A stretch of 64,000 bases of DNA from Halichondria panicea (Eukaryota; Porifera; Demospongiae; Suberitida; Halichondriidae): assembly GCF_963675165.1 (NCBI RefSeq), contig NC_087389.1, positions 3,470,830 to 3,534,829 on the forward strand. The letters are read 5' to 3'. Positions 1-64,000 of this stretch are shown in pieces (the stretch's first letter is position 1; each line of letters begins with the position of its first letter). Below the pieces are notes generated by a model. The model made no database searches and was not told where the DNA came from. It was given only the letters and a program-made list of their open reading frames with translations. The position numbers and the translations under genes are program-made.

Positions 1-62
1 GAAGCAGTATTTTAGTTGCAGTGTACAAGTACACACTGGACTATAGATTTAGAGGATCATGG

Positions 63-472
63 TCAGGGGGGGGGGGGGGCGGACAAAGGTGAACCGTTAC
101 GTAACAAAATTAAATTCTTAGCCTCATTCCAAACCGATTCTTCTTCAATAGAGCATTTTTGCGGTAAAATCTGTCTGGAAAGCAAGCCTCTGTACCACAA
201 CTGAAGCTATCCTTGAGATTGTAAGCTGTTCCAATAGGTTTGCGAGCTGGTACTAGTCACACAGACTGAATGTCTGGAGCTAAGAGAGATTCTGCTATTG
301 ATGACTCTCATCAACTTGTAGCATCACAAAACAAGTAGGCCGGTCGGGGCCAAGGTACAGGTGTACTTCAAATAATTCTACATAAAACTAGGAAGCTACA
401 CTCCTACTTTAAGATTTGCCTGACTGAGCAATATTTGTGCTCGCGTGATGTTGTCCGCCCCCCCCCCCCCTG
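63..472. repeat. hAT-like MITE with poly-G termini
   Basis: The two ends are inverted copies: CAG followed by about 14 G and CGGACAA on the left, and TTGTCCG, a C run and CTG on the right. The same 8 bp, GATCATGG, flanks both sides (55-62 and 473-480). An 8-bp target duplication with a CAG terminus is the hAT signature. There is no coding capacity inside. The superfamily call is inference from the duplication length. Confidence 0.75.
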
Positions 473-480
473 GATCATGG

Positions 481-997
481 CAATGGCACCGTACCCGATG
501 TGGAAACGCCCTAAAAACTATACGGCGTTAGCTATTAAACCGTAACTACTTCCTTGCTACACTTTAATACACCAGGGTAAAATCCACATCTGGTGACCAC
601 CAATTTATCTGACATGTAGGTAATAATAATATATTTGGCCAGCCAACACGTATCTGTACCTAGATTTTAATACACATGTACACACATAGACTCTACACAT
701 TCTTATAAGGAAATCTCAATAGATTGACACACACTCACTTTCGAAGTTAGAGTCGAGGCGAGTATAAAGTAAGAACCGAAACGATTAGTTCGAGTGTAGC
801 CTAGCCGAGTTGAGTGTAGCAATCTTTCAGTTGGTATGTACTTGTAAATAAATCACATGCAAGCGCAATCACACACCATTTTCGGTGACTTCAGATGTTG
901 GGCGTGGTCGATTCTAAGCTTTTGTGCTTGTAATGTCTCTAGACATTGTGATCTTTACCATCCTTGTGTACGTGTATGTACATGTCAGTGACAAAAA
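481..997. other. Upstream region of the MFSD4-like gene
   Basis: No exon is seen here on either strand. The stretch precedes the start codon of the MFSD4-like gene and must contain its promoter and 5' UTR. No TATA box or other core element can be assigned with confidence. Confidence 0.4.
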
Positions 998-3900
998 ATG
1001 TTGAAAATCAAGCTGGGATCTCTCAAGAAAGCATGCAAGCCACGGTCTCTCTTCATTAGAGCTAAGAATTGTGACGTTCACTTGTATGCAGTTACTTTCT
1101 GGGCATGTCTCAGCTTTATTGGATTGGTTAGTCTATAGTCGAGCTAGTCCAAGCATTTGTATCCACATCCCTCCCTAGGCCCTATACTGGAAACCACTCC
1201 CCTTCTCTCGGGAGAAAGGGACTGGCAAGCTGCCGTGTTGAGAGTTGTCCCAGTGCGTGAAGAATATCACGCTGCCATAAGAGTGTAAACGTCACAAATA
1301 GTCGTGTGCCACCGCCCACACACTAACTATCACTGCACAAAATATTATCGGATAAAGTACATCACTGGCGGTCTGTTATCGAGGCTGAAATAATATCACC
1401 CATGCATTACGTTTGTTCTACAATGGGACAACTCTCAACATGGCAACTTGCCAGTCCCCAGACCCCAGAGCGAAGGGAGTGGTTTCCAGTCTAATCCCTC
1501 CCCACCTATTAAATATATCTACTCAGGCCCCAACGTAGTTGCCTCTGGTTGCCCGTATAACATTCAACATAAACCCTTGCCATGCGCTACAAATCTTGCA
1601 ATCATGCACAATTATGCGTGCACTGACGCAGTATCATTCCCCCATGTTCAGGGTGCAGCTCTGCTGGTGTTTGGCCCCACTTTACTGGACTTTGCTGATC
1701 ATTTGGGAGTGGGGATTGATGTACTGGTAATCATGTTCACATGTCGGGCCATAGGGGGTGCAGTCGGCAGTGTGGTGACGGGTATCGTCATGGACAAGTT
1801 AGAGCAGTACTCTTTCACTATCCTGTGTGTGATCTACGTTTGCTGCATTGCTAGTAAGTACAGTATAATAAATTATGTGGATTTTGAGAACATTAATTTT
1901 GTTTTGATTTGTTATGTATGTTATAGACAGTGTTCCTTTAAAGTATCACTTTCAATGCGCAATAAAGTGGTTGTTTGTTGGTGACTGACTTGTGATGCGA
2001 ATGTACTAAGTGTATACCGTATAGCTGTATTGTGTATGGTGGAAATGTTCATATTAATTATAGAGTATTACCCGTTAAAAGTGTGAAGTTAGTATGTTCT
2101 ACGTCACCATTCTGAGCTGTACAAATATTTAGAATACGGAATAACGCAAATTCCTGCTATTAAGTACCGTATAGAGGGTATATTTCGAGGGTATAAATGT
2201 TCGTGGTTTTCGCGGATTAGGCATGAACCGCAAACATTTATAACCGCGAATTTAATATTCCATGCATGCATGCTGCAAAAAATGCACTATTCCACGAAAA
2301 TTAAATCCGCAAAAACTTTTCTAAAGGCACATCCGCGAAAATTTATACCCTCGAAATATACCCGCTATACGGTAGTATACCTATAATTATAGTATGTACT
2401 GCAATAGACCAGGAGGCTACACAGCCTATCATCACTGCCCCTCCCATGCAGCCACAGTGGCCATTCCTTTCTCAGTCCACATTGCCATGCTGGGTGTCAT
2501 CATGGCACTCAATGGTGTCGCCATGGGATCCATTGATAACGGTTAGCATAATTATACCATTGATAGTATAATTGTACCATTTCAAGTTGTTGTCTTTCTC
2601 ATGTACCACATTATAAACATACCAGTGCCTAATTTTAAACTTGTGTACAAACCTTAAATTATAGTTATACATTAGTTACAGCAACATTCACCTATCTTTG
2701 AATGTATATATCTTGGAAATTTAGACGTACATGTACTACATAACTATTCTATTCTCTAGGTACCCATGCGGTTCTGATCAAGCTATGGAGAGACAAGGCT
2801 GGACCGTGCATGCAGGTACTCCACTTCTGTTTTGCGTTTGGAGCTTTTATTGCCCCTCTTGTTGCCAAAACTTTTGTGACTGAACAAAGTGAAGACCTTC
2901 TTGCCGTAAATGCAACTGATTATAATGTGTCATTTTCTTGTGAGGATACTTTGAATGGTACACTTTCCAGCGATAAAACTATTGATCTGTTAATGCTGGA
3001 TGAAATTAAGGTGAATGATATCTCTAGCTGCATGGACAAAATCCACAGTACATGCCAAAATTTAACAGCTTCCTCTGTGATAACGGTATCTAACAACTGC
3101 ACACTAATTTATGGAGATGATGGTTTTACTTCGAATTTTGCTTGGGCTTATTGGATTGCAAGTACTTTGTTTGTGCCTTCCCTGATCGCATTCATTTACT
3201 TTGCTATTTCTAAAGAGTTCAGTAAGAAATGCAGCAAACGAAATGAAGTCGAGATCTCAGAAGAGGACGAAGAGGCCAAGAAAAATAAGAGCAATACATC
3301 GAGCAAGCAAGCTGCTTGGTTCCTCATCATTATGTTCACACTATTGTTCATCTTTATGTTTCTATACGTGGGACTTGAGGTGGCTTATGGCAGTCTCATC
3401 TTCACTGTAGCTGTTAAAGGAGAGCTGGGCTTCTCTAAATCCGATGCTGCTGTTCTGACTGCACTATTCTGGGGAACGTTCGCCTTCGCTCGTCTGTTTT
3501 CGGTCCTACTAGCGGTGCTCAAAGTTCGATCTTCAGTGATGATCGCTTGCAATCTAAGTGGCAGTTTCCTTGCCTCTCTGATATTGGTATTCTATCCGCA
3601 TGATCCCATTGCAGTTTGGATAGGGTCTGGCGTGTTAGGGGCCAGTTATGCTTCAATCTACCCGACCACTATGACATGGATGAGTGAGAATACTGAAGCG
3701 TCAGGCAAGGCCACCTCAGTACTAGTTGCAGCTGGTACTCTCGGCGACATCTCAATACCATCAATTGTAGGTGTTGTCATAGCAAAAGTTTCCAAAGACT
3801 CACTACTGTACATCACATTCGGAGGGATTCTAATTTCAGTCCTGGTAGTTGCCGTTTTGTTCCTAGTAACATGCTTGTATAATCGATCAAGAAGAAAGGG

Positions 3901-4045
3901 TGTAACAACTAATACAGTAGTTAAGTACGAGAAACTGAATGAAGAAACTAAAGACTGTAATTTGTCGGAAAACTGTAATGATTCTAATGTTGATGTAGAC
4001 TCCTCAACAGCAGAACAAACCTTAATATCTGCCTCTGAGAATTAG
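998..4045 (+). CDS. MFSD4-like major facilitator transporter
   Basis: I assembled four exons: 998-1126, 1652-1853, 2452-2541 and 2760-4045. Together they give 1,707 nt, or 568 residues plus stop. All introns are GT-AG and the frame stays open. The first exon leads from MLKIKLGSL into the first membrane helix, and the exon 1-2 junction restores FIGLGAALLVFGPTLLD, the conserved start of MFSD4/NAGLT1 proteins. The fourth exon opens with THAVLIKLWRDKAGPCMQVL and continues with HFCFAFGAF, the counterpart of the human QVLHF segment. A glycosylation-rich loop of about 110 residues (many N-x-S/T) lies between helices near residues 200-300. Several further hydrophobic helices and an acidic cytoplasmic tail follow. 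MFSD4 members are plasma-membrane transporters related to sodium-dependent glucose transporter 1; the substrate here is unknown. The gene is convergent with the BTBD9-like gene. Confidence 0.87.
1165..1505. repeat. MITE in intron 1 of the MFSD4-like gene
   Basis: The left arm (about 1165-1255) and the right arm (about 1420-1505) are inverted copies. Both carry TGGAAACCACTCC and the TTGCCAGTCCC / GGGACTGGCAAG block. It sits wholly inside intron 1 and leaves the splice sites intact. The outer ends are approximate. Confidence 0.7.
2020..2374. repeat. Two adjacent TACCGTATA-type MITEs in intron 2
   Basis: A short copy (about 2020-2164) is followed by a clear one at 2165-2374. The second begins TACCGTATAGAGGGTATA and ends with the inverted form CCCGCTATACGGTA. 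These belong to a family seen repeatedly in this window, with ends TACCGTAT and arms that often carry CGAAAAT-like text. Confidence 0.7.
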
Positions 4046-4181
4046 TTGTACATAACTGTTGAGTATATATAATTATTACCTTTTTTTACGATGTTATGTG
4101 TTATTATTTTCAATTAATAATTATAGTAAATAACACCCAACATAATAGACGTCTATACAGTCATGTACATGTATAGAAAGG

Positions 4182-4362
4182 TACCATATGGCGGGTTATT
4201 TTCGTATGATGGAAATGTTCATAATTATACTTTAATTGTTGTAGTGCATCATACGAAAATTAAAACTACAAAATTACTCTACTGCAACATGTACATTCAA
4301 CGTAACTATCCTGAGCTGTACGATTATACGAAAATTTGCATCAACGAAAATTACCTGCTATA
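4182..4362. repeat. TACC-type MITE in the convergent intergenic spacer
   Basis: The ends are inverted, starting TACCATATGGCGGGTTATTTTC and ending ACCTGCTATA. The inner arms share CATCATACGAAAATT-type text. It lies between the 3' ends of the MFSD4-like (+) and BTBD9-like (-) genes. The remainder of 4046-4506 is AT-rich 3' flank with no exon seen. Confidence 0.6.
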
Positions 4363-4506
4363 AATGTGGACTAGAAATAATTACCGACATAACTATTAAA
4401 CAAATCCTCTTCAAAAAATTAAAGGTGCATGTACATGTGCATGTAGGAAACTCTCAAAATTAAGTACGTACGTTATGTACATCATGCTAATTAATAAATC
4501 TACGAG

Positions 4507-7500
4507 TTATAGATCTACTTGTAATAATTGGCACTGAATGGCACTAACAGAGTACAGGCTAGTTGGCACCGAGGAAGAATCAGACCCTAGTTGTGATGGT
4601 CTTCTCTTGACATTGGTGATATGTACCAGAATGTACGAGACAGTTTGTTGTTCAAAATCCACACATACTTCATGCCTGGGTGTGAAAACGTACAATCATG
4701 ATAATTTAATATAATCCACGTACATGTACATGTACAAGTTAAGATACATGTACATGATGTAAAAGCTACTTATTGAAGTGCCCTAACTCGGGCTAGTCTA
4801 TTTGATATTCACTTGAAGCTAGGAGACTCACGCTCTATACTGTAAGTAGGTACAGTTGACGTGAATATAATATTGTATGTAAAGATTGATCAATCTCACC
4901 CCAGGCTGGTGCTTAGAACCACTCCAGCTGTCTCGAAGCTAGAGTACTCCCACTTCAAGCTGGTAGACACCTGCACATCTCCACCGACAAAATCTCCTGG
5001 CATGCCCTGAATCATGAGCCTATAGAGTCATTATTACAAGGTAACTGTAGAGGCTAGCAATACAGTCATGTAGCCACTTTAGTAAATATGTACAGGCTTA
5101 CAACTTTTTCTAGAACCTATAGGTGGTAATACAGCAGGTGATTCAACAAATTTATTGCTGTTTCACCGTTACCTTCTTTAGGCGTACATGTAGCTATTGC
5201 ATGGGTGATAGATCGCATGCGCTTCAAATTACCTTGAATATGGGTAATCGTACTACAAACGTAAAACCTTAGTAAACTATACTGTAAATTAGTCCGTTTA
5301 TTAAGAATATGTTCCGTAATACTTTATCTCCATGACTGAGCTGTGGCTTATGCCATCCATTGCGTTGGTCTAGAAGGCTTAAACACTAGTTTTAAGACAG
5401 AAGAGACTTTCATCTACGTCTACGATGGTCCTATAGCCGGGTTGTCTTTGCAAGTAGCAGTTGAGGCACCACACACTTCCCATAGCCTGTACAGGCCCAA
5501 GGTAAGACATCCTGACCATACAACCGTTATGGAGGTAGATGAGAGCCTCTTTTGGCTTCAGACTAGTGTAAAAGCCTTCAGCTAAGCTGATGTAAAATAG
5601 ATGAGAGAAGAAAAAAGGGGATTCCTCAGATTCTGGAGAATAAACTAACACATGCGCACTATCACCACTATCACCACTATCACCATGCAATAGGTACCAG
5701 GCCGTATTTTAATCGGTCTGGAATCGAGGCTAGTGTACATGCAAGTACACATATACAATGATTTGTATAGCCAAAAAGGTAGACTAAGTGCTTGCCTTAA
5801 ATGTGTAATTGATACAGGTGTGTCTAGAACCATTGCCATAACGACCACATTGGGGCTTTGTGGGTGACCAGGAGGCAGCTCAGAAGCTTGGAAATACTGA
5901 AGTGGCCTCAAAGCTAGAGGACCTATGTATACGTGAATGGTACAGTAAATAGCATTAAGTTTGCAGTATATCGGGTGGAATGCGAGGTTCTTTCGATTGT
6001 GAATTGCGAGTTTTCACATAGATTGAAAACGAAAGACACACAAAGAGTGAGCACGCGCATGAAATTTCAGTTAACACTCACCAACAACCCCTCCTTGAAG
6101 GAAATCGAACGGCTTGGCAGCGTCCTCAAGAGAGCAGCTGATAAACTTGAACCTCAAACGCTTGTCACATGAAACCAGCATAAAATCAATATACCTATAA
6201 TTATAAAATGTGTGCTAGCTTATATAAACGTTACTACAGTGAACAGGAAAGTACGCAAGCACACAGCACAGTCATACATAGTGTAAACAAGCATACGTCG
6301 TGTATGTATATATCATACGAAATCAATATGTATTGTGGCGGCAGCTGTAGGGTATAGAAGTCCTTGGTCAGGTATCAACGTATCAACGTACATAGTATTT
6401 TGTACAAAATAAGATATTAAACTGCTAGCTATACTCACTTGATTGCCTGAGTAGGGAAGCGAAGTGTTTGATTGAAGTAGCAATCCAGGCCGGTAAAATC
6501 AAACAGAGTCTCCCAAGTCTCCCTGTCCTTAGATATCCGAATCTTGTAATTAAATCGCCACTGGATCAATGGATTATCCGCTGGACCAAGAGTCACTGGT
6601 AAGCTGTTGGATTGTTTCTCAGGAAACGCCGATATTCTGATAGTATTGACTAAGTGAACATCACTGAATTCAACCATTTTTGAAGGGGGAGAGGTGACTT
6701 TAGGTGTGTTAGAAAAGGGGAGGTTTGATCGCCTTTGGACAAATGATCCCAAATTACGTGATCGAGCTGATCCTAACGGCTGAGAAAGTGAAGGTGGTGT
6801 AAACAGACCACTGCCAAACAAGGCTGGTGGAGAGCTGCCCTCCTCTTGTGGGTCTAACATACACTGTGGAGCATCCATCTCAACAATTCCATCGATGATC
6901 CTAGGAGGGCCGATCTTTCGTGAATACTCAACACTTCCAGAGCTTGCAAACCTTGCTAATTCGAATAGGTTTCTTCCAATCTCTACAAAATGAAGTGAGA
7001 ATGTGCGAATCAAATGCAGATCAGAACAAATTTTATAGCATAATATGGATTCAAGTTGTCTTAATAGCAGTACAATAAAGGATGACAAACCTTTCCTCCC
7101 TCTAGGCCTCCGGTTCTGAAACTCAGGCTTGATTTGAATCCGTAAGGCAGTTGTAATTTCAGACTGATCGAATATTTTTGCTGGCTCGATGGTTGTGAAA
7201 AGCTCTTTTGCTGGTATTTCACTCAGTCTGACACAGTCCAGAGCATGTTCGCAATCTTCTTTGTTCAGAGAGTTGTGCTCTCTCCAACGCAGAAAAGCCT
7301 CATAGATTCTCATTTCAGGCACAAGGAAAGTATCCCTCGATATTATTAGCTGCAAACTGGACGATGTGAGTGTGGATAAATCATCACAATTGAGGATATC
7401 TTCTGCTTTCTTGTCAATAAGACACAGACACGTATCCAAGAGATGCTTTACTTGATAGAGGTCAGCGTAAGCAAGGAACGTGAGAACGTTGTCCAGTGTT

Positions 7501-9024
7501 ACCATAGAGGCCAAATTGTGCCCCAGATAATCTTTGAGAGTGGTGAAACCAAACCTGTCAGCTAATGCAAGGACATCAAGGACGTCCTACACGGAGTAAA
7601 ACCTATGTATAATGCAAAGGTTCGGATATAGTTTAGGTTCAGCTACTATATGGTCTTACCTCCAAGTAAAATTACTTATGCCAGTTTTCAATAGGCAAAC
7701 TGTTGATCAAACACATACAGCCATTATGGTAATTTCTTTAGTAGGGAAGCATTCATAAAGGCTTAACTTTCAGTTTGTCAGTGTAGGCAAGGACTTTATA
7801 TTATACTTCTACAAACTATACGTGCATATGCATACCTGTTTCAAGATGTGCAGCTCCCCAGTGTAGACATATTCAACGAGAGAGACAAACAGCCGTGGTT
7901 GAGAGATATCAAGAAGAGCTATCTCATCACTGTCAGCCTCCAACATCTCTCCAAACAGCAGGCTTTGGAAGTAGCAGGACTGACAAGCAAGGATGGCACG
8001 GTGAGCATTCACACGTTTTCTCTCAGTCCCGACTAGGAATGTGACATCAGCGTGCTTCTGGTCTCTCCATAGACTGATGACCTGGTTGTGAGCATGGTCT
8101 TTGAGGTCCACGTGCACTGTACGAATGTGAGATAAGGACAATTTAGTAGTGGAGATAATGTTAATCCCCTTTATCGGCCTACCTACGTATATTTATATCA
8201 TGCAATCTTAATTAGCAAGGCTTACACTCAAAGTTCGGAGGCTGCTCACCACCTGTTTTCTCATCGACTACGGAGTTTTGGCGATATTTGCACTGATGTC
8301 TGGTTGCACTCATTTCGCTTACAAGAGGCAAATCACCTTGGGTGATAGATGCACTTTCTGTTGCTACCGGCGACACTGTTTGTAATGGACCAACATCCAA
8401 GCTCACTGATGGTGACTGAAACAGTCTATTTGCAGTCGTGTTCGAAAAAGATTGACAGGATGGCTGAAGGCTTCTAGGTAGTTGTGAAGACATGAAATCA
8501 AGTGATGGAAGATGAGCAAAGGGGTTTGATTGCACCAATAGATCTGAGACACTTGCTAAGCCATGTTGAGAAGGACTGCTCACTGGGAGAGAAATAGATT
8601 GACCAATACATTGCTCACTGTTTGTTCTCCAGTATGTTCTATTCAGCTCCAAAAGTAGCTCAACGTGACCTTGAACAACTCCACTACAAAACATCAACTC
8701 ATCAAAGCCTGGCACCTCTTGATCACTAGCAACACTCTGGACACATCTGCACAAAGCATCTTGAAAGACAGAGAAATGAGAATGTAACGTGTTCATTCCA
8801 GGAAAAACGCCATCTTCTTGGTGTACATTTGGGAAAGAAAGTTGGGATAATTCTGTATACTTATCACCGAGAAGGCTGCCCTGAGTTGGTTGTGAAATAG
8901 ATCTATGATTGTTGCGAATATCAGAGATCTGACGAATACTCTTCACAAGACGCACCAAGCTGTTCATTTTGTCCACAAAGGTCACAGATAACTGGTGAGG
9001 CCCAGGCTGTGTATTGCTTGCCAT
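4507..9024 (-). CDS. BTBD9-like BTB/BACK/discoidin protein
   Basis: Six exons on the minus strand: 9024-8250, 8116-7836, 7586-7091, 6982-6439, 5019-4900 and 4675-4507. They total 2,385 nt, 794 residues plus stop. All introns are GT-AG with matching phases. Exon 1 gives a Ser/Gln-rich N-terminal extension of 258 residues with no recognised domain. Exon 2 holds the BTB core (HADVTFLVGTERKRVNAHRA; YVYTGEL). Exon 3 opens with DVLDVLALADRFGF and holds the BACK region (FLVPEMRIYEAFLRWREHNS). Exons 4-5 look like one discoidin/F5-8C-type fold interrupted by a Ser/Pro-rich stretch: NTIRISAFPE, YKIRISKDRETWETLFDFTG, then LMIQGMPGDF. BTBD9 proteins act as Cul3 adaptors or synaptic/iron-homeostasis factors. 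The long N-terminus and the single split discoidin fold differ from vertebrate BTBD9, so the call is family level. Taken alone, exon 4 appears to end in TGA, but that TGA lies in a GTGAGT donor. Confidence 0.83.
5191..5732. repeat. 5'-truncated copy of the 589-bp TAGCCTCG element
   Basis: This is closely similar to the full element at 34839-35427: the GCTTCAAATTACC start, the ATTAGTCCGTTTA block, the inner inverted repeat and the ending GGAATCGAGGCTA all match. The left terminus is missing. It lies in intron 4 of the BTBD9-like gene. A short direct repeat (ACTATCACC, three times) near 5658 is extra relative to the other copy. Confidence 0.8.
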
Positions 9025-9793
9025 TCTCTGTGAAGATGATCTGGAACGCGTAAAAATTACTGTCTCCCCTTTCTCTGCCTGTCACTCACTGTCTCTCACC
9101 GGCACCAGGGGACAGGCCGGGTGCTCTGTCCAAAGATATAGCTTTGCTCCTCAGCTCAGACCTCCTCTGATATGTTAGCCTCGATCCCAGGCCGCACTAG
9201 ATCTACTATCATGGCATTTTTTTAGCATTTTTGAGGGGAGGGGCTGGCCTGCTGATTGGCATTAGCCCCGAAGAGAACCACTCTCTGGCCTCGAACCCAG
9301 CACTAGTATAGTATTACATATATAATAGTAAAGTGAACTGCTGGGGCAAAATCTAGAGAACTAGGATCTTTCTCTCTTCCCCCTCCCCCCTCTGAGAAAA
9401 GGTCTGGCCCCCAGGCTAGGGAACTGGTAGGCATTGACTGTACTATACTATGGCATAATCAAACAAGGAAGCTCTAGTGGTTTATTCTATATCTCTGTGT
9501 ACTTGTCTTGGAGCCTACACAACAGGATATGGGGTAGGGTGAGTCAATATTTAAATCATTATCTATGATTAGTCTCGCGGACCCAGACCCTGAGAAAGAG
9601 ATATATCGATATATATATCGGCTGGTCGATCCACGAGACTAATCTATGGATATATGTATGGGATTATTAACGTGAGGCCTGCCGCGGCGCAGTGCTGTGG
9701 GTTATAGTAGTCGCTCAGTGTGTTTATGTGTGTGTGTGTATATGTATTCTGAGTCTACTCGTACTCACCTAGATACCATAGCGCTGACCTTGT

Positions 9794-10068
9794 TACCGTA
9801 AGCTAGACCTCTAAGGCACTTTTAAAATAATTACGAAGCCAGAGGTCGCTTCTTTTGGAGGTTGAAGGAGGTTAAAAAATTATGTTGAAGACCTGATGTA
9901 GCTCTAATTGGAGGTAGCTCTACTCAGTCTACTTGCCTCGATTTATAGCCGCTTAAAAACGTGTATTTTCCAGAATCAGCTATCACTACTTTTAGAGGTC
10001 AGAAAATTACGTAAGCTCGAGGGTTGTCGCATATTTGGAGGGTCGCCTTAATTAGAGGTCTTACGGTA
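9794..10068. repeat. TACCGTA-type MITE
   Basis: It begins TACCGTAAGCTAGACCTCTAA and ends TTAGAGGTCTTACGGTA. Inner arms share AGAGGTC text. There is no coding potential. It belongs to the group of MITEs with TACNGTA ends in this window, though the inner arms differ from the others. Confidence 0.75.
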
Positions 10069-10593
10069 TTTCAAATAAATTTATAACGCCTACAAAAACT
10101 AAAGAGCAAACCATAGATAGTAAAGGAAAGGGATTGGAAACGCATTACGTCATACGGCTCAATCCTACTGACTGATCTTAGCCTCGATTACAGGCCCATC
10201 ATTGCGGCGTGAAATTGAGGCCACATAGATATCAGAGCATAATTATGAGTGTATCTCAAGCTCGAGCTCTAAGCTCATACTGTGGACAGTGTAGTTAAAG
10301 GACATGGGCTTCATGATGGCATCCATATCAGTAAAAAAAGCTATCATAAAATATAATTATACATGTATATGCAAAAATAAAGACGTATGTATACTTAATA
10401 ATGAGGTGACAGGTGAGGTTACTACGTGTCTTATGGAGTTGAATTCATGTTGAATTCATGTCTTCCTAGATGCTTTTGTTGTGTTGAGAGAGGGTAGGTT
10501 CTGGTTGAGGATGACTTAAATTTTTCTTACGAGATTTTTTGCTTCACATCCTAAAAAAGTCAGCTTATTTTATAAATCACATTAAAAAACATG

Positions 10594-11023
10594 TACTGTA
10601 TTTACTTGATTAAACGTCCTCCTTGAATAAACGCCCAGGGTAAAAGCTCTGTCTTTGTCAATAAACGCCCATCTTAAATAATCGCCCATGTATGGGGCGT
10701 GGCACTGTGGGTGGAGCTGAAATAGCACATGGAACCCTGTTGCAAGCATGGCAGCATAGAATAATAATACTTTTTATGATGCATCGATGGCAGAGAGAGA
10801 GATACTGACACGGGCACTCCTAAGACTTAAATTTAAGCTGAGAATAGATTTAAGCTGAGACAGCAGCCCAAGAAGAGCACATTAACTGCTGCTGTGCAGC
10901 TGAGTTTTGAGTAGACATAACAATAAACGCCCTCCTGGATTAAACGCCCTCCTCGTTTAAACGCCCCCTCTAAAGACTTCGATCTGAAATAAACGCCCGG
11001 GCGTTTAATAAGTAAATACGGTA
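10594..11023. repeat. TACYGTA MITE, copy 1 (AAACGCCC arms)
   Basis: The ends are TACTGTATTTACTTGATTAA and the inverted TTTAATAAGTAAATACGGTA. Arms are studded with AAACGCCC. The interior, including GTTGCAAGCATGGCAGCATA, recurs at 12097-12513 in the same orientation, so these are two copies of one element. Confidence 0.85.
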
Positions 11024-11660
11024 TATAAAAGTTGTTGTAAATCAAGAGTGGGTGTCCTGATCACTCCAAAATCGTTTGCTTGCTAGCATGAGTACTATAA
11101 CATACAAAACAACCAAAAATAATCTGCCAAAGAGAAAAGGTGCCCACAAAATTGTCACTACAACGACAATAATTTTGAGTATAATCCATGTAACATGCCT
11201 CTTATATCACATACCACCTTATAGCTCAATTATGCCAGAAAAAGATTCTTTCGTGCAATCAATCCTGGCTACCTCTTATTAAGTAATAAAGCACCTGCAA
11301 ACAACTAACCCTAGCTTTCAAGATAGAAAAACACTTTTTTGGGTACAATACACCATCCAACTTCATGGTACCACTACCATTGGAAAGCTTATGTTTTTGT
11401 GTACCCAAACAGCTCACTTGATTGGCTTGAACTCTGAAAGAATGATCTTGAGGTCCAAAAATATAGCTTAAAAAACAGCAAATGACCTCTGGACTAGCAA
11501 TGAATAACTAGCAATGAATAACATTAAAAATCGTAAGTAGCATTGCATGTACCATCCAGGCTCTATTGAAAACATTGGTGCACGTGATGCGTTTCCAATC
11601 CCTTTCACTATCTATGAGCGAACCAAAATATAATAATTATACATGTATATTTTTTTATAG

Positions 11661-14055
11661 ATCAAGTAATGGAGTGCAAAACTACCCTGGATTCTTGAGC
11701 ACGTTTAACTTGATAAGCACTGGTATTAACCTGAGTAATATCACTGGGGACGAATGCACTGAAACATCAATGCTGAGTGATGAAAGCCTACTGATTTTGG
11801 TATGATAACATGAATCATTGTACTCGTAAGAGGTTAGATGTGCATGTCTTACATTTGATCTGTGTGTGAAACCATTACTTAGCAATAGAAGTGGTCGTGG
11901 AAACCTCCTGTGTGCATACTATATTAGCCTGTGTACCCGAGTTGAAAGTGTTGGTTTAGTTAATGTATGTTCCCACCATTGGAATGTTGGTCTTTTAGCG
12001 TGACCACATTATTTTTTGCCACACCCACTGTGTTACCTAAGTACTGTATAATGTGTGTTTTCCCATTGCAATAAATCTTTGAATCTATGCAAGGCTGTGT
12101 ATATAAATTACTTGATTAAACGCCCATGGTAAAAGCTCTAGCTGTCTTTGTAATAAACTCCCATCTTAAATAATCGCCCATGTATGGGGCGTGGCACTGT
12201 GGGTGGAGCTGAAGTAGCACGTGAAACCAGTTGCAAGCATGGCAGCATAGAATAATAGATACTATTATTTTATGATGGCAAAGAGAGAGATACCGACACA
12301 GAGAGAGAAACACCACTCCTATGACTTAAGATGTAAGCTGAGAGCTGTGGAAGCAGCCAAGAATAGCATAATAACTGCTGTGCAAGAGTTTGAAGTAGAC
12401 ATAACAATAAACGCCTGTTTCGAATAAGCGCCCATCTCGGTTTAAACGCCCCCTCTACAGATGTATGCTAGGAGATAAACGCCCGGGCGTTTAATCAAGT
12501 AGAGTGCCGTATATAATTATGGAGAACCTCACCAAACCATGCCACCTACAAATTGCATCACCCATGCAGGGTGCTATGGTGGCTGGTCTTAACCTTGGTG
12601 GTGGTTTGGGAAATCTGCTGACTGGAAGTGAGTTACATGTATCTATTCGTGATGGATATCCCAGACTAAATGAATGCAATTCTTTCAATTAGAGCCGAAT
12701 GACTATTTTGGACGAAAGGTAGTGATTATAGCAAGTGGTGTGATTATGGTCATTGGTGGGGCCATACAGACTGCTTCTTTCTTCTCTTGGTACGTATTAG
12801 GTATAATTCTATTTTCATTTTAAATTGTATGGTCTAATGTAGGATGTTTATTGCTGGCCGAACCACTGCTGGATTTGGATTTGGGTGAGACTCACTGTGT
12901 GTGTAATTGACGTATATATCTGTGTATGGGTCAAAGTTGAACAAGTTGAAGTCATTGTACAAGGAATAGCACCAGACCTGATTTGCACAACGATTGAACA
13001 TTATGAACTCCTCTAAGCATGTGTACTATACCGATTGATGTGCCATTGATACGTATTGAAAGCTGTTTTTGTGTTGAACGTTTAGTTCAGAAATTATGTT
13101 TAGTAAGTAACACAACACAATGTTACTGTATCATACATGTACGGTGTAGCCATCTAGTTATTGTTTTGTCATAGTCGGAAATATTGTTCTGCTCTCTTGG
13201 GATTGTGCCTTTTGTGACGGCCACCGTGGTGGGTGTATTGGCCTTAATTGGGACTATATTGACTACAGCTTTCATTGACAAGGTAACCAACCAAAGGTCC
13301 TACTTTAAAATATAGGCTTGTATTTGCTGTACTGCATGTGTACATATAAGTTTAGTGCCTGCATGGACTTTCGTGTGTGTGATTGATAACATTTCAGTAA
13401 ACCTGTATGAGTCTCTCAATCGGCATTGTATTTTTATCTGGGTACTGCTTCCATTGTACAGATTGGCAGGAAGGTAATGCTGACTGTGGGTGGTCTACTG
13501 ATGGCTCTGTTGAACGGAATATCGGCCACCTTGATACTTTCATTCAACTTAGAGCAGGAGGACAATGTTGTTGTCAGCTACATAGTGGTGTGTCTGGTTT
13601 GTCTCTTTGTACTGATCTTCACGGGCAGTTGGTAGTAAGTTGGTCCTTGTGCGTTGTAGTGAAGTTTATTCTTGTCTTTTACAGTGTAGTACCGTACATC
13701 GTCAATGCTGAAATATTTCCTCTTGAAATGCGAGGTTTGTTGCTCGAAATTGGTACTTGTTTCCTAGATTTTGAGTAGATCTACTGATTTCATTTGAAGC
13801 TTGGTTTTTCAGTTAAAAAAATAATTAAAAAGAATGCTCATTTGTACATAATTATTGTCATTCATTTAAATCATACGTTCTATAGGAATTAGTGCTGCCA
13901 TCACCTCTTCCTCCTATTTCTTCACATCTGCAATTGTCAGTCAACTGTTTCCGTACATATTTTCTGTGTTGAGATCGTACGGTGTTTTGTACCTGGTTGG
14001 ATGCATCAACGTAACTGCTGCATTGTATTTCTGGATCCTGTTCCCAGAAACTAAA
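11661..14055 (+). pseudogene. SLC2-like sugar transporter lacking its middle
   Basis: Eight exon-like blocks: 11661-11799, 12570-12627, 12693-12789, 12843-12884, 13175-13282, 13462-13634, 13685-13734 and 13886-14055. Most adjoining junctions are in phase. The product has the SLC2 order: a TM1-2 loop (GVQNYPGFLSTF), TM2 (GAMVAGLNLGGGLGN), motif A as KPNDYFGRK, TM4 entry (FIAGRTTAGFGFG), then a jump to TM8 (TTAFIDKIGRK), then PYIVNAEIFPLEMRG and a last helix ending LFPETK. Roughly TM4 to TM7 with the central loop is absent between 12884 and 13175. A first exon and a C-terminal exon after PETK are not found. A 16-nt mini-exon candidate at about 13087-13102 (SEIMF) does not bridge the gap in phase. 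It could be a decayed gene, an internal deletion, or an assembly collapse. The family assignment is firm, the gene status is not. Confidence 0.6.
12097..12513. repeat. TACYGTA MITE, copy 2 (AAACGCCC arms)
   Basis: Same element as 10594-11023: AAATTACTTGATTAAACGCC at the left, GGGCGTTTAATCAAGTA at the right, and the shared interior GTTGCAAGCATGGCAGCATA. It lies between the first two exon blocks of the SLC2-like remnant. Confidence 0.83.
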
Positions 14056-14255
14056 GTGAGTAGAAATTATATGATTATACATTCGTACTACTCAACCTTG
14101 GTTTGCTACATAAGTTATTTCTAGCCTGAGAGTCACAAAAGTACTGCTTTCAGCAAAAACTTTGCAAAATCAACTACAAGTTCACGCAGAAAATCGATCA
14201 TTGTCAATAAACTCCTATTGCGCATAATAATTATTATAGGTTATAATTATAGACA

Positions 14256-14675
14256 CTGTTTTGGGGTATCTAGGGGATTTAAAACGAGACTGTTGCAGTA
14301 TCCCGAACGCAGTGAGAGTACTGCCGTAAAAACTTGCCAGAAAATTTTCTTTGGCACACAAATAGAATGGAGAAAATCATGGTAGCTTTAGATGGCTAGA
14401 AGCGTAGGTGGGTCATCGAAATTTGTAAATTTTGGTTAATTTTCAAGGGCTCGTAACTAAGAAGCCATACGACACATGGGGTTAAATTGGGTGCAGCTAT
14501 ATAACTTATGGATATGCCAAGTTTCGTTGTAATCGGAGGGGTGCTCATTTTCGTGTGTTGTGAGTTGACATGGAATGTCCCATTGGGAAATCTATAGATG
14601 CTACGAGCTATTAGTGTAATGAGTTAGCTAGCCAGCAGAGGAGGTATGACAGGGTCGATAAAGATTAATGACCTT
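14256..14675. repeat. Dispersed repeat, copy 1
   Basis: This matches 19620-20105 in the same orientation. Shared landmarks are ACTTGCCAGAAAA, ACAAATAGAATGGAGAA, and the ending GACAGGGTCGATAAAGATTA. It holds no coding region. It separates the SLC2-like remnant from the WD40 remnant. Confidence 0.75.
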
Positions 14676-15184
14676 TACACCGTATTTTTCATCTGAACAT
14701 TTTTCATGGTTTAGTTGAAGGTTGTAATTATAACTATTGTCTCTCGATCGGCTGTGGTTTTGATTAAGCTTGTGGTGGTGCAAAAACCCATGCAAAACTC
14801 AGTTTACCGTGTAAATGATAAATTAATAGTCCACGTAATATTGACTTTTAATTTAACCATGTTGTACGTATCTCCTCTGGCTAGCCAGCGTGCAGCTTAC
14901 AATCATGCTTGCTTTTATTTGACAACAAAGTCTTTATGCCATTATGTTGCTCCATGGTATAAAATGCAGCATTTGGTATTGAGATTCACATGCAGAAAAA
15001 TAGACTAGACACACTGATTGACTAGTATGAAACCCGCGGCCACTTACACGCTTCGCCTCATTGTAATTTTGTGAACCTTCATGCATGTGTACCTAGTACA
15101 CGTTAAAATTCTGGTGCACATGAATACAGTAGACAGTAGATTTAATAAGCGTGTGAGCACACACAACAATTAAACTTTTTTCAG

Positions 15185-15444
15185 ACACTTACAAGCTGAC
15201 AACTGGAAAATAATTAGTGCAGCCGACGACAAGACAATGAAGGCAAGATATAGAATTACATGATTAAACTGCCTTCTATAATTTTATACATCAACCACAG
15301 GTATGGAGTGTTCACACGGGCAATCGACTGCTGACTTTAAAGTCCCATACTGATGGCGTCACATGTCTGCAGTTCAATGACAAAGTTATTGTTTCAGGTT
15401 CCTATGATCGAACTGTAAAATTGTGGGACTTCTCAGCATGCTAA
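15185..15444 (+). CDS. 3' end of a WD40-repeat gene (F-box/WD type)
   Basis: Two exons: 15185-15242 and 15301-15444 with stop. The first reads HLQADNWKIISAADDKTMK. The second reads VWSVHTGNRLLTLKSHTDG, continues with VTCLQFNDKVIVSGSYDRT and ends VKLWDFSAC. The SGSYDRTVKLWD block is a classic WD-repeat end, closest in style to F-box/WD40 proteins. About one and a half blades are present. No upstream WD exons are visible between 14056 and 15184, so the gene is truncated or its earlier exons lie elsewhere. The intron between the two exons starts with GC (AAG|GCAAGA) and ends CAG, a GC-AG intron that keeps phase 0. Confidence 0.65.
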
Positions 15445-15468
15445 ATACGATTAGAGTTTCTGTAACAC

Positions 15469-15655
15469 CTATTTTTTTGTAACTGGATGTTTTCCCTTTT
15501 TATTTTTCTTGCGTTTCCTCACTGATGCACAGATTTGTTTGGGGATGGGGCTTTCCAATTGTTTCTTCTGCTCAAATGTTTGTGACTTTGTTTTAACACT
15601 TGTATTCAATTTTCGGTTGAACACAGCAACAAAGAAACCATTAGTTAGATCATCA
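15469..15655 (-). CDS. Last exon of an NSUN-like RNA methyltransferase
   Basis: A single exon with acceptor TGTGCAG and an open frame of 61 codons plus stop. It starts DDLTNGFFVAVFNRK and ends in a Lys-rich tail (SVRKRKKNKKGKH). NGFFVAVF followed by a basic tail is how NOP2/Sun family m5C methyltransferases such as NSUN5 end, after the last strand of the catalytic fold. No further minus-strand exons of the family can be recognised upstream to 20 kb, where a Tigger-like MITE starts only 130 bp away. It therefore looks like a stranded 3' fragment, convergent with the WD40 fragment and 24 bp from it. The family call rests on this short segment only. Confidence 0.45.
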
Positions 15656-15781
15656 CTGCACATCCGTATGCAACAAGAACCTGCAAATATAAAAATGGGT
15701 TGGACTGAAAATGCAAACTAGTAATAATAATTTTAACGTAAATTATAAGCTGCACAACATGATCATGAAGAATTATAATTA

Positions 15782-16218
15782 CAGTAGACTCTCGCTATTC
15801 CGGCTCTCTGAAGTACGACCACCTCGATATACCGGCCATTTGGCTTGGCACGGAATGCTAGCTATATATTTACTGCACAAAACTCACCCTGAAGTACGGC
15901 CACTCGCTATTCCGTTAACCGGCGCGGCCAGTGCTGGCTGTCCCAAACAAGGTTTTCAATGTAATTTTATACGTATATTACGGCCGGATATGACGTTTTG
16001 GGTGTGGTTTAGCAAATAAAATTAGATTACACTTAAATAGAGAACAGAATGATTCCTCATTATCCTACATTATCCTCGAGACAAGAACCGCAAAAGTAGT
16101 CATTAGATTCGAGGTAAGGTCGTTTTTAAGCTGCGGCTATTTCCTGAGCTGCAGCCACCTTGCTATTCCGGCCAAGCTGCATGGTCCCAAGGGTGACCGG
16201 ATTAACGAGAGTCTACTG
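15782..16218. repeat. Tigger/pogo-like MITE
   Basis: The ends are CAGTAGACTCTCGCTATTCC and the inverted GGATTAACGAGAGTCTACTG. CAGTAGA ends with CTCG and ATTCCGG text are typical of Tc1/mariner Tigger-type elements. It is non-autonomous, with no transposase inside. Confidence 0.8.
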
Positions 16219-16818
16219 TTAGGTACACGACATTAATTTCACTTGTTGATAATTGCTTCATGCAGGGAACTAGTCTGGAAGAGGTTGATGGATTGTTTAA
16301 GAGATCGTGCTGCACAAGATATGAACATTTTTTATTAGAACTGTGTTTTCTGTGGTTATATTTATAGCAACTTATTATAGGCGTAGCCGCACGAGGGATA
16401 AGATAAAGCTGACTGTGTGTGTGTGTGTATTCCAGCTGTAACTGCTCAACGGTTGCAATGTGACAAAAACTATGGCTTCTAGACACGTTCTCTTGGATTT
16501 TGATTTGTGAATTTGCAAATAAAAGCTTAGTTATAGCTAACAGTGAAGGCTGTTGCAGTCTTTTTAAAACCTTTCATAGCGTCATCTGTTAGCCTTGCAC
16601 TAAAACTCTAGCTTTTTGTTAGCTACAAGAGTCAGAAACGAGCTGCAAAGCAGTACTAAGTCTCGCTTGCCCCGCCCCTTCATTCTTTCTGTCACCATGC
16701 TGTTTTTGTCTGCACTGTCAGCAAAGTTTGCTTTGTCAAGTGGGTGTGAACATGACAGTGACCAGCACACGTGGCTTGAGAAGACTGTATGTGCATGTAG
16801 TAGCTCTGGGGTATTATC

Positions 16819-17915
16819 TAGCCTCGATCCCAGGCCGAGTTTTCGCTTTTATAACGGTTAGGCGAACAACTGGGCCTGGTACTAGTTGTCTGCGCATGCG
16901 TCAGTCGTTTGTCAGATTCTGACGAATGGATATTCTCGTTCACTTTTGTGACATTTATATTCGTGTACTATCGTGTACTAGAAGTCAGTTCCCGTTTTAT
17001 CATTATTGGAATGGCTCTTAGCTGAAGCTTCTCTCTTCTCTGAAGCTTAGAAAACATTATTCTGAAGACTGAACAACAATGGAAAAGGTATAAAGCTTTG
17101 TCAAGCTTGTTAAGGTCAGATATTTTTGTGTGGGCCCTATGCTATCATGTCAAGTCGTGTTCATGTTTGGTATTAAAAGATCTATAGTATCATCATTAAT
17201 ATGGTGGATCAAGTGAAGAGTGTGAGCTAGAGAACTTGGTGCTACCATCATCAGCTCGTCGACAATGACACTATAACCTGTTTAATACGAGAAATTTAAT
17301 ATGTACATGTATACAGTAGATCTACACGTATTTTGAATGTCTACTTCTCTGTACAGGAGCAATGGCTACTATCCAGCTATCCCAACATTGTTCCTCTTGG
17401 CCATACTAACGGACAAGACTGGACAGTTTAAGGTAAAGGGTTTAACCGTGTTTGGTTTCTTTAATATTGTCCTATACTTACAGGACTGGAGTATGACCTG
17501 ATCGTTCGAGTGTTGCTGGGTAGCTCAGAGGCATCAAGAGAATCTACGTTTTCTCAAGCAAAGTTTAACTGAGTTACAAGTTGGGGCCTAGAATCAGAGA
17601 AGTCCAGCAGCCTGCTAAATCGTTGAAACGTAATTTGAAGGCATTCAATCATCTTGAAGTTGCCCTGGGTCACTGTAATCGTGCTGCAGCACAACTGGCA
17701 ACTCCCCAGGCCCTTGTGAAGCAGCTCCCTATGTGCATCTTTTGTGTACTCACTCTGTGCATTTTCTGTGTACAAATTTCGATTATTGATTTATTAAATA
17801 TCTTTGCCGACCACAAATACAATGAAAATTTGACGCATGCGCAGACAACTAGTACCAGGCCCAGTTGTTTGCCTAACCGTTATAAAAGCGAAAACTCGGC
17901 CTGGGATCGAGGCTA
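16819..17915. repeat. TAGCCTCG element with 10-bp target duplication
   Basis: Long inverted ends of about 70 bp: TAGCCTCGATCCCAGGCCGA on the left and TCGGCCTGGGATCGAGGCTA on the right. The inner text ATAACGGTTAGGC is also inverted. It is flanked by the identical 10 bp GGGTATTATC (809-818 and 916-925 of the 16-kb and 17-kb coordinates). No recognisable transposase is inside. An 8-11 bp duplication suggests Mutator-like mobilisation (inference). Confidence 0.85.
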
Positions 17916-17984
17916 GGGTATTATCCAGTTTTGGACATATAGATCTATGATTTGCTAGCTGCAAGTCTTCATTGCGAGATTTGC

Positions 17985-18215
17985 TATAGATAATGAAAGC
18001 ACCGCAGGTGTTGATGCCTCGGTGGAGATACCAAAGCTACATAACATAAAGCTTTTATACACAATCATGATAAAACAATTTAATTTTGCTGCATGCAAAA
18101 ACTCAGAGTGGGTAATGATCGACCATGATTGTTGTTAAAAACGATCGATGCCAAAAGTTCAAGTCTAAAATTAATGGCTGCATTATATCAGAGCCTTGAA
18201 GCTCTCTTGTCACTC
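17985..18215. repeat. Dispersed repeat, inverted copy of 28180-28395
   Basis: Shared landmarks with the reverse complement of 28180-28395 are AATGAAAGCACCGC, GATGCCTCGGTGGA and TTGCTGCATGCAAA. A fragment of the same end (GAGGCATCAGCACC...GGTGCTTT) also occurs near 56675-56710. The nature of the element is not recognised. From 18216 to 19314 I see no gene and no other clear repeat. Confidence 0.65.
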
Positions 18216-19314
18216 TTGCAGCTACCAATAGCTAGCGTTCTAGTGCAGAGCTAACTACTAAGTAGAGTAGCAACACTCGGTGAACTAGTTTGACTACGTG
18301 CTCTTCTGAAAAGGCTGCAATGGCATTCCAAGTAAGCAAAACTAGGCATAACTCGACAATGAAGCATTATTTTGCAAATCCACGAATTAAAATCCAAGTA
18401 AACACGACTAGAAGCCTATAGAAACTCTTACTTGCACTTGATTCATCCTTGAGCAGCTGTAGCAGTCTACACAGACAGACACACACACAAACACACTACC
18501 TTATACCTCGCTTGCGCATGCGCACCGAGGCATAATTATATCGAATTCATACTTAATTTGCATGCAATCATGTGTCTAAGAAATTCCTGGACCCACTTGA
18601 ACAAACCAGCATGTTGAGTTTGACCAGACCCTTCTTTTAGTGAACGAAGCTGTGCTGCCTGAGTATAGTATGTATAGTATAGTACTCGAGTGCGAACTAA
18701 CCTATTGCCGGCGCACTCAATCCCACGTGTGTGAGATTCTGAGACAGAATACAATTTTTTCTTCTTTTCGTGAGGTCCTTGTAAGCCACTAAACACTATA
18801 CAGTGCTACATGTACAGGTTTAATTACGCTATGTTTAAAATCATGTGCAGGTGTTTCAACCAGAAAAGCGAACGTTGTGAACATTCAGCAAGTAAATTGG
18901 AACTAGACATGTCTCCTACGATAATCGCCAGCTTCCAGAATCAGAGCTAGAGACTTGTTTGTCGTTATAATCATGTGTCCATCATGTTGCAAAGTTGTAA
19001 TAAAAGTCAGATAGTCCCTACCATATTTATGGTAGTCAGGGTGTCAAGGTACTTATAATGTGATGATGACAAATCCTCATACGTAACTGACATAATTTGC
19101 TACAGTGTATAGCAACTAAAATATCAACTTTTTTACGTATAGGTGATTACTCACGCAAGAGGGATGCAGCTATAATTATAATACAACTCGAGCCCTTGGG
19201 GCATAGCCCCAAAAAAGCAAGAGTCGCGAGCATGACGTTATAACTTATTGCTGATTGTGTAATAAGTTCAAGCCTAATGGACCAGACGAAGCAGAGGAGC
19301 CGGAGCCGGAGCTA

Positions 19315-19613
19315 CAGTAGAACTTCGATTATCCGGACACCTTGGTTCCAGAAGCAGGCCGGATAAGTGAATATGCCGGATAATCGAATAGATAAACCAC
19401 GCCTTGATCCACCCACTTTATTGATGAACAGCGGTTGTCTGCGCATGCGCAAAAGAAAAGCAGGCATGTCTCCATGGTAACAGCTGCAACGCGCATGCGC
19501 ATTTGAGGGACACGCCCATTTTCTGAATTATGTAATCTGATTAAAAAGAAAACTGCCAAGCCGGATAATCGAGGTTCCGGATAATCGAGGGCCGGATAAT
19601 CGAGGTTCTACTG
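19315..19613. repeat. Tigger/pogo-like MITE with TA duplication
   Basis: It begins CAGTAGAACTTCGATTATCC and ends GGATAATCGAGGTTCTACTG, with TA on both sides. This closely follows the known Tigger terminal consensus. The right arm has two extra tandem copies of CCGGATAATCGAGG. No transposase is present. Confidence 0.9.
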
Positions 19614-19619
19614 TATAAT

Positions 19620-20105
19620 TATATAGACACGGTTTTGGAGGTATCTAGGGCTTGCATTATCCCGAACACAGTGAGAGTATACCGTAAAAACTTGCCAGAA
19701 AAATTTCTTTGGCGCACAAATAGAATGGAGAAGATCATGTGAGCTTTAGATGGCGCTTTATTTGAGTGGGAACTACATTTAAATTGCAGTGATAAATAGC
19801 TTGAAGGCACATTTGGTGCAATTAGAGCTGAGACTGTTTAGTTCCGGCGCTAAAATTAGGGTGGAACCTTTATTTGACTGTTTACGGTACTATAGTAGTC
19901 CCTGAGGGCTTAAATCACATAGATACTGTTCAAAATAGTAAGTTTCAAGTTTAGATGCTAGGTGAACATTATTAATTGTACCAGGTTAAAATGGGAAATC
20001 TATGCTACGAGTAACTATGTAGTGTAGTAAGTGTTTCAAATTAAAGTTGCGTTGAGTTATATAGCTAGCCAGCAGAGAAGGTGTGCGACAGGGTCGATAA
20101 AGATT
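19620..20105. repeat. Dispersed repeat, copy 2
   Basis: Second copy of the repeat at 14256-14675, in the same orientation and immediately 3' of the Tigger-like MITE. It ends just downstream of the stop codon of the minus-strand Roc-COR-Death gene. Confidence 0.75.
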
Positions 20106-20146
20106 ATACAAATCTATGAAACATGAAACAAACTAGTATTTTAATA

Positions 20147-23100
20147 CTAAGTAGAGTCAAGTGAGCACAAGTGCTGGCAAATATCAATTGCTAGTTGGCC
20201 TTCGTTGGCATTCAGTACTATCTCAATGAGTGCTCTGTAGGTGGCAGCAAAGGGGTTGCGCTTTCTCCACAACCTCAAAGCCTCAGCCACGGCACTTTGT
20301 GTGCTTCTTTTTACTGACAGGAGGTTTGTTACGTCTCTTTGCTGGCTTTGGGTTAGTCCCAAGGGAATCATGTAGTCTTCCACATTACCAAAGTGATCGG
20401 AAAGTCCGAGCATGTCTTTTTCATCAATTTGTCCATCAAGTTGAGAGTCGGTCACTTTAGTACGCTCCTTCAGTTCTTCAACAGTCAGTGTCCTCAGTCC
20501 ACCAGTTCCTATGCCACATTTATCATGAGTAGAAGTATTACAAGACAGAGCTATACTATAATAATTTACCTGGTGTTTCTGGGCTATTTTGACAGATCTG
20601 CAGATCAAAAAATATAATATTGTGTTGCTAATAGTCACCAGCACGTATAACATTTATTTCACATACCAAGAGTAGATACTCTTATCTACTCTTGCACATA
20701 CCTATAGATTCCCACAACACAATACAATTCGTGCATACATGATTGTATCTACCTATATACATATAACTTACTTGCTCTTGTAGAATAACATCAACTTTTT
20801 CACTGCTATCTCCACTTCCTTTCCATTCCTCGAAACACTTAGGACATGCACCAACAGGAACTTCGATTTTAGGCTCATTGTCGTCAAAAGCCACAAATGT
20901 GAAGACAGACGGTTGAGGACAGTGACATAGCAGCATTGGGCCAGCACGATACTTCAAGCCTTGAAATCCACTCTCTTGGCATATCCTCTTGAGGTACTCA
21001 TCATGAATGAGCTGGATACATTCTGAAGGTTTCTTTCCCTTTAATACCCTGCATGTATTTGTAGTGGTTGTGAACATGGTTCAGATATGGGCAAATATTT
21101 GTAACAATTGTGACTAAGTTTAGTACATGTAGGTTGACTTATAGGCTTACCTCACAGAAATCTTTATTCTATGCTGAAGAACTTCCAGTTGAACTTTCCA
21201 TTTACAGTCATGAACCATATCAAAGCAACACAAGAAGCGAGAAACACGACTTCTCCTACGATGCTTTTGAGCTGCTGCCATCAACATGCATACCAAACGG
21301 TGATACACTTCCATAGGTAGAAACTTTTCAAAGTCGAAATAAAATTCCATCCAGGGAATGGTGCTTTGAGCTACCTCTTCGATCATGTCATCTTGAAGCT
21401 CCGGTAGCATTGAAGGGATAACAAAGCATTTGTTGGTTGGACTATCACTGTGACAGCTGGCGGAATCGGCCTGGGAATCGTTACCAGATGTCGGATGAAT
21501 CAGACAATAGGCTTGTAGAATTACACTCAGTGTTGTAGCGTCAACTATATCAGACTTGAGAATTTGTTGACACAATCTTTCGAGAACGGCAAAAGAGATT
21601 ATACCACTCTGTAAATTTCGTTCTTCTTTCCCTGAGAGAATATTGTCACTATCTTTGGATAACTCCATGATAATCTTCATGATTTCAATTAACATTTTCG
21701 GATCGATTATCACCAACTCCTTAATCTTTTCGGCATCCTTTTCACTTAAAAGCAGCTTGGACACGCGATCTGGAAGATACAAGAGAGTACACACATTACT
21801 TATTGTAAAAAGTAAATTCTGAAAGTGTGTATCAATGCAGCCACATAAACAAGTGATGGGGGGGGGGGTTATGCTTTAAGAACCACATCATACAGTACAT
21901 GCAAAAAACGTACCGAGAAGAATTATCTCCCCAACATCATGAAAGAATTCCAGGGCATTAGTGGGGTGTGGAACACCTTTGCGCTCAGCAATTTTAATCA
22001 TTTCATTCTTTCGACAGCACCTCTCAATTTCTCCTTTCTTCTTTTCTCGTTTGATGTCATTTTTCATCTCTTTCAGTTTACCTTCTAATCGAAGCCAAGA
22101 CAGGGGATATACTTCATTCAAAAACTTCAATTTCTTACTTATACCGTCGAGTGTACTTCGGACTTCTAAGGCTCCACTGTTGATCGGATCAGTCACTGAA
22201 TTTTCTACTGCAATGAAGTATCTTCCGTTAATTTTACAAAGGTGATTTACGCATCTATCATCCTCCACGAGCACTTTTCGTACCTCCTTATTGATTTCTT
22301 TCAGTTGATCCTGTGTGATTTCTTCTTTGCCAATTCCAGGATTGCGGTGAGTGCCTACAAGTACTACTCTTCTCTGATACTTGTCTTCTGTTTCTTCATT
22401 CTCATTTGGTTCCGGTGGAGAGATGTGTGCATGAATCGAATGCAACCAGTACCGAACTTCCTCCATTGGATTGGGTTGGAAATTTGGTTGAAGCAGATAT
22501 TCCCGCATATCTTGCAAATTGAACACCACAATGTACATGGATCGTCTCCTGATGAAGCAGTGATGCATTGGTCGGTAGTTTTCTTGGCCAGCGAAATCCA
22601 GGACATTCAGTATAAGGGTTGGCTTTGTATCCTTCATCAGATGTTTCCGGTTTTTAAATGCATTGTTGACGATTTTAGCTTCTAACCGACTGCATACACT
22701 GATACTTCGCTCAGGGGGTACGATTTTAGTAGACACAGGTAAAGGTTGGGAAACAGACTTTTTGACTTGGGAAACTTTGGGGACTTGTGGTTTTGATGGA
22801 GGCTTGGGAGTAAATTCAATTTTCTCTGGCGCTATCAATGTGTTAGCTGCACTTGAATTGAGAACTGGAGGTGGTGAGGGAGAATTTTCTACTGGTGCCA
22901 GTTTCACTTGTTGGTCAGTAGGAGTGTTCGATGGTCGAGGATCACTCGAAAGAAATGAGTACGAGTCTAAAATTGGATCACGTTCCTTCCGCAAATTTAT
23001 TTTAGGAACCAGAGGCTTCGTTTCTTTGTTGATTTTCGTGTTAATATCCTCTATTCTTCGGAGAAGCTCACCCAAAGATTTTTCTTGAAACTTCTGAGAA

Positions 23101-26100
23101 GCTGCTTGCTTTTTCACTTCCTCTGGAAGCCCTTTGATAATAGCCAATGCATGCATTTCATCTCTCTCTCTTTGCTGGTCTCCCTCGCTTGTTTCAGACC
23201 ACTGCATTGTGACTGCTCGAGAATCGACTGTATCCACTTCATTATTGTCAATGCCACGAGTTGATTTTTGGTTCGGATCAAATTCTTTCCCAACGATCAG
23301 TTTATAGAGACTTGTCTTGCCTTTGCGTGCTTCCCCGAGAAACAACAGACCACATCGAGGAATTTTTTTCTTCCCTTGTCTTAACGCTTGCTTGTAACTT
23401 TCGATGAAAACGGATCCACGCTTCACAATCTCGGGGGGAATAACTGCTCATGTGTGTGTGTTTGAGAAAAAGAAGACACTATCAAACATGCACAATACTT
23501 TAAGCACTAGGCTATCATCAGAGGTACATGTACATGCACATTTTCCACGTGGGAAAAATGACTTATATCAAATATGCGCAATGCCGCCCAAACCCAACTG
23601 TACGTTCTAAGCATTCACAAAAGCATGTGCGATATACTGCACAGGTCAGACATAGTGATATCAAACAAACTCACTGTCTTCGGGTTCCACATCCCTAGGA
23701 GACTGACCAGCCTATAAAATGATAAGAGAATATAATTATATATTTTTAATTGTCAGCCAAACATGCATGTGCATCAATAACTGAACCAGTGAATAAACCA
23801 AATATTATACATGTAGGAGACACACCTGGTTCTTCTCTTCGTGGAGAGCTTTACCATGTTCAGTTGCGAGAATAACCTTTTCTACTCTCTCACTTGACTT
23901 TGCTCGTGCTACATGGAGGACTGTGTTTCCCTAAAATTAAAATAGCATGGATTTGAAGCACACCAGTAGGTCTGTATAGTACAAACATACATGTATGTGT
24001 GTACAGATGTAGCTCGTACAAAATTGATGTATACTTTTGCCCTTGGGCATTACATTACATTGCTCCAGTGCAATATTTACCATGTTGCACGAGGGCGCCT
24101 TGCACAATGTTTTTTTTAATTATTACACACCATTATGTCCTTCCGATCAGCTTTGCACCCCTTGTCTAAGAGAGCCTTTGCGATCTCTGCTGAGTCATGA
24201 ATAGCTGCGATATGGAGAGCACTCTTCTCTCCTGTTCTCTCTCCATCATCACTGCTTTCCTCAACAAAGTCCGACACATCCACATCTGACCGCCCAACCA
24301 GGTAATTCGCTGCATCCACTTTCTGATACTCACATGCTGTCAGAAAAGGGGAGTATCCAGCCTGAAAGAAAAGAACGGAATACTATAAATTGCCAATCCC
24401 TGTATAAGCACTGCAAATGCTTTAGTACTCCCCATACACATCCTCACCTTCGTTTTCTGCTTGAGAAGGTCAGACTTGTCCTCATCACTGATCACTGTCA
24501 TATTTTCCAACAGCCATTCGGTGAGATTAGGGCTCTTGCGATTAGAGCAAACATAGTGGATTATATTCCAGCCAATCTGGGGAGAAGTACATTGTAATGG
24601 ACAGTATTATTGTTTAAACAGTATTATTGTTTAAAGTGAAGTACACTATGATTATCTACGGTGGCCCTAAAGGTCACTCAGTACCGTCTTTGTTCTAATT
24701 ACAGCACCAAAACAAATCTGGAAATGGTCCACATTTGGAACGACAAAAGATTATTATTGAGGAGTGGTTCTTAGAATAAGGTGGAGCTAACAAAAAAAAA
24801 AAAAAGAAATATTCAAACACAGTGACAGATTGCTTCGAATATAGCAGTTTCAAGACCTCAAACGTTTATGATTTAGCTATATCTACACTCAAAGTAGTAT
24901 TCTTTCTATCAAATGTGTATACCGTATATCTTCTAGTTTATCGGACACTTCTAATTACCCCGGACACTCTTTTGGGCAATTTTCGTTGTTCTAATACAAC
25001 GGACACTCCAGTGCTTTAATATTACATTTGTTCTAAATATCCGGACAATACTTTGAAAAGTTGAGTTACATTCACCATTCACAGACGGCAAGTAAGACAA
25101 GACTTAGAGTGCTGCAGTTAGATAGCTTTGAGTAGCTAGTTTTAGATAGCTAGTGCAACTATTCAGTCGCACACTGGTCTATTAAACTTAGCTAGCTCGC
25201 ATGCAGCTGCTTGCTTGTTCTAATTATTCCGGACACTTCGCATGCTGTATAAAAATCTGTTCCAATTATACCCGGACAATTTCCAAAATAATTATTTTTT
25301 GCTGTCCGATAAATTAGAAGATATACGGTACATATCATCAACAGCAGCATTTAACTGAGCATGGCTTGCAGAGTATGTGCTTGAAGCTATGCTAACTGTA
25401 TTTATAACGAAAGGTTGTTAGTTATGGTCGTGTAAACTAATTAACTAAGCACCACAATAAAATAATGGAAATGGTTCATAAATAGAACAAAAAATAAATA
25501 GAAACTGCGAGTTGGTTGTAGTTAGAAAAAAGACGGTAGTTCTGTTCTCAACTTGGTGTTCTGCACTTGAGCTTCACTAGTTAGTGTTCTCAACTTCGTG
25601 TTCTGTACTTGAGCTTTGTTAGTTAAGTCTTCAATAGTTTACGACCTTTGACCCATGTGTGTGGTTTGTTGGTAACCGAGAATAGTTAGCTGACCAGCGA
25701 CTAAGAAGAGATGTTATTGCTTCTCATGTAACTATATATAGTGAACCTGTAGATCTATCTGGTATTCATTGTGCAACCTGATACAACTTCACCATGCAGT
25801 CAAATTTTGAATAGATATTGAGCTGCTCTCAAATTGTCATGTTTCACTAACTTCACTAGCCTCCTTCACTGGCCTCCCCTGGCCTGCTACTGACTGCTTG
25901 CGCATACGCAAAATTATTGGATATTTTCCCTCGTAGAATGTCCTATAATACTGAATTTATCGGAGAAAAAATCCTGACGAAGAATGTACTGATTATTAAA
26001 AGTCATACCAAGAGTTCCTAATTAACTCTTGGTCATACCATAGATTGAGTAGTTAACAAGGATTGGAAACGGGATCACGTGCGGTGATGGTGTTGATTGA

Positions 26101-29100
26101 AAAACATGTGTTGCTGATTTCAAGTATCAACTACGCTAATTAATTTATGTGTTTATTTGTACCTCTATGCAGAGGTGAAGAGGTTATAATTTCACAATTT
26201 TTAGTTATAGGCCAAGCATAGGAATAGGTTAATCGTAATGTCTTATTTCTATGACCTGAATGCATTCTTGTGAGAAGTTACACCTTGCTAGGTAAACGTT
26301 GAACATGTCGACCGTTTGTGTATGCAGATATGCCTTAAAGACCCAAATTCCAACATCATCAGGCAAATACAAGAAAGAAATAACTTCAGAAAGATTATGG
26401 GATCCCTATATAAGTTAAAAAGTCATAAAGAACAAGAAAGTTTTTTCGTAGTTTTGTCCATACAAGCTTCATTTCAGTTTATATTTCACAAAAAATGTCA
26501 TAAATATCACAATAATAATGGCCAATAGACAGTTGATACTTCCAAATGGCCAACAGGCATAATAATATATAATTTTGTCTTTATAGAGCCTATAGTGTCT
26601 TAGGTGAGATCCAGAGGAGAGTTTTGCTCAATCTGGCTGATGCTACAAGCTCTCCCCTACAGCTAGCCTCGACCCCAGGCCGATCTGTCTCCAATTGAAC
26701 GCTAGGTCGCCTACTAGGCCTGGTATTGATTGTATTTGGGCGTGATCTGGGCGTGGTTTTTTAATACATTGACTCTGTGGTACAACAAAAAATGAATCCT
26801 CCAACAGTGGTCTTCAACAACAGCCTCTGGGGCAGTATACAGCAGGAAATACTTCCCAGAAGACACTTCTTTGGCAGTGGCAACCAAATATTTGTCGATT
26901 TATTTATTGCTACTGAGGATGGCAGCAGAAACACCTCTATTGTTTAGACTCCTGACCTGGTCAATCATGAGTCTCATGATGAGAGATACAAGGGGAGAGA
27001 CAATTAACAAGAACAACACTTTTGTCAACAGGAGGAGCCTTGGTCCTACCTAGCTTGTAGTCCATTAAAAAGGGTAGCAACTGATATAGCAGAGAGACTT
27101 GCCATACCCCGTTGGGAACCAGATAAACACGTCCCTTCCCTCAAACAGGAGATTGAGAGCCTGGGCCTGTTCTGCCATGAGAGTGAGGCCATCTTGCTTC
27201 AAACAAGACAACGCGTTGCATGCCATAGCTAGCTAGCTATAAATTGAGAACATGACACGGAGCTACATTACTGTAACTTTTACGGGAGTAAAATGCCTCT
27301 ACGTACACCTTTAGTATTACAGAAAAAAAGCAGGAAACAAAGTGTGAAGAATCTCTGCTTTTGTATCCGGTTCCTGCCACGCCCAGATACAATCAATACC
27401 AGGCCGTATTTTTCAACTTCGTTCTATTAAAAAAAAATTGGCCTGGGACTGAGGCTACCCTACAGCATGTATGCAGGAACGATCACATTTGCTGCTCATC
27501 AGCCCTGTCTTCTGTCTTTTGCTACTCATAGCCAGCCACCTTCGGTATAGCCTCGATTCAAGCCTGGTGGCCTGGTTTCGAGGCCTGATCATATACATGA
27601 CGTCAACTGAAACACGGATGGTTTCATCCGGTTCTATTGCATTTCCAATCCCTCTCCCTCCTTAATCTATGGTACAAATAAGGTTTACATTCCATTGGTC
27701 TGGCACATTCCATTGTGAAATGACCTCAAGACAAGAGTGCTCAGACCCTTTCTTAGGAGGGGGCTGATCCATGAGACTAATATCAATGGTGGATCTAGCC
27801 TCGTTCCCAGGCCGATCGAGTCGACCTAGCGTTCAATTGGAGACGGATCGGCCTGGGAACGAGGCAATGGTGGATCTAGATACTGCCAAACAAAAATGAC
27901 TTGATAGAACCACACGCAAATATCTGACCTTGTTGTTCTGTCTTCAGATTAATGTTTTCTAAGCTTCAGGGAAGAAAAGCTTCAGCTAAGAGGCATTCCA
28001 ATCGATTCTAATAATGGTAAACGGGATGCTGACTGCTAGTACACGAATATAAATGTCACGGAAGTGAACGAGAATACATTCGTCAGAATCTGACGAACGA
28101 CTGACGCATGCGCAGACAGGCCTAGTTGTTTGCCTAACCGTTATAAAAGCGAAAACTCAGCCTGGGATCGAGGCTATGCAAGGCTCTGCTGATGCAGCCA
28201 TTATTTTAGACATAGACTTTTGGCATCGATTGTTTTTAACAATAATCATTCGATCGTTTACCCACTCCTTGAGTTTGCATGCAGCAAAACAAAAATGTTC
28301 ATCATGATATAATAATGTGTATATATATGTTATGTATAGTTTTGGTACCTCCACCGAGGCATCAGCACCCGCGGTGCTTTCATTATTATATCAGTACCAG
28401 GTCATAAAACTATAATTTTGTGCTTGTTATACTCATCATACTATTATATGATGTGGTTGTCTTTGTTTGCTCCAGCTTTCAATCCCAAGTCAAGTGTATA
28501 TGTAAGGAACAAGTTTAAGAAGAAATTGGCTCGATTTGAAGAACAGTGTAGTATCATCTTGTACCTCAGTTCACGAATGAAGCAAGGGTACAAAGAACCA
28601 GTCAGCAGGTCTATTGATTTCGATTTCAAGATGAACACATTTCTCAAGCTAAAGACCAGGGCAACTTCACTACAGACTGTATGATACTGTGTTAACTACA
28701 ATAATTATGCTATACTATAATTTTAGCGTGGAGTGAAATTAATTACCTCAGTAGTCAGTACGTTAACTCATGCTCAAAACTAGAAGCAGGTGCAGCCCTA
28801 GTACTAGCTTCTCATTTCACCCTTAGATTGCACGATCATAAATTTTATAAAAAAGGCAAACATAATAACATTTTACATAAGAAAAATGTTATGCTTAATC
28901 TATGGTCATACATAGAGCTATATAGCTAGCTAGCTAGCTAGAGACAGAGCTGTAGGTTGTTGTACAGCTATTTTCTTTCTGATAGAGTCAGCAGCAGTTC
29001 AGAGGAGGGAGGACACGATTAACCTTAGCTAATAATTAGCTAATTATCACGACCTTTTAATGAAATTCTTTGAACGATTCGTCTTTTATTCTTTATAACT

Positions 29101-32100
29101 CTACATGTTGGACACAGAGTAGAGCTAGAGCTAGAGCAAAGTACATGAAGTAAGCGTAATCATAGAAGTTCTCCTACTGGAGATACTCCTATATGGCCAA
29201 GTTGCTAGGACGTGAAGATAATAGGACCCCTATAAGAAGCACCCAAGTACTCCTATCTCCAAGATCCCTGTGAGAAGCATCCCGGGCACTCTGATCTTGT
29301 CTCTGTGAGAAGCACTCCTGATCCTGTCTCCAGAATCCCTATGAGGAGCACCCCAGGTACTCCTGTCTCCAAAATTCCTGTGAGAAGCACCCCAGGCACT
29401 CCTGTCTCTGTGATAATTAAAGCTGCAACATGGAATTGTTTACTTCAGAACGTCTCCAACATGAAGAACATCAATGGCACTAACAGTCTCAGCTTCTAGC
29501 ACCCCTTTATTTTTGTAGTTTGCTCTGTGCCTGCACGAATTGCCTGTCACCCCTACTACAGTACAGTTTTGTGTGTCCCAATATGTAGAGGTTATAAAGA
29601 AAGAAAAGACGAATCGTTCATCATTAAAAGGTCGTAATAATTAGCTAATTATTAGCTAAGGTTAATCCTGTCCTCCCTCTTCTAATAGACTTTCACCAAA
29701 GTTAGTATTTGATGGGCGTAGCCTGTTCATTAGGCTAGTGTTACTTTCACTCCGTTCAGACGATTGTCATCCACACTGTTGCAGGCTGTGAGTCTTTTGT
29801 TAGCATAGCAGGCTACGGGTAGCTATCAGCTCTTTCTCAGATGGGCTAGAAACTTTCAATCGAAATTCCTATCTACTTCCTTTAATCCACTTCCGTTCAT
29901 TGTGACGTCGTTGTTTTACTGAGCATACACGTTGTTATCCTGCGTTAGCCGGTATCTGGCTAATGGTTAGCGCATGCGCAAGCAGTCGATACCAGGGCCA
30001 TGCACTGTTCGAGGAAGTGCGGCCTGGGATCGAGGCTATAACTTCAACATGATTTTAATGCAGAACATGAATATTATTATAATTTATGGACTGTATTTCT
30101 GTACAACTTGTCTTGTATGTAGCTCTAGTTTTTCATATTATACTGCAGTCCTTATTATAACGGTCGGCAGACGGCCCCTTTGCCGACCATTTAGTGCATG
30201 TGACCGGTCAATTTGCCATGTGCTCTGACAAATTGGCCGGACAATATTTTAGTGCTAGTACTAGTTCTGAGAAGGAGCAGAGGCATCTAGTTAGTATAGC
30301 TACTTTTGAAAGATGAAAACAGAAGAAATGACTGTGCCAAGCAGCATAGAAGAACCATCTTGTTGAGTCACTCAAGGAAAAATATTTGTAAGCATTTTGA
30401 TGGATGGCTCCGCCAGCTATATGTCAAGCCATTAGAGTATCAGGGATGAAAATAAGTATTTTATCACTGTGTCAAGTCATTTTCAATGTTCACCTGCCAC
30501 CAATGAAAGGACCTGACAGCCTGTCGTCATAATTATAATTATGTCTTATTAATTTTTGTTTTGATGTTTATAATCGTAATAATAATTATAGTAGTATAAA
30601 GCACAACTCATAAAAACCCGACACTATTTCTTTGAGCTAAACCAGTCTAAATACAGTTCCTTGTGAGTCCACTGACTGTCTAACTCAAGAGCACCAAAGA
30701 GTAGAAACATGTCTTTCTGGTCTAGCCAGTCATGGAGTCAGGACTGATACTTCTCATAGGAGCACTGCCACTTCTAGTCTGTTTTTTTGATTTGAGCTGC
30801 TTGCATCAATGGCACTGGGATGCATCAGTTTTCTTGAACTAGCTACGTAGATGGTACATGTAGATCTAGTAGCTCTACAAATTATTGCTGATTTAGTTTT
30901 TTTGCACACATGGCAATTTTCTGAGCATGCGCAGTTGTTGTCCGGCCAGATGGCAGTTCATGCAGTACAATAGACGGCCAAGCAGGCTATGTGCTCAGAT
31001 TTTTACCGGTAGCCGGTGGCCGGCTGTTATTTTCATCTCTGAGTATATGGTAGGACATTATGTCCTTTCAATTCTTAATCCTTATAATAAGCACTAGTGC
31101 TGTATACAGCTCGGATCTTGCTATACTTGCGTACTTAGCTAGCTAGCTAGGCCTTAGGCTGCTATTGCATTATCAGTAGCAAGCGCATCTATAGGTCAAA
31201 GGTCACCAACTATCAAAGGCTAAACTAGCAAAGATCAAGTACAGAACACCAAGTTGAGAACACAGCTACTAAGTGACCGACCTTCAGGGCCACCGTAATT
31301 ATCAATTATTATAGTCTTGTATGTTCATTAATTTTAGCAAACACCCAATACAGTTACAATGTACATACATGTAGCCAGGGGGTGGAAAAAGGAGCAATCC
31401 CTTTTTTTGGAACACCAATACTCAGTTCTACTACGTCTTAGACTTTAGCTAGCTAGAAGAAACAGTTACAAGCATGTACGTATACAAACAAAATACGTAC
31501 GTGTGGAGGTTGCTCACATTTGACCACAAAATTATAATGCAATAATGGGTACTCAAGGTTTTTTAAATAAATGGGCGTGGTTTCCGGTCAAACTTTTCCG
31601 CTAGTGCCGCCCGATCTTTTGCTCCCCATTCTAGCTACGCCTCTGCAAGACGATTGCACATATATCGGATGTACATCACACACCGTCGCACCAAAATAAT
31701 ACTTACATGTAGATGGATACATTCACTTACTTTATCTGTTGCCATAAATAGCTCCTTTAGAACATCAGGAAGCAGGGGTGGAAGGTCGCCAATAATGTGA
31801 CGAAGAGTTTTGTCACTACCTTCACTGCAGGCTATGTGGAGGAAGTTGGCTCCCTTCTGCAATGTACAGCAAAATGGACACAGGTACATATGTAAAGGTC
31901 AAGCAAAAAACAGTGTCAGAATGACGTTCATCCGAGTACATAAGTGGAGCTATATACCGTATTACTAGAATATTTTGCGGGTGAAAAACTTTTGCAAATG
32001 AGCTAAATCAGCTGACTCTTTGCGATCTAACAATTGCGATTTGGCAAGGATCGTGTGCATTTACTAGTAATAATTTAGGTTTTGCGATTTTATTGTTGCG

Positions 32101-33930
32101 AATTGATCAACCCTCGCAAAATTCGCATATGTTTGTTACTCGCAGCAAAATATTCTAGTAATACATGTACCGGTACATGTATAAACATGACATAATGACT
32201 ACCTTATTGATCACAGAGTAATCTAAAACATCAGTGTCCTCCAGCTCAGTGACAATGTCCAGATGGTCTCCCTTGACAGCATACATCAATGGAGTCCAAC
32301 CTCTCTGAGAATACACAGTGATGAAATGACATAATTATGGTAGAATATAGCCAATAATTATGTCCAGAGATTGTTTGTACACATCTTCTAACCAACCTTT
32401 TCTTTGGCATTGACAAGGATGGATATATCCGAATCATGCTGCTTGTTAATCCCAAAGCGATTTTGATTGTTTGCCTTATCGAGCAAGAGTTGACAGATCT
32501 CCAGATTCCCAGTGTTACAAGCAATATGAAGAGCATTCAGCCCTTCCTGGAAAATGGAAGTTCGATTGTGTCAAACTTTACTGTGAGCGAAATCAATCAA
32601 TTCACATCAATGACCATTTCCCTCCACGTCAGTGTACTATATGCAACTTAGATTTCTACATAATATACACATCTTTCAAGTTTATAGTAAATTAGCCGTA
32701 CTTCATTATACATTCTCATCATACGAATAATATACATGCACTAAAAAGGTGAACCTTGTTTTTGAAGGCAGCAGATGCTCCCTCGTCCAGCAACAGTCTG
32801 ACTCTGTCTATATCACCTCTTTGACAGGCCAGCATGAGAGGAGAGTGGGACCGGTACTCTGGGTTAACCTTGAATGGGATTTAACATAACAGTAACATAA
32901 CAGTAACAGAGGAGTTGAGGTCAGACCATAACCTTGTGTACATGCATGTACATGTAGGACCGATGCCGATGTATCCTTATACTATAGGCAAATAACTCAA
33001 AGATTATATTGTATTGTGCCTGGATTACAGAGTCCCCTTATTTAGAGTTGATCAGGTGATTATTTAGCGTGGTCATTATCAATGAGACGTGGTATCCACT
33101 TGAGGGGATACACCCACATCATGGGATACAGGTAGCAACTTTTACATGACACAACAACAGCTGTACGTATAATGAAAGAACCACCCAACCTGACAGATAG
33201 CTGAGGTAACGAGCAGGTAAAAACTTGCACTGCAAGTTACCTTGGTGCAGGTTTCTTCTCACTCAAACAGTTGTACTAAATGAAATTACAGTATCATGCA
33301 GGATGAGCTCAAATCGGTGGTTAAATAATTACATGTACGGACAATAAAGGGGCAGGAACTATGCCAGTGAAACAAAAAAGAAAGAAGTATTCTGTCAATA
33401 AATAATTTTATCTTTATCCCCAGAAAAAGGGGTGTATATGCAAACAGGTCCTACATGTAAGGTCACAATGCTAATAGTACTCTAGTGCGGCACTGACATA
33501 AATAACTAACATAAGAGTATCGTAGCACAATTCTGAAGGGACTCCATTTATAAATGAGAACAAATGTAAACTGGCTAGAAGCCTTTAAAAGCTCTTAGTT
33601 TTTGAGCAGATACAGCTGGAACATACACACACACACAAATAGCTTTAATTACTATACAATTTTGGGCTAACTCTTTATGAAGTGCGTAGGTCCTGTCGTG
33701 AAACATACTGTACTGTAGTCCTAGTGACTCACCTGTGCGTGTTTGGAGGGTAGAAAGTCCAGACTTTGTTTTCCCCCTTTCTGTTTGTCTTTCTCATCCA
33801 GTTTCTGTTCTCTGATGACCTCCACTGCTCTATGAATTGCAGTATTGTGTTTACAGTAGACTGCAGTCAATATAATGCCCTGTAGAACGTTTCTGTGCTT
33901 ATCAACACTTATAAATGAGGGTGTTGCCAT
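20147..33930 (-). CDS. Ankyrin-Roc-COR-Death protein, paralogue A
   Basis: Fourteen exons: 33930-33733, 32868-32755, 32546-32397, 32304-32203, 31856-31731, 24576-24448, 24361-24131, 23930-23826, 23711-23675, 23443-21914, 21769-21151, 21048-20772, 20597-20570 and 20508-20147. They sum to 4,008 nt, 1,335 residues plus stop, with all junctions GT-AG and in phase. Residues 67-385 are ankyrin repeats, about one per exon (EGLNALHIACNTGNLEIC; RGWTPLMYAV). The Roc GTPase starts near 420: P-loop GEARKGKT at 434-441, switch I STRGID, and DFAGQ near 680. The COR domain follows (YFDFEKFLPMEVYHRLVCML). A Cys/His-bearing segment of unknown role follows, then a C-terminal Death domain (LTVEELKERTKVTDSQL; LRLWRKRNPFAATYRALIEI). 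This is the non-kinase part of DAPK1. The G4 motif reads THRN where THxD is expected, and a Pro/Ser-rich insert splits the G domain. Intron 5 is 7.15 kb and full of transposons. A signalling or cell-death role is inferred. Confidence 0.9.
24920..25330. repeat. TACCGTATA MITE in intron 5 of paralogue A
   Basis: It begins TACCGTATATCTTCTAGTTT and ends AATTAGAAGATATACGGTA. Arms are rich in CGGACA/TGTCCG words. Its termini match the TACCGTAT group, although the inner arms are distinct. Confidence 0.85.
26664..27457. repeat. TAGCCTCG element with 9-bp target duplication
   Basis: Left end TAGCCTCGACCCCAGGCCGA; right end GGCCTGGGACTGAGGCTA. Inner parts (GGCCTGGTATTGATTGTAT against ATACAATCAATACCAGGCC) are also inverted. 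It is flanked by CCCTACAGC on both sides. The 794-bp interior has no recognisable protein. Confidence 0.8.
27796..27866. repeat. Miniature TAGCCTCG fold-back with 10-bp duplication
   Basis: A 71-bp hairpin made of the two TAGCCTCG-type ends and almost nothing else. It is flanked by perfect 10-bp direct repeats ATGGTGGATC (27786-27795 and 27867-27876). It is the clearest evidence for the duplication length of this family. Confidence 0.88.
27950..28175. repeat. TAGCCTCG element fragment, inverted relative to 16.8 kb
   Basis: The reverse complement matches the left part of the element at 16819-17915, including TCTGACGAATG and TAACGGTTAGGC. Only one terminus (GGCCTGGGATCGAGGCTA-like, with TCAGCC) is present. 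It is followed at 28180-28395 by an inverted copy of the repeat at 17985-18215. Confidence 0.7.
28180..28395. repeat. Dispersed repeat, inverted copy of 17985-18215
   Basis: See the entry at 17985. Landmarks on this strand are TTTGCATGCAGCAAAA, CCACCGAGGCATCAGCACC and GCGGTGCTTTCATTAT. Confidence 0.65.
29002..29682. repeat. MITE-like element carrying a coding-like minisatellite
   Basis: The inverted ends are about 60-70 bp. The left arm is GAGGAGGGAGGACACGATTA with AACCTTAGCTAATAATTAG; the right arm is the inverse, ending GTCCTCCCTCTTC. The inner text AACGATTCGTCTTTT is mirrored as AAAAGACGAATCGTT. Between the arms is a tandem array at 29225-29410. Confidence 0.8.
29225..29410 (+). repeat. 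Minisatellite encoding RSTPGTPVSKIP units
   Basis: Roughly four to five units of about 36-39 bp built on AGAAGCACCCCAGGCACTCC and TGTCTCCAAAATCCCTGTG. One plus-strand frame is open through the last units and reads MRSTPDPVSRIP, MRSTPGTPVSKIP, VRSTPGTPVSVI. It could be a captured coding minisatellite. No splice context for a host gene is seen. Confidence 0.75.
30441..31041. repeat. MITE with CAGRGATGAAAATAA ends
   Basis: It starts CAGGGATGAAAATAAG and ends TTATTTTCATCTCTG, inverted. Inner sequence is rich in GGCCGG/CCGGCC. The segment at 30155-30245 just left of it carries related words (GACGGCC, ATTGGCCGG), so the true left boundary may differ. It is non-autonomous. Confidence 0.6.
31955..32164. 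repeat. TACCGTATTACTAGAAT MITE (intron 4 of paralogue A)
   Basis: It begins TACCGTATTACTAGAATATT and ends AATATTCTAGTAATAC. Related copies or fragments occur at 42520-42657, 56538-56660 and 61081-61268, sharing GGCAAGGATCGTGT or GTGAAAAACTTTTGC text. Confidence 0.82.
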
Positions 33931-34505
33931 AGTCGAGTCAGTCAGATCAGGATCTCTCAGGAACAATACAGATCGTGATCTACATAGAGTGTACAAGTAA
34001 AGAATATACATGTACACAAGCGTCTCTTGACCAGCTTGGAATAACGTCTTTACACTCATTGGGTACGTAATAACAGGCTAGTATCCACAAAATCTAGCCT
34101 ACCCTTTTTTTAGCTGCAACTGAATAGGATTTGGTTCCTCAGGCTCTAGTTTATAGCCTTGCATAGTAGATAGCTCTTTGATTAGAACTCAAGTTGGGTC
34201 TCACCAAAAATTAGGAACTCCAGCCAAAGTATTGGTTAACGTAACATGGACCAGAACTCCTGATATGATCCTCAGTACTTATTTCTGTCAGAACAGTGCT
34301 AGTACAGCACAAGTACAGCATGCAGCAGAACCAGATACACCGCCCCCTTTTGAGATCTACCCCGGCCCTAGCCTCGATCCCAGCCCCTCTCACTCAATTG
34401 AGTGCGGCCTGGAATCGAGGCTACCCCGCCCCTGCTCTGGCCCAGCCCCTTCCGATCATGTGTACGTCAGAGGTATGTGTACGTGTAGATCTAGCAGATT
34501 TGAGG
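33931..34505. promoter_or_regulatory. Shared divergent 5' region of the two paralogues
   Basis: The 575 bp between the start codons of paralogue A (-) and paralogue B (+) must contain both promoters, unless unseen 5' exons exist. It includes a 55-bp hairpin (34369-34423). In both genes the start Met follows a similar in-frame upstream context (DLTDST-M and DLADLR-M), a relic of the inverted duplication. No core promoter motif is assigned. Confidence 0.5.
34369..34423. repeat. 55-bp TAGCCTCG hairpin
   Basis: TAGCCTCGATCCCAGCCCC pairs imperfectly with GGCCTGGAATCGAGGCTA around a CTCAATTGAG centre. Near-matching CCCCGGCCC and CCCCGCCCC flank it. It is a miniature member of the TAGCCTCG family sitting about 80 bp upstream of the paralogue B start codon. 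Confidence 0.75.
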
Positions 34506-37500
34506 ATGGCAGCTCAAGTGAAGGCTAGCAGGTCAAGGCACAGGGACGCCTTGCAGGGTATTATACTGACTGCAGTATACCTCAAGCACAATGATCCCAT
34601 TCACAAAGCAGTGGAGGTCATTAGAGACCAGAGGCTGGATGGAAGGAAACCTTCTAAGGAAGGCCAGAAGGGTGGACTGCAACTTTTGGATTTCTTACCC
34701 CAGAAAGATGCACAAGTGAGTTTATCTAGATGCAACTGCCGACTGCCGTTAATTCAGATAATAAGGTAGTTTGTCAAGTGTGCTATCTAGTTAGTGTGGG
34801 GCATGCAATGCTTTGTAATTTCCACCGTATGGTTATGCTAGCCTCGATTCAAGGCCGATTAAAATACGGCCTGGTACCTATTGCAGGGGTGATAGTGCGC
34901 ATGCGCTTCAAATTACCCAGAATATGGGTAATCGTACTACGAACGTAAAACCTTAGTAAATTATACAGGAAATTAGTCCGTTTACTAAGAATATGTTCCG
35001 TAATACTTTATCTCTATGTGAAGCTGTGGCTTATGCCGTCTATTGCGTTGGTCTAGAAGGCTTGAACACTAGTTTTAAGACAGAAGAGGCTCTCATCTAC
35101 GTCTAGGATGGTCCTATAGCCGGGTTGTCTTCGCGAGTAGCAGTTTGAGGCACCATACACTTCCCATAGCCTGTACAGATCCAAGGTAAGACATCCTGAC
35201 CATACAACCGTATTAGAGGTAGATGAGAGCCTCTTCTGGCTTCAGACTAGTGTGAAAGCCTTCTGGAACAACGCAATAGAGAGCTAAGCTGATGTACAAA
35301 GATAGAAAATAGATGAGAGAAGAAAAAAGGGGATTCCCCAGATTCTGGTGGAATAAACTAACGCATGCGCACTAACACCATGCAATAGGTACCAGGCCGT
35401 ATTTTAATCGGCCTGGAATCGAGGCTAGGTTTATGCATACCCTGTATATTTCCAAATGTCTTTGTACCTGAATATGTATATAATTATTATGCACCACACT
35501 GTATGTCACATGGGACCGCATTCCTGTGGGGATTGTGGTAGTGTGGTACTGAGGTTAGTTTTGCCTATTAAGGTTACGGTATAATTATACTAACTCAAAT
35601 TTGCGTGTGCAATTCAGCTGCAGTAACGGAGTGATGGTCACTTGGCTTCATTTTCTAGCCCGAGGAAATTAAAAGGACAGGGCCGCTCGAAACGTTTTCC
35701 CCGAGAGAGTAAATTGAAACAAAGAGTAGACACAGCCACATGTATTTATCTGTTGTAGGCTAATAAAATAAAATGGCGATGTAGAGTAGCTAGTAATAGG
35801 GATATATTTCTGGCTGCATGTGTACGATCTCCATGAACAGAATCTCTTCGAGTGGCCATCCAGTAACTCTTAATTTAAAGCATCGAATACTGGTCAGAAA
35901 GACAACATTGAAGCTATAATTATGCATCAAGAAAAACTTAGACGTCAGTAGTTTTTTCCAGCTAACCTCAGACCTCTTCAATGGATTTTTACAAGACATG
36001 CAAACTCTGAGCAATCGTTGTTACTGTTCTCTTTTTATTCATGAATAGTTATTGAATGTAAAATAATGTTGTGATAAAATAAATACCGTATAGCGGGTAG
36101 AGTTCGTTAGTACACACTTTCGTATCAACTGCCCAATTCAATGTTTTGTATTTTATTTGCATAGCTCAAAAATTTTGAATTTTCGTATGATATGCTCTAC
36201 AATATGAAAATTGTCCACCCTATGAAAATAACCTGCTATACAGCATTGTATATGAATTATACATGAGCAATTGAATGATTACACTGTAACCCTAGTAGAT
36301 TGTGTGCAAAACTACGAAAACCTGTTAAACGAATGCAATTATACATGTAGTATACTTGTATATAGACGTACAGTACGTACGTATCCAACGTCATAAAGTA
36401 GTAATCACGAATCGTATGATGTCTTCATAATAACATCACCCATTCTCCCCTGGTTCAGGTTGACTCGGACTACAGGTCCCATTCACCCCTCATGCTAGCC
36501 TGTGAGTGCGAACTTCAAGATGGTGTAGACACCCACCAAAAAGGAGACGTAGACAGAGTCAGATTGCTGCTGGACCTAGGAGCATCTGCTGCTTTCAAGA
36601 ACAAGGTACACCGTTGTTAGATTTATTCTGAGCAGATCTACTGTCACATGCAGCTGTTTGATTGTGATGCACTTATTAAATGCTCTGTCTGGTCTTATGC
36701 ATGGTATTTAATGAAATGTTTTTTCCAGGAAGGGCTGAATGCTCTCCACATTGCTTGCAAAACTGGGAACCTGGAGATCTGTCAACTCTTGCTCAAGAAA
36801 GCAAAAGATCAAAATCACTTTGGGGAAAAGAAAACCTTCACCTCCGATTTGTCTATTTTGGTCAATGCCAAAGAAAAGGTACAATTAATGTCACTATTAT
36901 AAACAGGTTATAAATGGGTACTAATTTTAGCGAATTTACCGAATTTGTAAGTAATGCTAAATTATGTCCGCACTAATAATAAAACGCATTTAAAAATTAT
37001 GAATCTCACTAATTTTCTATTACGAAAATGTACTTTTGAGAGTTAGCCCTTTTTTCATCTGTATCTGACTCCCAAACTTTCCATCCAATCATACTTTTCA
37101 TTTTTCGACAAACATTGTGTAAATGAATTTCTTCAAATCCGCCAAAATTAGTACACCCTAAAAACAGTGAAAACGCTAAAATTACTACAATGTACCTGTC
37201 TATAATAGTAACCGGTATTTTGTAGAGGTCAGACATTACATGCATACAGTGCGTACATACGTTACACATAATTATATCTGGCACTACACGTATGATAACC
37301 CTCCCCCAGAGAGGCTGGACTCCATTGATGTATGCTGTTCAGAAAGACCAACTGGAAATTGTTACCGAGCTGGTAGACACTGACGTTCTAGAGTTCTCGA
37401 AGACAAACAAGGTCAGTAATGAGCCATATGATGTAAGAAAAAAAATTCAAAGTATTGGTTCTACAGAAAGGGGCTACATTCCTCCACCTTGCTTGTCGTA

Positions 37501-40500
37501 ACGGCAGTGTCAACACTCTGCAGTACATTATCACACACCCTCACTTAGTATCCAAGAATATGTTCACAGCAACTGATAAGGTTCGTACTACCCTAGAATT
37601 AAAGCTTTATCATGCCTCGGTAATTAAAGCTTTATCATGCCTCAGCGCACATGCACAGCAAGGTACACATAGGGTAGTGTGTGTGTGTGTGTGTGTAATG
37701 CTGATGTAACTGCTCTACCGTAGCCTTGAAATTTGGCTCGTGGATTTGCAAATTTATAAAGCTTATTTCTCGAGTTATGGCTAGTTTTGCTTCTTAGAGG
37801 CCATTGAAGTCACTTTAGTCTCAGTTTAGACTTCTGCGTAGCAAAATCTGTAGCTAGTTGTCTCTGCAGTAGAGCGCTTAGTTGGCGGAGTGATAAAAGA
37901 GCTCCATTAATTGCCAACATAATTATAAGCAGCCATAATTATTGCATCAGTACTGCACATGGCCGCTACCATTTGTTGTTTTGAGCTTTAACTTTTAGCA
38001 TCCCTTTTTTTAGCAACAATTTACGATTGATCATTTCCTACTCAATTCATCATTCCTGCGTGCAAATTCAATTATTCGTTTCCACCAAGGTATCAGCTTC
38101 GGTCGTGTATTATTGGTGGTAGTAAATATTATTTACCGCCTGTTACTAACCTCGTTCCCAGTAGCATTGGTGCTGCGGAAAGTGAGTATTATGCACACGT
38201 ACTTTAGGAAGTTATTTGTAAGCAGCTACTCGATGGTGTGTTGATGTTCATAAACCGTATACTGGAAGTAGAAATTTAGCGTTACAATTGGGGAAAAATG
38301 GCCTGGGAATGAGGCTGCTCACCCCACTCATGCATTAAGACTTTCAAGAGAAAAATAAGGCGAACAAAAAATTATGGTAACATACATAGTAAGGCCTGAA
38401 AAGCAGTGGCGGATCCAGGAATGTTGAGAGGAGGTTCCAAAACAGTTAAAAAAAAGGTCATCACTTTCCTAAGCAATGAGCATGCCCATTAGAGAGCCCT
38501 GCCAACATAATTACAATTGCATGACTAGTAACTACAGATCACGATCATTCAAGCTGAGTTGCTAGCTATAGTAAGTTGATCTCCCAGTGTGTTCTTGTGT
38601 GAAAGGGGGGTCCATGGAACCCATGGAATCCGCCACTGAAAAGATTTAAACAAAATACATGTACCTGTACTGCACATTATGCTTGAATTGCTTGAATTCT
38701 ACTCACAGAAAGGCTGGAACATTCTTCACTATGCCTGCTGTTCTGACTTTGAACAGGACGGTCAGAGTTATGTTCAGTGGCTCTTAGAGACAATTCCTGA
38801 TGAGATTCTCAGTGACGCTGACAAATCAAACCTCCTGTCACAAAAGAATGATGTACGTAACTGGGTGGTTAGGATCATACATATCCTTATTCCATTCATC
38901 AGTATACAATTATAAGATGACTTCCTACACATGTATACATGCGTTAATACAAGAGTTCATTAGGATGAATGAACTCTTGATAGTTATAATGAAAAGCTCT
39001 TGTTGTCGTATATACATGCAGAATTTGATGTATTTGCTGTACGTAGGCTGGCTACTCCCCTCTGCTGACAGCGTGTGAATATCAGAAGGTTGCTGCGGTA
39101 AAGTATCTGGCTGGGCGGTCAGATGTGGATGTGTCAGACTACGTTAAGGAGGATGAGGGAGGGGTAACTGGAGAGAAGAGTGCTCTCCATCTTGCAGCTA
39201 TTCATGACTCAGCAGATATTGCCGGAATCCTCCAAAAGGAGGGATGCAAGATTGATCGAATTGATTCACGGGTTAGTGTGAATCTTTTTTTAGTCTCTTA
39301 ACTCATTTATAAATATCACTGTGAACATGTGTTACTGTAATGTGTGTGCTAGCTACAGTTGTGTACTTACGTAGATATACATGTATGCCGATGCCAAATC
39401 AAATGATAAACATGGATTCTCGTTTCAGGGTAACACGGTTCTACATGTAGCGAAAAGAAAATCTAGTGAGCAAGTGGAGAGAGTCATTCTTGAAACTACA
39501 GCCGGTCAGAAGCTTCTAGAAGAAAAAAATCTGGTATGTACAATTACATGTGAAATCCTTGTATAAATGTAGTGTGTTGAATTTATGCTCCGTCAGTTAA
39601 ACCTTTCCCCCCACACACACAGAGTGACCAGCTGCCCGGGGATGTGAAGCCCCAAGACAGTGAGTGCTCTTTCTTATGTCATTCCGCGCATGCATATTTA
39701 TAAACATAAACTTTTACGTTTACAGTACTTGTACATTCCTACATGTTGAAACATAGCATTATAGTCACTCGCTATTTGTTTTTTACTCATAGTTATTCCT
39801 CCCGAGATTGTGAAACGTGGACCCATTTTTGTTGAGCGTTACATGCGAGCTCTAAGACAAGGGAAGGAGAAAATTCCTCGATGTGGTCTACTGTTTCTTG
39901 GGCAAGAACGCAAAGGCAAGACAAGTCTCTATAAACTGATTGTTGGGAAACAATTTGATCCGGAACAAGATTCGACTCGTGGAATTGACAATAATGAAGT
40001 GGATACAGTCGATTCTCGAGCAGTCACAATGAACTGGTCTGAAAAGAGTGCGGTAGACCAGCAAAGAGAGAGGGATGATTCTCATGCGTTTGCTGTGCTA
40101 AGAGAACTCCCAGATGATGAGCAGCATGATCGATCATTCAAATTTCAACAAAAGACTGAAGAGGAGCTCCTTAGCAGCATTGAGGGTATCAACCGTGATA
40201 TGAAGGCTCACTATAAACGAAAACCCAGGCTACAAGACCTTATAAAAAAAATCTTATCTGGCGATGGCGATGATTTCTTCAATTATAGTGATGATGACTC
40301 TCTTGATGAGATGCCATCAGATCCGATAATTCCAAAATCGCCTGCTACAAAACCTGCTCCGTCTGTTTCAACAACAGTTGAACCCAAGAAAAATGAGGTT
40401 TTTTCCAAACCTTCACCCAAGCCACGAGAGCCCAAAGTTCCCTCACCCCGTCATCCAAAAAAAGCTGTGTCAGATCCACTACCTGAACCTTCTGAGGTTG

Positions 40501-43500
40501 AACCCCCTGCTCCCACACCGTTGGAGCTAATTGTCAGCATACCGGTAAGTACACGTACAGAAGCTAAAAATGTCAATAAGGTCTTGAAAGAAGGAAAGAA
40601 GGATCGAAAAGAGCCTTCTCTTCTACTGAATGTGCTGGATTTTGCTGGACAGAAGAATTATCGACCGATGCATCACTGCTTCATTAGGAGACGATCCATG
40701 TACATTGTGGTGTTCAATTTGCAAGATATGTGCAAATACATTCAGCAAGCTGACTCATGCCAGTCACCACCAAGTCCTGTTGAAGAGATACGATATTGGC
40801 TTCACTCCATTCATGCACACATCTACCCACCTGAATCAAAAGAAAGAGGAATAGATGAACGCCAACGGAGAGTTGTGCTCGTAGGTACTCACCAAAATCC
40901 TGGACAGGATGGTCGAGAAGTTACCGAAGAAGATTTCCGGCAGATTGACAAGTTGTTAGCTGAAGAAATAGTAGCCGATGTTCGATGTGTCGATCACCTC
41001 TGCAAAGTTTCTGGACGATGGTTTATTCCAGTCGAAAACTCACTCAAAGATCCAAGCAAGAGCGGAGCAAGAATGCTTCAAAACACTCTTCATGACATAA
41101 AGAATGGGTTGCAGTTTCTAGAAGAATCTTACCCACTACCCTGGCTACGGTTCGAAGGCAGATTGATTGAAATGAAGAAGACACCCAATCAAAAGAAATG
41201 TCTTCCAGAGAAAGAAGTTGTTGAAATTGCCGAGAGTAAGGGTGTCTCAAATCCTGGCGATGCCCTAGAGTTTTTTCATGACATTGGCGAGATAATTCTT
41301 TTGCGTAAGTTTTGCTCACAGGTATACTGCATGTACATGTGTATATACAAGCCTTTGAGGCAGTATAGTATAGCTTAGAACCTGTGCATTATTTTTACCT
41401 ACTTACATATTAGCAAAAAAATTTGTTTTGCTTGCATGCCATTGAATTTTTCCATCGAGCACTATAGCTACAAAAAGCATATGCTGAAATACATGTAGAC
41501 CCATCAGAACAGTATTATCACTTTTACCATGTAGGTAGAGTGTCTAAGCTTTTTGTTACTGAGGAAGAGTCAAAAAGTATCTCGGATTTAGTGGTCATTG
41601 ATCCAAAATGGCTAATTGGAATCATGCAAATCATCATGGAGCTACCAGAAAATTGCGGGCTTATTACAGGGAGGGAGCAGGAAATGCTAAGACGGCATGG
41701 TGAAATTTCTCTTAATGTGCTCGAGCAGTTATGGGGTGATTCAAAGCATGATATTCTCAAATCGAGTGCAGTCAAAGCTGAAAAACTTGCAGTGGTTTTA
41801 CAAGCATACTGTTTGATTCACTCAGCTGCCAGTTCTGATTCGGTGGATTCTAGTGGCAAGTTGTTCATCATCCCTTCGATGCTCCCCCACATTACAGACG
41901 CCGAAAAGGAAAAGATAGCTCCGAGTCACCTTCCTTGGATTGTATTTTATTTCGACTTCCAAAGGTTTCTTCCTGAGGAAGTATATCACCGTTTGGTTTG
42001 CATGCTGATGGCGGAAGCACAAAGGGCGGGGAGTCGCAGACAGTTTCATTCCCTGTGTTTGTTTGACAGGGTTCACAATTGTAAAATGGTGGTTGAGCTG
42101 GAAGCTCTTCTACACAGGATAAAAATATCTGTGATGTAAGTGTTTTACCGTTTAGATTATATTTTGCAGCAGCTATTTTGCCTCTATATGCACCTTAACC
42201 ACAGTGTATAGACCAACCTGTACATTTTCTAATTCTGTATGCATGCAGTGTGTCTGGAGGAAAGTTGGAGCCTTCGGAGTGTATCAAGCTGGTGCATGAC
42301 AAATACCTCAAGAGGATTTGCCAAGAGAGTGGTCTTCAAGGCTTGAAATATTACGGGGGTCCAATGCTGCCATGTTGCTGTTCTCAACCGTCAGTCTTCA
42401 CATATGTCACATTTGACATTGGCAAAAGTAGTGACCTGACTATTGAATGCCTTCAGTGTTTGAAGCAGTGCGAGGAGAATGAAATGGATGATGAAGTAAG
42501 GTGGTACGAATAAGTTTTAATATCTTATTTGATTGTGGGTGAAAAACCCTTTGCGATCTAACATTTGCATTCTGGCAAGGATCGTGTGTATAGTTTAAAT
42601 GATCAATGCTTGCAAAGTTGGCATGTTAGATGCTCCCAAAACATTCTAGTAATTATGGTAGCTAATTTTTCTTTATCGTTTTTCAGATGAAAAGCCTAGC
42701 TACTCAAGAAACACAGTCAGGTAAAATTCACTGCACTCGATGTAATATTATGTATGCTGCGTAGTCAACAATATGCTATAATAGTCAAGTATTTGCCTTG
42801 CATTTAATCGAACATCACTGGCCACGAGAAGTGTGGAGGTGTCAATAAAGAAGGATAGCTACCGTTACTTTAGTAACATGCAATGTTAAAACGTCTTGAA
42901 TTAGTTATACTTGTGTGCTCATTCCACAGATGACCAACTAAAGACGAGTGGTCCACAACAAACCTCTGCATCCAAACCTGATGCAACCAAACCAGGTACG
43001 CATGCATGACCATGCACATTCTGGGAAGGGAAGAAGTGTATATAGGATTGTCCATAGATATACATGTACACATAATTATATACAGTATTTGATATCAGTT
43101 GATCATGAAGTACGTACAACGTTGTTTAGCGGACCTGTATACTCTATAATTATACCAAGGGCATATAATTATCAGGCATGCAACTCACTATAATTTTGTG
43201 TACAAGGCAAAATGCACCGAGATTGTATACATAGATTCCAGTACGCAACAGCAGTCAACGTTTATGTGTGGGTGGAATGTCTGAAAATAGCTGTGCTGTA
43301 TAGCAGGTACATTTGGCGACTATTTGCCGAATAAAGGTGCACAATTTCAATGTTTTAGCTTGCAATACATGTATTGATATGCATGATCATTAAAAAGTCG
43401 CTAATAATAGTTCAATTGCCTCCTTTGCCATTTTTACCTGCATGCTATACATTGTATGTGGTACACAGGGTTTCATACAGGATTTTTAGCCAAGCGGGAA

Positions 43501-44598
43501 ATGACGACGGTCGTACGCCGTTGAAAATTTGGGGGTCCGGGGGGCAGCCCCTGAGAAAATTTGGCAGAATGATTGTCTAAGGTGCATTTTTGGAGCAAAG
43601 CAGAAAAGTACTCAAATTGACCTCTAGTGTGTGTACAGAGCCTATGGTCCCACTATGTACATGCTCTGCTTATGTTGTAAGGTTTAAATTTCAAAGGGTA
43701 TCATCAGAAGTATCATAATAATAATTGTATACATGCATTTTGTGTATGTAATCTCCTGTCTGAACTCTTGAACTGTACCATGTGCTTGATTGGATATACA
43801 TGTATGCACTCCTGATGTATGTAAGAGGCTTTTTCTCAATTGACTGATACACGTTGAATAATCATTATAGCTACATGTAGATCTATCTGAATCACTGTAC
43901 AATTTGGTATGACATCATTAATTTTTCATATTTCCAGGGGGATTTTGGTCAGGGGGAAATCCCAGGGCGCCCCCCCCCCTGTATGAAACCCTGGTACATG
44001 TATATGAATTTGTATTAGTCTGCATGCACACAGTGTGAGTCCATGCCCTCTCCTGATATACCCCCTTGATTAATTATACCAGTACATTTACATGTATCTG
44101 TTCCCTTGTTTACCAGGTAGTGCTGACAGTGCAACGATAAATGTGACAGCACCCCTACCGACCACACCCTCCTCACACAGCTCTCTTTCAGGTATGAAAT
44201 AACCCAAGTTTGCATACTGAAAATGTGGCAATTTGAATTAACTCACAGGAGCTGGTGGACAACAGACAGTGACCATTGAGGAATTGAAGAAGCATACGAA
44301 AGTAACTGACTCTCAACTTGGTACTAAAATTGAAGATAAGTGTATGTATTCCATTTCGGAATACTTTGAGAATGTAGATGACTATGTGGTGCTACTGAAA
44401 CTAAAGACTTGTGACGAAACAGATGTTAAAGACTTGGCAAAACTTAAGAGCACAAAGAATGCCATGTTCAAAGCCTTGAAACATTGGAGGGATCCCAACC
44501 CCTACACTGCCACTTACGGAGACCTGGTGGAAATATTGTTAGAGGCCAATAAAGGTCATGTTGCTGATAAGATTTGTGAGTTCTGTGCTCGATTATAG
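34506..44598 (+). CDS. Ankyrin-Roc-COR-Death protein, paralogue B
   Basis: Sixteen exons: 34506-34715, 36459-36605, 36729-36878, 37310-37411, 37467-37580, 38709-38852, 39047-39271, 39429-39533, 39623-39659, 39793-41304, 41535-42135, 42249-42495, 42687-42720, 42930-42995, 44117-44191 and 44249-44598. They total 4,119 nt, 1,372 residues plus stop, all in phase. The order matches paralogue A: ankyrin repeats (71-400), Roc with P-loop GQERKGKT at 448-455 and DFAGQ near 694-698, COR (YFDFQRFLPEEVYHRLVCML), and a Death domain at the end (VTIEELKKHTKVTDSQL; ALKHWRDPNPYTATYGDLVE). The G4 motif is THQN. Two extra linker exons (14 and 15) encode a Ser/Thr/Pro-rich spacer before the Death domain. Exon 2 has 33 extra nt relative to A within an ankyrin repeat. 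The first Met was chosen by alignment to A; an upstream in-frame Met exists. DAPK1-like tail without kinase; function inferred. Confidence 0.9.
34839..35427. repeat. Full-length 589-bp TAGCCTCG element
   Basis: It begins TAGCCTCGATTCAAGGCCGA and ends TCGGCCTGGAATCGAGGCTA. The next inner block GGCCTGGTACCTATTGCA is mirrored by GCAATAGGTACCAGGCC. It is flanked by GGTTATGC and GGTTTATGC, a near-matching duplication. It lies in intron 1 of paralogue B and is the intact relative of the copy at 5191-5732. Confidence 0.85.
36084..36243. repeat. TACCGTATAGCGGGTA MITE (intron 1 of paralogue B)
   Basis: Starts TACCGTATAGCGGGTAGAG and ends ATAACCTGCTATACAG. Inner arms share TTTCGTAT / ATACGAAA. It is the same family as 4182-4362. 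Confidence 0.7.
36894..37210. repeat. CTATTATARAC MITE (intron 3 of paralogue B)
   Basis: Left arm CTATTATAAACAGGT with GGGTACTAATTTTAGCG; right arm CGCTAAAATTACTAC and ACCTGTCTATAATAG. The same family is at 49547-49770. Confidence 0.75.
38404..38638. repeat. MITE with CAGTGGCGGATCC ends (intron 5 of paralogue B)
   Basis: Starts CAGTGGCGGATCCAGG and ends CATGGAATCCGCCACTG. AAAAG lies on both sides. CAGTGGCGGATCC is a widespread hAT-type terminus in animals (established knowledge, not checked here). Confidence 0.78.
42520..42657. repeat. Partial TACTAGAAT MITE (intron 12 of paralogue B)
   Basis: Shares GTGAAAAACCCTTTGCGATC, TGGCAAGGATCGTGTG and ACATTCTAGTAATTATGG with the element at 31955-32164. 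The left terminus is degraded. Confidence 0.6.
43466..43993. repeat. MITE with CAGGGTTTCATACAGG ends (intron 14 of paralogue B)
   Basis: Starts CAGGGTTTCATACAGG and ends CCCTGTATGAAACCCTG. The right arm carries a C run. GTACA occurs on both sides. No transposase frame is inside. Confidence 0.85.
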
Positions 44599-44776
44599 AC
44601 CAATGTAAAAGTACATGTAGTTTACTCAGACAGTTATTATTTTTAGCGTTAATACAAAAAATGTAGATGTATGCAGTACAGTACTATTATTATTTTCAAT
44701 ATACATTGTGTTTAGGATCACTATTATAATAATTATAGTTGTATGTTTTTTCTTTTACATGCGTATAATTATAATG

Positions 44777-45552
44777 ATAATCGCATGTTGTCCTATTATT
44801 CACTGTGATTCGTGATTAATCGCGTAGCACGTCGTCATTAACGACGTGCATTACTGCCTTGACGACCGCACGTTCGAATAACGGCCGCGGCTAATTTTTT
44901 GTACTAAAACTGCAGCTAAAAAATGTCCTTAAAACTGCATCACAAACGTTGCCATACTATTAATTATGCTAATCGCATGTTGTCCCTGGGATTCGTACAG
45001 TGATTAATTGCGTATCAGTAATTGCACGTCGGCAAGGCAGTAATTGCACGTCGTCATTAACGACGTGCAATTACTGCCTTGACGACCGTACGTTCGAATA
45101 ACGACCGCGGCTACTGAAACTGCAGCTAAAATGTCCTTAAAACTGCATTACAAACAATTAACAATCAATAGTATGGCTACTCGTGACAAGCAATGGCAAG
45201 GATACTAATTGCACGAGGCGTATATTAATCCCATATTGCACTCTTAGCCATACTATTAATTAATAGTATGGCTAAGAGTGCAATATGGGATTAATATCAC
45301 GAGTAACAAGCAATGGCAAGGATACTAATTGCACGAGGCGCAGCCGAGTGCTATTAACCTTGCCAGTGCTTGTTATGAGTGCTATTAATCCCTTATTGCA
45401 CGAGTAGCCATACTATTGATTGATTGTTAATCGTTTGTGATGCAGTTGTAAGGACATTTTTAGCTGCAGTCATTAATGACGACGTGCAATTACTGATACG
45501 CGATTAATAACTGTACGAATCACAGTGAATAATAGGACAACACTGCGATTAT
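44777..45552. repeat. Compound fold-back element
   Basis: The outer arms are ATAATCGCATGTTGTCC with TATTATTCACTGTGATTCGT, and the inverse near 45515-45552. Inside are direct and inverted repeats of ACGTCGTCATTAACGACGTGC, GCAGCTAAAATGTCC and CAAGCAATGGCAAGGATACT. The centre is a perfect palindrome. It lies 180 bp downstream of the paralogue B stop. From 45553 to 46060 I see no gene. Confidence 0.85.
45222..45297. repeat. Perfect 76-bp palindrome
   Basis: Bases 45222-45259 are the exact reverse complement of 45260-45297, with no spacer. Each arm includes GCACTCTTAGCCATACTATT. It sits at the centre of the fold-back element. Confidence 0.93.
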
Positions 45553-46060
45553 AATACTAATACTGAGTGGAAGCTCAGACCTATTAAGCACACATTTGTG
45601 ACTCTACAGTGAACTGTAGTTAAAACCATGCATGTGCTTATTTACACTGCATGCATTTAAATCAGGTACCAACTATCCCAAAAATTGGCCGGGACTGTCC
45701 CAGATTTGGCACCCCTGTCCCTTGTCCCGAAAACTGCTATTTACCTCCGATATTCCGGATGCTGTTTCTGAACAGGGTTACTAAGCTGTAATAAATACAC
45801 TATTATTTCCAGGCTTATCAAGTCTGCATGGAAAAGCTTGGAACGTACTGCTAGAATCTTCAAACAATGAACAGGATAGCTAGCTCGATCACTCCAACAA
45901 GACTGAAAGTAATTATATACTACAAAGGTGCACTAATAGCCTGGGAATGATTGAACCATGAATGATAGGAACGAGTAGAACATAGTCACACGGAACTAAA
46001 TTGCATGCATGAACATGCATGCATATGTACATGTAGATCGATCTTAGTATATACCGGCTT

Positions 46061-46523
46061 ATGCACTTGTCAAACTAATGCCCCACCCCCTACCGGGGAT
46101 TAGACCAATCGCATGATCTAATCCCTATACCTTGTTGGCGTGTTACCGTATAGCGCGAAATTTTCGAGGCACTTATATTTCGTGGATTGGCCTCTAAAAG
46201 CCATTTCGTTGCACAATGTTCGCGGAATGACTGCTTACCGGAAGCCACGCCTTTAAATATTTGCATGATAGCAGGTAATTCTTATTAACGAACACTTTTC
46301 GTGGACTTAATTTTCGTGTAGAATTCCAACCCACGAAATCCGCGAAAATTAAGCCCCTCGAAAATTTCGCGCTATACGGTATTTGGTCTAATCCCCTCGT
46401 AGCCATGGGTATTAGACCAGTATCCAACTGTAAGTCCCCTATAGGTAGAGAAACAATTTCACAAGTGTAATCCCCCAATAGCGTGGGAGGGGGGGGGGTG
46501 AGGCATTAGTTTGACAAGTGCAT
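46061..46523. repeat. MITE with ATGCACTTGTCAAACTAATG ends
   Basis: Left end ATGCACTTGTCAAACTAATG followed by CCCCACCCCC; right end a G run, then CATTAGTTTGACAAGTGCAT. It is interrupted by the nested MITE at 46144-46381. From 46524 to 47259 no exon is seen. Confidence 0.88.
46144..46381. repeat. TACCGTATAGCGCG MITE nested in another MITE
   Basis: Starts TACCGTATAGCGCGAAATTT and ends AAATTTCGCGCTATACGGTA, a near-perfect terminal inverted repeat. It is inserted inside the element at 46061-46523 and so is younger. Confidence 0.88.
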
Positions 46524-48223
46524 TACGTACTCTGTAGATTATTATATAGATTATATAATTCCTAACTGACTCTAGTAACTGCATGGTTTTGTCTGTTATT
46601 CGGATTTGTCCTTATTGGGAGGTTATAATTATATCGTGCATATAAGCCTGTGTTGGTGTGTTTAATAATTAGACAATAAATATACATTATGATGAACTGA
46701 ATCAGTATTACATGTAGCCATGGTCTTTAGGAACAGGTTAACACAAATTGACATATTTTATAGTTGGAAAATGTAAGTGGACTGTCGTCACATGACTAAA
46801 CGGTGAACTGCATGCAGCAGACTGAATCTGAACTGCGCATGCACACATGACAAAGTCCTCTTGCTAAGATATGTAACAGTTACTGCAGACCTGTACTGAG
46901 TTCTCTTTCAAGCAGCAACACATCCAAATTGCTGATATAGGCATTATCTTAGAAAAGAATTAAACTCAAACTGCTGTGGGCCTATCTAAAACTACACCCT
47001 TTGTCCCCGTTATAGAAGGTTATATATATTCTGCACTAAAATGACTTAATTGTCCGTTGGTCTGGAGTTTAGAGGTGTCCCTCTAGTGATATATAATTTA
47101 TTAACACCAGTAGCTCCCCCACAAAACAAGAATCCCTCACTATTCAGGGTTGAAGTACACTAGTAAAAGCAGTGGGTACAATAAGGCATGCTGTCTGTTA
47201 TTTAGAGAATCCATTATAAATAGGTTCCACTGTATGTAACAGTTTTGTGATAAAACTCTTTAATCACAACTCTTCTGTTTATTGATGCTAACAGGCAGAC
47301 AAGCTGCTACAAACACACACACCACAAACACAAGTCCAAAGAGGAGGAAGACGAGTCTATAGTCTAGTGGGTAGCCCAGTCCAGCAGCTGTCGCTGACAG
47401 ACTCACAGAGAACAGCTTGCCAGACAACAAAGCAGAAATGCCTCTGTACATAAAGAAAATGAGTCTAAAAAAACGTCATAAGGACCACTTATTTTCGTAG
47501 CAAGCAAAATTTTATATGATGCATTAGCCTATATGATGCATTAGCCTCCTTCGCAGGCATTCCTTTTTCACTTCTATTCACTAAGAAGAGGATATCTCCT
47601 TTTTGGTTCCTTCTTCTTTCTTTGTTCCTCCAATTTGTCCCGTATTTTATCTTATTAAACTACCGGTATTGTGACAAGAACAAAAAAAGAACGGCCTGCG
47701 AAGGAGGCTACACAATCATACAGCAACACCATACCTTCCAAATGCAGCTGTTGTAAGTCCGATTCCATTTACTTTTCCTAGTTTGTCAAAGGTCACAGAG
47801 TTATTGATGAAAATCACCAAACAGTTAAACCCCAGGGAGAAGCATACTTGCATTACAAGTAGGACAGAGCACACCAAGAGCCACAGCGCCCATTTCCTGC
47901 GTGGTTGAATTGCTTTTATTAGCTCACACCAGTCTCAGCACCATGCAGCTATATATTTAATAGCGATGGATGAAAAGCCATAGCCATGCATTTAGAGAAC
48001 AATAGAAGAAACTGTAAATATAGCAGTTTTTATCCTTCAACTGCCTGGAAATGTGCTCAGCAAGAAACTGTACAATAATCTACAATACAAGCTTACGTAC
48101 GTGATGTTAAGGTAGGAGCATCATGGAAGGAACGAGAACGATTGATTGTTCATAGAAAACACTCAAAACGCCAAGCTTTTTTTCTAGCTATGTGTAAATT
48201 GAGAAGTATACATCATCATGACT

Positions 48224-48367
48224 TACCGTGTATAGCTGGTTATTTTTGAGGCACTAATTAATGTTTAAGGTTTTCGAGGATTGAGCTCAAATCTCGAAAA
48301 TTGGTTTACTTCCGGTATTGGGATTTTAGGCTCGAGCTCTTCCCCCTTTGCTCGCTGAATCCTTGTT

Positions 48368-48401
<34 letters not shown>

Positions 48402-48532
48402 GTCAGCGTGAAACCTCTCTACTGTAGGGGTGTAGTCATTTGAACCTCTATCCTCGAAAATAAAATTCGTGAAATGTTTAGCATGATTGAGCAATCCGCG
48501 AAAATTTAGTGCCTCGAAAATAACCAGCTATA
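48224..48532. repeat. MITE containing a 28S rDNA fragment
   Basis: Left end TACCGTGTATAGCTGGTTATT with TTTGAGGCAC; right end GTGCCTCGAAAATAACCAGC. The interior holds the rRNA-derived segment listed separately. It is in the decayed MFS paralogue A, between its exons 9 and 10. Confidence 0.8.
48312..48415 (-). pseudogene. Fragment of the 5' end of 28S rRNA
   Basis: The minus strand reads CGCTGACTTTAAGCATATCA, then ATAAGCGGAGGAAAAGAAAC, then TAACAAGGATTC. This is the universally conserved start of eukaryotic large-subunit rRNA (the ITS4 primer site). It continues imperfectly as AGCGAGCAAAGGGGGAAGAG with CTCGAGCCTAAAATC, missing several bases of the standard gene. At about 100 bp it cannot be a functional rRNA gene; it is a captured relic inside a MITE. 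Confidence 0.9.
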
Positions 48533-49546
48533 ATAGATGCCTGGAAATTGTTGCGGGTGCAAATTTTTGCTATTTGGCTCCAGAGTCTTCAACAGAAATG
48601 TGTGTGGGTTCTAGTATTCGCGGTTCAATGCCAGGAAACCACACCCACCAATAGCTTTACTAGTGCGTGGGAGTTTATCCACTGTCTTCGAAAACTGCGA
48701 AATTTTACGCCTCACAGGAATTTCCCGCTATTCTGTACTCTGTAATTTAGTTTTTCTTCTAAATGTATAAACAATTGATAACATTATTAGACTGTTGTCA
48801 TATGAACGGAGGAAAATGAGCGAATGGACACGAAGCAGAATTATGCATGCAGGCCTCTACGTGACAGATTTCTACGAGACATACACATAGTCTATAGCTC
48901 ACCAGTGGAAAGAGAACCAGTGTGATTGGTATCAAGAGGACTGTGGACACAGATAACGTGACACCAATCTCGTTGAGACTGAATCCTAACCCTCCTGTGC
49001 AGGCACAGAAAAATTGTGGTTGTGTAAATTTGAGAAAGCAACACCATTAAACGTATACACACAACACACTATAATAAGTACTTACACATGTACACGTTTA
49101 TACACAATCAACAGGCAACTCTCAATTGTTACTCACAGTGAAGAAAAGACCCCTACACCTCCTGGCTCTACATTTCAACAAGAACCTCCAAAACAATAAA
49201 TTAAAACACTTAGCTATAGAAAAGGTGACCTATATTTTTACATGTAGGTGAGAAAGGTCATTCTTACCATGAGGTGATGTTCTGGCCCAAACAGAGTAAA
49301 TTTCGTTAAATCCAAAATCTATAGAAGAAAAGGCAGAATAGCAGAGAAGAGAGAGCCCAGTCCGGCTTGTTCCTACAATAATTATACATTATATACATGT
49401 TAAAGCTCCTGTAACTTTTAACAGCCAGATTCAAGGACTGCATCACTTCTAATATTGAGTTCATGCAATTTCATTAATGGCCATGTTTTGATCATAATTA
49501 TGGACAGTAACAACAATTATGCATGCAATTCAATACGTATTATACC

Positions 49547-49770
49547 TACTATTATAGACGGGTAGTAATTTCAGTCTATTTTTAGGGTGCTAATTTTGGC
49601 GGATTTGTACATAGCAAATTCATTAGCACAATAATTTATCTTCTGAGATTCCTATGAGATTCCTAATTTAGCGTTAATTACAAATTACAAAATTACAAAA
49701 TGAGATTCCTATGAGATTCCTAATTTAGCGTTAATTACAAATTCGCTAAAATTAGTACCCGTTTATAATA
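49547..49770. repeat. CTATTATAGACGGGTA MITE with internal duplication
   Basis: Ends CTATTATAGACGGGTA and TACCCGTTTATAATAG. The interior contains GAGATTCCTATGAGATTCCT twice. It lies in an intron of MFS paralogue A, same family as 36894-37210. Confidence 0.8.
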
Positions 49771-50321
49771 GGTACTCACCATATCAAAGTGAAAATGTTT
49801 TTCACAGAACTCTTTAACCAATGTGCTGCTTTGATGGACCAACGCTTCAGCGGATTTTGTCTCCGTACCAAAGAATCCTCTCCGATAAGTTTCTCTCGAT
49901 CATTTTGATCTTCCGTGGGTGTCTCATCAGCATAAACTTGGGCAGAAACTGAATTATTCTCATCTTGGCTGAATTTATCGGGTTCTAACTCAAGGCTAGC
50001 ATTAGACACTGTCACTTCTGAAGTATCCGATGTCTGTGCCAAACTTTGACTGATTTCACTTCTAAAAATCATGGAGCGAAAATAATAATTTATTATTACT
50101 GTGATCTAGCTGACAATTAGTGTTACTCGTGTGTGGCTGTTTACCGTTAGTTCCTAATGTTTCAGGTAGAATGAGCGCAGCCAGTAACGCAGACAATGCA
50201 CTAAAGAAGGCACTCAACAGACACGGTGGAGAGTAGGGAAACTTTTCCAGAAAATCTTTGACCACATGATCTAAATAATTATCATGGATAGATGTACGTG
50301 TGCCTATAGAATAATCGTATA

Positions 50322-50674
50322 CAGTAGACTCTCATTAATCTGGCGACCCTTGGGACAGTGCAGCTTGGCCGGAATAGCGAGGTGGCATTTCAGAAAATAG
50401 TCGCGGCTAAAAAAATGAACCTACCTCAAAATCTAATGACTAATTTTGTGGTTCTGTCTCGAGGATAATAAATCATTGTGCCCTCCATACCCAATTTGAA
50501 ACGTCATATCCGGCCGTAATAATAAAAACCTAGTTTGGGGCACCCAGTACTGGCCAGTATACAGAATAGCTGCATTTCAGGACGAGTTTTGTTTAGTAAA
50601 CATCTAGCTAGCAATCTGTGCCAAACCAAATGGCCAGCCGTACTTCAGAGAGCCGAAATAGCAAGAGTCTACTG
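50322..50674. repeat. Tigger/pogo-like MITE with TA duplication
   Basis: Starts CAGTAGACTCTCATTAATCT and ends AATAGCAAGAGTCTACTG, with TA on both sides. The interior is related to 15782-16218 (AAACGTCATATCCGGCCGTAAT against TTACGGCCGGATATGACGTTT), inverted. From 50675 to 51590 no gene is seen; this is an intron of MFS paralogue A. Confidence 0.85.
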
Positions 50675-52681
50675 TAGATCTACTGTAGGTGAGGATAGCC
50701 AAATTAATATTTCGCCAATCTTTGAATCTGTCACACAAAATCAACTAAATCAACTAGAGCACTGAGTGCAAACCCTCAGCTGGTGAAGTGGTAATAAAGA
50801 AACCAAAGGAGTGCTGAGCTGTCTAGCGCAGCAACTCAGGAGCACTGAACCAGACTGGAGGCATGCTGAAACATTTAGGAACAGAGTTTTAGTGCACGGT
50901 ACATGAGACATGCACTGTGGACTAGGATCACAGTAATGAAGCCCTGGAGTCTTAGAGAAGTATGGCTCCTAGAGTCCTAGATCCACTGCATGGATCCATC
51001 CTACAAACCAGTCACAATTCTAGCTTTCTACTTTAGTGACCCTTTTCCATTGTTCCTGGTACGGAATCACCTCATCTGCAAGTAAGTGCCTCGAATAAAG
51101 GCCACAGTGTGTAGCGCTCAATGTGCATCTGCCACTATTATTAGTTTTAACTTATTGTGTGAAGGCTATCCATGCTGTAAACGCAGTGCCATGGAATCCA
51201 AGTAAGTAGACTCATGTGTCACAAACAAACAAACAAACCAACAGACTACTATACCTGTGGCTGCCCACGCGCGCTTCAGGTAACAATGCATGTGCAGTAA
51301 CATCCCTAACCACCACGCAATTTCACTAATTTATTGACAAAGGACCTCCGAATAGGAAAAGCTGCAGATGCTAAGTATCTATACAGCTACTGCTAGTGCT
51401 TCAGTGCTTCCACTTATTAGGTATAAATTGGACCAAAATTCCCAAATTGTGGACCCAAAGTGTTCTAAGTTTCAAAAGAAAAAATTGCGATATGCAACAC
51501 AGGATTTGTAAACCATTGTAGTATACACCCTAGGGTGAGCTCAATGATTCATAAAAATGCATGTGTACGTACAGCCAATAATGTACTTACTGTCAATGGT
51601 AAGGTTGTACTGTCCAATGGGGTCAGAGATAGCCCCAGAGACGGCTGGTCCCAGGATGATACCTAGCCCAAAAGATGTTCCTAGCAAAGCAACACCTAGC
51701 GATTGATTAGAATCATCTGATGATTCAGAGATGACAGCCTTACAAGCACCAACAACACCTGAGGAGCGAGCAAAAGAGGCAGTTTACAGATAAAGTATAT
51801 ATGAAACTGAATAACTGATCGAATACGTTTCTTAAATTCCATTCAACAGACTTAACTGACAATTTGCTCACCATTAAACAATCCGACAAGAAATCTCGGA
51901 ACTAACACTGAAGCCAAAGACAACTGACGCAAGCCCCACCAATAACATGCTAGATATAATCACTGGTTTTCTGCCTTTGTTGTCAGCTATACCACCCCAC
52001 ACATAGCTGCATGCATGTGGATCAATGTTGACCGATAATTATACATACACAGAATCCATAACCTAGATAGATTTAGGTAGTCTAATTAGTGTAACCCATC
52101 AATAGAGATGCACACAATTACCTTGCAAACATCCTTCCAAAAAATGGGGCTGAAGCAATAATACCAGCATACGTTCCTGACAAATAATTATGCCTTGCGG
52201 TGTAGATCTAGATGTCGTAGTTCAATCCCATTTCAAAGGAAGGAGTTTCTCTGCAGTTATTTTATAGATCTTTGATTCTAAACAGTTTGTAGTAAGACGA
52301 CAACTTTTCTTGAAACTAGAACAATGTGTGACAAAATGGATACTAACTAGTTTTTACCAATTAGCTCCTCTCTCTCAGTTAGCCAGGGCAGGAGAAACTC
52401 CACCATGAACGGTAGAAAAGGAAAAGTCATGGTAAAAACTGAAGGCACTGCTAAACTAGTGGAACAAAGAGAAGAGAAAAGCATATTCACAATAACATCT
52501 ATAGTGACATGTATAACCATAAAAAGAGGTCTATCTACTGTCACAGTGCAGAGATATAGAACTTACAAAACATACGAAGACTGCCACATATATTTTCAGC
52601 AACCTCTTATGCAGGCAGCTTGGTAAACATTTCTTTACAGAACAACACTGTGGTGCAGAATTAGAAATAGACATCTAGATC

Positions 52682-52742
52682 TAGTCTCATGAATCAGCCG
52701 CACCTTTGGTGTCACCAAAGGTGCGGCTGATTCATGAGACTA
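52682..52742. repeat. Near-perfect palindrome abutting the MFS A start codon
   Basis: Arms of 29-30 bp, starting TAGTCTCATGAATCAGCCGC, pair exactly around a loop of one to three bases. It ends 8 bp upstream of the ATG of MFS paralogue A (52674). Related AGTCTCRTGGATC ends occur at 9567-9648 and near 27765, so it is probably a tiny fold-back transposon. Confidence 0.88.
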
Positions 52743-53004
52743 ATCTAGATCTAGCTCTCTGGACATGTTTTAAGCCCTGTTTACACACAGCATCTAATGC
52801 GCATTGTAAAGCGCATTACTACTAACGAGGTCTAGTCTAAACGCACTAATGCGCTATCAAAACCGGCTTACGTAAACCGCCTACCTGATGTGGTTTGAAG
52901 CCGGATCAATGCGGTTTAGACAGTAGTGTAAACAGCTGCAAGCGCATTAAAGGAATGCAAAGAATTCATTTGTGGCATAAGAAGTCCTATAAGAAGAGAA
53001 GACA

Positions 53005-53868
53005 ATGAACAGAGGCACATACTGGAGTGACAATGAAATGAAGGCACTAATAGCTATCTGGGGAGCTAGTGACTTGCAGCAGCAACTGGACGGAGCTGTA
53101 AGAAATAAAGTAATTTACGAAAAAATAGCACAAGAAATGAAGAAAAAGGAATATGAAAGAGACTGGACGCAATGTAGGATAAAAATTAAAAACTTAAAAA
53201 CAAACTACAAAAAAGTAAAGGATAGCAATAACAAGACTGGGGAAAGGAGGAAAACATGTAAGTTTTATGACGAGCTGGATAGGATTCTGGGGCACCGACC
53301 AGCCTCCGCTCCATCTTTCCTCGTTGACACAAGCTCTGAGATGGAGGAAAGGGTGGATGAGATTGTGGAGGATACAGACGGTACAATAATTATAATGATA
53401 CACTTGATACTTATCTTAAATTTATTAACACAGATGGCAGTCAAATTCAGCCACAGTTTCCAGTGGAGAGTGCCGGTGCTATGGCCAATACTGAAGGAGA
53501 AGCCAGTACCTCTGAAAAGGAGAAAACAGATGAATGTAAGTTCATAGAAAACATACAAGTGCACACACTTAAAATCTACACACACAGGTGCTCCCCCTAA
53601 AACAAAAAACCCCAGAAAAAACAAGACAGAAAAGGCTATGGAGAGGCAGACGGAGACATTCTTAAGCTACCAGAGAGAAGCAGAGGAAAGATTTGAAAAA
53701 AGAGAGGAAGAAAGATGGGATAAAGAGAGAAAATTAGAAGACGTGAGAAGAAAGGAGGAACAGGCACACCAACTACAGATGATGCAAATGCTTGGACAGA
53801 TGATACAGCAGCCAAGACAGTACTTCCCGCCACCATCACAATCATTTAACCAAGACTCGAATTACTAA
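53005..53868 (+). CDS. Harbinger Myb/SANT-like DNA-binding protein
   Basis: Three exons: 53005-53380, 53434-53535 and 53588-53868, giving 252 residues in frame. The N-terminal trihelix has the spaced Trp pattern (YWSDNEMKALIAIWG; RDWTQCRIKIKNLKTNYKK) of the Myb/SANT-like protein that Harbinger elements encode beside the transposase. The middle is acidic and low complexity; the C-terminal third is a highly charged coiled coil (EAEERFEKREEERWDKERK). In studied Harbinger elements this protein brings the transposase into the nucleus and binds element ends. The long single-frame reading through to 53547 ignores a good GT donor after DTDG, so the spliced form is preferred. Confidence 0.85.
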
Positions 53869-53944
53869 CTTCAATCATCAAACGTTATAATTATAATCAT
53901 AGTATTACAGTCCTTATTACATATAATTATACGTCACATTAATA

Positions 53945-55201
53945 TCATGTACTGAAATATTGTGTTAATGCACTCCTTATCTGGTCACCACTAATATCTA
54001 CTGAGTCAGATGCCGACTGTCTAATCATACTAAATGATGAGTCACTCTCAATCCACTCGTCATCAAATGATTCCCCTCGAAGTTCACAGATGTTGTGCAA
54101 AACACAGCAAGCTGAGACAATGTTAGGTATATCACAAATATTGGTGTCATTACGCTTCATCAAACATCTCCATCGAGCCTTCAAACGACCATACGCATGC
54201 TCAACAACCACTCGAGCTTTACTAAGGCGATAGTTGAAAGTCTTCTGTTCAAGGGTGAGACGTCCTGTGTCGGGATAGGCCTTCATGAGCCACTTTAAAA
54301 GTGGATATGCCGGATCACCTAGAATCACGAGTGGAATTTCACACTGCTCTATCATCTCCGTCAAAGTGGGTACCAATGATCCTTCTTGACCTTTTCTGAA
54401 CAGTGAGGAATTGGAGAAAACTCTTGCATCGTGGACTCGTCCTGGCCAGCCAACGTAAATGTCCATGAAAAGACCATTGTGATCGACCAATCCTTGGAGA
54501 ATGATAGAATGCCAACCTTTTCTGTTGTAATAGTCGGCTGGGCACTCTTGTGGTGAGATTATAGGTATATGTGTACCGTCAATTGCTCCAACGCACTGTG
54601 GAAACCCCAATTTCTCTTTAAACCCAGCCACCACTTGCTTCAATGCATCACCACAAGGCATACGGATATACTTAGGAAGTAGATGGTCAACAATGCACAT
54701 ACACACATCTTTGGTTATGAGGCAAACCGATGCTTTAGAGACACCAAACAAATGGCTAATCGTTCTAAAATCAGAATTGGTGGAGAGAAACCATAGAGCG
54801 ATAGAAACCCTTTTTTGGAGTGGAATGGCTTTCCTCATCGAGGTATTTCTTTTTTCAATAGATTTTAATTCCTGGCAGACGAATAAAAACGTCTCTCGGC
54901 TCATTCGGAAATTGTGCATCCAGTCTTGATGGGTAAACGTTTCCATTACAACCCGCTCCCACCACTGAGAACTTCTTTCTCTTGTCCAGATAGTTCTTGG
55001 TGTTGAGGACATTCTGGCTGTTGCTAAAGACATTGTCATAGCAAACAGCAAACGTTCTTGAGCCTGTCTCTCATAAAAACGAGTTCTTCTTCTTGCTGAA
55101 TTCTTTTTACTTTTAATTACAGCTTGTTGTCTAAGCATAGTACTTCTTGTCATCATTAAATAACCAACAGATACAATAACAACATCCATAATAGCAAGCA
55201 A
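53945..55201 (-). CDS. Harbinger (HARBI1-type) DDE transposase
   Basis: A single uninterrupted frame of 418 residues. The N-terminal 90 residues are basic. Then come a helix-turn-helix-like stretch (FRTISHLFGVSKASVCLIT) and the DDE_4 catalytic fold: first Asp in CVGAIDGTHIPI, second Asp in GRVHDARVFSNSSLF, LGDPAYPLLKWLM, and the Glu in ARVVVEHAYGRLKARW. All catalytic blocks are present, and the length is slightly above HARBI1 (about 350). It catalyses cut-and-paste transposition at TWA targets. No disabling lesion is seen, which suggests recent activity. The gene ends 76 bp from the Myb-like gene, convergently. Confidence 0.92.
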   Translation of the reverse strand: MLAIMDVVIVSVGYLMMTRSTMLRQQAVIKSKKNSARRRTRFYERQAQERLLFAMTMSLATARMSSTPRTIWTRERSSQWWERVVMETFTHQDWMHNFRMSRETFLFVCQELKSIEKRNTSMRKAIPLQKRVSIALWFLSTNSDFRTISHLFGVSKASVCLITKDVCMCIVDHLLPKYIRMPCGDALKQVVAGFKEKLGFPQCVGAIDGTHIPIISPQECPADYYNRKGWHSIILQGLVDHNGLFMDIYVGWPGRVHDARVFSNSSLFRKGQEGSLVPTLTEMIEQCEIPLVILGDPAYPLLKWLMKAYPDTGRLTLEQKTFNYRLSKARVVVEHAYGRLKARWRCLMKRNDTNICDIPNIVSACCVLHNICELRGESFDDEWIESDSSFSMIRQSASDSVDISGDQIRSALTQYFST

Positions 55202-55652
55202 AGCAAAGCATATAGGCTTATGAGCAGGATTTGGTAACTTAGCAATGAATAGGCCTTACTATATAGGCATGCTCAGAACACAGGAGGCCTCAGGCATTAG
55301 ATCTACTATCATACTGACTTACTTTATTATTGTGAGCCATTAGATCACTCCAAACTGTTACATAAGGTCCTCTTTCCAAGATTCTTACTTCTTTTCCAAT
55401 TGAAGCACTTTGCAAGAGGTTACTAATCCGGTTCAGACTGTTTACACAGCATAAAACCACAACTGGCTTCGTGGCTGTGTAAACACACTAATGCGCATTA
55501 TCTAATCTGGATTACAATGCGCATTACTTTGCGTGTAAACAGGGCTTTAGACGATGGGCTGTATAAGATCGTCAAAATAACTGGCGCAAAATAATTATGT
55601 TTATCACACGACCTTTGACAGCAAAATTTTTGTTGATGAGATTTTAAGAAAG

Positions 55653-58600
55653 ATGGCTGGATGCTGCTCATCCTTATTCAGCTGCTTCAGGAGCAGATCT
55701 CCAAGATGTACAGCCTGTGGGCCAAACTGCAGGACCAAGATTCCCAAAATCCCAAGGAAAATAGCAAAGATATACTTTGCAGCTTTTCTAGCAATGGTGA
55801 GTTTGAGTGGATGTCAAATGTACATTAATTCCTCATCTGTTACTTTACCCACGTACACACAGTTTAGTAGTGCATTTTCCATCACGATGATGTTCCCTTT
55901 CTTACCATTCATGGTAGAGTTCCTGTTACCATGGCTACTCGAGAACGAGACTCAAGTTGGTGAGCTCCTCAGAGTTACTGATCAATAGTATAAAGCCTTG
56001 CCCAAGACCTAGTGTATGGGCCGGGATAATGGAAGATAAAAGTAGATCAAATTACCGAATTCCTAGGGTTTGCTCTGTAAAGTAAAGGTTTAGATTGACT
56101 GTTCTAATTTCTCTCCTTCTCATAGCCACGTATGCTGGTATTATTGCCTCAGCCATGTTCGTTGGGAGAACGATTGGGAGGTACGTGGTTACTATGTACT
56201 CGGCCTGAGCTGCAAGACAATGTATACTGTCTGATTGTGTATTCTAGACCTACATGTAGGTAATCTCCACAGTTACATATGGGGTGCTATATCGGATCGC
56301 AAAGGACGGAAGCCTGTCATTATTGTTGGGCTGCTTCTAGTAGGTCTCTCGTCAAGCATATTCGGACTCAGTGTCAACTTTGCCATGGCTGTCATCTTTA
56401 GATTCCTGGTGGGACTGACTAATGGTAAATAGTTCCGTATAACCTCGTGTGTGTATCTTAAAATACACTGCATGAGCTTAAAAAAAGGCTTTAAATCTTT
56501 CACCAGTGAAATGGACATGTGCAACTTGATTATTAATACCGTATTACTAGAATGTTTTGTGAGTGAAAACTATGTTCTGACAAGGATTATGATTTGGTAT
56601 ATAGGTTTTTGCGAAGTGATTAAAATTTGCTATGTTTGATGCTCGCTTATGTTATTTAGCATTGGCATCTCCACTGAGGCATCAGCACCGGGCCAGCGGT
56701 GCTTTTTATTTTTTTAAGCAAGACAGCTAGGCCATGAAATGGTTAACTAGCGAACGCAACTAGTAAGTGACCTTCAGGGTAGCCTCGTTCCTGGCCCGAC
56801 TTTAGTACATAGTCTTAGTCCCAACTTGTTCGATTATATTATATTTAAATACATGTACTATCAGGTTCGGTAGGTGCTATCAAAGCGGTAGTGTCTGAGG
56901 TGTCTGATGACTCAACTCAAGCGTTTGGTGTGACTATTCTGGGAGCCTCATGGGGGCTAGGTATCATCCTGGGACCAGCCGTCTCTGGGTCTATCTCTGA
57001 CCCCATTGGACAGTACAACCTTACCATTGACAGTGAGGTTTTAGTGAATGCAGATGGGCTTTGCTTTTCTTTGTACCTAGATTTCCATGCGCTAGAAACT
57101 ATTTAGTCGTATGTTTGAAATTCATAACTAGCTAACAATACTAGATCCCATCTTGTGTCACAGGGATATCTAAATTTGCAATGTTTTGATGTAGTGACTG
57201 CAAATGAATGAATCCTACATGTATACTCATGTATACTCATGCAGACTATGTTGTAAGAGAGTTTCTAACTCGGTTTCCCTACTCTCTGCCATGCCTGGTC
57301 AATCTGCTGCTGTGCGTCGTGTCAGCAGTCGTCTACTTTTTTATGGTCCCAGAAACACTAGGCTTGAAGAGGTAAGCAATGTATATACTGTATAAAGCGA
57401 AACTTTCGAGGGGCTTGTAATTTTCGCTGTTTTCGTGGGTTAGCAATCTCACACGAAAATTGTTCAAATTATCCGCTATAATGTGCAAAGATTAATAGTG
57501 TGGCCTGGGAATGCTTCCGGTAAGCAGTCAACCCACGAAATTTATTCAAGGCCGTTCAACGAAATTTAAGTACCCCCAAAACTTTCACGCAATACGGTAT
57601 GTGCATTAGAGCCTTAAAACAGGCACCTCTAGAAAACACATTTTTGGACATGGAGGTGTTGCTAGTATGATTTGGCCGAGGAGAAAAAACAGTTCAAAAT
57701 TCACAGATTTGCAATAGCACCAGGAGGAGGAGGGGCCTCAACCATGTGGCATTTATATTGCAGTTAGCCTATAGGGGTGATTGTTATAATTATACACTGT
57801 AGGTAACCACTGTATAGCATGTACCTTAGTAACTGACACAAGGCTACCACATAATTATCTGTAGTTAATGTGGACCACGATGATTTAGTGAGGAAACATT
57901 TAGAGCTTTTATTTTGCCATGTGCGCTTAAAGTGAGCTTCCTAATGTACTTGTTTTGTACATACGTGCATGTATTGCTGATTTTGTTCCAAGTCACCTGT
58001 ATTTTTTGTCTTGCAGAAATCTGAAGAGAAGTGAGATATCAAAAAAAGACATTGAAATGACTACGAACAAGGACAACTCCAAAGTGACATCTGACACTCA
58101 ATTTGATGATTCTGAGTCAGCTGCTCTGATTGTGAATGAAGTCCTGCAAGACTCTTCTGAGCAACTAGCAGAGCATTCTATCTCAAGTGCTGACTGTGAA
58201 AACGGAATTGTATCGAGCACTCTCGACAAAGATTCAATAGCTTTAACTACAGACGGTTTACCTGTTGAGAATGTTTCAAATTCAGAAAAGACAGCGAGTA
58301 GCAGTCATGACTGTAATAATGAAAGTATAGAAGAAGTTTCTGAAAACACAGAACGCGAGGAGCTAAGTGATGCAGCCTCTAGTGAGTCGAGTGGTGATGA
58401 AGTAGTTGTTCGTGGAAGACTAAGCTGGGGCACTAACGTTAGGGGGAAGTCAATCAAGATTTCTCTCAGAAATCATTGCCTCTATCTATGGTAAGACTGT
58501 GTAAAATTGAATGTACCTGCTGAATTTTATCAACCTTGGGTTGTCTTCTCGTTCGCTTCAGGTAAATCCTGGCTGTAGTAACATGTATTCTATATGGCCT

Positions 58601-60391
58601 TCGTGTGATAACTGTGTACTATCTTCCACCCAGGGATCGAAATGTGTCTCTTTCACTGCTAATGTATTGCACATTTTCCTTCGCTCTGATCGGATGGAAT
58701 GAAGTGTTTCCAGTCTGGGCAAAAACTTCACCACACCTTGGTAAACATATTTAGATGGATGCTACGTGGTGATTAGTACAATAAACATTATTGTAAGCAG
58801 TGCTGATTGTAAGTATATTAAGTATCCCTGTTCCCTTATGTTGAGGCACATGTGTCCTCACTAAACATTGTACCTGTATGTATATGTATGTATATAAGTA
58901 GCTCTGTTGATCTAGTAATTAACCTATTAATGTTATTTGTGGGGGAATCTGCATAATTATTATAGTGAGCCACCTGGGTTAATTTACTATAATGATCATC
59001 TTGCAGGAGGTCTTGGGTTCAGTCTGCGTGAGATTGGCCTAGCCCTCACTATAGATGGAGTCGTCTTCCTGCCATTCTCTTTATTCCTCTACCCACTGGT
59101 GCGTGAGTTACTGTGACGTGTTTACTATAAATTGTATAATTGTAGTATGCATCTGCTTTACGCTGAATTAGCCCTGCCTTTGCTCATAATTATAACCTTC
59201 TCCCTCTTGTTCGTGGTTTTGATACGTAGGCTCAAATGTGTACCAGTCACTTAATTTTATCTGGGCCCCTTTTATTGATGTGGTATTTAGCCTTCAAATC
59301 ACCGTAATTTTGCCTGTTTTCTATCTCAATGCAGCTTGAGAAAAAGTTTGGCTCCATCAATGCGTGCTATGGTGCATTGATCGTGCTCATTCCATTCACC
59401 ATGCTCATCCCAAATATCCATTACTTGAGTCCATGGTAAGAATTACAACAGTCATGGAAACCATAGAAGTCATACATGTAGCTCGTCCCAGCCTTAGGCT
59501 TGTATGACCTAGAGAAGCAGTTAGCAAAGCTCCAAGACTACTATAACAGTCAGGAATTTATGAGGGGAATTGACTCATCAGCATTTATGTGCATCTCAAC
59601 TACATGTAAGACCACCTCACTAACGGCTGTTCCCCAATGGTGTCTGTTTCATGTAGCTCATTTTGATGTTAATGTAAGCACTGTAATAATTTTCTGCTGG
59701 TTCAGGGTGTGGTTGTCTGTCTTGAGAGGTTATTTTCAATTTCTAAAACTGATAGGGGACTATAAATCTGCTCGTTATACAGAGTAGAGAGGTGGCCGTT
59801 CTTGAGAGGTTGCTCTACATTGAAGTCTATGTAGTTTCAATCCAGACCTCAGTCCTCGACTGTTTCATGCAGGTGGTTATTAATGGAGGTTCCACTGTAT
59901 ATGTAACTGTTGCAAGCCATTTTGTACTTTTAAAACTAGACAACACTCTCCTATATCCTTGTTCTTTCAGGAGAGGTCTGTTGTGGTTCGTGCTGTGTCT
60001 AACACTGATCATTAACCAAATATGCATTGGGGTCGCTGTGAGTTGTAGTATTCTCTTCATCAACAATTCTGTCACCTTTGACAAGCTTGGAACCATCAAT
60101 GGCCTAGCCACCTCTCTCACCTCATTTGGAAGGTAATTAACTAGTACTACTACCAACTACGTACCACGATCCCTGGATTTAATCACTTATTCCTCCTACT
60201 ATAGGTCGTTGGCTCCAGTGGTGGCAGGAGGTATGTTTTCCCTCAGTTTGTCTGCTACTATGAATGGCTATGGATACCCTATCGACTACAGATTTGTCTT
60301 TCTCATGTTCGGACTAACCTATCTCTTGTGTGTGTTGTTTGTCGCTTGTCTGCCTGTTAGCATCAATAAACAAAAAATAATAGAAGACTGA
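55653..60391 (+). CDS. MFS transporter paralogue B (12 TM)
   Basis: Twelve exons: 55653-55796, 55863-55959, 56126-56180, 56273-56424, 56865-57032, 57245-57371, 58017-58490, 58634-58740, 59007-59098, 59335-59435, 59971-60132 and 60205-60391. They total 1,866 nt, 621 residues plus stop, in phase throughout. A Cys-rich cytoplasmic start (CCSSLFSCF) precedes TM1. FPFLPFMVEFLLPW marks TM1; motif A is WGAISDRKGRKP between TM2 and TM3; SEVSDDSTQAFGVT and GPAVSGSISDPIGQ lie in TM4-TM5. Exon 7 is a long acidic Ser-rich central loop of about 160 residues, then six more helices, ending CLPVSINKQKIIED. The layout fits the DHA1-type facilitators called ZINC INDUCED FACILITATOR-like in animals and plants. 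Substrate unknown. The gene is head to head with decayed paralogue A and in tandem with C. Confidence 0.88.
56538..56660. repeat. Partial TACCGTATTACTAGAAT MITE
   Basis: Begins TACCGTATTACTAGAATG with GTGAGTGAAAAC, as at 31955-32164; the right part is eroded. A fragment of the GAGGCATCAGCACC repeat follows at about 56675-56710. Both are in intron 4 of MFS paralogue B. Confidence 0.6.
57386..57599. repeat. TACYGTATA MITE in intron 6 of MFS paralogue B
   Basis: Starts TACTGTATAAAGCGAAACTT and ends ACTTTCACGCAATACGGTA. Inner arms share ACCCACGAAA / TTTCGTGGGT. Related to 46144-46381. Confidence 0.75.
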
Positions 60392-60809
60392 TCTTTATCT
60401 ATTTATTTGTTCTATGATTATAGAAAGACCGACCTTTATTTATGATTGACCTTTATCTGTTTCTATGATTACCGGTATTGGAATTTAGTATGATTCATAC
60501 TATGAATGACCCTTTACCGGATGATAAAGAGGCGCTAGGCACTAGCTGGAGAAATGGGGAAATTCAGGCAGTATGTGCAGCTATGCTCATCCAGGCTACC
60601 CTCTAAGAGGCTATTGAAGATCTACCTAACAGTATCTTTTTGCAATGTATGCTGCACGAATGTTGATGGTTTCAAGTTATCTATGTTGTTATATAGACAA
60701 GCTTTCGTCAGAGCATAATCGATAATGTCACTCAAGTTTACTCGCAGAGCAAACAGTAACTTTATTGTGTTATGTTTGTTCGAAAGTCATTCGTTCTTTT
60801 TTTCCACAG
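60392..60809. other. Spacer between tandem MFS paralogues B and C
   Basis: It should contain the promoter and first exon of C. A short frame from ATG at about 60726 (MSLKFTRRANSNFI) is a possible first exon but has no convincing donor. No other gene is seen. Confidence 0.35.
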
Positions 60810-63800
60810 TTCTGTGCAGTGTATAATCTATCCATGCTTTTTCCCTTCCTACCATTCATGGTCGAGTCACTGCTTCCCTGGCTACCAGAGAACTCAGTTG
60901 GTATGACATGTTTTTGGATCTGTATGTGCATGTACTTGTTTGTCTTTGTAGCAACGTATGCTGGTATTGTTGTTTCTGCTGTACTGTTTGGTCGGATATG
61001 TGGAAGGTTAGAACAATCCTTACCTGTTAATTAGGTTTGTGTAATTAGTTGCAACGTGTTTCTAGTTGGCCAAGATAGTCTACCATAATTATTACTGTGA
61101 TGTTTTGCGAGCATTGAACTTAATTTGCACGGGTTGATCAATTCGATAATCGCAAAGCCTAAATTAGTACTGGTAAATTCTTGCCAGAACGCAATTGCAA
61201 AGGGTCAATTTTTCTGCTGATTTGACTTATTTGCAAAAGTTTTTCACCCACAAAACATTGATACATGCCGGTTACCCAGTTTCCTCTTTGACTTAGTTTC
61301 CTGTTTGACAGGCCACGTTGCAAAAGTGGTGGATTTGAGGCTAGGGAAATGGAACCTTATAATTGGACACTTATATTTATTCCTGATATTTTTCTGGGCG
61401 AGCAGTTCCCATTTTAAGTATCTTGACGATCACTCGTGTTGAGAGCAATATTCCAGGCACCAATAGCTTTATTGCTAGCCTTGTTTCCAGGGCGATATAG
61501 CTATATGCTTGTTTTGTGCACGTGAGGTGCACTAGCTGTAATGACTGCTCCAATTATACAGGGACAATTAAATAAGCTGTTTGATTAAAGTAATTGCTTC
61601 CATAATTTATGGCAAGCCAAACCCATCACAATTAAAATCCAACGTGAATCGTTGTGACGCCATGATATACGATGGAATATACGATCGTGGAATGATGTTA
61701 TGACATTGTAACGCTAAAAACACTCCCCCTAGCTATTATAGTAGATTCAATCATGCCCACGCAATCGAACACATTGAACACCATTTTCTTTTGCATGGCC
61801 CCCCCCCCATGCATGTGAGTGTAAGACTTGACATGACGATCGAATATGACAACATGATTTACGATGTCATAGAAGATTGTCCCACGACGGTATATATTCC
61901 ATCGGAAATTACTATATCAAGGCGTCATTCCGAGCGAAGCGAGGTCACATCGAGATTTTGGATAAAAAAGGGCGCCAGACACTTCAATCGAACTAGTGGC
62001 TCTGGTTGCTGCAGACTGTAACGGTTTGACTTCAAAGTTGGAGGACATGTTAGTGATTGTACTGACGAGGACACTTAGCTCCATTCTTCTACAGCTCAGA
62101 AGGTCCTTTTTGAAGCGTTCTGCTCATAAGCTAGACAATGGTTCTTAAATTGACGATTCGTGACAATTCGATCCTTCATTCCAGTTCCGCCCAGCTACCT
62201 CTGACACACCCCAACATTATTGAATGTCAGAGCTGAACAGAGTGATGAATAATGCATAGCGAGGTTGCACTCTAATGTATCCCTAGTATAACGATCCACA
62301 TTGGATTTTAGATCACATAGTTTTGATAGGCTTGGCTTGCCATACTTCCAGAGGCTGGAACCATTTTACCGCTGACCAGAAACACATTTGCAACTAATAC
62401 AGACCTCCATTAAATTATGTTGGCTTGCTGTGAATATCTCATTGGGACAGTTCTGTGGTTAGCATTATATTACACTCAAGCCTGTCGTTTCTTTTGTAGC
62501 TATTTATGGGGTGCTCTGGCCGATTACAAAGGTCGAAAACCGACAATTATTGGCAGTATTTTGCTGGTTGGGCTGTCAGCATTCGTTTTTGGATTCTCTG
62601 TTAATTATGGGATGGCAATTGCTTTTCGATTTGCTTCTGGTCTTTGTAACGGTGAGCCTGCCATCCATACCATTAACAGATATCTGAAACTGCATGACAC
62701 TGTAAACCACTGTGGTGTACATTGTAGTTGACTCCATCTTAATATACCTAACTGCTTTCAGATTGACCACAGTCTTTTATAGAGGAAATTTTAATATATG
62801 ACTGGGCATAATTTTGAGCATATCTACGTGATCCCAAAACCTATTGGCTACTAGAAATGCACTAGCTTAGCAACAGCCTACATATGTATTGGTTTGCTGT
62901 GTAGGTGTAATCCCGATATCAAAGGCAATAGTATCTGAAGTGTCCGACGACTCAAACCAGTCTTTTGGAGTGGCTCTGTTGGGTACAGCCTGGGGGCTTG
63001 CTTTGGTTGTGGGACCAGCTGTGTCTGCAGCCATCTCTGACCCCATCGGACAGTACAACGTAACTGTGGAGAGTGAGTTCATGTGTATAAAATGTAATGT
63101 CAGATTGATTGAGGACATATCAGTGAACAGCCTCTGTTGGCGCATACTAAACAGTACAGTGCATGTAAGACCATTAAATTGTTATTCTAAACCCTATACC
63201 ATATAGAAACTGGATTATTACGCTTACTTGATTATAAGCGTATTTTTATTTTAAGCACATGCTCAACTGAAGGTTTTTATACTCGAATTGAAGCGCTTTT
63301 CCAGTTTTAGGAAGGATAATTATTAGCAGACTTGATTCGGCTAATTTCGTTTATCTATGAGCTAGCTATAGGTTTGTACAGTGCATGTAGCTATAATAAT
63401 CTGGACGGACTCTCTGGGCACGCTGTTACATTGTCGAGAGAATGTAATACATAGACGAGGTGGACTTGGAACCTTTTTGTTCCAATTCATGGTCAATATG
63501 AATGTTTCATTTCAATGTGTAAAATGAACTGTAAAATGAACTCTAACATAGATCCAGTTGGGTTGCTTGTTTGCTCACTTTCTAGGTAGCTATCGGGTCA
63601 TCTTTCGTCACAGAGAAATCCGGTTACTGGGTGGAGCGTATAGAGCTCTGCTGTTGACCCCATGAGCGCATGCGCTAATAGCTAATAATCGGTATATAGT
63701 TGGCTGGTTATTGGGCTCTAGCAAGCATTTGGATATAATTATTAATGAGGTCGTATATATTGTATGGTACGTATCTGTGATTTGAATTAGCGTGGCGTAC

Positions 63801-64000
63801 CTTAGGCTATGTTGGCTTTACCCATCACCATGCATGCAGGTTTGATGTTTAAACCATGCAGTAAATAAATTTACTAAAGCTATACATGTATGTACAGGTT
63901 TTCTTCCCTCCATATAGGTGAGACAGTGAGAGAGTTCTTGTCTCAGTTCCCCTACTCTCCACCGTGTATGTTGACAACTCTACTGTGTGCTGTCTCTGCA
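60810..64000 (+). CDS. MFS transporter paralogue C, partial
   Basis: Exons matching B exons 2-6: 60810-60900, 60952-61006, 62500-62651, 62905-63072 and 63918 to beyond the window end. Phases and the lengths of exons 3-5 equal those of B exactly (55, 152, 168 nt). Text includes MLFPFLPFMVESLLPWLPEN, ATYAGIVVSAVLFGR, motif A as YLWGALADYKGRKP, SEVSDDSNQSFGVALLG and SDPIGQYNVTVE, then ETVREFLSQFPYSPP. The first exon is not resolved. No lesion is seen in this half. The introns at 61007-62499 and 63073-63917 are longer than in B and hold MITE fragments; the first has a stretch near 61790-62030 with a 76-codon frame that I do not recognise. Confidence 0.82.
61081..61268. repeat. TACTAGAAT-family MITE in MFS paralogue C
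   Basis: Contains GTTTTGCGAGCATTGAACTT, GCAAAAGTTTTTCACCCACA and AAAACATTGATA, the reverse complement of the family at 31955-32164. The termini are eroded. Confidence 0.6.

Follow-up and report, generated by a model that had tools for sequence, protein, structure and literature searches.

A divergent pair of kinase-free ankyrin-Roc-COR genes with Death-like tails in the sponge Halichondria panicea

The window, a stretch of 64,000 nucleotides of Halichondria panicea DNA, contains two genes, A on the minus strand and B on the plus strand, whose start codons lie 575 bp apart, as the sequence-only reading had described (Table 1). We built the exon models by hand from the sequence alone and checked them with a script. 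Both reading frames were open, as claimed before, with a single terminal stop each, and all introns of A and B were GT-AG, the splice sites being predicted. The rebuilt 14-exon model of gene A matched the 1,335 aa given earlier, while that of gene B came to 1,347 aa, 25 fewer than the 1,372 aa first proposed; the first-exon frame of gene B was also open 5' of the ATG chosen for the model. The phases entering exons 1-14 were identical in A and B (0 nine times, then 1, 1, 2, 0 and 1), and the exact exon lengths of 150, 102, 105 and 37 nt were found in both, in agreement with the first description. Gene B had one extra exon near its 3' end (exon 14, 42930-42995, 66 nt).

Table 1. Coordinates in the window of genes A and B, of their parts and of the spacer between them.
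Feature	Position	Strand	Remarks
Gene A	20147..33930	-	14 coding exons, 1,335 aa; GT-AG introns, open frame
Gene A exons 1-7	33733-33930, 32755-32868, 32397-32546, 32203-32304, 31731-31856, 24448-24576, 24131-24361	-	
Gene A exons 8-14	23826-23930, 23675-23711, 21914-23443, 21151-21769, 20772-21048, 20570-20597, 20147-20508	-	
Gene A exon 1	33733..33930	-	first 66 aa of the protein; outside any Pfam family
Gene A ankyrin repeats, exons 2-9	23675..32868	-	Pfam Ank_2 8.6e-37
Gene A exon 10, Roc and COR start	21914..23443	-	Pfam Roc 54.2 bits; P-loop GEARKGKTS, DFAGQ, GTHRN
Gene A stretch A434-481, P-loop through switch I	23193..23336	-	almost without silent changes relative to B
Gene A Roc insert, about 196 aa	22623..23210	-	between G2/switch I and G3; many prolines, serines and charged residues
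Gene A COR region, exons 11-12	20772..21769	-	colinear with B; own COR-A match not listed
Gene A last exon, Death-like module	20147..20508	-	
ATG-to-ATG spacer	33931..34505	.	575 bp; holds the 5' UTRs and any shared promoter
Palindrome of about 55 bp in spacer	34369..34423	.	self-match 79% on the other strand
Gene B	34506..44598	+	15 coding exons, 1,347 aa; GT-AG introns, open frame
Gene B exons 1-8	34506-34715, 36459-36605, 36729-36878, 37310-37411, 37467-37580, 38709-38852, 39047-39271, 39429-39533	+	
Gene B exons 9-15	39623-39659, 39793-41304, 41535-42135, 42249-42495, 42687-42720, 42930-42995, 44249-44598	+	
Gene B exon 1	34506..34715	+	first 70 aa of the protein; outside any Pfam family
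Gene B ankyrin repeats, exons 2-9	36459..39659	+	Pfam Ank_2 1e-41
Gene B exon 10, Roc and COR start	39793..41304	+	Pfam Roc 49.6 bits; P-loop GQERKGKTS, DFAGQ, GTHQN
Gene B counterpart of A434-481	39900..40043	+	
Gene B Roc insert	40026..40613	+	same place as the A insert
Gene B COR region, exons 11-12	41535..42495	+	COR-A spans B residues 859-1032, some of them encoded by exon 10
Gene B last exon, Death-like module	44249..44598	+	

Domains were assigned with Pfam profiles (cut-offs of 35.3 bits for COR-A and 27 bits for Roc). The order was the same in both proteins: an N-terminal exon, ankyrin repeats, Roc, COR and a Death-like tail. Ankyrin and Roc scored above cut-off in A and B. COR was just above its cut-off in B (35.5 bits) and was not listed for A, in which its place directly after Roc follows from colinearity with B; the proposed Death domain scored below cut-off in both tails, though some relatives in the tail family matched Pfam Death. 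At E <= 10, Pfam listed no NACHT and no LRR in either protein, so that neither classes as an NLR. The first part of B's Roc matched the prokaryotic Roco structures 4wnr and 3dpu, and a structure search with the COR-to-tail part of B returned a single irrelevant match (E 0.16). An AlphaFold model of B exon 10, aligned with A, had a mean pLDDT of 39, too low to lend Roc-COR structural support. The P-loop and DFAGQ were intact in A and B. The G4 motif, which usually has an acidic residue at this place, reads GTHxN, so that nucleotide binding by these Roc domains is not assured. The Roc insert was variable, with 39% identity between A and B.

Over their whole length, the two proteins were 58.7% identical (756 of 1,289 aligned residues), far above chance, and the inverted duplication suggested earlier is supported. 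The dS was about 1.4 and the dN/dS about 0.23 by NG86, 0.24 by YN00 and 0.31 by LWL85; across seven segments, dN/dS ranged from 0.13 to 0.31, and dS exceeded 2 in two of them, which is near saturation. Judged from these sequence comparisons, A and B are old, selectively maintained paralogues from an inverted local duplication. Strong matches elsewhere in the genome were absent: a search with Roc-COR of A (52 of 52 candidates scored) gave 11 matches, of which 6 were pieces of A and B and the other 5 were weak (E 1.9e-4 to 9e-4), and the two candidates found with exon 1, both scored, were A and B. Strong genome matches in Roc-COR and exon 1 are thus limited to this pair.

The spacer contains a palindrome whose ends resemble those of other inverted-repeat elements in the window, one end matching 9176-9198, 30016-30038, 35409-35427 and others. 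No Rfam match at gathering score was found in 20000-45000. The flanking genes, judged by eye, resemble transporters and a BTB-type gene rather than an immune cluster. The statement that a shared promoter means co-expression overreached, as did the suggestion of A-B heterodimers, which stay conjectural. For the sponge Amphimedon, whose genome is compact, a published account, in excerpt, gives a median intergenic distance of 587 bp and 11,379 head-to-head genes with start sites less than 1 kb apart (PMC4773876), so that a spacer of 575 bp would be ordinary in a genome of that type.

The stretch from the P-loop through switch I had an unusual codon pattern. In A434-481, 37 of the 40 codons for the same residue were identical in A and B, which was reached in 0 of 5,000 shuffles, and for this reason the stretch and its counterpart in B are likely to be a gene-conversion tract. 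Neighbouring inverted copies suit gene conversion. Constraint at the nucleotide level (a splicing enhancer or an antisense feature) could also keep silent divergence low, and it would fit with the position of the stretch inside one exon, in the segment where the two proteins are most alike (85% identity), and with two further stretches, A112-136 and A303-330, in which 17 of 20 codons were also identical. However, the conserved stretch at DFAGQ (A678-699) showed ordinary silent divergence (12 of 20), and we regard constraint as a rather unlikely explanation.

The tail of A and B belongs to a large genome-wide family of Death-like modules. When the module was compared with the genome, the best 150 of 650 candidates were scored and all 150 matched (E <= 7e-16, A and B included); 44 of the 148 other sites were taken in (40 short loci and 4 only within longer loci). 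Pfam Death (PF00531), under its cut-off on the tails of A and B, recognised 12 of the 14 members in the alignment (E <= 0.1, best 1e-5), and 3 of 6 members rescanned singly passed the cut-off. Against solved structures, a profile of the module gave OGT as best match (E 0.04), followed by CRADD, ETAA1 and FADD (E 0.09-0.2), with unrelated proteins intermixed, a suggestive result at most. The AlphaFold single-sequence model of A's tail exon was helical, with a mean pLDDT of 45, too low to bear out a Death fold. Genome-wide, there were at least 150 module matches and at least 148 Pfam Death matches (the latter from the 150 best-scored of 503 candidates), with no overlap among the matches listed, partly because each set comprises the best-scored only.

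Modules adjoined many kinds of genes, and of 22 distinct C13 loci examined, 21 had an AG acceptor at the same place 5' of the module. With 102 of 265 NACHT candidates scored, 14 of the 150 modules had a NACHT match upstream on the same strand within 8 kb, the module lying 3-8 kb downstream of it, and in 11 of these 14 the distance was 3,005-3,186 bp. Six of the 150 had NACHT within 8 kb downstream, none had it within 8 kb on the opposite strand among the matches listed, and 130 had no listed NACHT match within 8 kb. Modules of this family are therefore found to terminate some predicted NACHT-LRR-type genes of the H. panicea genome; at two loci, the NLRC4_HD2 matches relied on were under the curated cut-off. 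Among the matches listed, Roc was found within 8 kb of 6 of the 150 modules on the same strand (two being A and B) and of one on the opposite strand, and COR was present within 8 kb upstream of 5, downstream of one and on the opposite strand of none. In the tree, from which L002-L005 were left out as repeats of L009, L014, L019 and L026, A's module shared a branch with the one from C13:3942734, a long LRR gene (90/86, not decisive), for which no NACHT match was listed with 102 of 265 candidates scored. A swap of the tail domain may explain why A's module sits with this locus rather than with B's, but a tree forcing the modules of A and B together was not rejected (AU p 0.37).

A and B had also been described as the tail of DAPK1 in free-standing form. 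The order Ank-Roc-COR-Death-like without kinase stood, while descent from DAPK1 did not follow, the tail belonging to a genome-wide module family. A kinase exon had been named beforehand as the finding that would speak against a kinase-free protein; the protein models of A and B gave no kinase match, the 575 bp between the start codons could not hold a kinase domain, which takes about 280 aa, and nothing points to such an exon past the adjacent gene. The pair thus lacks the N-terminal kinase that precedes Roc-COR in the DAPK1 group and has Roc-COR followed by a Death-like domain without LRR, Death being assigned through family membership rather than by a score of A or B themselves. DAPK1 has ankyrin repeats, as do A and B. 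It further shares with them Roc, COR, a C-terminal Death-type domain and the absence of LRR (PMC6337361, in excerpt), and differs in its N-terminal kinase, in having no insert of about 196 aa between G2 and G3, and in its tail, which in A and B comes from a large genomic module family.

That A and B descend from the DAPK1 family, having lost the kinase and kept the Ank-Roc-COR-Death tail, would account for a domain order equal to that of DAPK1 minus its kinase, and the DAPK1 group is metazoan, with a death domain and without LRR, in the excerpted account (PMC6337361). We nevertheless find this descent doubtful. The order could have arisen by shuffling, because the tail belongs to a genome-wide family and because 10 of the 60 COR matches in the genome are followed, on their own strand and within 8 kb, by a Pfam Death match. 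Moreover, counterparts of exon 1 were limited to the pair itself. The human DAPK1 kinase used as a query gave 139 matches (136 of 773 candidates scored), with 29-38% identity for long ones and up to 48% for short ones; among those listed, none exceeded 48% identity and none was shown to be DAPK.

We rather regard A and B as variant Roco proteins, a class to which their predicted domains assign them, with three new features: the tail-module family, the split Roc with its insert of about 196 aa and the codon identity at the P-loop. The prokaryotic structures 3dpu and 6hlu, which we take to be Chlorobium tepidum Roco, and 4wnr, presumably Methanosarcina barkeri Roco2, aligned with B at the pre-Roc helix (PPEIVKxG), at the P-loop and, more weakly, in the G3 region, while A and B have ankyrin repeats in place of LRR, a Death-like tail and the long insert. 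CtRoco dimerises through COR (PMC6337361, in excerpt). Roc-COR is also joined to Death-fold domains (Death or CARD) in ROCO proteins of placozoans and cnidarians: Trichoplax has at least 17 ROCO genes, and actiniarian NG3 combines kinase, Death, TIR and Roc/COR, and the excerpts of these accounts contain no kinase-free ankyrin-Roc-COR-Death head-to-head pair (PMC4104024, PMC5094078). The NACHT-LRR-type genes of the same genome have a Death-like module from this family at the C-terminus, but with NACHT-LRR where A and B have Ank-Roc-COR, and with many C13 copies as opposed to one old pair.

As to function, we give about even chances to the reading that these old Roco paralogues are a switch, most likely in immunity or cell death, acting through ankyrin, Roc-COR and the Death-like module. 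The ankyrin repeats would probably bind a partner or ligand; this binding, with the GTP state of Roc-COR, might alter how the protein dimerises or oligomerises. The Death module would thereby become exposed and could recruit further proteins with such modules, as part of an immune or cell-death network. Recruitment into such a network is proposed on the ground that NACHT-LRR-type genes of this genome carry members of the module family at their ends; for A and B, we infer GTP switching, dimerisation, Death-Death recruitment and the immune role from sequence. A conventional Roco scaffold with a task in housekeeping, outside immunity (autophagy, cytoskeleton), for which the module would be a common local building block, agrees with a low-copy pair under purifying selection among transporter-like and BTB-like genes, and with a module that lies near many kinds of genes, mostly without a listed NACHT match. 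Yet in NACHT-LRR-type genes the terminal module stands at a constant distance, and in brown algae Rocos have been proposed as immune receptors (PMC11378527, in excerpt), and we consider the scaffold unlikely. An improbable elaboration of the immune reading would make A and B a fixed low-copy GTPase hub, serving as common partners or brakes for duplicating NACHT-LRR receptors via module-module contact, the GTP site being kept alike by conversion while the tails diverge.

As natural kinase-free Ank-Roc-COR-Death proteins, A and B may allow the GTPase to be studied without the kinase. If NACHT-LRR receptors and a Roco GTPase of one animal end in Death-type modules of one family, then NLRs and proteins of the DAPK1/LRRK type, which are usually treated apart, would meet in one signalling network.

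Gene A, on the minus strand, and gene B, on the plus strand, were rebuilt from the raw sequence as predicted gene models in which all introns are GT-AG and the only stop of each frame is the terminal one. Both genes enter each of exons 1-14 in the same phase, and exons 3, 4, 8, and 9 have equal lengths (150, 102, 105, and 37 nt, respectively). Gene B has an additional exon. The two ATGs are 575 bp apart. The sequence-only reading, which had described a head-to-head pair of paralogues, was right about the layout, the spacing, the phases, the shared lengths, and the open frames, but not about the length of protein B, given there as 1,372 aa. The coordinates of the genes, of repeats and neighboring frames, and of three loci found elsewhere in the genome are listed in the table.

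Positions of gene models, repeats, and frames (within the window unless a contig is named).
Feature	Position	Remarks
Gene A	33930 (ATG) to 20147 (stop), minus	14 coding exons, 1,335 aa
Gene B	34506 to 44598, plus	15 coding exons, 1,347 aa
Intron 5 of gene A	24577-31730	7.2 kb, contains several repeats
Repeat pair in intron 5 of gene A	29001-29116 / 29683-29572	Inverted or direct, opposite strands, 87%
Inverted-repeat element, two copies	34874-35437 (intron 1 of gene B); 5190-5743	85% alike; ends of a type recurring through the window
Myb/MADF-like frame beside opposite-strand transposase-like frame	52993-55255	By eye; presumably resembling a PIF/Harbinger transposon
Frames resembling membrane transporters and a BTB/BACK protein	1394-4042; 6438-9081; 59756-63203	By eye
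Candidate Roc-COR-Death-kinase locus	C6:726482-732189	Roc listed
Candidate Roc-COR-Death-kinase locus	C28:38510-43797	
Candidate Roc-COR-Death-kinase locus	C4:6896976-6903271	

Both proteins matched Pfam Ank_2 (8.6e-37 for A and 1e-41 for B) and Roc (54.2 and 49.6 bits against a cut-off of 27). COR-A was just above its cut-off in B (35.5 versus 35.3 bits); for A, a protein colinear with B, no COR-A match was listed. Death was below cut-off in both. The G4 motif, which usually has an acidic residue at this place, reads GTHRN or GTHQN in the two proteins. The first part of the Roc domain of B, with the helix that precedes it (PPEIVKRG), aligned best with the prokaryotic Roco structures 4wnr and 3dpu, in which the gap from switch I to DFAGQ is short, whereas A and B both carry there a proline-, serine-, and charge-rich insert of about 196 residues. 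No DAPK1 chain was present among the best 60 of 67 structure matches, and the Roc match can therefore not tell a prokaryotic Roco from DAPK1. The architecture without kinase proposed for the pair was supported. Its proposed descent from DAPK1 is conjectural: a kinase-domain query gave no clear DAPK in the genome among the matches from the 136 of 773 candidates scored. Possible Roc-COR-Death-kinase genes were seen at the three contig loci of the table, with COR, then Death or the Death-like module, then kinase on the same strand within about 6 kb; of the three, only the C6 locus has a listed Roc match.

Searches of the genome (131 Mb, 39 contigs) with exon 1 returned A and B only (2 of 2 candidates, whole genome). 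For the Roc-COR part of A, scoring all 52 candidates yielded 11 matches, of which six were pieces of A and B and the other five were weak (E 1.9e-4 to 9e-4, 24-27% identity). With whole A as query, 35 of 834 candidates were scored. The domains themselves are abundant, with at least 141 matches for Roc (150 of 354 candidates scored) and 60 for COR-A from 70 candidates, 25 of them above cut-off.

A and B share 756 of 1,289 aligned residues (58.7%). By segment, identity is highest in the first part of Roc (85%) and lowest in the insert (39%); the tail stands at 47%. The dN and dS values were 0.31 and 1.36 by NG86, 0.32 and 1.35 by YN00, and 0.29 and 0.94 by LWL85, which indicates that the duplication is old and that purifying selection has maintained both copies. 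The segment values of dN/dS, a quotient worked out by hand with dS above 2 and thus near saturation in two segments, were 0.16 for exon 1, 0.19 for the ankyrin part, 0.27 for the first part of Roc, 0.23 for the insert, 0.13 for the remainder of Roc together with COR-A, 0.27 for the next COR part plus linker, and 0.31 for the tail. Among codons for the same residue (Met and Trp excluded), 423 of 733 were identical (58%). The proportion reached 37 of 40 in A434-481, residues of protein A beginning at the P-loop, a value matched by none of 5,000 codon-order shuffles; it was 17 of 20 in each of A112-136 and A303-330, and 12 of 20 around DFAGQ (A678-699). The simplest reading of the low silent change at A434-481 would be gene conversion between A and B.

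The last 120 aa belong to a large family: at least 150 genome matches were found at E <= 7e-16, A and B among them (150 of 650 candidates scored, all matching). This module of about 115 aa was found 35 times on contig C5, 34 on C7, and 31 on C13, the remainder of the 150 scored sites lying elsewhere; its neighbors include NACHT-LRR genes, Roc/COR genes, and genes of other kinds. Pfam Death was detected at E <= 0.1 in 12 of 14 aligned members (best 1e-5), and three of six members rescanned singly exceeded the curated cut-off of 22.6 (26.0, 22.7, and 23.3 bits). Against solved structures, the module profile weakly matched the death domains of CRADD and FADD (E 0.09-0.2), among unrelated proteins. 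The module is probably a divergent Death-superfamily domain. The tail of A is 58% identical to the copy at C13:3942734, 49-56% to many other C13 copies, and 47% to the tail of B. A tree of 46 rows joined A to C13:3942734 at 90/86 support (not starred) and left B on its own; a constrained tree uniting the A and B modules was not rejected (p 0.37). The tail may have been swapped.

At C13:3942734 (L001), the module follows an LRR coding frame with LRR_6 above cut-off, and the DNA upstream (L049) holds further LRRs and an NLRC4_HD2-like segment below cut-off. The copy at C13:4905262 (L004) comes after a NACHT frame that also has NLRC4_HD2- and LRR-like parts below their cut-offs. Two other modules lie near a frame with Roc above and COR-A below cut-off (L007) and near a COR-A frame below cut-off (L005). 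Of the 22 distinct C13 loci extracted, all except L029 (21 loci) have AG at the A/B acceptor position before the module. At least 14 of 150 modules had a same-strand NACHT no more than 8 kb upstream, 11 of these at 3,005-3,186 bp, and at least six had one downstream; these are lower bounds because 102 of 265 NACHT candidates were scored. Five of these six modules are on C7 and lie 871 bp upstream of NACHT; on C13 the module lies downstream of NACHT. Among the matches listed, none of the 150 modules had an opposite-strand NACHT within 8 kb, and 130 had no NACHT within that distance. A listed Roc match was within 8 kb on the same strand for six modules, A and B included, and on the opposite strand for one. 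Pfam Death followed COR within 8 kb on the same strand for 10 of 60 COR matches, preceded it for four, and was on the opposite strand for none (150 of 503 Death candidates scored). Roc-COR and Death are thus a recurrent combination in this genome.

The shared promoter proposed from the 575-bp spacer is weakly argued by distance, since, if the genome is compact and sponge-like, this spacing is about the median gene distance of 587 bp reported for Amphimedon, where a head-to-head layout with less than 1 kb between start sites applies to 11,379 genes (PMC4773876, in excerpt). A palindrome of some 55 bp, similar to the ends of inverted-repeat elements across the window, lies in the spacer.

Among the open-licence papers listed by our search, none was seen to describe a sponge ankyrin-Roc-COR-Death pair. 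Roco proteins have been reviewed (PMC6337361 and PMC4104024, in excerpt), and the available part of PMC11378527 presents brown-algal Rocos as candidate immune receptors. For sponge NLRs, N-terminal DEATH domains have been reported (PMC12909245), the accessible portion of that paper mentioning no C-terminal DEATH; in Amphimedon, an expansion of Death-like and TRADD-N domains comprises 357 proteins (PMC8195603, in excerpt). From the anatomy of A and B we infer that their ankyrin repeats would bind a ligand or partner, that Roc-COR, like that of other Rocos, would switch its nucleotide state and its assembly state, and that the Death module might then join other Death-module proteins, NACHT-LRR receptors among them.
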